Below, one piece after another: positions 1 through 40,305 of a stretch of DNA of 40,305 nucleotides (position 1 is the stretch's first letter; every line of letters starts with the position of its first letter). The stretch covers positions 1-40,305 of IMG/VR virus record IMGVR_UViG_3300037882_001833; one strand, written 5' to 3'. The stretch is from a virus. Made by a program: the position numbers and the translations under genes. The notes beneath the pieces are model-generated. The model saw only the letters and a list, made by a program, of their open reading frames with translations. It did not search any database and was not told where the DNA came from.

Positions 1-197
1 ACCTCTCCGGCGCTAACCTCTTTGGCGCTAACCTCTCCGGCGCTAACCTCTTCGGTGCTAACCTCTCCGGCGCTAACCTCTTCGGTGCTAACCTCTCAGT
101 CGCTAACCTCTCAGTCGCTAACCTCTCCGGTGCTAACCTCTCCTGTGCTAACCTCTCCTGTGCTAACCTCTCCTGTGCTAACCTCTCCGGCGCTAGA
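1..197 (+). repeat. 15-bp tandem repeat encoding pentapeptides
   Basis: About 13 copies of a 15-bp unit, consensus AACCTCTCCGGCGCT, in direct tandem. Every unit keeps the reading frame. The units differ mainly at the Ser/Phe and Gly/Cys/Val codons. The last units before the unique tail are nearly identical (three LSCAN codings in a row), which suggests recent slippage or unequal recombination. The array continues at the window end. Confidence 0.9.
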
Positions 198-443
198 TTT
201 AACAACTGTACCGGAAACAATAAAGTAATCTTCACACTACAGCTAGGCTTATACACCGTAGTTATTTGTGGGGAACAAGTAGCTATAGGCTGTCAGCAAC
301 ATAGTATTGCTGAGTGGGAAGTGTTCACCGATCGTAGGCTTAATCAGCTTGATAGCCGTGCAGTACCGTGGAAAGCAGATAACATTGGCATCATCCGTAC
401 TATTGTTGACCGTCAATTGGCACACACTGATGTGACACTTTAA
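3..443 (+). CDS. Pentapeptide-repeat protein, C-terminal part (continues from window end)
   Basis: The open frame enters from the window edge and stops with TAA at 441-443. It reads as thirteen consecutive pentads of the A(N)LSx type ([20 protein letters not shown]), then a non-repetitive tail of about 80 residues containing [14 protein letters not shown]. Pentapeptide repeats form a right-handed beta-helix; some family members mimic DNA and inhibit gyrase, but the role here is unknown. The tail resembles C-terminal regions I associate with phage pentapeptide proteins. The gene start is at 40203; joining the ends keeps the frame and gives about 181 residues, or about 178 if the 9-bp terminal duplication is collapsed. 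The true repeat number is uncertain because the assembly ends inside the repeat. Confidence 0.85.
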
Positions 444-455
444 TTGATCAACCTC

Positions 456-484
456 TTTACTTCTACCGACTGATACTTTATAAT
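456..484 (+). promoter_or_regulatory. Putative sigma70-type promoter P1 of the early block
   Basis: TTTACT (456-461), a 17-base spacer and a perfect TATAAT (479-484) lie just after the pentapeptide gene and upstream of the ParB-like gene. Read by eye, with no scoring. The lack of a phage RNA polymerase makes host-type promoters expected. Confidence 0.55.
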
Positions 485-531
485 GGTAACAACTTACAGT
501 AGTTCCCGATCACCTCCGCTATGTGCCAGTC

Positions 532-544
532 AAGTGTGACACTT
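532..544. promoter_or_regulatory. Putative palindromic operator AAGTGT-G-ACACTT
   Basis: A perfect 6-bp inverted repeat around a central G lies between promoters P1 and P2. A second partial match (TGTGACACTT, 431-440) lies at the 3' end of the preceding gene, upstream of P1. Two similar sites flanking a promoter suggest a repressor or activator operator; the binding protein is unknown. Confidence 0.4.
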
Positions 545-559
545 CTTTACGATTAGCGC

Positions 560-589
560 TTGACAACTGCACCCCTCCCACGATAGACT
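560..589 (+). promoter_or_regulatory. Putative sigma70-type promoter P2 of the early block
   Basis: Perfect TTGACA (560-565), 18-base spacer, TAGACT (584-589; 4 of 6 to consensus). Transcription would start about 70 bases before the ParB-like gene at 666. The leader that follows (590-660) is rich in CCCACC-type tracts. Confidence 0.55.
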
Positions 590-665
590 GATTACATTCA
601 GTGGGTCACTGCCACAAGCACACTCACCACCCACCCACCCTACTTACAACAAAGGACTAACCGCC

Positions 666-1562
666 ATGACGACTATCGCTATCAACACCTTCTTCCAATC
701 TCAGACCGCTTCTAACTGCGACGTTACGCTTACCATTGACGAACTGCTTGCCGCTGCCGATGCTGTCAGCACTGCACAAGAGCCAGTGATCGAAGCCCGT
801 GCTGGTGTCATCATGAAAGCTATCGTGAAAGACAAGCAATTGTGGGTGCGCCCTACGGTGGCCCAGTTTGCGGGTCAAGACTTCCTGGTTAGCGGTCGTC
901 ACCGCGTTACTGCCCTCGCACGTTTGGCATCGCTCTATTACGTCAATGCTGTCAACGCCGTTCTGCCAATCCCCGAAGGTGGTATTCCCGAGGGTGGGGT
1001 AGCTATTACTCCGATTGTCAACTGTGACGTTGTTGTCTGTCAGTCGATGCGGGCCGTCGCTAAACTGCAAGAATCCTTCAATGGCTCCCGTTCTATGACT
1101 GCCGCAGAGAAGATGCTTGTTAAGCAGAGCTTCTCGAAATTGACCCCTACGGAACTCGCTAAACAATCCTTGGCCCGTAAGTTGCAAGCCGCTATCGGCG
1201 TCACCTTCCAAACTGGATTGGCAATCGCTACTCGCTTGTCTTCCAAAGTGAAGACCTTCATCTACGCTACAGACGATCAGCTTACTGCACTTGCTGAGAT
1301 CTTCCAAGATTACATTGCCGCTAACCCGACTAACGTCCCGTCTAACATGGCCCGTGAGTATGGTACCTTGGTCGATGCTGTAATCTACGCCGAGACCGAA
1401 GGGTTCAACGCCGAGGGTGAAGTCGTCAATATGTCAGTGATCGAAAGCTGGGCATCAGATGTGACCAAGCCTGAGAAAGTTCTCAAGTCTGCCAAGAATG
1501 AGACGTCTGAGAAGCTGGCCCTTGCAATGGCCAAACTCGCCGAACTAGGCTACACGATCTAA
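666..1562 (+). CDS. ParB/sulfiredoxin-fold (ParB-N-like) protein, first early gene
   Basis: 298 residues, ATG start preceded by AAAGGA about 10 bases upstream. Residues 73-86 (FLVSGRHRVTALAR) match the GxHR box of ParB-type nuclease/CTPase domains, embedded after a segment typical of the family (LWVRPTVAQ). The middle and C-terminal parts (about 100-298) are alanine/lysine-rich, helical and not recognised. It is the first gene after the strong promoters and is followed by its own terminator-like hairpin, so it is probably the earliest and most highly expressed gene, perhaps for host takeover or DNA binding. The GxHR box is visible; ParB-like DNA or nucleotide chemistry is inferred from it. 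Confidence 0.6.
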   Translation: MTTIAINTFFQSQTASNCDVTLTIDELLAAADAVSTAQEPVIEARAGVIMKAIVKDKQLWVRPTVAQFAGQDFLVSGRHRVTALARLASLYYVNAVNAVLPIPEGGIPEGGVAITPIVNCDVVVCQSMRAVAKLQESFNGSRSMTAAEKMLVKQSFSKLTPTELAKQSLARKLQAAIGVTFQTGLAIATRLSSKVKTFIYATDDQLTALAEIFQDYIAANPTNVPSNMAREYGTLVDAVIYAETEGFNAEGEVVNMSVIESWASDVTKPEKVLKSAKNETSEKLALAMAKLAELGYTI

Positions 1563-1572
1563 CACTACTTAG

Positions 1573-1607
1573 CCCCCTCTCCTTAGCTTACAGCCTGGGG
1601 GAGGGGG
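1573..1607 (+). terminator. Hairpin terminator/attenuator after the ParB-like gene
   Basis: CCCCCTCTCC (1573-1582) pairs with GGGGAGGGGG (1598-1607), ten pairs including one G-T, with a 15-base loop, followed by TTACTTTG. The T tract is short, so partial termination is more likely than complete; this would lower expression of downstream replication genes relative to the first gene. Confidence 0.6.
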
Positions 1608-1656
1608 TTACTTTGTCTACCAGTTATTACAAACTACAACACTGCTCAACGTCACT

Positions 1657-2211
1657 ATGAGTTACCAACTTGTTAAGCCTAGCTGCCCCCCTCTCAACTC
1701 TAAGTGGAGAATCTACGTCGATGCTGCCACTGATGGGAGCAACCCTAGTTCCCGCGTAGCTATCGGCTTGGTCTGTACCTGCCAAGCATTCAACAAAGAA
1801 GAACAATCACTAGGCGCGGAACTTGTTTACGATGTTCGCACTACTGTCGTAGTTGGTGAATCTATCTCTAATAACGTTGCTGAAATGCAAGCCGTTCTAG
1901 CTGCTTACCGCTATGCTGAACGATTCATTAACGGCAAGGTCAGAGTTTACAGTGACAGCCGTTACGCTATAGACAGCCTGACATCTAAGACCATGCGGCA
2001 AGACTCCGCCCTTACCTGGACTAGCATCAATAGCTACCAGTTTACCACTGACGTTAAGTTGACTAGAGTGGGGAGGGACGACAAGATGCTACGCCTTGCA
2101 GACTTCGCCGCAATACTCGGAGTAGCAGGCGGAGAAGAGTTTATTTGGGGGTCACGTGCTGACCAAGAGGCTTTGCTTAATGCGTTCAGTACATACAAAC
2201 CAAGAGGTTAA
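1657..2211 (+). CDS. Ribonuclease H (type HI fold)
   Basis: 184 residues. RNase HI motifs appear in order: WRIYVDAAT with D22, NNVAEMQAVLAAY with E76, VYSDSRYAID with D100, and a late DDKMLRLADFAA in which D149 fits the fourth acidic residue. These would coordinate two metal ions and cleave RNA in RNA-DNA hybrids, for example to remove primers. It sits immediately upstream of the primase-helicase region. The N-terminus has a proline-rich stretch that replaces nothing essential. T7 itself uses the gp6 exonuclease for primer removal, so a dedicated RNase H is a difference in this genome. Confidence 0.8.
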   Translation: MSYQLVKPSCPPLNSKWRIYVDAATDGSNPSSRVAIGLVCTCQAFNKEEQSLGAELVYDVRTTVVVGESISNNVAEMQAVLAAYRYAERFINGKVRVYSDSRYAIDSLTSKTMRQDSALTWTSINSYQFTTDVKLTRVGRDDKMLRLADFAAILGVAGGEEFIWGSRADQEALLNAFSTYKPRG

Positions 2212-2213
2212 TC

Positions 2214-2696
2214 GTGAAAAGTTCTATCGTATGCTTCTCCGTCTTTAACTGGCGTTGCCCTACTCACTGGGTAGTAGCTGCCTTACAATTGCTAGCACGT
2301 CAGCGCTATTGGTGGGTCGTTCATTGTGCCCCTCTAATACAGACAACTTATGGGCAGTCTACTATAGAGGTACGTTTTACCGGGTCACGCCTTGAACAGT
2401 ACCGTCCTGACGTTTACCGTGAACTGTACTTCCCAGCCTTTCAAGCTAGCACTGACCGTATCGCTTACCTCTTAGCTTCAAGCTACCTTCTCAACTGTGC
2501 CGATTTAGTGTTCCGTATGTCTAACATCACCTGTAACCGTTACCCTACACCAGCCCGCGTATATGAACTCGCACTATCCCACACCGCATATCGAAATGGC
2601 ATCTCAACTAGAGACACCAGCCGTACTGTTACCGTCCCCACCCCTAACTACGAGGGGGATTACAGCAGAGACTTGCGCTACGTACCTCACATATAG
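2214..2696 (+). CDS. Hypothetical protein overlapping the primase start
   Basis: 160 residues from GTG at 2214, two bases after the RNase H stop. I do not recognise a family. It is rich in aromatic and Cys residues (WWVVHC, YLLNC), with no clear membrane span. Its last 134 bases overlap the primase-helicase frame, an unusually deep overlap here, so either the C-terminal part or the start of the next gene is dual-coding. The overlap region encodes the poorly conserved N-terminal tail of the primase, which fits a real overlap. Confidence 0.55.
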   Translation: MKSSIVCFSVFNWRCPTHWVVAALQLLARQRYWWVVHCAPLIQTTYGQSTIEVRFTGSRLEQYRPDVYRELYFPAFQASTDRIAYLLASSYLLNCADLVFRMSNITCNRYPTPARVYELALSHTAYRNGISTRDTSRTVTVPTPNYEGDYSRDLRYVPHI

Positions 2697-3930
2697 CACA
2701 GGCAAGCCGCTAGAAATTGTAACAGAGGTACAGCGCGACGGTACCGCTATCGGTTACCACTATCGCCGCGACGGCTGGACAGCGGGCCGCAAAAAAGAAA
2801 CATGGTGGGCTAAGGGCAGCAAGCGTTTTTTAGTCGGTACTCACTTGGTGCCTGACTGTGCTTCTTACTTTGGGGAGAAAGTTAAAGTCTACCTCTCTGA
2901 AGGTATCACAGATGCGATGGCCATCTACCAGTCTATCGACAAGCTAGACGTTTCTCTCTGCTATAGCGGCAACCCTGATAAGCATCTGCTATCTGAGTGG
3001 GTAGATTACATCAAGTCTATTGCTTCTGCTGTCTACCTCTGCTTCGATAACGACAAAGCAGGACAGGACTACACAGATAAATTCCTTAGTTTGTGGGGGA
3101 CAGAGAACGTCTACGGTTTGCAGCTACCACATGGCTGTAAAGACGCCGCTGAACTTCTTATGAGTGGGGGTCAGCTTACCTTTGACCCGTTACCACGATT
3201 ACCTCCTACGATTTTCTCAGCGGCGCAAGTTATAGAGCGTGCATCTAACCGCCAAGTTGCAACCGCCCTAACAACTGGCATTACTCCGCTTGATACTCTC
3301 ATCGGCGGGCACTCACCCGGTAAGTTTATCCTGGTAACAGGGATAACAAAACAGGGCAAGTCAGAGTTCGTTATCGACTTAGCAGTACGGTTTATACGTT
3401 CTCACTACAAGCCCGTTATGTTCTTCCCGCTAGAGCTGACAGCCTACGAGACGCTCCAACGTTTCCCGGTTGACTGTCACCCCTACCTCTACTTTGTTGA
3501 ACACTTCGGCTTTACTGAAGCTAGCTTCATAGAGCAAAACATTCGTGCGTGTCCCTCTCTTGGTGTCCCCCTTGTGGTCGTTGATCATATTTCAGCAGCG
3601 GCGACGTCTTTTACCGAGGGGCTACAGACTTCAGCTATCGACGCTTTAGTTTACCAGCTTAAGGCTCTCATTAACGAACTAGACCTATCGCTTATCGGGG
3701 TGTCTCACACTAATGCTAGCTGTACGGGCATCGTGGAGATGTCCCACCTTCGTGGTAGCGCCGCTCTAGTCCAAGTTCCCAGCGTAGTCCTAGGTGTGCG
3801 ACGTCTTGAGAATGGGGTGATGGAGTTACGCTCGGTTACCCCTGACCGTGACACTGGGAAGACGGGCCGCATTAACTTTCTCTTTGAGAGAGATAGCGGG
3901 TTCACGTTTTATGAGCATACACTCCAATGA
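2563..3930 (+). CDS. T7 gp4-like primase-helicase without zinc-binding domain
   Basis: 455 residues from ATG 2563 (alternative ATG 2596). Residues 30-45 (RGITAETCATY) match the start of the T7-type primase core. TOPRIM motifs: YLSEGITDA with E113, then CFDNDKAG with D162/D164. Helicase: Walker A GITKQGKS (260-267), Walker B VVVDH with D341, SLIGVSHTNA, and LRGSAALVQ near 397, all in DnaB/gp4 order. It should unwind the fork and make primers for the family A polymerase. No Cys4 zinc finger precedes the TOPRIM, so it resembles the short gp4B form; T7 gp4 is 566 residues. A separate zinc-bearing protein was not found. Ends in an ATGA overlap with a small frame. Confidence 0.9.
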   Translation: MNSHYPTPHIEMASQLETPAVLLPSPPLTTRGITAETCATYLTYSTGKPLEIVTEVQRDGTAIGYHYRRDGWTAGRKKETWWAKGSKRFLVGTHLVPDCASYFGEKVKVYLSEGITDAMAIYQSIDKLDVSLCYSGNPDKHLLSEWVDYIKSIASAVYLCFDNDKAGQDYTDKFLSLWGTENVYGLQLPHGCKDAAELLMSGGQLTFDPLPRLPPTIFSAAQVIERASNRQVATALTTGITPLDTLIGGHSPGKFILVTGITKQGKSEFVIDLAVRFIRSHYKPVMFFPLELTAYETLQRFPVDCHPYLYFVEHFGFTEASFIEQNIRACPSLGVPLVVVDHISAAATSFTEGLQTSAIDALVYQLKALINELDLSLIGVSHTNASCTGIVEMSHLRGSAALVQVPSVVLGVRRLENGVMELRSVTPDRDTGKTGRINFLFERDSGFTFYEHTLQ

Positions 3931-4091
3931 TTGACAACCGATTACAGCTACTGATTATCGTCCTGGTGCTTGCCGCTCTCCGCCTATCCACTCACAACCT
4001 TAATCATCGTGACAGTACAACACAGATCAGAACAGGAAGCCACTCTTCGCAAGCTGTACCCCAACGTACCTTACGAGAAGGGAGGCTTTGA
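3927..4091 (+). CDS. Small putative membrane peptide
   Basis: 54 residues starting at the ATGA that overlaps the primase-helicase stop. Residues 6-19 (LQLLIIVLVLAALR) form a hydrophobic segment, followed by a polar basic tail. Most of the frame overlaps the start of the endonuclease I gene in another frame. The stop-start coupling and hydrophobic segment argue for translation; the small size and overlap argue against. If it is not real, the endonuclease could use an upstream start in this space. Confidence 0.35.
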   Translation: MIDNRLQLLIIVLVLAALRLSTHNLNHRDSTTQIRTGSHSSQAVPQRTLREGRL

Positions 4092-4350
4092 CTACACTAC
4101 GACTCACCACTACACTCCTGACTTCCATTTGGGTGGTAACATCTACGTGGAGTGCAAAGAGTACATCGCTTATCAGGACGTAGCAAAGTACGAAGCAATC
4201 GCAACAAGCAACCCACAACTAGACTTACGTTTCTTAGTGGGGAGGCTTGACCGTAGAACGCTTGACCGCTTAGAGCGTACCTTCAAAGTGTCAGTCTCAA
4301 AGTATATTATCCCACCACAATGGCTTATTGACGGAGAATCACAATGTTAG
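4009..4350 (+). CDS. T7 endonuclease I-like Holliday junction resolvase
   Basis: 113 residues from GTG 4009; a longer frame from TTG 3970 is open, but homology to T7 gp3 begins at HRSEQEATLRKL, just after the GTG. The PD-(D/E)XK core is HYTPDF (D38), ten residues to VECKE (E48, K50); the D-10-E-2-K spacing equals T7 D55/E65/K67. SNPQLDLRFLV and IIPPQWL match T7 HPELDIRIVF and LIPAEWI. The enzyme cleaves branched DNA and probably helps debranching before packaging and host DNA breakdown. Its end overlaps the next ATG. Confidence 0.88.
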   Translation: MTVQHRSEQEATLRKLYPNVPYEKGGFDYTTTHHYTPDFHLGGNIYVECKEYIAYQDVAKYEAIATSNPQLDLRFLVGRLDRRTLDRLERTFKVSVSKYIIPPQWLIDGESQC

Positions 4351-4898
4351 ACCTTAGTACCGAGCTTCTCAAGACTGCACTGTTTAACGCCTGTGACCAG
4401 CGCGTTCCCGTTGACCGCCCACTTGCCGAGCAACTTTACCGTAAGCTGTACTTCAATCGTCGCAACTTAGAAATCTTCTGGCTCCCCTCTATGGAGGCTC
4501 TCAACTCTGTTATGCCGATTGGCGCACAGAATTACATCGGGTTCCGCACCATCATCAAGGGTGGTGGGGTACACAAAGGGTTAACCTGTCCAGGCTTGGC
4601 TCACATGGCAGAGTACCAGAGAGAAGCTGTAGAGTTTCACAAGAGGAACAACTACCGCAGTGGCCCACACTCTGACTGTATGGTGTTAGCTCGACTTATC
4701 TACGGATTGCTGCTCGTACCGTATGAGCTTACTGACTGGGGGCAAACGTTAGCTCATGTGGCTATCACTTGTGGGCATCATTTTTCTGTAGGCAATAAGC
4801 TGTACGCATCAGAGCGACAAGTACTAAGTGTCCCAACATGGCAAAAGCCTACGTTGGATCAGCTCACCGGTACTGGTAGCCCCACAGTAAGGATATAG
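4344..4898 (+). CDS. Hypothetical protein whose C-terminus lies in repeat element A
   Basis: 184 residues, ATG overlapping the endonuclease I stop region. No family recognised. It contains TCPGLAHMAEYQRE and two His-rich patches (EFHKRNN; CGHHFSVGNK), which might bind metal, but I cannot assign catalysis. The last 19 codons (from WQKPTLDQL onward) are encoded by the 5' part of the dispersed element found four times in this genome; the stop TAG is inside the TATAGT of that element. The C-terminus may therefore have been rewritten by insertion or recombination of the element. Confidence 0.65.
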   Translation: MLDLSTELLKTALFNACDQRVPVDRPLAEQLYRKLYFNRRNLEIFWLPSMEALNSVMPIGAQNYIGFRTIIKGGGVHKGLTCPGLAHMAEYQREAVEFHKRNNYRSGPHSDCMVLARLIYGLLLVPYELTDWGQTLAHVAITCGHHFSVGNKLYASERQVLSVPTWQKPTLDQLTGTGSPTVRI

Positions 4899-4993
4899 TG
4901 TAGGCACTGCACAGCGGTACGCCTAGTCTACAACGTATAGCTTCTACGTAGAAACATACCAACCGTTACTACCTCCCGTCTGAGAGGCACAGG
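4841..4993 (+). repeat. Dispersed 152-bp element, copy A
   Basis: 5' box CCTACGTTGGATCA (4848-4861), TATAGT at 4894-4899, 3' box GTCTGAGAGGCACAGG (4978-4993). Shared with copies B, C and D at almost fixed spacing (43-46 bases from box 1 to TATAGT, 83-86 from TATAGT to box 3). TAGGC (4901-4905) can pair with GCCTA (4921-4925) directly after TATAGT. The 3' box supplies GAGG before the ATG at 4999. It may be a promoter plus structured leader, or a recombination linker. The first half is nearly identical to copy B. Confidence 0.85.
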
Positions 4994-4998
4994 AAAAC

Positions 4999-5472
4999 AT
5001 GACAATCACACTTAAAGCTAGGTCGCTCAACTTAGCCTTGCAAGATTACTGCGATACCTGCTACGTCGAAGGTTACAAAACTGTAGCTGACAAGCACTGG
5101 TTGACAGCTACAGAGTTCAAACTGTACATCGTAAAGCACGCGGGAGCCATATTCTTTGATAAGTGGGAACGTTACAATCGTGACCACCACAAGGCAGTCG
5201 GCTCAAAGTATAACAGTGCTAACGTTCTGACTTACATCAGGCCAAGCTGGTACACAGGTGCCCCCAAATGTAAGTACATCCCACGTCATCACATCTTGTG
5301 GTGCCTCTACCACGACGTAACCGAAGTACCTAAAGGCTACGTTGTCTACCACCCCCACAGCCAGTACAACGACGGGCACCCGTCAGAGTTTGTATGCTTG
5401 ACCCGCAGTGAGCATCAACAGCTAGTAAACACTAAACGCAGAGAGACAGCAAATGGATTACCCACAGTTTGA
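4999..5472 (+). CDS. HNH-type endonuclease, probable free-standing homing endonuclease
   Basis: 157 residues, ATG just after the GAGG of element A. Residues 92-142 fit the HNH_3 pattern: IPRHHILWCLYHD (H97, H98), GYVVYHPHSQYNDGHPSEFVCLTRSEHQQL with H118/H120, N124 and H139. The N-terminal 90 residues, probably DNA-recognition, are not recognised. Such genes insert into phage genomes and cut related genomes lacking them. Its coupling to element A, and the second HNH gene ending in element B, suggest element and nuclease may travel together. The end overlaps the next gene by 20 bases. Confidence 0.72.
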   Translation: MTITLKARSLNLALQDYCDTCYVEGYKTVADKHWLTATEFKLYIVKHAGAIFFDKWERYNRDHHKAVGSKYNSANVLTYIRPSWYTGAPKCKYIPRHHILWCLYHDVTEVPKGYVVYHPHSQYNDGHPSEFVCLTRSEHQQLVNTKRRETANGLPTV

Positions 5473-5749
5473 CAATTCAGAAATTGACGTTATCCGTGGC
5501 TATTACAGTAAGAACGCAGTCAAGATTACACAGGGCAGAAGCAGACAGGGGCGCGGCATACACGTAGTAACTGGTAACGTTAGCATCAACTACGTCAAGA
5601 GCAGCTCAGTCTACGAGTGGCAACTAGTGGTAGGTAACGCTGTGATAGCAGCAGGTTCCCACGTACTGCTAGAGGCTGTACTCTACGACAGCCAGCAAGC
5701 TGTCAAACGTATGAAGCAAGCAGCAACCACACTAGAGGTCAGACCATGA
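5453..5749 (+). CDS. Hypothetical protein, 98 residues
   Basis: ATG inside the 3' end of the HNH gene. No family recognised. The protein is basic in its first half (KITQGRSRQGRGIHV) and ends in a helical segment (EAVLYDSQQAVKRMKQAATTLE). The tight overlaps on both sides (20 bases upstream, ATGA at 5746 downstream) support coding in the replication operon. Confidence 0.6.
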   Translation: MDYPQFDNSEIDVIRGYYSKNAVKITQGRSRQGRGIHVVTGNVSINYVKSSSVYEWQLVVGNAVIAAGSHVLLEAVLYDSQQAVKRMKQAATTLEVRP

Positions 5750-6186
5750 CACAGCACCAAGCAACACTACTCAAGAGAGCTGTTTCTCTAACTACAAGAG
5801 TAAACTTGACGCTTATTATAGACGATCACTGTTCACTCGACGACAAGATGAGACAGGCAGCTCTACAGTGTAACGCATCAGCTCAGACTATGACGTTCCA
5901 ACAACTGTTGACGCTACTCAGTGAGGGCTTCCAGGTCATCATGTGGGATAAATGGCTGGGGGAAGAAGCAACCCTGGTCATCATTAACAAATGTGTTGGT
6001 GAATTGCTGTACGTTAGACGGGCAGCAGGTAGATACTTTGATCCCTATAGAGCACAGCACAGTGACATTTACTACAAGTGCTTCGACTTGCTTGACCGCC
6101 ACGAACAGGAGGTGGGGGAGGGTATCATCGTTGACACGCTTGTTGCTCCATACCTTGCACTCGTTATCCCCCAAAGTAACTCATGA
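5746..6186 (+). CDS. Hypothetical protein, 146 residues
   Basis: ATGA-coupled to the preceding stop. Not recognised. Mixed alpha/beta composition with hydrophobic strands (NLTLIIDDHC, ATLVIINKCVGELLYV) and an acidic C-terminal part (DLLDRHEQEVGEGIIVD). No signal peptide or membrane span. The stop overlaps the ATG of the next gene (6183). Confidence 0.6.
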   Translation: MTQHQATLLKRAVSLTTRVNLTLIIDDHCSLDDKMRQAALQCNASAQTMTFQQLLTLLSEGFQVIMWDKWLGEEATLVIINKCVGELLYVRRAAGRYFDPYRAQHSDIYYKCFDLLDRHEQEVGEGIIVDTLVAPYLALVIPQSNS

Positions 6187-6500
6187 CAACATCACAAACA
6201 TACGCAGACAGGGTTAGCCGCTACGTTAAGCGCCAAGCAGTTCTGTACCAAGCATCCGACACTACGATGAACCGCTGTCGCATAGAGATGGACAGATTTA
6301 CTGGAGTGTTTTATCGTAATCGGGACAAGTTGCACGTCTTTGAGCTGTACTACAACCCGTACTCAAATAGTTCGATTGTTGTACAAGCGTTCAGTAACAC
6401 TCGTCTAAATGTTCTCTGTCAAACTGTCAACCGCTACTTATCCACACTGTCAAAAGCACTGGAATCAAATGAGAGAGATCGCCGCAGATTTAGAAACTAA
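6183..6500 (+). CDS. Hypothetical protein preceding DNA polymerase
   Basis: 105 residues, ATGA-coupled to the upstream gene. Basic, Tyr-rich, not recognised (YADRVSRYVKRQAVLYQ; VFELYYNPYSNSS). Its last 32 bases overlap the polymerase start at 6469. The position suggests an accessory role in replication or translational coupling for the polymerase; this is inference. Confidence 0.6.
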   Translation: MTTSQTYADRVSRYVKRQAVLYQASDTTMNRCRIEMDRFTGVFYRNRDKLHVFELYYNPYSNSSIVVQAFSNTRLNVLCQTVNRYLSTLSKALESNERDRRRFRN

Positions 6501-8328
6501 TGGATTACTAGACGAAGTAACAGAGATTTACTGCTGTGCTTTCGTCGATGAAGAAAGCGAAGTCCTTATTGTAGGACACGACGCAGTGCTGGGTTACTGC
6601 CGAACGCTACTCGCTGACGGTGTAATCTTAGTGTTCCACAATGCAGCTTACGACGTTGCTGTTCTCCGCAAGTTCGGAGTCAACATCAAGCAAGGGCAGT
6701 ATCGCTGCACGATGGTATTGTGGCACAAGATCAACCCCTCGATGGGAGGTTATGGGCTTGACGTGATGGCCAAGCGTGTCGGTATGCAGAAGACAGACTA
6801 CGAAGCAGCACTCACTGCCGCAGGGATGTACGACCCTAGTGTAGGAGAGTCTATCTGGCTTACCCCCTACAATACTGTGATGGGGGACTATTGCTTACAA
6901 GACACTAAGGTTTGCTGGAGGCTGTGGTCAGACGGTAAGCGTCATCTCGCTGCCGACAAGCGGTTGAGTAGCAGCTACTACGAAGTGCATCTACCTTTCA
7001 TCGAAGTGATGATGTCAATGAGTGGGGGTATGTTTATCGACAGGGCTGCACTCGTTCGGTTGATGACTGAGATGCTTGCTGCTCAACAAGAGAGACTAAA
7101 CGCCTTCAACGAGAAGTACCCTAAGGTTGCCAAGCTCAAGTGGAGCAAGGAGATCAGAGAGTACGAAGTACAGGACGGGCAGTTTCATCCCCCAAATATC
7201 AAGTCTCCAAACGATGTCGCTTCTCTGCTGTACGCTCACGGCTGGACTCCAGTAGAGCGGGACTTTAAGACTAACAGACCTAAGACCTCACAGGCTACGA
7301 TGCGGTACTCGCTAGCCACATTAGAGGACGGCAAGCTCAAAGATCTTATCGCTGAGCTGTCAGATCTTAAGAGCGTCGAAGGCATCCTCACGCAGCTTAC
7401 GACAATCCTCGGCTGTGTTGACATTGAGACTGGTTATCTTAAAGGCAACTGGTATCAGTGTGGCACAGTTACGCATCGACTGAGTAGCTCTTCCCCAAAT
7501 ATGCAGAACCTTTCTGCTCGGCATCGAGTGTGGGGTAAGCGTGTCCGCTCTATCTTTACTGCTCCCCCAGGTTACTCACTACTTATCGGGGATCTTTCTC
7601 AGATTGAGATCTGTATATTAGCTGCTTACTTGGAGATATGTAATGATGACAGCACGATGGCCCAAGGTGCTAGGGACGGTAGCGACTTTCACAATGTCAA
7701 CACCGCCGCCTGGTTCGACATTGATGAGAGTTCACCTGAGTGGAAAGCAAAGCGGCCTATTGCGAAGAACGGCATCTTCGCTAGCAGCTACGGAGCTAAA
7801 GCTCAGCGACTGGCATTTACTTTGGGGGTGTCAATCAGTGAAGCAGTCGAGATACTTGGGGTGGTCGATAGCCGTACTTCAATTAACACACTCAAGCAGA
7901 AAGTTTGGAACACAGCTCGAACAGAGCGCAACGTCTACCCCGTTAGGCACTACGGACAGAATGTTACCAGTGGTTTCCTTTATGACTCGCTGGGCACACG
8001 ATGCTTCTACCCCAATCTGAACAGCAAAGTACGGTACGAACGGAGCAGTGCAGAGCGACAGTCATTCAACGCTTTGATGCAGACAGGGTGCTTCTCGATA
8101 TTCGCTCATCTGCTAAACCTCTCGCTCCCCCTAGTACAGGATGCCGGGGGTTGGGTGATGGCTACTGTCCACGATGAGGCTCATTTCGCTATCCCGGACG
8201 ACAAAGCTGAGGAAGTGCTTGCCGCTATCAACGAAGTGTTCAGCTCTTATGTTATCCCCACATCTAAAGGAGGGGTACCAGTAAGGGCATCGTTTTCAAT
8301 TTGTAAAAACTGGAGTGAGAAGACGTGA
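6469..8328 (+). CDS. Family A (T7-type) DNA polymerase with 3'-5' exonuclease
   Basis: I chose ATG 6469 because MREIAADLETNGLLDEVT aligns with the T7 gp5 N-terminus; an in-frame ATG at 6409 would add 20 unrelated residues. 619 residues against 704 in T7. Exo I D7/E9, Exo II VFHNAAYD (D62), Exo III YCLQD (Y141, D145). Polymerase: HRLSSSSPN, motif A GDLSQIE (D375), motif B R429-K433-F437-Y441, motif C VHDE (H568, D569). Proofreading and polymerase residues are all present. At the position equal to T7 Y526 / E. coli F762 it has Phe. It replicates the phage genome with the 2563-3930 helicase; T7 uses host thioredoxin as clamp, and I cannot see a clear thioredoxin-binding loop. Confidence 0.95.
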   Translation: MREIAADLETNGLLDEVTEIYCCAFVDEESEVLIVGHDAVLGYCRTLLADGVILVFHNAAYDVAVLRKFGVNIKQGQYRCTMVLWHKINPSMGGYGLDVMAKRVGMQKTDYEAALTAAGMYDPSVGESIWLTPYNTVMGDYCLQDTKVCWRLWSDGKRHLAADKRLSSSYYEVHLPFIEVMMSMSGGMFIDRAALVRLMTEMLAAQQERLNAFNEKYPKVAKLKWSKEIREYEVQDGQFHPPNIKSPNDVASLLYAHGWTPVERDFKTNRPKTSQATMRYSLATLEDGKLKDLIAELSDLKSVEGILTQLTTILGCVDIETGYLKGNWYQCGTVTHRLSSSSPNMQNLSARHRVWGKRVRSIFTAPPGYSLLIGDLSQIEICILAAYLEICNDDSTMAQGARDGSDFHNVNTAAWFDIDESSPEWKAKRPIAKNGIFASSYGAKAQRLAFTLGVSISEAVEILGVVDSRTSINTLKQKVWNTARTERNVYPVRHYGQNVTSGFLYDSLGTRCFYPNLNSKVRYERSSAERQSFNALMQTGCFSIFAHLLNLSLPLVQDAGGWVMATVHDEAHFAIPDDKAEEVLAAINEVFSSYVIPTSKGGVPVRASFSICKNWSEKT

Positions 8329-8459
8329 CAAACGTACAACAATGGGAGTGGATGCTACGCTACTGCCTCGATAACAACATCCCCCCAGGTCAGCCATGGG
8401 CCTGGGAGAGAGCAGGTGAAGCATACCGCTTGTGGCTATTAGAGCAGACGAGTTACTAA
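8325..8459 (+). CDS. Small ORF coupled to DNA polymerase
   Basis: 44 residues from GTG 8325, overlapping the polymerase stop (GTGA). Trp-rich and compact (QQWEWMLRYCLDNNI, QPWAWERAGEAYRLWLLEQ), probably two helices. Not recognised. The overlap and the absence of other coding in this gap support it. It might be a small partner of the polymerase, but nothing proves this. Confidence 0.5.
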   Translation: MTNVQQWEWMLRYCLDNNIPPGQPWAWERAGEAYRLWLLEQTSY

Positions 8460-8475
8460 CAACAGGTACAATACA

Positions 8476-8661
8476 ATGAAAACTTTCATCGTTTACACAC
8501 AAGACTCCCACTCACTGGGATTTAGGGCTGACCACGTCACATCTTTTACTTTCTGTAGCGGTACTCAAGAGCTGTCAGTTAAGATGACAGGCAGGACAGG
8601 ACTATCAAAATATACTGGACGTGTAGCCACTGAGATCTACGAACAGCTAATTGCATCTTAG
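8476..8661 (+). CDS. Hypothetical small protein, 61 residues
   Basis: ATG 8476 follows the small ORF by 16 bases. Sequence suggests a small beta-rich domain (FIVYTQDSHSLGFRADHVTSFTF, ELSVKMTG). No family recognised. Only 67 bases separate it from the putative ssDNA-binding gene, so it is probably co-transcribed. Confidence 0.55.
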   Translation: MKTFIVYTQDSHSLGFRADHVTSFTFCSGTQELSVKMTGRTGLSKYTGRVATEIYEQLIAS

Positions 8662-8728
8662 CAATTGGAATCTGCTCGCCATTAAAGATAGCAGCTCGCA
8701 ACAAACACTACCTACAGCGGAGAACACA

Positions 8729-9274
8729 ATGATTAACAGCTTTATCCCCCAGGATTACGTAGCACCAGTAAGCGCTTCTGGTAACTATCTTAAGATGCCA
8801 GAAGACGGGAAGTACATCCGGTTTGCTGTGCTTAACCAGATGGTTACGGGCTACGCTTACTGGACAGAGGACAAACAAGTTATTCGCAGCAAAGAGTTGC
8901 CGCTCGACACCCCTGGTATCCGGGAAGGTGAGAAAGCTAAGCACTTCTGGCTGCTCAACGTGTTTGACATTGACGCTAAAGAGGTTAAGCTGCTGGAGAT
9001 CTCGCAGGCTTCCGTGCAGAAAGCTATCCACGAAATGGTTCTTGCTGGCGACTACAACTTCATGGACGGGACTACCGGATTCCGTGTATCGAGAATCGGC
9101 AAAGGTAAGATGGACACAAAGTACGCTGCTGTCCCCACCCCTATCAAGCCGGGTGATGAGCGTGAGTCTTTCGCTGCTGTAGATCTCGAAGCTTTGCCTG
9201 ATCTAGCTAAGGTAGCGTTCGAAAAGCGTGAGCCTAAGCCTGACGTGACAGAGACAGCCCCCGACGTAATGTAA
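8729..9274 (+). CDS. Putative single-stranded DNA-binding protein (OB-fold, gp32/gp2.5-like role)
   Basis: 181 residues from ATG 8729, preceded by GCGGAGA; an open frame extends upstream but the ATG with ribosome site is preferred. The pattern FWLLNVFDIDAKEVKLLEISQASVQKAIHEMV, then DYNFMDGTTGFRVSRIGKGKMDTKYAAVPTP, matches ssDNA-binding proteins I know in phages, where a strand-rich core is followed by an xRxGxGxxTxY segment. The tail is acidic and proline-rich (EKREPKPDVTETAPDVM), as in SSBs whose tails bind partners. Position between polymerase and exonuclease fits. Family identity is not certain. Confidence 0.55.
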   Translation: MINSFIPQDYVAPVSASGNYLKMPEDGKYIRFAVLNQMVTGYAYWTEDKQVIRSKELPLDTPGIREGEKAKHFWLLNVFDIDAKEVKLLEISQASVQKAIHEMVLAGDYNFMDGTTGFRVSRIGKGKMDTKYAAVPTPIKPGDERESFAAVDLEALPDLAKVAFEKREPKPDVTETAPDVM

Positions 9275-9321
9275 GTCAGCGCATCTACCACCCACACTAT
9301 TATACACAGCAGGTAACGACA

Positions 9322-9585
9322 ATGATTGTATTAACTAACGCTGACGCCATCGAGTTCTTAGAGTGCGCTACTGACCCGGAGCTGGGATGCAACATCGGTA
9401 CAGAAGAGCAGTACGCAGCAGCTTGCGAAATGCTAGTTGCCCTCCAGCAGGAAGACAACGCGCAAGAGTTAATGATTATGCTTGTTGCTGACCAAGATTC
9501 TGACCTCGGCACGATTATAACGCAGCCCGTTGAGCAGTGCCCGATGCCCACTATCTCACTCCCCATTATGGAGCAACTTGGATGA
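9322..9585 (+). CDS. Hypothetical acidic protein, 87 residues
   Basis: ATG 9322 after CAGCAGG. Strongly acidic (DADAIEF-type residues, EQYAAACEMLVALQQEDNAQELM), probably helical. Not recognised. Its stop overlaps the next start in ATGA at 9582. The acidity could indicate a DNA mimic or a protein partner, but there is no direct evidence. Confidence 0.55.
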   Translation: MIVLTNADAIEFLECATDPELGCNIGTEEQYAAACEMLVALQQEDNAQELMIMLVADQDSDLGTIITQPVEQCPMPTISLPIMEQLG

Positions 9586-9956
9586 GTTTCTTTGAAGAAG
9601 ACTATGAGCTACCAGTTGTAAAGCTGACGCTCAAAACTAAAGAGGGCTACAGCAACAACCCCAAGGCTCCAGCGCTACGAGGGTTCTTAGCAGTCAATAG
9701 GCAATCACTGAAAGATATTGAGCAGCACATTGATGCCAGCGATAAAGACTCAGTGTTTCTGTCTGTTGTCCTCTGGGCAGCAAGAGACGCTAAGTACGTA
9801 CACGAAGGCTTCGTAGAGCTTAAAGCTGTCGCTGCCTCCGCTGATGACGATACCCCACTCAAAGGTAAAGTTACGCAGGGTGTGCTTCCCCCGCTGGAAG
9901 CAACAGCTAGAGCAGTACCCAAGCCCACAGTAGAGATAAGCGGTTTACCGTTCTAA
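9582..9956 (+). CDS. Hypothetical protein, 124 residues
   Basis: I chose ATG 9582 (ATGA with the preceding stop) over an upstream in-frame ATG at 9537. MSFFEEDYELPVVKLTLKTKEGY starts a beta-rich domain; AALRG-type and LWAARDAKYVHEGFVELKA segments follow; the C-terminal 30 residues are Ala/Pro/Thr-rich and end in SGLPF. A short hydrophobic C-terminal tip after a flexible tail is typical of SSB-like interaction tails, so an SSB-like role is an alternative, but no OB-fold motif is clear. Confidence 0.5.
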   Translation: MSFFEEDYELPVVKLTLKTKEGYSNNPKAPALRGFLAVNRQSLKDIEQHIDASDKDSVFLSVVLWAARDAKYVHEGFVELKAVAASADDDTPLKGKVTQGVLPPLEATARAVPKPTVEISGLPF

Positions 9957-9978
9957 CCCCCACAGTAAGGAATCACAG

Positions 9979-10131
9979 ATGTTAAACAAGGGTGGACGAA
10001 ATCCAGTTCACCCCTCCATTATAGAGAGCATACTCAAAGCTCTTAAGGAGGGGAGAACGCAGCAAACAATCGCCAAAGATACTGGCGTGTCACAATCAAC
10101 AGTAAGCAAAGTAAGCAGAGGGGTACGATGA
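9979..10131 (+). CDS. Small helix-turn-helix DNA-binding protein
   Basis: 50 residues from ATG 9979 with AAGGA 8 bases upstream and an ATGA overlap with the next gene. Residues 14-47 (IIESILKALKEG, then TIAKDTGVSQSTVSKVSRG) are a clean homeodomain/Hin-like HTH; the rest is only a short basic arm (NKGGRNP). The size and simplicity suggest a transcription regulator or accessory DNA-binding factor. The upstream CCCCACAGTAAGGA string also occurs in elements A and B just before TATAGT. Confidence 0.7.
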   Translation: MLNKGGRNPVHPSIIESILKALKEGRTQQTIAKDTGVSQSTVSKVSRGVR

Positions 10132-10982
10132 GCGAGTATTACGAAGAGTTAAGAGAGTTCTTTGCAGGGTGCGGCAACCAAGTGGTTCCCGACGAATACC
10201 TGCGACGAGTGATGAACCGCATCACAGCAGCCCCTCACCACGTAGATGACCCAGCTGTACGGTTTAGAGCCAGCAAGATTGGCAGGCCGTTCGTGCTCCA
10301 ATTAGTGGAGCGCTGGTACGGCGGGAAGCGCCCGATGACGGCAGCTAACTGTCTCGCTATGTGCAACGGATTGATTATCCAGGAAGTTGCAGCCGAGCTG
10401 TTGACTTTATGTGGGGTGAAGTTTCAGCAGGAAGCGAGACTGGAAAACATGGGAGTTGCTGGTCACGCTGACTTTATCATTGAGGCAGCTAACGGAGAGG
10501 TGCTAATCATCGAGTGTAAGAGTATGGCCCCACATATCTTTACGCAGTTTAAGTCAGCGCCGACTGACAACTACGGCTACATCTCACAGCTAGCGTTCTA
10601 CTGCGACACCTACGAGCAAGACACCGGGAAGAAACCAGTACCGTGCTTCCTGTTGTTCAACCGTGGTACGTCAGCGTTTCATCTGTTGCGTGTAGCTGAC
10701 CACGCTATCGAGGAGAGAGCTGCTAGATATAAGCAGGCTGTCCCCAAGTTGCTCACTATTGATGACTACGATATTGTGGGGATGCTTCGGGTGGTAACAG
10801 CCCCTCCTACTATTGGGGGTAAGCTGCCTACGTCGATGTCTACTACTAAGTGGCATCAGTACTTCTACGCTAACCGTGACGGGTGGTGGGACTTGCGAGA
10901 CAGCGAAGATATTATTCAGCGCTTCAGTGAGTTAGCAGCACAGCGGGCAGACCGACAACCATTACAATACAGAGGCAGCTAA
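10128..10982 (+). CDS. PD-(D/E)XK exonuclease (RecB/Cas4-like)
   Basis: 284 residues. Motifs in order: IIQEVAAE (E86), AGHADFII (D115), VLIIECKSM (E129, K131) and YISQLAFYCDTY (Q154), the signature of the Cas4/RecB nuclease group. Expected to degrade DNA 5'-3' or process ends; in the T7 plan the gp6 slot is here, next to polymerase and endonuclease I, so it probably recycles host DNA and processes concatemers. No Cys cluster for an iron-sulfur centre is visible, so it is more RecB/lambda-exo-like than Cas4. Its stop TAA shares a base with the next ATG. Confidence 0.75.
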   Translation: MSEYYEELREFFAGCGNQVVPDEYLRRVMNRITAAPHHVDDPAVRFRASKIGRPFVLQLVERWYGGKRPMTAANCLAMCNGLIIQEVAAELLTLCGVKFQQEARLENMGVAGHADFIIEAANGEVLIIECKSMAPHIFTQFKSAPTDNYGYISQLAFYCDTYEQDTGKKPVPCFLLFNRGTSAFHLLRVADHAIEERAARYKQAVPKLLTIDDYDIVGMLRVVTAPPTIGGKLPTSMSTTKWHQYFYANRDGWWDLRDSEDIIQRFSELAAQRADRQPLQYRGS

Positions 10983-11431
10983 TGCATTACAACGATTATC
11001 AGCGAAACTCTGAAAGAGAAGTAGCTAAGGTACTGGAATTTGCTTGCAAGCAGCACGTAGGACGACATAAGCAGCCCACAGTAACTAGTTTCAGAGTTGC
11101 AGCATTTAAGGATCTTGACATGGTTTATCAGCCTTACGCAAGACAAGTCTGCAATCTGTCAGTTAGTTACCCTGCTAATTGGTGGGAAGCCTTGAAGGTT
11201 ACTCTGCCAGAAGTCTTACGATTTAAGTGGGTGCAATCTGATCTCAACTTCGGTTGGATTCGAGATATAAGAACTGAGCAGTATGCTGTCGTCAACAAAA
11301 GTGAGGAGTATTGTACAGAGCTTACTGTAAAAAACTTCACAGTCTACGTTGATAACAATCTAGGCGCTGAAGTATTCCGAGACAAGTTCACCCCCTCAGA
11401 GGATTACTGGTACAATGTCCAACCTGACTAA
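10982..11431 (+). CDS. Hypothetical protein, 149 residues
   Basis: TAATG overlap with the exonuclease. Not recognised. The N-terminus is basic and helical (NSEREVAKVLEFACKQHVGRHKQ); the middle is Trp/aromatic-rich (YPANWWEALKVTLPEVLRFKW). No membrane span. The next gene starts inside its 3' end (11415). Confidence 0.55.
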   Translation: MHYNDYQRNSEREVAKVLEFACKQHVGRHKQPTVTSFRVAAFKDLDMVYQPYARQVCNLSVSYPANWWEALKVTLPEVLRFKWVQSDLNFGWIRDIRTEQYAVVNKSEEYCTELTVKNFTVYVDNNLGAEVFRDKFTPSEDYWYNVQPD

Positions 11432-11810
11432 CATGAGAAAGCTAGCAACAGAAAGTTACCGACTGCTGTACATCTTAGCGTGGATCTTTACGCTACAGCT
11501 ACCAACAGCAGCGGTAGAGAGCGTCAGCAAGTACGATGCTGACGTTACAAAGCGCTACCCCAAAGTAGAGTACGGCCCACAGACTACGCTGTACCGGGAG
11601 CAGTGCGAAGCTTGGGTGCTACGGCTAATGTTTGAGCGTAACAAAAAAGTGCGCGACAGGGTACAGTGGGATGCTAGTTGGAACACTTACGCTGGTAACC
11701 TGCTGTGGTGCCAACAGTTCCCGACTTACCGGGAGATGTACCCACCAGCGCAAATTGAGCGTTATGAGGTTGCTTGGTACCCACAAAATAAACAGGAGTT
11801 AATCGAATGA
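11415..11810 (+). CDS. Hypothetical protein with N-terminal hydrophobic segment
   Basis: 131 residues from ATG 11415, overlapping the previous gene by 17 bases. Residues 15-35 (SYRLLYILAWIFTLQLPTAA) could be a signal peptide or membrane anchor, followed by an acidic/aromatic soluble domain (YREQCEAWVLRLMFERNKKVRDRVQWD). Might sit at the host membrane. No family recognised. ATGA-coupled to the following XRE-like gene. Confidence 0.55.
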   Translation: MSNLTNMRKLATESYRLLYILAWIFTLQLPTAAVESVSKYDADVTKRYPKVEYGPQTTLYREQCEAWVLRLMFERNKKVRDRVQWDASWNTYAGNLLWCQQFPTYREMYPPAQIERYEVAWYPQNKQELIE

Positions 11811-12100
11811 CAACAGGGAAAATACTACAAGTCGCAAGAAAGTCTAGGTGTGATTCACAAGCAACAGTCGGGCATATAACAGGGTACAGCCGTCAACATA
11901 TTGCTGCTTGTGAGAAAGATATAAAGTGCTTTAGTGCCTACCCTGAAATTGTAGATTATGTACTGACAGTTACACAGCAAAACACCAACAGTGAAGATAT
12001 TCTGCGTGACTGGCTAAACGAAGCTAACGAGTCAGATAAACGTTTGAGAAAAATTGTCGGCAAGTTAGCGCGTTGCATATTAGACGAGGTAGAGGGATAA
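11807..12100 (+). CDS. XRE-like HTH regulator, last gene of the early block
   Basis: 97 residues, ATGA overlap with the previous stop. Residues 5-38 (ILQVARKSRCDSQATVGHITGYSRQHIAACEKD) follow the XRE/Cro pattern: helix 1, SQATVGHITG, recognition helix SRQHIAACEKD. The C-terminal half (NSEDILRDWLNEANESDKRLRKIVGKL) may dimerise. It ends 6 bases before the bidirectional terminator. A regulator at the operon end could control the switch to late genes or the AAGTGT palindromes near 532; this is speculation. Confidence 0.6.
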   Translation: MTTGKILQVARKSRCDSQATVGHITGYSRQHIAACEKDIKCFSAYPEIVDYVLTVTQQNTNSEDILRDWLNEANESDKRLRKIVGKLARCILDEVEG

Positions 12101-12106
12101 ACAAAA

Positions 12107-12139
12107 AAACCCCGGCGAGCTTAGTGCTTACCGGGGTTT
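12107..12139. terminator. Bidirectional intrinsic terminator between early and late blocks
   Basis: AAACCCCGG (12107-12115) pairs with CCGGGGTTT (12131-12139), nine pairs with a 15-base loop. A seven-A tract lies before it and TCTTTGTGTTT after it, so it can work on both strands. The plus block ends at 12100, and the minus block's last gene stops at 12292. This is the convergence point of the genome. Confidence 0.85.
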
Positions 12140-12166
12140 CTTTGTGTTTAGCTCTAAGTGAGAAAC
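12137..12166 (+). repeat. 33-bp-class repeat, copy 1 (partner near 39813)
   Basis: TTTCTTTGTGTTTAGC followed by TCTAAGTGAGAAAC. A diverged copy with small insertions is at 39813-39845, and a further CTAAGTGAGA is at 39794-39803. Copy 1 is the downstream arm of the terminator and its flank. The function is unknown. Confidence 0.5.
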
Positions 12167-12178
12167 GCTGTAATTAGT

Positions 12179-12329
12179 GCAAAAGCCTACGTTGGATCAG
12201 CTCCCTACAGCCAGTAGCCCACAGTAAGGATATAGTGCAGGACGACAGAGGTTGATTGCTGTGCTTTGCTACTAGGTTGTCGGGTGTATTGCTACCCCCT
12301 GTTACTCCGAGTAGTCTGAGAGGCACAGG
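12179..12329 (+). repeat. Dispersed 152-bp element, copy B
   Basis: Box 1 at 12186-12199, TATAGT 12231-12236, box 3 at 12314-12329. It is oriented plus, but no plus gene follows: the ATG after box 3 (12333) is followed at once by CAG TAG. Its 3' box lies inside the end of the minus-strand HNH gene. If TATAGT is a promoter -10, the RNA would run antisense to that gene. CAGGAC and GAGGTT after TATAGT are shared with copies C and D. Confidence 0.85.
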
Positions 12330-12771
12330 GAAATGCAGTAGTCAGCCTCTCAAGTAGATGGTGTCGTGCATGAGTACTATGCGTCATCAGCTGTAAGTTG
12401 CTAATGTCGTTGTTCAAAGGATTACCGTCAATGTGATGCACACAGAACTCATCAGGTATATGTGTTAGCCCGTTGGCTTCACAGTAAACAACATGGTGCT
12501 CACGTGAAAACCCTTTGAACTCATGTCCTTTGAACCAGTCAGGTGTCGGTACACGTCTGTACCCTCCACTTATAAAAGCCTTCTTTGGCTTCTTTACTCT
12601 CGTCATACGTTCATTGTAGTACCTATCCCCTAAAACATCTTTGACTGCTTTTGACACTGTCCCGACATTTTTGTTTACGGCTCTAGCAACTGCATTATAC
12701 GACAGATCCGTACCAGTAACTAAACTAAGAATCGTAGCGCGTTGCTCGTCTGTGATTTGCGGGTATCTCAT
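12292..12771 (-). CDS. HNH homing endonuclease with N-terminal HTH
   Basis: 159 residues; a perfect AAGGAGG lies about 8 bases before the ATG. Residues 5-50 (ITDEQRATILSLVTGTDLSYNAVARAVNKNVGTVSKAV) form an HTH; residues 88-140 form HNH_3: REHHVVYCEAN, FCVHHIDGNPLNND (H112, H113, D115, N117), NLQLMTHSTHARHH. The last 15 residues are encoded by the 3' box of element B, so the element and nuclease are physically joined. It is the promoter-distal gene of the late block. Probably a mobile gene; its target site is unknown. Confidence 0.85.
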   Translation of the reverse strand: MRYPQITDEQRATILSLVTGTDLSYNAVARAVNKNVGTVSKAVKDVLGDRYYNERMTRVKKPKKAFISGGYRRVPTPDWFKGHEFKGFSREHHVVYCEANGLTHIPDEFCVHHIDGNPLNNDISNLQLMTHSTHARHHLLERLTTAFPCASQTTRSNRG

Positions 12772-12783
12772 ACCGATACCTCC

Positions 12784-13260
12784 TTAAATTGGGTAGTCAA
12801 CTTGTAAAGGGAGCGATAGAATGCCCTGCTTGTTGAGCGTCAACATCCACTTCTGAAATGCTTCCCACCCCACAGTAGTTGTCAGTCCCACGCAGCCGTT
12901 AGTCCCTGGTACATTAGCGTCACGGTGAACACCAAACAGCCCACGTGTCACCCCAGCTACATTTACCTCGGATGGTGTAATAGCGTAGAAGTTGCCAGCA
13001 ATACCTGGCTGCTCAGCAGGCGTAACGTAGTCAGCTACAGTTGTCACTTCGTAGTACTGGATGCCAACGAGGTCGGGACGAGGGATAGGGCCACGTGCAA
13101 CTTGGTCGTAGTCGCCACGTTGCTGCCAGCCAGGGAGTCCACTAGTTGCGTTGAAACGCTCACGAACAGCAGCCCCCTCCATTAATAGTAGGCGACCACC
13201 AATTAGATTAGTGGTGGCGTAAGGCTCAAGCGTAAACATCAGAAAGTAGTTGTGGTTCAT
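12784..13260 (-). CDS. L,D-transpeptidase-like (YkuD/DUF2778-fold) wall enzyme, possible lysis protein
   Basis: 158 residues. ATSGLPGWQQ (38-47), RGPIPRPDLVG (56-66), then RGLFGVHRDANVPGTNGCVGL with H112 and C123: the His...Gly-Cys signature of the L,D-transpeptidase fold, with the GPIP box seen in DUF2778-type enzymes. Could form or cut peptidoglycan cross-links. No signal peptide, so it would need a holin or be carried in the virion. No classical lysozyme or amidase endolysin is present elsewhere, so this is a candidate lysis enzyme. It follows the tail fibre by 36 bases. Confidence 0.55.
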   Translation of the reverse strand: MNHNYFLMFTLEPYATTNLIGGRLLLMEGAAVRERFNATSGLPGWQQRGDYDQVARGPIPRPDLVGIQYYEVTTVADYVTPAEQPGIAGNFYAITPSEVNVAGVTRGLFGVHRDANVPGTNGCVGLTTTVGWEAFQKWMLTLNKQGILSLPLQVDYPI

Positions 13261-13296
13261 AGTAGCCTGTTGTTAGATTGTTGTGGTGAGAACGTA

Positions 13297-15534
13297 TTAA
13301 GGGAGGGGGATTAAATCCATCTGATAGAGAGTCTCGTTTCCAGCGGGGCCGTAGTTACAGGCAATACCTATGCGTACAAACTGCGTACCAGCAGCTAACA
13401 GTAAAGCTCCTGGGGTAGCTGTTTGCTTTAGGCAGACGTTTGCGGTGTTAAAGATTTGATCTTGATTAGCCTCGTAATTTAGAAACACCCCGTAAGGGTA
13501 CAACGCATTGCCATCACCACCTTGTGATTCAGCAACTTCTGTTCCGGCAGGCCATACACCTCCGCTACCTGCTGCTGGGTTGGGATAGGCCCAAGGTGCA
13601 GGCAACGTCAAAATGTATTCTGTGGCTGTTGTTACTACTGACGCTGTTGCGCCTAAAAAAGCGTTGTTGCGACTATAGCAGTAAGCATTGTCAGGGTCGC
13701 TCGGTTTAGGGTATATTTTACCAAAGCTATTCTTGTACGGGAATACCAACAAGTGCTTGTAGGTTCCATTCCCCCATTGAGTTGCAGTACCCTTGTTAAT
13801 CCTTACGGTAGTTGCACCGACGGCTAACGGAGCGCTTAAGGTTGAGGCAGTACTTAGCGCGACGCTGTTGTAATAAACGTCGTTGGGCAGTTTATCAGCA
13901 TCGTACTGCGCGATAAACGGAAAATGCTGATTGCCAGCAACGAATGTTTTAGCACGAACAGTCACGGCAAATCTTAGCGTCACCCCAGCCGGAACGTAAC
14001 TATACTCGGCGCACTCTGTAGGCAGATAAGTGTAAGACGTGTTGCAAAGCAAAGAGTAATTACCGCTTACCGCTTGAATGGGGTAAGCGATAACCCCTGG
14101 CCAATTTTCTGCGCGAAGCACACCTCCAGCGTCGGGTGTCGCTGGGAAATTGCAGCCACCATTGCGGATGTACCCAGTCTGCCGATCGTTTAGTTCACGC
14201 GCGCTAAGATATGCTCCTTGTACAATTTTGCCATTATTCCAAACCGATCGATCTGATAATCGTTGCTCAAGGCCACCCCCAGTAAGCGTCGCAACCAGCG
14301 TCGATCCAGGGTAGCGCCACGTCTCAGCGTTAATCAATTCTCGTATCGCCGCTGCATCGCCCGTCGCAATCAACTGCTCACCCATCCCCCCTGTGGGTAG
14401 GAGCGTTACAGATTCGTCTGTGTTACGTCGGATCAACCCAGCTATAGTGGCGTTAGCGATTGACTGAAGTGTAGCGTCTGCGTTTTGTTTACCGTTTAAT
14501 GCAGCCGACAGCCCAGTAAGCTGTGCTCTCTCTGCTGTCGTAAGACTCAGGTAAGGCCCAGCCCAAACAGTGCCGTTAGATACCCAGTAGTCCCCAGTGT
14601 CGCTTCTAACATAAAGTCGCTGCCCAGAAGTCGGTGTACTTGATGGAACAGTCGTAGCAATCTGTATCTCCGGGAGATCTACTAAGTCAGCTAAAGAGAA
14701 CGACGTGGTTGCTCCTCCGACTAGCGTGAACGTTACTTGCTTTGTCGTTGTGTTGTAGTTGACACTCTGAAAGACTAGCTCCAGTGGTGTGTCGATACTC
14801 TGAGTGCCGCCATCTGCCCACGTAAAGAGCCACACCCCGGTCGAAGCTGTGTAGACTGCTGAGCAACCACGGCTATTTATTGCGGGGATTTTGCTGCTGC
14901 CATCAAGAGGGGCAATACCGTTGATAGCTCCCTTCTGAGTTGTGGGGAGATACCCAGTGAGAGCTGTTGTTAGCTGTGCTGCTGTGGCATACCCAGGGTG
15001 TGGGTTAGCGAGAGCTTCGTGAGCAGCAACAGCAGCAGTAACTTCAGCATCACGCGCAATCAACGCTGGGATCTGAGCATCACTAAGTGTACCACTTAGG
15101 TCAGCTACAGGTACGGCGGCACTCTTCAGACGGTACTGTATGTGAGGGTCAGGCAGTGCAACGTGGGATGCAACTGCTGCATCACCTGTTGTACCAACGT
15201 TCCAAATAAACTGTTTAACTTCACGTAGGTCGTCCAGCACTCTTTCTATCTGTTCTAAGCGGCGGTTCATCCCAAGCTGAGAAGTAACCTCCCCATATTG
15301 AAGGGTGTCGATGTCCCGCAGCCCCCAGCGGTAGAGATTAACTATTGTATTTGTGGGGAGAGCTGCTCCGCTGTAAGTAATAACTGTGGCGGTAGTCTTA
15401 GTATAAGCTGCTAACGGTTGCTCTAACCCGGAGATGACTACAAGGAAGTCTTTCTCCCCAGGGTCGTTGACAAGCCCCAAGGCTGTTACGTCTACCGTCC
15501 AGTTTGTCCCGCTTCTCGTTACTTGGATTCCCAT
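13297..15534 (-). CDS. Tail fibre / receptor-binding protein with T7 gp17-like N-terminus
   Basis: 745 residues. The N-terminal about 115 residues (GLVNDPGEKDFLVVISG, LYRWGLRDIDTLQYGEVTS) resemble the T7 gp17 tail-attachment domain, followed by a coiled coil (LEQIERVLDDLREVKQFI, about 92-110). A spacer contains repeated short Ala/Thr motifs and SHVALPDPHIQYRL. The C-terminal part is beta-rich with many Asn/Gly/Tyr and probably folds as a trimeric receptor-binding tip. It should bind the host cell surface. The start overlaps the end of the 1028-residue protein by 16 bases. Confidence 0.75.
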   Translation of the reverse strand: MGIQVTRSGTNWTVDVTALGLVNDPGEKDFLVVISGLEQPLAAYTKTTATVITYSGAALPTNTIVNLYRWGLRDIDTLQYGEVTSQLGMNRRLEQIERVLDDLREVKQFIWNVGTTGDAAVASHVALPDPHIQYRLKSAAVPVADLSGTLSDAQIPALIARDAEVTAAVAAHEALANPHPGYATAAQLTTALTGYLPTTQKGAINGIAPLDGSSKIPAINSRGCSAVYTASTGVWLFTWADGGTQSIDTPLELVFQSVNYNTTTKQVTFTLVGGATTSFSLADLVDLPEIQIATTVPSSTPTSGQRLYVRSDTGDYWVSNGTVWAGPYLSLTTAERAQLTGLSAALNGKQNADATLQSIANATIAGLIRRNTDESVTLLPTGGMGEQLIATGDAAAIRELINAETWRYPGSTLVATLTGGGLEQRLSDRSVWNNGKIVQGAYLSARELNDRQTGYIRNGGCNFPATPDAGGVLRAENWPGVIAYPIQAVSGNYSLLCNTSYTYLPTECAEYSYVPAGVTLRFAVTVRAKTFVAGNQHFPFIAQYDADKLPNDVYYNSVALSTASTLSAPLAVGATTVRINKGTATQWGNGTYKHLLVFPYKNSFGKIYPKPSDPDNAYCYSRNNAFLGATASVVTTATEYILTLPAPWAYPNPAAGSGGVWPAGTEVAESQGGDGNALYPYGVFLNYEANQDQIFNTANVCLKQTATPGALLLAAGTQFVRIGIACNYGPAGNETLYQMDLIPLP

Positions 15535-18500
15535 TTAGCTTTCAACCCCTCATCTAATTGTTGTCGTAAATAATCTGCACCAGGCAGCGGTAAGTTGTCG
15601 AGGACAAGCTGCTCAGTCTGAATCTGCTCAAAGGCTTTATCAGGTGGTAACCCGTTCTGTTCTGCGTATCGCTCAATTCTCCCCAAGTCGAGATTAACCT
15701 GGAGGATAACATCAGTCATCTGGTTTATAGCTGCTACCCGCTTACGGTAGCTGTCGCTGTCTTCACTGACTGAGCCTCGCTTGATGTCAACCTGTAGCTG
15801 CTGTTGCGCCGTTGACTGGTCTTTGCGGACTTTGTTCATGACGCGCTCAGTATCACGCCAGGTCATCTTCATGTTGGCAAAGCGGTTGATGACTCTTACC
15901 CTCCCCCCAAGTACCTGTAGAGTAGCCTCCGTGTTCTCTAGTTGCTGAGGGCGTAGCTTACCCTGGTTGCCTAGCCATCCATCAACTGCGGGTTTGATGA
16001 CAGCGTTAGTCCTCGGGTCGAGCAAAGCGCGCTGCCCGCTGATAACCGGTAAGCGGTCAACAGACGACAGAAAGGGAGAGATGCTCAACACGGCAGCTAC
16101 AGCAGGGTGCATAGTCATCCCACCGAACTGTTCAAACTCTAGTGGGGAGTCATCTCGCTTAGTGCCCGTCAGTGGGTCGATGCCGCTGAGAGCTTTGTAT
16201 ACCCCAGAGAACATTGTCTTGCTAATTAGAGAGTTGACTACTTTTTGTGTTGACTCCCCTTTGATTTTAGCGCGAAGAGCCTCAGCGGATTTGTCCCCAC
16301 CTAGAGACGCTAGCCAGGTTAAGGCTCCCCAGCGTGGGTCGAGGTCCCCGTGGAATAGCATCGTGGTATGACCTGTAGCGGGGTCGTTGTTTAGCACTAA
16401 GCCGTATTTGTCGCGCTCCCATGATTGCATACCACCAGCGGGGAGAGTGTCGCTGCCCATTTGGTTGTCATTCCATAGTGCTGTCATGCGAGCGTAGTTG
16501 TACCAGCGAGACGGCTGCCGGAGCATATCAGCTAATTGTAGTGGGAGGTTCTGCATAGCCCACGCTGAGAACGGTGCAACGCTTGTTACAGTCTCAGTAA
16601 CGCTCCCAACATCGTCGAACATGGGGAACGACTTTTTAACTTCCCCCATTACTTGCTCCCACGTATCGTAACGCTCACTACTCCAGCCGAAGATAGCTTG
16701 GTCAACGTCTTTAATGGCAGCTTTAGGTCCACCGTACCCGAGTGTTGCTTTGCCTCTTGCGACGGCAAGCTGTCCAGCCATATCGATGATAGAGGCTACT
16801 CGTAATGTGGGGAGAAACACAGCATCGCGCTGCTCTTTGAGTACGTTGCCGATCTCTTGTGTGTAGGCTTTGACGCCACCGCTCTGCCCAGCAGCTCTGA
16901 TGTTCTCAAAGTGCTGGCGGATGTAACGCGGGTCTAGTTGTTTGATGTCAATCATACCAGCCCCAGTGCCCGTAACGTCTACACCTGGGAGGATGTTGTG
17001 AGAAAAATTGCGGAGAGTCTTAGCAACAAACTCTCTGTGAGTGACAGGTGCTCCGTCGAGGATACGGAACGGCTTAACGTTGTCAAAAGCGTCAAGTCCT
17101 TTGCTGCTGACAAGTGCTATGTCTTGCAACGACGTAAAGAAGTCAGTAAGCCCAGCTCCCCTCCCCACAGTGGATGCCATGTTAGACATGAGCTGCCCGC
17201 TGAGATACACAGTAGCAGTAATTGGATTACCAAGTGCCTGCATTGAGAAGTTAGTGCGGAACCACTTGTTGATAGCAGCAGCCTTTGACATCTCGGCAGG
17301 AGACCCAGCAATACGCAGCAACCCAGAAAGGTTAGCTGCTACTGTGGGGTGAACATAAAGGTCACCAGCAGCCGTGTCAACAACTGATGACAGCTTGACA
17401 AACTTATTGTAGAGCTGTGGGTTGTTTTCAGCTACGGCTCTCGGAATAGCCCAGCCTGCTGCCATCCCTTCAGTAGAGATATGCTTAACCATTGCTGATT
17501 GCTGTGCCCCTGCTTTGAGCTTGTCAATCATTCCGTTACTGGCTGCCACAGGGTCGTGGATAAACACGTCAGCATCGAGCAGCGGTATCTTGTATTTGCG
17601 GGTCATGTACTCAGCAACCTCTGTCCCCAGCATAGGGATCTTTGACATGATACCGCTATCAACCAAGAGGTCGAGCTGGTCGTCTGTTACTCGCTTTGAG
17701 AGAAACTCAGCAAATTGGCTGGGGTTAGCGATTAGAGTCTGTAGCTGAGCGTTATCTACTTTGAGGAGTGCTGCTGCCATCGCTTCGTCTTCCGGGAGAT
17801 AGCGCCACGTCTCACGTGATTTAGCAATAAGTGTCTGTCCAGTCTCTTCTGTGATGCTGCCCAGTGCGTTAGATCTCTCAAGTGCTCTCTTTGCTGGCTG
17901 GCTGAAGATGCGGGGCATGTAACCGATGTTAGTCATCTCCCCCACATCCATTCCAGTAGAGAGAGCAACAGCCCTCACCTCGTCCCACTGAGAAGCAACA
18001 CTGTTAGCTTTATCGAGCAAATCGGTAATCTGAGGGTCAGTCAAGCCCTTAGCTAGCATGTCAGCTTTGAAGCTGTTAAACCTGGTGAGCAACACTGATT
18101 GCTGGCGAGGGGTGTTGCCGTAGACTGCTAAGCGCTGTGGTGTTAAGCCCTCTTCAACGAAGCGGTCAAAGTCTGCTGCGTCGAGCTTTACCCCAGTAGC
18201 TTTAACTGCTTGAGCAAAGTCTTGCTGTTTGCTCATCATGCTGTAGATACCAGCTTCGCGTAGGTTGCCGTCAACAAGGCGGCGGATGTTGAGCAGCGAC
18301 TCTCTCACGTCACCTGCTTGCCCAAGCTTTTGACCCAGGTGATCTGCGATAAACTGAGAGGCGTTGCTCTGCTTGTTGGGTTGCAACCAAGTGAGCTTGC
18401 CGCTCTCAAATACGATGCCCTCCCAGTATTCCTGAGCGCGCATAGCTGTAGCGCTAGCTTTATTGTTCGGAGTAGTAACAGCAAGAGCTTTAAGCGCAGC

Positions 18501-18605
18501 ACTACGGTTAGCAGCTTTCTGCTTGAGAGCGCTGAGAGTTGTAGCGCTCCACTGTACTTTGCGGTTAGGTGGTTGTGCTTGCGGCGTCGGTGTGCAGTTA
18601 ATCAT
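15519..18605 (-). CDS. Large internal virion / DNA-ejection protein (1028 aa)
   Basis: Coupled by ATGA to the ART-containing gene upstream. Mostly helical, Ala/Gln/Leu-rich. YMPRIFSQPAKRA, NKWFRTNFSMQALGNPITATVYLSGQLMSNMAS and FPMFDDVGSVTETVTSVAPFSAW look like long ejection proteins of T7-like phages (gp16-type C-terminal region), with amphipathic segments suited to membrane passage. No enzymatic motif seen. It would sit in the capsid core and help build the trans-envelope conduit. The assignment rests on size, composition and place between tail proteins and fibre. Confidence 0.6.
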   Translation of the reverse strand: MINCTPTPQAQPPNRKVQWSATTLSALKQKAANRSAALKALAVTTPNNKASATAMRAQEYWEGIVFESGKLTWLQPNKQSNASQFIADHLGQKLGQAGDVRESLLNIRRLVDGNLREAGIYSMMSKQQDFAQAVKATGVKLDAADFDRFVEEGLTPQRLAVYGNTPRQQSVLLTRFNSFKADMLAKGLTDPQITDLLDKANSVASQWDEVRAVALSTGMDVGEMTNIGYMPRIFSQPAKRALERSNALGSITEETGQTLIAKSRETWRYLPEDEAMAAALLKVDNAQLQTLIANPSQFAEFLSKRVTDDQLDLLVDSGIMSKIPMLGTEVAEYMTRKYKIPLLDADVFIHDPVAASNGMIDKLKAGAQQSAMVKHISTEGMAAGWAIPRAVAENNPQLYNKFVKLSSVVDTAAGDLYVHPTVAANLSGLLRIAGSPAEMSKAAAINKWFRTNFSMQALGNPITATVYLSGQLMSNMASTVGRGAGLTDFFTSLQDIALVSSKGLDAFDNVKPFRILDGAPVTHREFVAKTLRNFSHNILPGVDVTGTGAGMIDIKQLDPRYIRQHFENIRAAGQSGGVKAYTQEIGNVLKEQRDAVFLPTLRVASIIDMAGQLAVARGKATLGYGGPKAAIKDVDQAIFGWSSERYDTWEQVMGEVKKSFPMFDDVGSVTETVTSVAPFSAWAMQNLPLQLADMLRQPSRWYNYARMTALWNDNQMGSDTLPAGGMQSWERDKYGLVLNNDPATGHTTMLFHGDLDPRWGALTWLASLGGDKSAEALRAKIKGESTQKVVNSLISKTMFSGVYKALSGIDPLTGTKRDDSPLEFEQFGGMTMHPAVAAVLSISPFLSSVDRLPVISGQRALLDPRTNAVIKPAVDGWLGNQGKLRPQQLENTEATLQVLGGRVRVINRFANMKMTWRDTERVMNKVRKDQSTAQQQLQVDIKRGSVSEDSDSYRKRVAAINQMTDVILQVNLDLGRIERYAEQNGLPPDKAFEQIQTEQLVLDNLPLPGADYLRQQLDEGLKAKWESK

Positions 18606-21600
18606 ATCTCGCAGGGGGATGAAGGGTTATCAGCGTTCTTAGCTGGGGACGTGTCAGACTTGAGGGCTTCGTCGAACTTACGGTCAAACGCTTCGTCGTC
18701 AATTTGGTCGAGCAATTCGTCTAGCTTCGATTGTAGTTGCGGTGGTACGTTGTCAATTGGGTGGGTAGCAATCTCAGCCATAACGTCGTCGATAGCTGTA
18801 CTTACTGCTTTGACGCTGGAAGGTAACAGCGTAGAGTAAGACTCGTTGTAAACTTTGTCGGCTACTGCATCATAGAGCTTAACGTACTTCCCTTCGAGCA
18901 GTGAGATGAGCTTAGGGTCGTCAACGTGGCCGTCGAGGATATCACGCACAAGTGCTGTGAAATCTTCCCCACGCTTAGCTGGTATTCTCCCCTCAGTTAA
19001 AGCTGTAATGTACTCGTCGCTGGAGCGTTTAGCACTCTCAGTGAACCGTCTAACAACGTTATCGACACGCTCTACCGGTGACGCAGCTACAGGTAACGTT
19101 ACAGGCTGCGGGACAACGTCATCCAGCATCCCACTACGCTTAACAGCATCGTAAGTCTTGAGTTGCGCAGCTTCAACAGCTTCAGATGCCCCGTCAAGTG
19201 CTTGGCTCTCTACTCTCACAGCAGTATCAGCGACAGTAGATTTGAGGAACTGCGAACCTGTCTGCTCTACAGCGTCACGCTCCATCTTAAGACGGTTACG
19301 CAGCATCACTTCTGGCGAGATGTCACCCCCAGCTCCTTTAACTGGGGTGACACTTTGAGTTACAGCAGCTCTTGTGTCAATCGTAGAAGTAATCTTCCCA
19401 GCTCTGATGTGCTGCACCCCGTTATCCCGCAGAGCTTGTGTCAGCTTTTGCTGGAATTGCAGTGCTGCTTCCTCTGAGCTGTTTGCTCCTACCGTATCGA
19501 GGATGCCAACGACTGAGTTATCACCACTCGCGTCAAGTGCTGCTTTAATCTCAGGAGTTGCAAACTGGTCAGCTAATTGTCGAAGCTGGGGGAGCTGTGC
19601 TTTGCCGTCTAGAACGTTACCACTAAGCTGTACTTCGTGGATTACCCCATCCCCAAACTCTCTACCAGGTAAATCGGGTAGGTTGACAGCGGCGTCGGCT
19701 TTAGCTGGCACTGCTGCTGATGCTTTGCTGCCGTAAGTGTACACCCCACTTCCTAGTTCGTTACGTGCTGACCCTGCTATTGGGTCAATATTCTCGATGC
19801 TGAGATCTTTAACGCGGGTGCCGTGATACGCTTTACTGTTCTTAACCGGTATCAGCGGTAGCTCTACACGTAAGGGATCACTGTAACTGATTTCGGGGAG
19901 TAGCTCGTCGTCAAGCTGGTTTCTCCCTACATCTAGTGTATCTGACTGCTGGCGGATAGCGTCTTGCTGCGATTGCTTAACGCCTTTGCGTAGCTCTTGC
20001 GCTACAAGAGATTCGTTGACAGCAGAAGTCACTTCGTCGAGCTGCGGGAGCTGCTGCTGTACTTCTGAGATTACTTGTTGGGTGTCAGTAGTAGGTACAA
20101 CGTCGTCAACAATCTGCCGTAACTGTTCTAAATTAACTCCCGCTTTCTCTAGGGAGTCACTGGCTTTAGGTAGTTGTAACAGCTCGTCAACTTGCTGCGC
20201 AAAACGAACTCCTTGAGGAGTCCCCCACCATTCTTCATTAGATAGCTGCTCTTTAATTATCTGAGTTACAGGATTGCGTGGCTTAGCTAATCGAGTAGCC
20301 AACGAAGCAGGTTTGCTGTCAAGTGCTTTATCGAGAAACTCTGATACTGCATTTACTTTGTCTTTGAGTGGGGCTGCTTGAAAGTCGTACTTTTTAACAA
20401 CGTCGCTGTTAAAGAGTTGCTCTACTTCGTCTACAAACTTTACAACTTCGTCACGAAAGACAGGCTTTGCAGTGAGCGGCTTCAGAAGTGAGAGCTTTTC
20501 TTTCGGGGTAGCATTGAGCGGCGCACGAAGTTCAGCAACGCGAGACGGCATAAGCAGTTTGCGTTCAGCGGTAGCTGGTAGCCGTGGCTGCGGCGTGTAA
20601 GCTCTGCGCGGAGGAGGTAAGACGACAACTTGCTGACGAGCTGGGGGTAACTGCCGAGGACGTTGCTTAACTGCTCCTCCCGGTGCTTGAATTGATGAGC
20701 GAGCTGGTGGTAACTGTGCTCTCTGCGGCGAAGGCGGCAATGGTGGTCGAGAGGGTGCTGTCGGTGCTGCAGCTGCGGCTGGGGGTGGGAGCGTCCTGGC
20801 TCCGATACCGAGACGCTTAGCTGCTGCCCCAACTAACTTGTCAACTTTAGCCCCAACAAATACATCCCCAGCAAAGCCTAAGAGCTTACTAGGGTTGACG
20901 CCTACTTCCCCAACGAAAGGCAGCTTCGGAGTCTTAAAAGCTCCAGTCTGTACCCCAATGCCGACACCCTCTCCAGCGTCATCACTGAAGCTGTACTGGG
21001 CACCACGGATAGCTTCGATGATGTTGCTCTTACCGTCGTCGTACTTGTTGCCGTTGAGTACCCACTGTGCTACGCCGAGTTGCTTAAAGAGTGGAGTACG
21101 ACGCATGAAGCGGTCAGCAAACTCTCTGTGCTGCGGAGGGACAACGTTTCCCAATTGACGGATAAGCTGCCTCCCATCGAGAGCTGCTCCGATAGCTGTA
21201 TTCTGGATTACGCCTAAAGGGTAAAGGATAGCGCCGAGCAAGTTGGTATCGTACTGCTGCGTTTGCTGATTGAACTGGACTGGGGCGTTGTACTTGCGGA
21301 CGCCGTCCCGCTGCCCGATAATGGTGCGTACCCAGTCGAGTCCGTCTGAAGTGCTGCTGTTCTTTGCTTGACGGTCAGCTTCAACTTGAGCAGTTAGTGC
21401 TGCTGCGTAATCAGCGTTCTGTTTATTTTCGTTGACGTACTGAGCAAAGATTGATTGGCGTTGTTCAGCGTTATCAGCAATTAGGTTACGCAGCCCAGGC
21501 TGATTAATCATGTAGGGGATAAAGTCTTCTGGGCCAAGCGCATCGATAGCTGCATTACTGAGTGAGCGTTCAAGCTGTGCTGCTGCTACTGCTTTGTTGG

Positions 21601-22075
21601 CATCAGGCTGAAGATAAGCGGAAGCTGCCTGCTCTGCTGTCATCTCCTGTGGTCGTGCGTACTGCTCCCCACTTCCACGGCTGACAGGGAATGGTGCTTG
21701 CCACGGCTGTCGTGATGCTGCTAACTCTGCTGCAACCTGTGCGTCTTCTACTGGGTCGAGGTGGACAGCCATAACTGGTTGTCGCTGTGGTGCGACGTAC
21801 TCGTTACCGGGGAGAGGGTCTTTATCAGCTTCAAGTTCAGCGGCAACCTGCGCGTCTTCTTCTTTGCTGAGGTGGACAGCTTGAATGGGTTGTCGTGCTG
21901 CTGGCTGCTCTGGGGGTGGTACAGCAATAGGTATCGGCGCTGACTGCTTAGTGGGAAGCTCAACAGGTAAAGGTGCTTCGACACTGGGGAGAGCATCTGG
22001 AGGGTTAGGGGTAGAGCCTAGGCGGAGATCACCTCCTGCTGTCTTGCGCTTGTTGTCATTGATTAGATCAGCCAT
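18602..22075 (-). CDS. Internal virion protein with ADP-ribosyltransferase-like domain
   Basis: 1157 residues. N-terminal Pro/Ala-rich region with two 27-residue repeats (residues 61-87 and 98-124; shared core EDAQVAAEL). Residues 425-500 are Pro/Arg-rich linker. Residues 749-900 look like an ADP-ribosyltransferase: AYHGTRV (H751), GSGVYTYGSKASAA (Y779/Y781), IHEVQLSGNVLD, then QALRDNGVQHIRAG. This HGT...GxGxY pattern occurs in phage ART domains, and T4 Alt is a known injected ART. Probably ejected into the host to modify a target such as RNA polymerase; target and activity are inferred. The gene follows element C, whose box supplies GAGG before the ATG. The C-terminal region is helical. Confidence 0.6.
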   Translation of the reverse strand: MADLINDNKRKTAGGDLRLGSTPNPPDALPSVEAPLPVELPTKQSAPIPIAVPPPEQPAARQPIQAVHLSKEEDAQVAAELEADKDPLPGNEYVAPQRQPVMAVHLDPVEDAQVAAELAASRQPWQAPFPVSRGSGEQYARPQEMTAEQAASAYLQPDANKAVAAAQLERSLSNAAIDALGPEDFIPYMINQPGLRNLIADNAEQRQSIFAQYVNENKQNADYAAALTAQVEADRQAKNSSTSDGLDWVRTIIGQRDGVRKYNAPVQFNQQTQQYDTNLLGAILYPLGVIQNTAIGAALDGRQLIRQLGNVVPPQHREFADRFMRRTPLFKQLGVAQWVLNGNKYDDGKSNIIEAIRGAQYSFSDDAGEGVGIGVQTGAFKTPKLPFVGEVGVNPSKLLGFAGDVFVGAKVDKLVGAAAKRLGIGARTLPPPAAAAAPTAPSRPPLPPSPQRAQLPPARSSIQAPGGAVKQRPRQLPPARQQVVVLPPPRRAYTPQPRLPATAERKLLMPSRVAELRAPLNATPKEKLSLLKPLTAKPVFRDEVVKFVDEVEQLFNSDVVKKYDFQAAPLKDKVNAVSEFLDKALDSKPASLATRLAKPRNPVTQIIKEQLSNEEWWGTPQGVRFAQQVDELLQLPKASDSLEKAGVNLEQLRQIVDDVVPTTDTQQVISEVQQQLPQLDEVTSAVNESLVAQELRKGVKQSQQDAIRQQSDTLDVGRNQLDDELLPEISYSDPLRVELPLIPVKNSKAYHGTRVKDLSIENIDPIAGSARNELGSGVYTYGSKASAAVPAKADAAVNLPDLPGREFGDGVIHEVQLSGNVLDGKAQLPQLRQLADQFATPEIKAALDASGDNSVVGILDTVGANSSEEAALQFQQKLTQALRDNGVQHIRAGKITSTIDTRAAVTQSVTPVKGAGGDISPEVMLRNRLKMERDAVEQTGSQFLKSTVADTAVRVESQALDGASEAVEAAQLKTYDAVKRSGMLDDVVPQPVTLPVAASPVERVDNVVRRFTESAKRSSDEYITALTEGRIPAKRGEDFTALVRDILDGHVDDPKLISLLEGKYVKLYDAVADKVYNESYSTLLPSSVKAVSTAIDDVMAEIATHPIDNVPPQLQSKLDELLDQIDDEAFDRKFDEALKSDTSPAKNADNPSSPCEI

Positions 22076-22078
22076 TTT

Positions 22079-22230
22079 CCTGTGCCTCTCAGACGTGAGT
22101 TACTTACTGGGTGGATGTTTGTACCTGTAGAGGGTACAGTAAAGCGCAGACTTTAACCTCGGTTGTCCTGCACTATATCTATGATGCTGGGAGTGCTGCT
22201 GGTTATAGCTGATCCAACGTAGGGTTTTGC
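22079..22230 (-). repeat. Dispersed 152-bp element, copy C
   Basis: The only copy on the minus strand: box 1 complement at 22210-22223, TATAGT complement at 22172-22177, box 3 complement at 22079-22094. It fills the gap between the M23/transglycosylase gene and the ART-containing gene, with ATG at 22075. GCAGGAC after TATAGT can pair with GTCTGC 13 bases later, and GTACC with GGTAC further on. The best candidate for a promoter/leader role because it lies on the coding strand of the late block. Confidence 0.85.
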
Positions 22231-22231
22231 A

Positions 22232-25200
22232 CTAACTGAGTGGTGCTTCATGCCGGATGAAACTGTCTCCGAGTTGAGCGCAGAATGCACAGCCTGAGCG
22301 GTGGTAAGTGTGAATAACTGCTGAAGTACGCTTAGAGCGGTTCCCCAAGTAGTTGTACTGCCTGCCACTGTACTTGCCGAGTGTCTGCATATACTTAAGT
22401 AGCGTTGTGTAGCCGTCGTTGTTCTGTGGGTCGAGCACTGCTGCTGCACCTTTGCGGTCTACTTGCTGAATCCCCACATTACCTTGGTTAATACCAGCTA
22501 CTAACCACTCAGGGCCTTTGTACTCTTTGACGCCACTCTGCCGTAGTCGCAGCCCCAGGTAAGCATCAACGTACTTCATCTGCTCTGCTGCTGTCGAGTT
22601 GTTTAGCTGAGAGCGAGAGATGCCTAGATCCTGGAGGATAGCATCCCCGAATTGGATAAGCCCAGAGAACCCCATTCCGTTGTCAATCTTAGGTGAAAAC
22701 GTTCCGGCTGACTCGTAAGCGATAACGTCAGCTAACCACTGTCCTGGCATGTTGTACTTGTTGGCAACTCTGTTAATCTCACGTGCTAGTGGTTTGTCGT
22801 TGGCCAGCTTCGTGTAGCCGTGATGGTGGTCAGGCTGTACGTTACTGGGGTAGTCTTCTCTACGGTTGCTGGCGTAACTGTTCTTAACGGGCTGCGCTGG
22901 GGAGGTTGCTACTTGACGGAGAGCTGGGCGAGTTGCTCCTGATTGCTGCGTACCAGCTGAGCGCTGCATACCACTACGTATGTTGGACGTACCGGCTGAA
23001 GGTGGGGCTGTACGTCCTCCGGTTAGTTGCATCAAAGGTGAGTTACCGATAGCACCTTCCCCACCTCTATCTTTTACTGCTGTCGCCACTGAGATAGCTT
23101 TCTGTGGGTTAGCTAAATCGTAGAGCTTGCCGTTCAGCAGGAACTTAGACTTACCGATGGGGACAGCACCACGCGGGATACTCGGTTGAGTGAAGCCAGC
23201 GCTACGGGGCTGTGGGCCTCCTTGTGCTGAGTGGTTAGCAAGAATCTCTTCGGGGTTGAAGGCTTTGCTGCGGTCTTTAGTGTGCACCCCAAAATGTAAA
23301 TGCTGACTACCAGGTGAGCCGCTCTCTCCGCTGAGTGCAACCACTTCCCCGGCCTCGACACGCTGACCAGCAATCACGTTAGCAGCTGACAAGTGAGCAT
23401 AGTGATAAACCAAACCGTCTCCTCCTAGGATGCCGACGTTGAGACCGTAGCCTTTTCTGCCATTGTCAGGCTCGACGTAATACACCGTCCCAGTAACCGA
23501 TGACAGCACCTCGGTACCAGTCGCGACAGCGAAGTCTAGTCCCTGGTGGGAGCGGCTTCCCCCATCTCGTACTGCACCGTAATGCATCTGGTCACCAGAT
23601 GAAATGTCCGGCATACTGTTAGCTACGTTAGGAGCAAACGGCACCACCATTGACCTACCGTTGTAGCTACGCTTAGTCAACTGTTTGATGGGGCCGTTCT
23701 TAAAAGTTCCTGTGATTCCTTGTTGCTGCGGGGAAGTTGTCTGTGCTGCGTCCTGCTCAATCTCTGCTTTACGCTTATTGTAAGAGTCAATCTTAGCAGC
23801 GAACGATGCTCGGCTGGCTTTAGTGTCAGCTTCGTTGAGGTACAGCCCGTAACGTGCAAACTCTTTGTTACGATTAACAAAGTTGGTATCTTCTACTGTT
23901 TGCTCTGCGATGAGCGACTGCACTACGGCTTCACTCGATTGCTGCATCAGGTTGACTTGAGCGGGGGTTAGCTGTCCGCCCTGTAGCGCCTCTGGTGTAA
24001 TGCCTGCCCCACGTAGGATCTCTAGCTGTTTAGCGAGAGCTGGGTTGCTTGCTGCTGCACCAGGAGACTTAGTGTTGGAGATAAACCAAGCGTTGAACGA
24101 CTTGCTGACGTTAGCAATCTCAGTAGCTTTACGCGCTCTCGATAGGTCGTAAGCGGGCTTCTCTGTTGTGCGGAACTTAATAAAGTCATCAGCGACACGC
24201 ACAGCTTCGATAGCGTTCTTGTCAGCCCCCTGTTTAGCCAAGGCGCGAACAGCAGAACCTGCACCACTAGGGTCAAGCACAGAGTCGATAGCCAGCCCAC
24301 CAACGATAGCAGCATCAGCTTCGATGAACTCTGTTTCGCTTAAGACTTCTTTGCGACGCAGTTCAATAAGGTTCTGCTCTGTCTGTTTACGCTCTTCAAG
24401 GAATTTACCCTCGGCGTTGGGGTCTGGCACTGAGAAGCCTGTCACCCCCAGCTCAAGTGCTTTGATGCGGATACTATCCTGGTACTCTTGGATGGGGAGC
24501 TTAGACTGATTAACGAGCTGTCGTTGCTGTGCGGCGTAGGCTGCTAAGTTGCGATAAGCTGAAGCGTCTTGCTGCATCCGCAGATAGCTGTCGTTAGACT
24601 CAGCCATTCCTTTGAGACCTGTCTCAAGAGCGGTAGCTACGGCGTTAGCTCTAACTACCTCGCTGTAAGACGTGTTGTTGAGAATGTCGCGAATACCCGT
24701 GTTGTACGTTGCCCACAACTTGTCAACTTCCTCGCGGCTCATGTTAGCACTAGCTTTGATAGCGCCGAGAGTACCGTTGAGCGGAGCAACTAGAAGCAGT
24801 TCGTTGGAAGCGTTGCGCTTCTGAGTGATCTCTTTAGCGATGTCCTGCTGTCCCTCGTAGATCTCCTTAGAACGTTGGTGAGCGGACTCAGCGTACTTCT
24901 GCGTGAGGCTGACAGTATCATCCCCAGTTAGATCTGCATCAGCTACACGCTTGGTTACAGCATCGAGGTAAGCATCTGTCCCCAAATCTCTAATCTTGCC
25001 ACCTGAGATCCACTGAGTTTGAATGCGCTCAAGGTCGTCTACAGCGGCAGCTTTACGTTGTTCGCGTTGAGCTTTCTCGATTGCTGCTAGTTCTGCTGCT
25101 GCTTTACGCTCAGCTTCTTTGCGTTGCTCTTCCCCAATCTCTTTCATCTTAGCGTCGTAGCTCAACAACGTTCCAATGCCCTGCTGCAATCCTTGGAGAG

Positions 25201-25483
25201 ACTGAGAGAAGTTGTTGCTGTTTTGCGCTGACTGCTGTAGTACGGCTGACTGAGCTTGTGCAACACGCTGAGAGTTCTCTTGGAGGAGAGCTGCTGTTTG
25301 CTGTGTGCTTTGCGTAGAGCGCTGCGTCGTGTTGCTAAACTGTTCAGCAGCACGCTGTACACCTTGCAACCCTTGTGAAGTAATGTCGAGTGCTGTCGTT
25401 GACGGGGCTGTATCAGTCTGGACTTGCAGTGAGTCTATCTGTTGAGACTGGGGGAACTGAAAGCCAATAGGTTCTATCTTCAT
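22232..25483 (-). CDS. Internal virion protein with M23 endopeptidase and lytic transglycosylase domains
   Basis: 1083 residues; ATGA-coupled to the upstream gene with GGAG before ATG. Residues 1-600 are Gln/Ala-rich helices. Residues 630-748 are M23/LytM: HQGLD (H646, D650), YHYAHL, then QHLHFGV (H728, H730), the zinc ligands. Residues 901-1010 resemble an SLT transglycosylase: LADVIAYESAGTFSP (E924 candidate), then FSGLIQFGDA and VAGINQGNVG. The two would cut peptide cross-links and glycan strands during DNA entry. T7 gp16 carries only a transglycosylase. Ends in a basic tail with a CxxC. Confidence 0.82.
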   Translation of the reverse strand: MKIEPIGFQFPQSQQIDSLQVQTDTAPSTTALDITSQGLQGVQRAAEQFSNTTQRSTQSTQQTAALLQENSQRVAQAQSAVLQQSAQNSNNFSQSLQGLQQGIGTLLSYDAKMKEIGEEQRKEAERKAAAELAAIEKAQREQRKAAAVDDLERIQTQWISGGKIRDLGTDAYLDAVTKRVADADLTGDDTVSLTQKYAESAHQRSKEIYEGQQDIAKEITQKRNASNELLLVAPLNGTLGAIKASANMSREEVDKLWATYNTGIRDILNNTSYSEVVRANAVATALETGLKGMAESNDSYLRMQQDASAYRNLAAYAAQQRQLVNQSKLPIQEYQDSIRIKALELGVTGFSVPDPNAEGKFLEERKQTEQNLIELRRKEVLSETEFIEADAAIVGGLAIDSVLDPSGAGSAVRALAKQGADKNAIEAVRVADDFIKFRTTEKPAYDLSRARKATEIANVSKSFNAWFISNTKSPGAAASNPALAKQLEILRGAGITPEALQGGQLTPAQVNLMQQSSEAVVQSLIAEQTVEDTNFVNRNKEFARYGLYLNEADTKASRASFAAKIDSYNKRKAEIEQDAAQTTSPQQQGITGTFKNGPIKQLTKRSYNGRSMVVPFAPNVANSMPDISSGDQMHYGAVRDGGSRSHQGLDFAVATGTEVLSSVTGTVYYVEPDNGRKGYGLNVGILGGDGLVYHYAHLSAANVIAGQRVEAGEVVALSGESGSPGSQHLHFGVHTKDRSKAFNPEEILANHSAQGGPQPRSAGFTQPSIPRGAVPIGKSKFLLNGKLYDLANPQKAISVATAVKDRGGEGAIGNSPLMQLTGGRTAPPSAGTSNIRSGMQRSAGTQQSGATRPALRQVATSPAQPVKNSYASNRREDYPSNVQPDHHHGYTKLANDKPLAREINRVANKYNMPGQWLADVIAYESAGTFSPKIDNGMGFSGLIQFGDAILQDLGISRSQLNNSTAAEQMKYVDAYLGLRLRQSGVKEYKGPEWLVAGINQGNVGIQQVDRKGAAAVLDPQNNDGYTTLLKYMQTLGKYSGRQYNYLGNRSKRTSAVIHTYHRSGCAFCAQLGDSFIRHEAPLS

Positions 25484-26598
25484 GCTACTCCACTCTGTGA
25501 TTGGTAACCGCCACTCTGACTGAAGGACGGAATGTAAGATGGCGCACCACTAGGCTGAGACGAAGACTTGCCAGCAATAGGTGCAACTGCTGCGTAAGCG
25601 TTCACCCCAGTAGCAATGTAGTCAATAAGCGATGCGCCTTTGACTTGCTTCTTTTGTGTAGCAAGCGACTGCTCTACCAAGTTTCCAGTGGTAGCGATAC
25701 TTTCTTGCTGGATGGCATAATCTTTACGCTGGGACGCTTCAGTACTAGCGCGATTAATAGCATCGCTTTGAGCGTTAATTTGTTGATACTGTTGTGCTGT
25801 GCCATACGCTTGTTGTTGTTGACTGTCGTTAAAGTTGAGTGTTTGTAGCTGTCCATCAGCTTGCTGTCTAGCTAAGCGGAGATTTGCAGCAACGCGTTGC
25901 TGGTTAAACTCGTTGTCACTCCCTGCTAACTGCTCCATCATAGTTGTGATGTCGCGCTCGTTAGCACCTTGTAGCATACTCTCTACACTAGACTTATCGA
26001 TGTCCAGCCCCACACTCAAAGTGTTAGCCAACATCCTCATACGAGCTGAGTCAGCTTTGACAGTCGAGGACATCGTACGGTCTTGAGATGCCTGCTGCGC
26101 AAGTAACTGCCTCTCACTGTCGGAGAGCAGTTTCTGTACTTGTTGTTCTGCACCTGCAAACTCGTCTTGCTGTGCTGCTTCTTTTTTATAAGCCTGTTGT
26201 CGTTGACCGCTGGCTCCTGTAGTGTTGCTTGCTGCTTGTCGAGCGAGCTGGTCAACACTCTGTAGCGTCTGCTGCTCTACCCCCAACATCGATTGGTTGA
26301 TGTTAGAGCGTTGACGCTGTGCTTCAAACGAAGCAAGTAACGATTGAGCTTGCATTCCAAACTGTTGCTGCTGGTTAGCTGAACGAGCTGAGAGGTCATT
26401 CATGATGTACTCTCGTTCGTTTTGCTCTTGCTGTACGAAGAGTCGTTGTCGTGCTGCTAATGAAGCTGATTGATTTTGCTGCTGCTGAATGGAGAGCTGC
26501 TCTCGTTGAGCTGATGCTGCTTTGTTTTTTGCTGAGAGTCCTGAAAGTCCTTGCACGACGCTGACCCCAGCACTAATTGCAGGTAATGCTGCGACCAT
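25480..26598 (-). CDS. Internal virion protein, gp14-like core protein
   Basis: 372 residues from ATG 26598 (GAGG 8 bases upstream, 1 base after the previous stop); an open frame extends 15 codons further but lacks a ribosome site. N-terminus MVAALPAISAGVSVVQGLSGLSA is a hydrophobic, Gly-rich segment as in gp14-type proteins that enter the outer membrane; then long Gln-rich coiled coils (QREQLSIQQQQ, QRQQAYKKEAAQQDEF). The C-terminal tail is Ser/Gly-rich. Position right after the tail tube genes matches gp14. ATGA-coupled to the next gene. Confidence 0.65.
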   Translation of the reverse strand: MVAALPAISAGVSVVQGLSGLSAKNKAASAQREQLSIQQQQNQSASLAARQRLFVQQEQNEREYIMNDLSARSANQQQQFGMQAQSLLASFEAQRQRSNINQSMLGVEQQTLQSVDQLARQAASNTTGASGQRQQAYKKEAAQQDEFAGAEQQVQKLLSDSERQLLAQQASQDRTMSSTVKADSARMRMLANTLSVGLDIDKSSVESMLQGANERDITTMMEQLAGSDNEFNQQRVAANLRLARQQADGQLQTLNFNDSQQQQAYGTAQQYQQINAQSDAINRASTEASQRKDYAIQQESIATTGNLVEQSLATQKKQVKGASLIDYIATGVNAYAAVAPIAGKSSSQPSGAPSYIPSFSQSGGYQSQSGVA

Positions 26599-26599
26599 G

Positions 26600-29500
26600 T
26601 TATCCTCTCTGGTATGTTTTACTACGTTGGGGTTGGATGTCAAACTCGTAACCGTTCAGCTTAAATGCTTCCCCACCTACAGACGATACGAACCAGCGGT
26701 AGTTAGTGCTCTGTCCTTGTAGTGTTATGGTGTGCTGTACGTTACCAATAGCTTCTGTTGATGCGCTGTACTGTGTAATGTCAACGAAAGGCTGGGTTGT
26801 TAAAGCTTGATTAACAACTGCGCGGGAGACAGCTTTGTGGTCTGTAACTACTGCTGTGACAGCCATGTTAAACAGCCTAACGTTCTCTAAGCCGGGGATG
26901 TTGTATTTTGTACCCAGTGCGATTGTCGGATCAAACTGTAAGTGCAACCGCTTGAGACGCTTAAGTCTCCCCATAGTAGCAAAGTTAAAGACAGGGGAGG
27001 CAGCAATACTCTGGTAAGACATCCCACGCAGCTTAGTGCTTACCGTGTCTGGCAGTACCACCCCGTCTATAGTTGTAGGGGGCAACAGCGTATAGTTAGC
27101 TGCATTAACTGGGGCCGCTATCGGGGTAACTTGCGGGTAAAGGTTTTGCTGTGCCTGTGACGAAACTGCAATAAACGGCAGATAACGAGCTGGGCGATTT
27201 GATGGGTTGCCTACGAGCCACTTAGTCGTCTTAAGGTCTGCGATAAACTGTCTAGCAGTAATTGCTGTCTGAGTTAGCGCCTGGTTAGCCCAGGAAGATA
27301 CAACTTTGACAATGTTGCTACCTTCTGCGTCAAGCAGCCCAGGCATAAAAATCTGCTCTGTCTTGTAGATTTTCTGCGGGGTAACAGTGAACGGTATCGA
27401 CATAGATGTAGCAATGACGTTGTCGTCTGTCCACTTTTTGTCAGTCGTCAGAGCTGCAAAATCAATGTAGTACGGCTGGTTTGTTACGGCGGTTACTAGC
27501 CACCGCTTTGAGTAGCCAGTGCAAAACAGGATCGTTTTGTTGTACAGCTTGGTGGGTTTGCGCATCAAGTAAGGCACAGCACCGACAAAGGTACTCCACG
27601 AATCCCATGTCGTGTTAAGCACCAAATGACGAGAGGTGAACAACGTGTCGCTAGTTGCTAACCCAACCCATATAGACGTAGTGCTGTCATCAAAGTGCAG
27701 CCAGTGCAGGTTATCGTAATTGGGGGAAGCGATGTCGGTGTTAAACAGCGGACGCACTTTAGAACTACGTTCCAGCACTCCCAGTTCAGCAGTGTTCTGC
27801 TTGTTAATCAGGTCGAACACGCCGTAGCGATTCATGAAGACAACAGAGAGTTCGCTCACTGCGACACAGTTGTTGTTGAACGCTCCCTGTGAAGCAATCA
27901 AAGTAGAGCGAACTGTACCATCTGAGAATGGCTCACCCTTGACAGCATAGACGTTCTCTGAAGTAAAAACTAACAGCGAATCTTGCCAGGCACTGAGGGC
28001 AGTAACTGAGTTTTTAGTGTCTGATGCGATGTTAAAAGTGAATGGGTCAGTTGCGTCTCCTTTGAGAGATGCTGTAATCTGGAAGAAGTTGTAGTATTCG
28101 TTGGGGACAATTGCGTCAGCGTTGCAGCTAGCGACAAGCTGATCTGACACGCCTTCACATTTGAGAATTAAACGGTCACGATATACGGTACCGAGAGCAG
28201 GGAACACACCTGATAGATAGCTGCAAAACTGCCCTATGCCATAAGCTGCTACATATCTACCATCAAGAAAAACGTTAGACTGGTCGCGGTCAGTAACCCA
28301 CACGTTCTGAGATGTTCCCCCAAAGTAACTCTTACCTAGGAGATCAACGATACGGATTAGCGCATCAAACGGTACCCGTGTGTTCCCAGCCATAAAGTCT
28401 ATGGCTCTAACTGGTGCGTTACTGTTGACTGCAACGTACCCATAATTGCTTAAGGTTGATGATGGGGTATACGAAGTTAAGCTTCCGACAATGCCAGGAG
28501 CAACACAAAGCTGAGAATTGAACCCAAGTGCTACGTTGTCAACGTAGCCTCTGACTTCGTTGAAAGGCACAGCACTGTTGCTACGGAACGGGAGTAACCG
28601 GCGTCTGTGTATATGGCATACGCTGATTGTACCAACTGCCTGGATGTCACCAAACGTTACAAAGTATGGGGCAATCTGCGGCGTGTAGGCTGCATTGAAC
28701 TGGTAAGTGCCCCCAGAAGTGAAGTTGTACTGCAAAGCTGTACTGGGCTTATCATTAAGAGCAAAGACGTTATCGGCGCAAACAGCACTGTTACTACTTA
28801 CAAGTAACCCAGTGTAAATGTCACTGCTCAGTATCGGAGGATAGTCAGTGATAAGCTCGACTGGGACAGCAATATTCTGGTCAGCCTTAGTAACGTTGAC
28901 GCGAGTAACACTCTGGTTAAACTCAGCCCCAGTATAGAAAGCTGCCTCTGCCCACCACTGCCAAGTAATAGACGCAATTGTAAGTTGTTGCTGCCCTAAC
29001 GGTAGTGCTACAGGATTTGTGAGCGTAACAAAAAAGCCAGTACCTTTAGCAAGTACATCGTAGTCAACAAGTGTTGTGTTGTCCCAGACTAACGTGGAGC
29101 TTGGTGCTCTGTCCTGCCACCCAAAATAATCATTAGAGCTGAACGGCGCATTGATAGACTTATCAACCCCGGCAGCCGCAGAGACAGTGAATTGCATCGA
29201 CCGCTCTAAGAAGGAGATCTCTACAGGGGGGTGGTTCCCTGTTAAGATTAGCAGTCTGTCATAGGGTGCTGAGAGTAGTACAAAATTGACGTTACTGAGA
29301 GGCTTAGTCCAGACAGACTGCTTAAGCAACGACTTACCGATTGTCAGTGTGTCGCTACCAGGGGGAGTGTACGCTCTAGTAATAAGGATACCACCGTCCT
29401 GTACAAGGACGAGATACTCCGTACCGTTGCGAGTCTTAACTGTTGTTTGCCACGACTTGCCAACTCCTGCCCCAAAATCAAGGCTGAACAGAAGTCGAGT

Positions 29501-29653
29501 ACCGTTGCGCCTAACGATAGCACCGTCAGCGCTAATGTCACAGTTTTGAAATACAGTGCTGCTGCTCGGCTCTACGGTACCGCTGCTGAGAGAAAGGTCA
29601 AGCCCTGTGAATCTATCAGTGTAGATTCCCTGGTGTTCTTGCTGTTGCTGCAT
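26600..29653 (-). CDS. Tail tubular protein B (T7 gp12-like nozzle)
   Basis: 1017 residues. The start (YTDRFTGLDLSLSSGTVEPSSSTVFQNCDISADGAIVRRNG) matches the conserved opening of gp12-type nozzle proteins. The remainder is beta-rich with repeated blade-like segments (for example NSVTALSAWQDSLLVFTSENVYAVKG). It forms the distal tail tube. Longer than T7 gp12 (about 790 residues); the extra part is probably inserted beta domains. Start and preceding stop share bases (TAATG). Confidence 0.8.
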   Translation of the reverse strand: MQQQQEHQGIYTDRFTGLDLSLSSGTVEPSSSTVFQNCDISADGAIVRRNGTRLLFSLDFGAGVGKSWQTTVKTRNGTEYLVLVQDGGILITRAYTPPGSDTLTIGKSLLKQSVWTKPLSNVNFVLLSAPYDRLLILTGNHPPVEISFLERSMQFTVSAAAGVDKSINAPFSSNDYFGWQDRAPSSTLVWDNTTLVDYDVLAKGTGFFVTLTNPVALPLGQQQLTIASITWQWWAEAAFYTGAEFNQSVTRVNVTKADQNIAVPVELITDYPPILSSDIYTGLLVSSNSAVCADNVFALNDKPSTALQYNFTSGGTYQFNAAYTPQIAPYFVTFGDIQAVGTISVCHIHRRRLLPFRSNSAVPFNEVRGYVDNVALGFNSQLCVAPGIVGSLTSYTPSSTLSNYGYVAVNSNAPVRAIDFMAGNTRVPFDALIRIVDLLGKSYFGGTSQNVWVTDRDQSNVFLDGRYVAAYGIGQFCSYLSGVFPALGTVYRDRLILKCEGVSDQLVASCNADAIVPNEYYNFFQITASLKGDATDPFTFNIASDTKNSVTALSAWQDSLLVFTSENVYAVKGEPFSDGTVRSTLIASQGAFNNNCVAVSELSVVFMNRYGVFDLINKQNTAELGVLERSSKVRPLFNTDIASPNYDNLHWLHFDDSTTSIWVGLATSDTLFTSRHLVLNTTWDSWSTFVGAVPYLMRKPTKLYNKTILFCTGYSKRWLVTAVTNQPYYIDFAALTTDKKWTDDNVIATSMSIPFTVTPQKIYKTEQIFMPGLLDAEGSNIVKVVSSWANQALTQTAITARQFIADLKTTKWLVGNPSNRPARYLPFIAVSSQAQQNLYPQVTPIAAPVNAANYTLLPPTTIDGVVLPDTVSTKLRGMSYQSIAASPVFNFATMGRLKRLKRLHLQFDPTIALGTKYNIPGLENVRLFNMAVTAVVTDHKAVSRAVVNQALTTQPFVDITQYSASTEAIGNVQHTITLQGQSTNYRWFVSSVGGEAFKLNGYEFDIQPQRSKTYQRG

Positions 29654-30270
29654 TAGTATCTCCAGGTTGTGGGGGTGTCTGATTCTCTGCGAGTACGGAG
29701 CGTTTGCAGCTCTACTTCAAACTGTCGTGATGAGGCGTTAGCGCTAGCTAAGTCTGTTGTGTGCGTCCTGTGAAGGATGCTCTCGGCGTACAGCGTAACA
29801 CACTGTAGAAACTGAGCGTCAAGTGTAATGTTGTCGCTTACGTTGACCGGTACAGTAGGGGCTAACAACAAGTAAAATCTTAGCTTTGCTTTGTTGGTTG
29901 CATCAACAGGTCGAAACTGTAGTGAGCGCTGATCTCTGTGCGCCCACATCGTAGGCGTATCAGCTACATCGAGTATACCCTCTTGTAGCTTTTGATACGT
30001 CACTTCTGGTAGTTTGATCTTAGGGCTGTCTTGCAGAAAGACAGCAATGACGCTCTGGAACTCCGGTAGGTTAGCCACCGTATCCCCGACCCAACTTGTT
30101 GGTACTACTTCTGAACGGAGATGCGGCCAGCGGTACAAGGTAGAGACGAAGCGCAGGGCTTGCTGAAAGGCAAGTACAGCTTTTCGTGCAACGTACCCGT
30201 CGAAGTCGCTGACAGGAAGCTCCCCCACAGTAAGTAGTAAGTCGTTAGTTTGGTCGAGGAACGTTGGCAT
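29653..30270 (-). CDS. Tail tubular protein A (T7 gp11-like adaptor)
   Basis: 205 residues. TFLDQTNDLLLTVGELPV, then AVLAFQQALRFVSTLYRWPHLRSEV is typical of gp11/adaptor proteins that attach the tail to the portal. Immediately follows the capsid gene and precedes gp12, as in T7. No unusual feature. Confidence 0.8.
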   Translation of the reverse strand: MPTFLDQTNDLLLTVGELPVSDFDGYVARKAVLAFQQALRFVSTLYRWPHLRSEVVPTSWVGDTVANLPEFQSVIAVFLQDSPKIKLPEVTYQKLQEGILDVADTPTMWAHRDQRSLQFRPVDATNKAKLRFYLLLAPTVPVNVSDNITLDAQFLQCVTLYAESILHRTHTTDLASANASSRQFEVELQTLRTRRESDTPTTWRY

Positions 30271-30274
30271 AGTC

Positions 30275-31306
30275 TTAACCTAGTGTGTGAATAAGGACGG
30301 CGTGGTCTTTGCGGAACAGTTTGCAACCATAGCTCTGGCGGGCCAAGACTTGCGTAATGTCCAACTGAGGGATGCGGTCAACCGTAGGGCTGAGGTTGTT
30401 TTGCATGACAGCCGCAGCCCACTCCTTAGAGCAGAGCAGTGCAGTCTGCACAACACCGCCACCAGCACCCCAAGTAGCAGGCAACGAAGTGAAAGCGTCC
30501 TGCTTCGGCATATAGATTGAACCTGTAAATCCAGGAGACGGAAGAGATTCAACCGTGCCGTTGACAGTACGAGTCTTCCAAGCTGTGGCGCTGTTCGTGC
30601 CAACCAACGTAGAACGCCAGAAGTTGATGCCGTACAGTGTACCAACTTTACCGGTCTCTGTGGGCTTGCCGCTGATGTAGTCACCGCTGGTAGACTGCAA
30701 GATGCTCAACAGCGAAGTCTCTTGCTGCGTGGAGCACAACATAACAATGTCGCTTTCGTCAACGTCAGCATCCAGCAAGAGCTGGCGGGCAGCAAGAATA
30801 GACTCCAAGTTGAGACGTGCCCCAGTACCAGCCAAGCTGCCAGCACCAGCACCACCAGCAGTACAGAAGATGTTCTGCGAAGCAATAGCGTAGAGAGCAG
30901 CGCGCAAGCCGAGTATAGCACCTGCCATGTCCTTCGCTAAGCTGTACCCCATACCCTTGACGTAAGCGCTACGGTACTGATACGAGGCCATCGCTTCAGC
31001 GAAGTTGTCGATGCCGATAGCAACAGCTTTGTCGCTGTCAACCTGAATAACATACTCGTTATCCAAGTCAGTTTGCAGCGTGAACGGCTTGTCGATTTGA
31101 CGATTCTCAACAATCAGTTCTCCGATCTGTGGGATGTGGAACGTGTCACCTTTAGTGACGTTCGACTTAAAAACTTTGCAGATTTGCTCGGGGATGAGCA
31201 TCCGCGCTTGGCGGAACTCCATCATCTCAGGTAGCCAGAACTCCGCAATAAAGCGAGAAGTGTTTGACTGGTTAAAGCTCTCGCCGTTAAGTAATCCGTT
31301 AGGCAT
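30275..31306 (-). CDS. Major capsid protein (T7 gp10-like, HK97 fold)
   Basis: 343 residues, ATG preceded by GGAG. NTSRFIAEFWLPEMMEFRQARMLIPEQ, GDTFHIPQIGELIVENRQIDKPF and IGIDNFAEAMASYQYRSAYVKGMGYSLAKDMAG match T7-like capsids. Expected to be the most abundant late protein. Between it and the scaffold lies a 206-base gap, the largest in the structural block, holding element D and a small hairpin, so extra regulation here is plausible. Confidence 0.85.
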   Translation of the reverse strand: MPNGLLNGESFNQSNTSRFIAEFWLPEMMEFRQARMLIPEQICKVFKSNVTKGDTFHIPQIGELIVENRQIDKPFTLQTDLDNEYVIQVDSDKAVAIGIDNFAEAMASYQYRSAYVKGMGYSLAKDMAGAILGLRAALYAIASQNIFCTAGGAGAGSLAGTGARLNLESILAARQLLLDADVDESDIVMLCSTQQETSLLSILQSTSGDYISGKPTETGKVGTLYGINFWRSTLVGTNSATAWKTRTVNGTVESLPSPGFTGSIYMPKQDAFTSLPATWGAGGGVVQTALLCSKEWAAAVMQNNLSPTVDRIPQLDITQVLARQSYGCKLFRKDHAVLIHTLG

Positions 31307-31329
31307 TGTAGGTTCTCCATGTAATGAGT

Positions 31330-31344
31330 CCTGCTGAATGCAGG
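31330..31344 (-). other. Small hairpin in the capsid leader
   Basis: CCTGC-TGAAT-GCAGG, a five-pair stem with a five-base loop, lies 24 bases before the capsid ATG on the minus strand. It may stabilise the leader or mark a processing site, or may be chance. Confidence 0.3.
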
Positions 31345-31352
31345 CTGATTGC

Positions 31353-31504
31353 TGGTTTTCCTACGTTGGATCAAGGGTAACTGACGGGGGAGATCTTAGC
31401 TGTATAGTAGTGTAGGACGGTGGAGGTTGATCACTGTACTTTACTATACAGCTTACAGGTAAGAACGTACAGATAATTAGTAGGAGCTGTCTGAGAGGCA
31501 CAGG
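31353..31504 (+). repeat. Dispersed 152-bp element, copy D
   Basis: Box 1 at 31360-31373, TATAGT 31403-31408, box 3 at 31489-31504. It points plus, against the late block, in the gap between scaffold and capsid genes. AGCTGTATAGT (31398-31408) has a perfect inverted partner ACTATACAGCT (31443-31453), so TATAGT appears on both strands. The ATG after box 3 is followed by CGC TAA, overlapping the scaffold stop. Box 1 lacks the GCAAAA prefix of the other three. Confidence 0.82.
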
Positions 31505-31512
31505 GGAATGCG

Positions 31513-32259
31513 CTAATCAGTCATACGTCCTGCTTTACGTGCTGCTGCGATACCTGCCGCATGGAGGTCGTAAGTAGCCGGGTCGTTGCGCATCCAATCC
31601 GAGACTTGCTTGCGGCTGTAACTACGGGTATTGCCGTCAGTCTCGACGCCTCCTTTGCCTCTCGATTGACGGTTAGCTTTAGATGTCTGCAAGTGCTGCC
31701 AAGCTAGTTGGATACCGTCTACGTTGTCGATAGCTTGTCGCATACTCTCTGGGAGCTTTGCTGCATAAGCTGCAACTTCCGAGGCTCGACGTCGTACTTC
31801 TGCGTCGTTTACTCCCCAGGCTTCTTGTAGCTTAGTAGCAGCCGACTGAAGCGTCTCTTGCTGCTTACCTTCTTTGATAGCAGATAGTTCTGCGCGCATC
31901 TCTACTATCAAATCATAACCTTCTTTGAGGTCAATGCCTGTGGCTTCTTTGAACTCAGTGTTAATCTTAATGAGCTTCTCAGAAGTCCAGTCAGGTGCGC
32001 CGTCTTCAGGAGTGGCATCAGCTGGAGTAGCTTCGTCTGCTGCTGGGTTAAGACTGTCGTGTAACTCAAGCTGCTCTTGCAATGAAAGCTCATTGTTCGT
32101 TGCTTCTGCTTCCGGCGTTGCTGCCTCCTCGGTGGCAACAGGTGATGTTTCCCCCAAGTCTAAATCAACTAGCGTCCCAGTCTTAGACTTAAGAAAGTCT
32201 GTTGCTACTTCTGTCGTAGCTGTGGTTGTCTCGGTCGTAGCGGTTTGTGCGTCAAGCAT
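31513..32259 (-). CDS. Capsid assembly scaffolding protein (T7 gp9-like)
   Basis: 248 residues. Very acidic N-terminal half, Thr/Glu/Ala-rich, then a helical core (EKLIKINTEFKEATGIDLKEGYDLIVEMRAELSAI) and a basic C-terminal part (SRGKGG, RKQVSDWMRNDP). This charge pattern and the slot between portal and capsid fit a scaffolding protein, where the basic end binds capsid. Starts 8 bases inside the portal 3' end. Confidence 0.75.
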   Translation of the reverse strand: MLDAQTATTETTTATTEVATDFLKSKTGTLVDLDLGETSPVATEEAATPEAEATNNELSLQEQLELHDSLNPAADEATPADATPEDGAPDWTSEKLIKINTEFKEATGIDLKEGYDLIVEMRAELSAIKEGKQQETLQSAATKLQEAWGVNDAEVRRRASEVAAYAAKLPESMRQAIDNVDGIQLAWQHLQTSKANRQSRGKGGVETDGNTRSYSRKQVSDWMRNDPATYDLHAAGIAAARKAGRMTD

Positions 32260-34132
32260 TTTGCATAGCTCCCATCATAATTTGTTGTAATTGATCTGGC
32301 TGCATTTCAGGGGTAGGCATACCAGTTGCTTCCATTAGAGATGCACCACCGTCGGTAGCAAGCTGCTGCGTTATCGCGTTTTGCTCAACTTCACCCATCT
32401 CGTCGGGTAAAGGCTGAGGTGCTTCCCCCATCTCAGGAGGTAACGCAGTCGGCTGTGGCTGCTCAGTTTTGATAAAGCGCTGGGGGTTATCTACCCGAAG
32501 TTGCTTCATCACTTCTAGCAAGATAGCTTCCTGGTCTAGCTTAGCTGATAACTCAGGGCTGCGGGCTGAGATGTCCATAACTTGGAGTAGCTTGTCGAGG
32601 TTGCGGCTCGTCTCGATTACGAAGTTAGCACCAATAGGTTGCATCTCAATCGGGAGACTGAATGCTTCCTGTGGTACTTCGTAGTAAGCAAGCATTTCCT
32701 TGTCAGAGTCAAACACAGAGATCATAACGTCTTCTGTTTGGTATTGCTGAACCAGCGAGAACGCTTTGGTTAACAACGGCAATGTGCTTTTTTGCTCAAT
32801 GAGGGTGTGAACTAAGTTGAGACGGTTACCGCCGCTGTCACGCACTGCAATAATCTCTTCAGCTGTCACCCTGTCCCCACCACGTGGCTGACCTGCTCCA
32901 ATAAGAGGACCAGTTGCCATTGCTCTGTCGATGCTTGACTCCTGAGTCGCAGCCTCTTGGTAAGTCACCGTGAAAGTCGGTGGACCCATGTCCAGCCTGC
33001 TGATGTTACCCTTCTGTGCCACCTTGAAGATCTTGCCGGGGGAGACTTTAAGGTCATCGTCGTCGAGGATGCCATCTTCGACTTTCTCGTACATACCGTG
33101 CATATGCAACAGCATATTGTCGAGCCGCAGGTTAGTCAACACGTTAGTAACGTGCAATGCTCCAAGGTTCGGGTGGAGCATTGAGATACCGTAAGGGCTG
33201 CCGATGTCAGGGAATAGCGTCATCGAGACGTAAGGCGACCCACACCAGTAAGAGCTGTCAGACATTCTAATTAGTTCTTTGCCGAGGAAGACAGCGTGAA
33301 CACTCTTGTAGACTACAGAGTTGACAATTACGTCTCCGTAAAACTCCACAAGTTTATTGTTGCTGCGAACGTCGCTCTCGCTGTTCTCTAGCTGCTGGTT
33401 CTTTGTAGTTTTACGGGGCTTGTAGGTTTTAAGACCTTCTTCACTTACTGTGTAGTACCCGTCTTTGACAGCGGCTAGAAAGTCTGCTTCGCTAGTATGC
33501 AAGTGGCACCAAGTACCCTCGCTGTCTGCATCCAGCCAGATGTCGAACGGTGACATAACTTCTAGACAAAGCTGCTCTTTTGAGACGTTGCTGACTGAAG
33601 CTGCTGAAGTACCGTCCGGCTGGAAGACTCGTCGAGTCTTGCGTTCTACTGAACTGTCCCACGTAACTCTGTAAGTGCTTGTGCCAAACAGCAGTAAGTA
33701 ACGAATGTAAAGCTCAACACTAGCAGTGATCCCAGCTTCGTTAAGTTTGTAGTTGACAGCTTTCTGCACTAAGTCTAGAACGTCTCCCAATTCGGGTTTT
33801 TTAGCCTTAGCTTCAAACCATTCATCACTGGGGAACGTAGCAGTCTTGAGGTAAGCCACCAAGGTTTCGATTACCTCAAAGGTCTTGCCTGTGTTGACTC
33901 GATGCTTCCAGTCAGATGATGTACCTGCTGTCTGCGCTGCGTCGGAGCGGAGCTGCTGTTTATCGAATGAAGAGTTACGCCACAGAGAGTAACTCTCATT
34001 CCAGCGGTTCTCTTCGAAGACGCGGAGAGATTTAGCGTCTTCGAAACGCTGCATGATGGCGTCGGCTATTTGCTTGCGGCTGATACCAGCAGCAGTCTTA
34101 GCGAGGATTAATGGGGTTGGGGTTCTTAACAT
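32252..34132 (-). CDS. Portal / head-tail connector (T7 gp8-like)
   Basis: 626 residues. DAIMQRFEDAKSLRVFEENRWNESYSLWRN, SSDWKHRVNTGKTFEVIETLVAYLKTATFPSDEWF and QPRGGDRVTAEEIIAVRDSGGNRLNLVHTLIEQ are characteristic of podoviral portals. The C-terminal 70 residues are Gln/Pro/Met-rich. Forms the dodecamer through which DNA is packaged by TerL. Start overlaps the TerL stop by one base (TAATG). Confidence 0.85.
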   Translation of the reverse strand: MLRTPTPLILAKTAAGISRKQIADAIMQRFEDAKSLRVFEENRWNESYSLWRNSSFDKQQLRSDAAQTAGTSSDWKHRVNTGKTFEVIETLVAYLKTATFPSDEWFEAKAKKPELGDVLDLVQKAVNYKLNEAGITASVELYIRYLLLFGTSTYRVTWDSSVERKTRRVFQPDGTSAASVSNVSKEQLCLEVMSPFDIWLDADSEGTWCHLHTSEADFLAAVKDGYYTVSEEGLKTYKPRKTTKNQQLENSESDVRSNNKLVEFYGDVIVNSVVYKSVHAVFLGKELIRMSDSSYWCGSPYVSMTLFPDIGSPYGISMLHPNLGALHVTNVLTNLRLDNMLLHMHGMYEKVEDGILDDDDLKVSPGKIFKVAQKGNISRLDMGPPTFTVTYQEAATQESSIDRAMATGPLIGAGQPRGGDRVTAEEIIAVRDSGGNRLNLVHTLIEQKSTLPLLTKAFSLVQQYQTEDVMISVFDSDKEMLAYYEVPQEAFSLPIEMQPIGANFVIETSRNLDKLLQVMDISARSPELSAKLDQEAILLEVMKQLRVDNPQRFIKTEQPQPTALPPEMGEAPQPLPDEMGEVEQNAITQQLATDGGASLMEATGMPTPEMQPDQLQQIMMGAMQNA

Positions 34133-35853
34133 TAGTAGTATCCCCCATATACTGGGTTAATTCTGTCGTCACTTGTTGATAGCGTCTCCCAGGGGTAACG
34201 CTTTTTGAGCTTCCCACCCTCAGTGGGTGGTATAGACTTCTCAGCGAGAACTGCGATAGCGTCTGGGACGTCATCGCGGGCCGTAGCTTTGCCGAAGAAG
34301 TCAATCGGGTTGATGACTCGCTGATTCTGCTTAAGGTGAGAAGCCATGATGACTTTGCCTTTTGTAAAAGTAGTAGCAAGTTGGTACTCGATACGCTTGT
34401 GCTTGTTACCTGTTGGCTTGTAAGCGAGAATGGAACACTGTACACCGTCTTTCTGGACAGCAGCAAGTACCTGACGACGCAGCAATTCTTGGAATCCCAC
34501 GTTCTCTATATATGCGATACGGCACCCCCACTTACGAGCGAGTCGTACAATCTCATCGCAGGTACGGGAAGGCGTAAAGTGCCCTGCTAGGGCGTCGGCC
34601 ACAACAAGGTAACCGTGGCGTGACCATCCCCCAACAATAATAGCAGTATCATCAGCTCGGCTATTGAGAGAGATAGCAGGGTCAACAGTAATAATTGGAG
34701 TGAACGCATCTGTGGTCTCGCTTCCGCCTACACGGAAAGATATAGTGTTGTCGTTACGTCCTTCAAGTAGAACGCCCTCATTCATCCAGTTGACGTTCAG
34801 AGTGTTGAGAACTTGCAGTTCGGGGCTGAACACTTTGTTGAGATACTGCGCATCGAAGACACCAGGTAGCTCTACGAGTTCTGCGCGTTTACGCTTTTCG
34901 ATCTCGGCGGTGAAGCCACTCATTATGTATCCGTCACTGTTGTCTATGCTGTTAGCGTAGATGTTGCGCTCGAAGACGTTGTAGCTGAGATCTACGTAGT
35001 TACGCTCAAGGAACGTATAGTAGTCCTGTGGATCGTAGTGAGTACCTGCGACTACTTTTTCGTTCCCCACATCATCATATACCGCTGTACCATCTGGTAA
35101 AACGCCGACTTTACGGGTCTGCTTAACGTCATTGACAATCGACATAATGTCTCCCGCCCATCGTTTGACTTTTAAGATCTTACCGGGAGAGGAAGAGTTG
35201 TCAAAGTCTACAACGTCGTCCATGATAGCGAGGTCAACGTGCTGTCCAGTTTTCTTTGCCCCCACAGAAGTAGATGAGAGCGTTGGCTCTTTGTACTTAC
35301 TGGGGCGTAACACTTGGATGGCTTCGTTGTTCCACACAACTTTAGAATCGATTGCTTCTGTGTCCATGCGGCGGGCGCGAGACACGTTAAAGTCTGGGAT
35401 GAGCTTACCTTTGATGTGGGGTCGGCGATTCCAGTAGCGTTCTTGCATCTCTGTGTCTTCAAAGTAAGAGCGTATCTCTCGCATGAAAGACTCGGAGAGG
35501 TCAAGCACGTTGGAAGCGTGCAAGATGCGAATATCTGGGTTGCGCCAGATACGCCACATGATGTACCCCACAAGTAAAGTAGACTTGCGGTGGCCACGCG
35601 GCATCTTAAGCATTCGGTTGAGGCTTGGCCCTTCTGTCGGAGCGTAGCGATTTACTTGCTGCCAACGAGAGAAAAGCTCCCCAGTCAATCTACCCGCCTG
35701 ATAGAGCTGAGGAGCTTGAAGGTGAAGGATGTAGTCGAAATGACATTCATCCCAAGCGTCGATACCACCTTGGAATTTAATCATTTCGATGAATGCCCAG
35801 TAATCGTAGAGGGCTTCGATTGCTAAATCGCAAGATGGCTTGACGCTATACAT
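34132..35853 (-). CDS. Terminase large subunit (T7 gp19-like)
   Basis: 573 residues. ATPase: KMPRGHRKST (Walker A, 83-92) and HVDLAIMDDVVDFD (Walker B, about D211/D212). Nuclease: ITVDPAISLNSRADDTAI (D391), RIAYIENVGFQ (E450) and a late DDVPDAIAVLAEK. The motor pumps DNA into the prohead and cuts concatemers. No small subunit is recognisable; the coiled-coil or beta-rich proteins just upstream are candidates by position. ATG follows the previous stop directly. Confidence 0.9.
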   Translation of the reverse strand: MYSVKPSCDLAIEALYDYWAFIEMIKFQGGIDAWDECHFDYILHLQAPQLYQAGRLTGELFSRWQQVNRYAPTEGPSLNRMLKMPRGHRKSTLLVGYIMWRIWRNPDIRILHASNVLDLSESFMREIRSYFEDTEMQERYWNRRPHIKGKLIPDFNVSRARRMDTEAIDSKVVWNNEAIQVLRPSKYKEPTLSSTSVGAKKTGQHVDLAIMDDVVDFDNSSSPGKILKVKRWAGDIMSIVNDVKQTRKVGVLPDGTAVYDDVGNEKVVAGTHYDPQDYYTFLERNYVDLSYNVFERNIYANSIDNSDGYIMSGFTAEIEKRKRAELVELPGVFDAQYLNKVFSPELQVLNTLNVNWMNEGVLLEGRNDNTISFRVGGSETTDAFTPIITVDPAISLNSRADDTAIIVGGWSRHGYLVVADALAGHFTPSRTCDEIVRLARKWGCRIAYIENVGFQELLRRQVLAAVQKDGVQCSILAYKPTGNKHKRIEYQLATTFTKGKVIMASHLKQNQRVINPIDFFGKATARDDVPDAIAVLAEKSIPPTEGGKLKKRYPWETLSTSDDRINPVYGGYY

Positions 35854-36351
35854 CTATCGAGCGTCCTCAGTAACTTCGACAAGAGCGTCGATAAACAGCT
35901 CCCAGTGCCCATTAACGTCACCAGCAACGCCGGTACCGGTGAAGACCAACGACTCTGTAAGAGCGTCAGTAGTTACTGCGAGAGCTGCTGCACCCGCCCC
36001 AAACTTAGTCAACACTGGGGTACCGACCAAGGTAAGTACGCCATCGATATCCTGTACGGCGGCTATAACTTGCCACGTGTTACGTGTTGCGCTAGAGTGG
36101 TAAACTGCTGCCCCCACAAGCATCATTGTAGAGGACTGAATGGTGCGCAACCGGAACGCCGGTTGACCTAGAATGGTCAGCTCTGCTGGTGTCGCGCCAG
36201 CAGAGTTTGCTGTCAAACGGACTGTCTCGCGTTTGTGCTTCGAGGGGTTGAGACCCATCGTTGCTTGTTCTGCTGCAAGTGCGCGACCACGGACTAGCGG
36301 GTCAGCAGAAGAGATGTCGCCTTTAGTGAAAATAGGTGGGCGCATTGACAT
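35854..36351 (-). CDS. Putative structural beta-rich protein
   Basis: 165 residues from ATG 36351 (GGAG 9 bases upstream; an open frame reaches further but without a ribosome site). MSMRPPIFTKGDISSADPLVRGRALAAEQA, then KRETVRLTANSAGATPAELTI and beta strands with alternating V/T/G (LVFTGTGVAGDVNGHWELFI). This type of small beta-sandwich is common near phage head/tail genes as a decoration or fibre-associated protein, but its exact role is unknown. Confidence 0.6.
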   Translation of the reverse strand: MSMRPPIFTKGDISSADPLVRGRALAAEQATMGLNPSKHKRETVRLTANSAGATPAELTILGQPAFRLRTIQSSTMMLVGAAVYHSSATRNTWQVIAAVQDIDGVLTLVGTPVLTKFGAGAAALAVTTDALTESLVFTGTGVAGDVNGHWELFIDALVEVTEDAR

Positions 36352-36483
36352 GATGTGTTTCTCCGTTGTAAAGTAGAGTGTGGTTGATAAGCTGTACCAA
36401 GTGGGACAGCGGTGTTGCCGCTTTACGTTGAGTATCACCCCAGCAATACCGTTATTGAGGTACTCAAGAGGCGGCAAGTAAGA

Positions 36484-36894
36484 CTAGTAGGTGGGACGTT
36501 GTGAGCGTTTCCCCAAAAATCCTAGTAGCCCAGAGGTGCGCTGCCGCTGGTCGTTACGTTTAGCAGCGGCAGCGGCAGTCTGAGCAGCAGTGAGCTGTTC
36601 CTGCTCGTCGGATGCAGCCGTTGCCGCTGCGTAACGCTGTTGATTGTCAGCGTTTTGGCGTTCAGCGATAGTGTTCTGCTGTTTAAGCTGCTCCGCTACC
36701 GACTCGGCTTGACGCTGCTCGACAATTTGCTGCTGCTTCGCGGCTTCGAGCTGTTGGTCTCCCTGCTGCTTGAGCTGGGAGAGTTGCTGCAAGAGGGATT
36801 CTTGCATTGCAGTCGTTGCTGGGTCTACCCCAGGTGTGGGTAGCGGAGCAACTGTGGTTAGCGGTTGCTCTTTGGGTTTCTTTTTGGCAATCAT
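36484..36894 (-). CDS. Gln/Ala-rich coiled-coil protein
   Basis: 136 residues. Basic start (MIAKKKPKEQP), Pro-rich stretch, then a long coiled coil (residues about 30-100: LLQQLSQLKQQGDQQLEAAKQQQ...) and a basic end (GLLGFLGKRSQRPTY). Overlaps the upstream small membrane protein gene (ATGA). Could be a spanin-like partner, a terminase small subunit or a head-assembly factor; nothing decides. A 132-base gap with an AGCGG/CCGCT hairpin separates it from the next gene. Confidence 0.6.
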   Translation of the reverse strand: MIAKKKPKEQPLTTVAPLPTPGVDPATTAMQESLLQQLSQLKQQGDQQLEAAKQQQIVEQRQAESVAEQLKQQNTIAERQNADNQQRYAAATAASDEQEQLTAAQTAAAAAKRNDQRQRTSGLLGFLGKRSQRPTY

Positions 36895-37061
36895 TTGCTG
36901 CTCGTAGGTTGTAGGTAGCGTATCTGGGTCTCGATGACGGAGAGGCGGTTGTTAAGCATTTCCATCTTGTCGTAGACTGGGCGCGTGAACGATAGTACCA
37001 TAGTGAGAACTGCTAATGAAAGCCCCACAAGCTGGATACTGAGCTGTACTCTGTTTGACAT
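36891..37061 (-). CDS. Small membrane protein with coiled coil (holin/XhlA-like candidate)
   Basis: 56 residues, start ATG at 37061, stop overlapping the next ATG (ATGA). Residues 7-25 (LSIQLVGLSLAVLTMVLSF) form one hydrophobic span; residues 30-50 (YDKMEMLNNRLSVIETQIRYL) form a short coiled coil with heptad Leu/Ile. This layout resembles small lysis-cassette or membrane-assembly proteins. Too short for usual gene calling, but overlap, composition and absence of other coding support it. A lysis role is inference. Confidence 0.6.
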   Translation of the reverse strand: MSNRVQLSIQLVGLSLAVLTMVLSFTRPVYDKMEMLNNRLSVIETQIRYLQPTSSK

Positions 37062-37101
37062 TGAGCGTACCTTCTGTGATTGTGCGTTTAAGATGCCCCC
37101 A

Positions 37102-37166
37102 GTAAAGTTTAGAGCTTAACAGTGCGGCGTTCAGAATGGGGTAGCTAAGTGTAGAGCTTAGCAGGG
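37102..37166. repeat. Short direct repeat in the gap before the small membrane gene
   Basis: AAGTTTAGAGCTTAACAG (37107-37124) and AAGTGTAGAGCTTAGCAG (37148-37165), 41 bases apart. The second forms a GCTAAG/CTTAGC hairpin. The 156-base gap 37062-37217 holds no gene that I can support. Possibly a leader or a regulatory site for the next genes. Confidence 0.5.
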
Positions 37167-37217
37167 TGGGGCTAACGTTTCCGTAAGCCGGGGAAAGTGT
37201 GACGAGTGCGGCGCTTA

Positions 37218-38396
37218 TCAGTAGTCAGCACTGTCCGGAGCGTCTGAGCTGTAAGCCCAGTCGCAGGGAGTTGGAGCGGTGAGCTGAGTGATGACATTCC
37301 TGGCGCGAGTGTAGTCAGGGGCGTCGCTGTGGTGTACGATGTCTCCCCAACTCCGGTTGAAAGTGGGGAACTCTGGAAGTCGTTTCCAAACATGGCAGTA
37401 TTCTTTGTATTGACGAAGAGTGAGACACATCATGACCAGCTCTAAGGGGAGCGAGTCACAGAGTACCATCAGCGGGATGTTGAGCGTAACGTCTCCCCCA
37501 AAATCTCTACCGCTTACATGGAGTGCACGGCTACGACTTACGAGGTGTGTAGTCTCTGGGGAGAGCGGCAGTGCTGCGGTCAGCAGCTTGTTGTAAGTGT
37601 AGGCTGGCTGCGCTGAGACTACCCAGTCGGAGTTTAGAGCTTTAGAGGGGAGACGGTCAAATGCTGTCTGTAGGAGCTTCAAGCGGTTAGCAGTTTGCTT
37701 GGGACGGGCAGCGAGACTGGCTGCTTCCCATGCTGCACGGCTTGGCTCTGTAAAGAGGAAGAAGGGGTTGTCGAAATCCCCGAAAGCGACGAAGCCCATA
37801 CCGCTGTTCATCTTTCCCCAGAATGGAAGCTCTGAGGAGTTAGCGACATCTGTGTCGTCACAGTGGTCAGCGTGGGCTATCAGGTGCCAGTCGAATTCTC
37901 GGTCGAGTTGGTAGGGGCTGTCGAAGCAGATTCCGGTGTAGCGCTCACCCCAGGAGTGGTTTGTCCCCCAAGGTATGTTGTCACTAAATCGGAGGAAATT
38001 GCGGGAGAACGTCTTCGAGCGCGCATACGGGTCGAGGAGATGGATCTCTCTTCGAGTAGCGACAGGTAGAGGAGGGAGCCTTCCGTTGGGGAGTCGCTCA
38101 ATAGTGATTCCGCGTTGAGCAAGTCGCTGGTCAAGGAGCCAGGAAGGGAGCTTCTTTCGCTGGGAGTGGTACTCTGCTGAGAGTTTCGCAGGTAGTGCTG
38201 AGTTCGTTGCTGTATGGTCTTGACGGAGGGGTCTTGCGTAGTCACTTTCGATCTCCTTGAGTGAAGAAGGACGGAGGGCTGCTTTGCGGTATTTATAGGT
38301 GGAGCGTTTAGTAGTATCTTTACCGGCTGCGCTGACAGTAGGGCGCTGTTTAGCGGGTTTCCAGTTGATGTCAGAGAGTCGGCGGTTGTAAGTCAT
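37218..38396 (-). CDS. Unknown protein, first gene of the late block
   Basis: 392 residues. N-terminus basic and Arg/Lys-rich (MTYNRRLSDINWKPAKQRP, TTKRSTYKYRKAALRP); the middle has aromatic motifs (NIPWGTNHSWGERYTGICFD, DREFDWHLIAHADHCDD) and FVAFGDFDNPFFLFTEPSRAAWEAA. I recognise no family. His/Asp/Cys density in HLIAHADHCDDTD could bind metal. As the leading gene it would be expressed first of the late set; a regulator, DNA-binding or assembly role is possible but unproven. Confidence 0.6.
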   Translation of the reverse strand: MTYNRRLSDINWKPAKQRPTVSAAGKDTTKRSTYKYRKAALRPSSLKEIESDYARPLRQDHTATNSALPAKLSAEYHSQRKKLPSWLLDQRLAQRGITIERLPNGRLPPLPVATRREIHLLDPYARSKTFSRNFLRFSDNIPWGTNHSWGERYTGICFDSPYQLDREFDWHLIAHADHCDDTDVANSSELPFWGKMNSGMGFVAFGDFDNPFFLFTEPSRAAWEAASLAARPKQTANRLKLLQTAFDRLPSKALNSDWVVSAQPAYTYNKLLTAALPLSPETTHLVSRSRALHVSGRDFGGDVTLNIPLMVLCDSLPLELVMMCLTLRQYKEYCHVWKRLPEFPTFNRSWGDIVHHSDAPDYTRARNVITQLTAPTPCDWAYSSDAPDSADY

Positions 38397-38503
38397 AGTG
38401 TTGAGCGTGAGGTGTTAAGCGGAGTCGTCAGAGACGACCACGAACGGTAGTGAGTGTCGTAACAGGGACGGAGGCAGTGGTGAGATTAGCGCCGTACAGC
38501 AGC

Positions 38504-38590
38504 TCTCATGCAGAAAATTCTCTCAGCGTCGTAGATTAAGTTGCTGAGCTTAGCAGTTCTCATGCAGAAAATTTTCTCCACGTCGTACAT
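38504..38590. repeat. Two direct repeats with AT palindrome in the divergent control region
   Basis: TCTCATGCAGAAAATT (starting 38504) and the same string starting 38558, both continuing as TCTC...CGTCGTA. Period 54 bases, about five helix turns. The second contains the 12-bp palindrome AGAAAATTTTCT. They lie between the first late gene (start 38396) and the plus-strand genes, so they could be operators for a late activator or repressor. Confidence 0.6.
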
Positions 38591-38596
38591 ACTATA
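38591..38596 (-). promoter_or_regulatory. TATAGT -10-like site for the late block
   Basis: ACTATA on plus reads TATAGT on minus, the same hexamer as in the dispersed elements, about 195 bases before the late-block start codon and next to the palindromic repeats. No good -35 at 17 bases (CCACAC), so an activator would be needed. Weak on its own. Confidence 0.3.
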
Positions 38597-38613
38597 CGCG
38601 TGCCTGTACCCCC

Positions 38614-38734
38614 GTGTGGGCGGGTAGGTGCGTGTGCTCGTAGGCGTAGGCGGGTGCTTGAGAGGGCGGGCGCGTAGGCGTAGGTGCTAAGAGAGAGGGC
38701 AGGGGAGAGGAGGGGCAAGTGGGAGCAAGGAGCG
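38614..38734 (+). other. G-rich, strand-biased tract with G-quadruplex motif
   Basis: The plus strand is almost without C runs here and full of GTAGGCGTAGG, GGGCGGG and GAGAGGG. The stretch 38697-38723 fits G3+ N1-7 four times (loops 2, 6 and 5 bases). GTAGGCGTAGG occurs twice (38640 and 38674 area). Low coding likelihood on either strand. It could act in replication initiation, packaging or as a recombination block. Confidence 0.6.
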
Positions 38735-38764
38735 CCACACGCTGACAGCCAACACACTCATCTA

Positions 38765-38807
38765 CCCTCTGGCAACGCTCGCTACCGCTCGCGGTTGCCT
38801 GTAGCAA
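38765..38807 (+). repeat. Hairpin repeat, copy 1
   Basis: CCCTCTGGCAACGCTC followed by a variable loop and TTGCCTGTAGCAA. GGCAACGC pairs with GC-G-GTTGCC, eight pairs with one bulged base. Copy 2 is at 39435-39476. Intergenic here. Confidence 0.65.
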
Positions 38808-38841
38808 TCCCGTTACTGCTAACCGACTTGAGACAACTTGC

Positions 38842-38871
38842 TTGACATTCATCTAACTATCCTGCTAACTT
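38842..38871 (+). promoter_or_regulatory. Putative promoter for the right-end plus genes
   Basis: Perfect TTGACA (38842-38847), 18-base spacer, TAACTT (38866-38871; 3 of 6). AAAGGAG follows at 38872, about 32 bases before the ATG at 38911. Consistent with an early, host-transcribed promoter. Confidence 0.4.
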
Positions 38872-38910
38872 AAAGGAGTCGAACACACCACACCAACCAG
38901 AGCAGTACAC

Positions 38911-39183
38911 ATGACAACTACAACCGAGCGTTACACACTATCTGACCAACTTACTAAGTACAGCCTTTCTGACTTCACGGCGTTTTGCTTACAGCTTATA
39001 GAACCGACTGACAGCGTGACTCACATTCAGCGAGTAACACGAATGTATCTCGATACAGCGGGGATCACCTACCGAGAGTTCTGCCACTGTAACGACTCAA
39101 CCGATATAAGCTACGCTACGCTGTCTAGCTTCTTGCTTGCCGAGCTTGACAACATGGCTGTTACTGCTCTAAGCTACCTTTAA
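38911..39183 (+). CDS. Hypothetical protein, 90 residues
   Basis: ATG 38911, MTTTTERYTLSDQLTKYSLSD; helical, acidic, Thr-rich, with AGITYREFCHCNDS in the middle. No family recognised. The N-terminus MTTT(T/L)T resembles those of the ParB-like and pentapeptide proteins (both begin MTT). It is the first plus gene after the divergent region, and likely an early host-interaction gene. Confidence 0.6.
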   Translation: MTTTTERYTLSDQLTKYSLSDFTAFCLQLIEPTDSVTHIQRVTRMYLDTAGITYREFCHCNDSTDISYATLSSFLLAELDNMAVTALSYL

Positions 39184-39211
39184 CTACTAACTACCAATCG
39201 GAGTACACACT

Positions 39212-39547
39212 ATGCCAGCCGCTAACCGCTTTGAACTAACTGCTAACCGCATCGCTTACAACACTACTGTAGCTATCTGCTTTACCGTCTTACTTACCGT
39301 GGAGATCATTAGATGTTTCTCCCCGTTAGCTGCTTTACTTCGCTGTCAGGTTGAGCGTACTATTGAATGGTACAGCTTACCAACTGTCACAACTAACTGG
39401 CACACGCTACGCTTGATCGGCTCTCTGGCTGTCACCCTCTGGCAACGCTCCCTTCGGTCGCGATTGCCTCTAGCAACTCTGGGTAACATCTCCCCCAATC
39501 TCAATCTACTGATCGTCTCAGAGGATACTGATCGGCGCTTCTGCTGA
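39212..39547 (+). CDS. Hypothetical membrane protein, 111 residues
   Basis: ATG 39212 with GGAG 8 bases upstream. Residues 17-35 (TTVAICFTVLLTVEIIRCF) form a likely membrane span. The C-terminal part (TLWQRSLRSRLPLATL) is encoded by copy 2 of the hairpin repeat, so part of the protein may be repeat-derived. No family recognised. The C-terminus runs into the GATC cluster. Confidence 0.55.
   Translation: MPAANRFELTANRIAYNTTVAICFTVLLTVEIIRCFSPLAALLRCQVERTIEWYSLPTVTTNWHTLRLIGSLAVTLWQRSLRSRLPLATLGNISPNLNLLIVSEDTDRRFC
39435..39476 (+). repeat. Hairpin repeat, copy 2
   Basis: CCCTCTGGCAACGCTC, a shorter loop and TTGCCTCTAGCAA. GGCAACGC pairs with GCG-A-TTGCC, eight pairs with one bulged A, and CC/GG closes the loop. 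Same fold as copy 1 (38765) though the loop sequence differs. It lies inside the 39212-39547 gene. Confidence 0.65.
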
Positions 39548-39579
39548 CTTCCGCATACTCAACTTAGCTTAGGCAGGGG

Positions 39580-39771
39580 GTGAATCGAGCGAAGCGAGAG
39601 AGGGGGCTGTACTTAGGCGGTGCGGCTCTGATCACACTCGGGCTTAACGCCCTCGTGATCGTGATCGTCTCTCTCTCAGTGCTTACCCTGATCGTCTCTT
39701 TGAGTGATCAACACAGCCGATCAGCATTGTCTGCTCTGTGTCACAAGCTCTCAGATGTGCGCGTCCCCTGA
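39580..39771 (+). CDS. Possible small membrane protein
   Basis: 63 residues from GTG 39580, preceded by AGGCAGGGG. A basic N-terminus (NRAKRERG) is followed by a long hydrophobic stretch (LGGAALITLGLNALVIVIVSLSVLTLIVSL), then a polar tail. A positive-inside single-span layout is believable. However, the hydrophobic codons coincide with the repeated TGATCGTCTC motif, so it could be an accidental reading of a regulatory repeat. No family recognised. Confidence 0.35.
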   Translation: MNRAKRERGLYLGGAALITLGLNALVIVIVSLSVLTLIVSLSDQHSRSALSALCHKLSDVRVP

Positions 39772-39812
39772 GACCTAAGCTGAGATTCAAAAGCTAAGTG
39801 AGAAGCACTCTC

Positions 39813-39845
39813 TTTCTTTGTGTTACAGCCCTCTAAGTGAGAGAC
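39813..39845 (+). repeat. 33-bp-class repeat, copy 2
   Basis: TTTCTTTGTGTTACAGCC followed by CTCTAAGTGAGAGAC. Partner of 12137-12166. A second CTAAGTGAGA is 30 bases upstream (39794). The gap 39772-40202 holds these repeats, the GATC sites, the interleaved inverted repeats and promoters, but no gene I can support. Confidence 0.5.
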
Positions 39846-39997
39846 AACCGATCAGGTCTGTCTAAGCTGACAACCGATCAATGCTGCTCTGCTCCTTCCC
39901 GTTGGTCAGTCGTTGGCAGGTTGAGATCACTCAGTAGATTCGCTAATCGCTCATCTGTTTTGCCCTCGCCGGGCGGGCGTCCTCCGGACGGGAAGCA

Positions 39998-40055
39998 ATG
40001 CTACCCCCCATTGTCCGTTAGGGTCGAGACTTCCTCTAGGGTAGCATGACAATGG
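39998..40055 (+). other. Interleaved inverted repeats (pseudoknot-capable)
   Basis: ATGCTACCC (39998-40006) pairs with GGGTAGCAT (40039-40047); CCATTGTC (40008-40015) pairs with GACAATGG (40048-40055). The order A-B-loop-A'-B' means the stems cross, as in an H-type pseudoknot, or compete as alternative hairpins if only one forms. Arms are perfect. The A'/B' junction overlaps the -35 of a strong plus promoter. Confidence 0.7.
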
Positions 40056-40074
40056 TACCGTGTCAACATAGAAT
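40046..40074 (+). promoter_or_regulatory. Strong sigma70-like promoter for the pentapeptide gene
   Basis: ATGACA (40046-40051), 17-base spacer, TAGAAT (40069-40074), each 5 of 6 to consensus. It starts inside the B' arm of the interleaved inverted repeats, so folding or protein binding there could control it. Transcription would begin near 40081, just before the hairpin at 40084. Confidence 0.6.
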
Positions 40075-40083
40075 TTATCTATG

Positions 40084-40115
40084 GCTGGAAACCCCTGGTA
40101 TCAAAGGGTTTCAGC
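40084..40115 (+). other. Ten-pair hairpin near the transcript 5' end
   Basis: GCT-G-GAAACCC (40084-40094) pairs with GGGTTTCAGC (40106-40115), one bulged G, 11-base loop, then TTTCC. With a start near 40081 the RNA would begin with this stem, a typical protective structure; a weak terminator/attenuator is an alternative. Confidence 0.5.
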
Positions 40116-40142
40116 TTTCCACAAGCACAGGGAAATTAACAC

Positions 40143-40171
40143 TTGACAGCCTCTCGCTAACCCGTTACGCT
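40143..40171 (+). promoter_or_regulatory. Second putative promoter for the pentapeptide gene
   Basis: Perfect TTGACA (40143-40148), 17-base spacer, TACGCT (40166-40171; 3 of 6). Only 32 bases before the ATG. Weaker than the promoter at 40046. Confidence 0.35.
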
Positions 40172-40202
40172 AATCACACCACTACACAACGGAGCCAACA
40201 AC

Positions 40203-40305
40203 ATGACGACTACACTCACTGAACTAAACGAATGGCTTGCATCTGACCGCAACGCCGATATGCCTAGCCTCTTCTTTGCTAATCTCTCCGACGCTGACCT
40301 CTCCG
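40203..40305 (+). CDS. Pentapeptide-repeat protein, N-terminal part (runs off window end)
   Basis: ATG 40203 with GGAG 8 bases upstream. MTTTLTELNEWLASDRNADMP is a short cap, followed by the first pentads (FANLS, DADLS). The final base plus bases 1-2 make one codon, and the frame continues into 3-443. Direct joining gives ...ADLS-D-LSGAN..., which breaks the five-residue register; removing one copy of the terminal 9 bases restores ADLSGAN. Confidence 0.85.
   Translation, partial: MTTTLTELNEWLASDRNADMPSLFFANLSDADLS

Follow-up and report, generated by a model that had tools for sequence, protein, structure and literature searches.

IS630/Tc1-mariner-type MITEs are short, non-coding elements with inverted ends bounded by TA. 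REP/BIME-type intergenic repeats are inverted, dispersed sequences located between co-directional or convergent genes. The SAS/ESAS of cluster K mycobacteriophages are dispersed conserved sequences at start codons, about half of them with an imperfect 17-bp inverted repeat upstream; the SAS is 13 bp long and has 11-19 copies, the ESAS arms are mostly 4-13 bp apart, and the consensus differs by subcluster (PMC3203893). The cyanobacterial LexA operator, a single 14-bp site, has the quoted consensus RGTACNNNDGTWCB (PMC3091678).

Here we describe a dispersed element in a 40,305-bp virus record (IMGVR_UViG_3300037882_001833; hereafter the window, meaning the whole stretch of DNA analysed), which PHROG and tblastn comparisons place in the freshwater cyanopodovirus group, Saffermanviridae. 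Like SAS/ESAS, it is a dispersed conserved phage sequence whose consensus differs between groups. It departs from them in having four copies, of which one is antisense and another lies at a convergent junction, and in the wider separation of its ends (about 145-200 bp); in both sequence and spacing it differs from the SAS consensus GGGATAGGAGCCC next to start codons. With REP/BIME-type repeats it shares an inverted, dispersed form and a location between co-directional or convergent genes, but its arms are longer and resemble protein sites, its copies are few and it has no conserved stem-loop.

A dispersed element with conserved ends

The earlier note on this DNA reported four copies with conserved ends, three on the plus strand and one on the minus strand, and this was confirmed. 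The 14-mer CCTACGTTGGATCA (box 1) and the 16-mer GTCTGAGAGGCACAGG (box 3) each occur exactly four times in the 40,305 bp, always paired with one another, against a simple expectation of <0.001 for any one such 14-mer or 16-mer. The copies are as follows.

4848-4993, plus strand: copy A, 146 bp; boxes 4848-4861 and 4978-4993; TATAGT 4894-4899
12186-12329, plus strand: copy B, 144 bp; boxes 12186-12199 and 12314-12329; junction of convergent gene blocks
22079-22223, minus strand: copy C, 145 bp; boxes 22210-22223 and 22079-22094; flanked by the M23 peptidase gene and gene 18602-22075
31360-31504, plus strand: copy D, 145 bp; boxes 31360-31373 and 31489-31504; between the scaffold and major capsid genes, antisense to both

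A fixed length of 151-153 bp had been proposed. The length is indeed near-constant, but those values included seven flanking bases. End-to-end length is kept at 144-146 bp in the window while internal distances vary, which counts in favour of paired sites. The boxes are 100% identical in all four copies, and the interiors are 52-61% identical from copy to copy. The TATAGT centre ascribed to all copies is in register in A-C and about 3 bp off in D; the sequence that truly aligns at the centre is TAGTGYAGG. The YAGGAC...GAGGTT core reported for copies B, C and D was confirmed as well. As a separate observation, CCCACAGTAAGGA is present in copies A (4881-4893) and B (12218-12230) and a third time at 9959-9971, just 5' of gene 9979-10131, where it contains a likely ribosome-binding site.

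The genes that adjoin the copies include the following.

4999-5472, plus strand: HNH-like endonuclease gene, starting 5 bp past copy A; PHROG 1891/7545, E about 1e-4; Pfam search without match
12292-12771, minus strand: HNH_3 endonuclease gene, its 3' end overlapping the 3' end of copy B; PF13392, E 8e-12
22232-25483, minus strand: peptidase M23 gene, ending at copy C; PF01551, E 4e-21
30275-31306, minus strand: gene for the major capsid protein, downstream of site D; PHROG 267, E 3e-36

Genes 4344-4898 and 4999-5472 flank copy A, the end of the former overlapping the start of the copy. An ATG follows 3-5 bp past box 3 in all four copies; it is a real gene start at A (the HNH-like gene) and C (gene 18602-22075, minus strand), and at B and D merely begins an ATG-codon-stop. 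The structural-gene block is nearly gap-free, and copies C and D occupy two of its three gaps of >100 bp, a further point for the paired-site reading. The third large gap of the late block (37062-37217, 156 bp) has no element boxes. The even spacing of the copies (7.3-9.9 kb; 0.2% of random placements) was noticed post hoc, and only two copies were detected in one relative (G006); it is unused as evidence.

An exact match to box 3 was found once in IMG/VR, in an unrelated contig without box 1, and was taken as chance. A gapped search for both boxes gave no match, nor did the gapped pattern in genome contigs; these collection scans are weak negatives, as one of them missed a match that another found in L027. 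Searching the phage collection with window positions 1-24000 and with copy D gave no useful match, and no peptidase relative was found in the genome contigs. The view that no described family has these boxes holds for Rfam and the papers searched. The dispersed element in the window is real, maintained and apparently undescribed.

Elements at the same sites in related phages

The major capsid protein of the window is 42-44% identical to those of Pf-WMP4, Lbo240-yong1 and LPP-1. Closer relatives are present in IMG/VR: G001-G003 (TerL 81%, DNA about 74%) and G004, a 14 kb fragment (DNA about 86%). Two further records from more distant phages, G005 and G006, are sisters of LPP-1/Pf-WMP4/Lbo240 in a tree of TerL, MCP and portal. 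The records of G001, G003, G004 and G005 are fragments.

The element is not absent from these relatives. G004 keeps copy A (L016 3280-3425, minus strand) with one mismatch per box, and most others carry a differently spelled element. In G001-G003, box 3 has no match at up to three mismatches; these phages have a different dispersed element of 185-203 bp, with arms TAGTACACCTGTACTCTACCGATCAAGC and its inverse, and clear terminal inverted repeats TAGTAC-N4-GTAC-N6-GATC. In G002 the elements are located as follows.

4347-4540: element D, at site D of the window
13597-13784: element C, at site C of the window
23249-23433: element B, at the same junction as window copy B
31190-31392: element E; the corresponding window junction (about 2212) has no element

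G003 has elements at C, D and E, and G001 at C and D. Sites C and D are therefore occupied in G001-G003, and site B in G002, by the differently spelled element, which counts for the paired-site reading. As no element was found at B in the G001 and G003 fragments, site B is documented for the window and G002 alone. At C and D, in both the window and G002, the arm's TAG serves as stop codon for the upstream gene. The window arms also have outer extensions:

12174-12185, plus strand: TTAGTGCAAAAG, extending the 5' arm of B and resembling the TAGTAC start of the G001-G003 arms
22224-22235, minus strand: TTAGTGCAAAAC, extending the 5' arm of C and also resembling that TAGTAC start; its TAG terminates the upstream gene
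31505-31516, plus strand: extension of the 3' end of D; the minus strand reads TTAGCGCATTCC, and its TAG is the scaffold gene stop codon

A profile built from the nine G001-G003 copies only, and applied to genomes outside it, matched site C in both G005 (L027 14402-14583, E 5e-7) and G006 (L046, E 2e-4). Both copies begin at or just past the stop codon of the peptidase gene. A second G006 copy at about 14095-14352 ends beside an HNH start codon. Paired-arm scans of Pf-WMP4, LPP-1, Lbo240, A-4L and PP found nothing above shuffles; the matrix used includes the G005/G006 arms, and its hits in those two genomes are not independent finds. Given the sister relationship of G005/G006 to LPP-1/Pf-WMP4/Lbo240, the element was either ancestral and lost there or gained more than once at site C. 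Element length in the relatives varies from 180 to 258 bp. As a result, spacing is constant in the window alone, which counts against the paired-site reading.

Several other features were observed in these genomes. Phage CHP58 is not claimed as a carrier: a tandem noncoding repeat of this phage includes a short stretch resembling GGCCTTCCTGGGCC, but its paired-arm score is not above shuffles. A long noncoding stretch of L021 (CHP58) holds, at about 11020-11380, two noncoding copies, in tandem, of a ~190-bp repeat containing hairpin-like GGCCTTCTAGGCCC units. Compared with copies C and E of G002, copies D and B (L012 4347-4540 and L013 5498-5682) have their internal CAAACGTAC segment reverse-complemented, reading GTACGTTTG. 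Window positions 1-228 contain a 15-bp tandem repeat in an open frame, pentapeptide-repeat-like, and similar arrays are present in G002-G004. A pentapeptide-repeat gene lies directly 5' of element E in G002 and G003 (Pfam match for G002). In G004 an HNH_3 gene (L016 6064-6519, minus strand) is located at the junction that holds the pentapeptide gene and element E in G002/G003 and gene 2214-2696 in the window, a turnover hot spot.

Possible kinship and mobility of the elements

We infer that the window and G001-G003 elements form one family; the shared junctions B, C and D say so, the sequences only perhaps. Shared position is the main evidence for this kinship; sequence homology is weak. The best single pair (A against G3_E) scores 57 against a shuffled mean of 27. 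On the other side, the mean similarity over all window and G002/G003 pairs was reached by 14 of 200 dinucleotide shuffles, the window arms rank 255 and lower among 80,562 positions with the relatives' matrix, and the profile of the G001-G003 copies did not find the window copies. Inverted arms are clear in the C and B copies of G001-G003 and can also be seen in G005 and G006; taken by themselves, the window ends show no significant inverted repeat, which counts against the paired-site reading. An unrelated element may have replaced the earlier one at the same sites.

The elements may be a recombination linker, as the earlier note suggested, or mobile: sites A and E differ between lineages, each being occupied in one lineage only. 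A domesticated or slow non-autonomous MITE-like element, with TA-bounded inverted ends, inserted exactly at gene boundaries and served by a transposase or recombinase in trans, would account for this. It would also explain the TA at both outer ends of the inverted repeats in G001-G003, the provision of stop (TAG) and start (CTATG) codons to neighbouring genes by the element ends, the apparent flip of B between the window and G002, and the lack of an element in Pf-WMP4, LPP-1 and Lbo240 despite their sister relationship to G005/G006. We nevertheless consider such an origin unlikely. While the element resembles IS630/Tc1-mariner-type MITEs in being short and non-coding with TA-bounded inverted ends, its ends are identical and its interiors have drifted to 52-61%, the reverse of what recent transposition or decay would leave. 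Sites C and D are stable across lineages, and neither a transposase among the proteins scanned nor a related copy was found (the gapped search of genome contigs again being a weak negative). Target duplication is unproven, the empty sites being too diverged to align.

The HNH genes provide another potential explanation: the boxes would mark cleavage or conversion tracts of free-standing HNH homing endonucleases and have spread by copying. HNH genes adjoin A and B, the early G006 copy ends directly 5' of one, and no window proteins other than the HNH proteins occur in both window/G002 and G006 while being absent from Pf-WMP4, LPP-1 and Lbo240. However, a homologue of the A-site HNH-like gene is present at the same place in G002 and G003 with no element beside it, copies C and D have no neighbouring HNH gene, and most HNH genes of G006 are away from elements, so we regard this origin as very improbable. 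The 40.8 kb G006 record has four HNH-type endonuclease genes in one early region (L053 9152-14088).

Protein sites on DNA or an RNA structure

The earlier note, whose interpretation is supported in part, suggested an RNA structure, a multi-site protein-binding platform or a recombination linker. Of the three, the protein-binding platform is best supported. In G001-G003 the arm blocks TAGTAC, GTAC and GATC are spaced ~10 bp apart, and the register is the same in G005 and largely kept in G006. This spacing of about one helical turn fits contacts on one face of the DNA. The arms also follow a common consensus, a further argument for paired sites. In G002, arm pairing within a copy (22.5/28) is no better than between copies (22.6), and changes in the arms are thus uncompensated within copies.

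An RNA-level element acting from the transcript, as a processing site, 3'-end protection or terminator, would fit the location of all sites between co-directional or convergent genes and none between divergent ones. The G002 elements are also more stably folded than shuffles, whichever strand is taken (z -2.2 to -5.4), but inverted ends alone would produce that in elements of the G001-G003 type. Folding of window copies A-C is similar to that of shuffles and D is the most structured, only mildly so (z -2.2/-2.7; overall 0.3 to -2.7). The only hairpin common to the window copies (columns 50-56/76-82) was equalled by 152 of 500 shuffles, and the covariation proposed as a check was no better than in a shuffled control, each with five sequences and hence low power. 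An Rfam 15 search of the elements gave nothing at gathering score or up to E 1. Copy D is antisense to its operon. With shuffle-like folds, no covariation beyond the control, an empty Rfam search and no arm compensation, RNA structure is unsupported, and we judge an RNA-level role to be quite unlikely. Absent compensation, helical-turn spacing and shuffle-like folds together favour protein sites on DNA, although elements of the G001-G003 type may still have an RNA role.

Copies B and D were scanned for conventional signals. A promoter with a start after TATAGT had been suggested; no sigma-70 site (-35/-10 hexamers, 16-18 bp spacing) was found near B, which has no gene to drive, and one weak site (9/12 match) was found in D. 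Intrinsic terminators (GC-rich stem and T-run) were absent near B, and D gave one weak hit (3 GC pairs), which lies on the strand opposite the genes. No T7-type RNA polymerase gene was present among the window proteins scanned.

LexA was considered as a candidate binding protein. The operator consensus has 5, 8 and 7 matches in G001, G002 and G003 (palindromic ones counted on both strands), all inside elements, and none outside them in about 83 kb, which counts for the paired-site reading. The element ends of these phages thus match the consensus, although as paired ends of one element rather than single sites (PMC3091678). There are no matches in G004 or in the G005/G006 elements, nor in the window, whose lack of the box counts against the paired-site reading. 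Because the window has no LexA box, LexA was ruled out as the general binder; binding of host LexA, if real, would be a trait of the G001-G003 clade only.

Proposed function and significance

The element may serve as an operator or insulator, a replication site or a domesticated mobile element. Paired protein-binding sites that control or insulate transcription at fixed junctions are the best reading, to which we give a probability of about 45%. A candidate phage or host protein would recognise the conserved ends (inverted repeats in G001-G003) and would bring them together across a spacer of ~145-200 bp whose sequence is largely free. The element sits where the early block ends, ahead of the capsid gene, behind the peptidase gene and at one early site, and would control or insulate transcription there. 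The binding protein, the pairing of the ends and the regulatory role are what we infer rather than observe. Control or insulation of transcription is the most likely role and replication the next most likely.

It is possible, though doubtful, that these elements represent a hitherto undescribed type of cis element in phages, in which inverted protein sites are paired and held at fixed junctions over genus-level divergence, with the recognition sequence replaced in all copies of a genome together, the element and its binding protein co-evolving, and the site of one clade taking the form of the host LexA operator. The ends are identical within a genome, whereas at the same sites in relatives the sequence is replaced, which makes co-evolution of site and protein testable. 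In addition, such a multi-copy element, placed by the capsid and peptidase genes and where the early block ends, would provide a handle on gene timing in freshwater cyanophages of this group.
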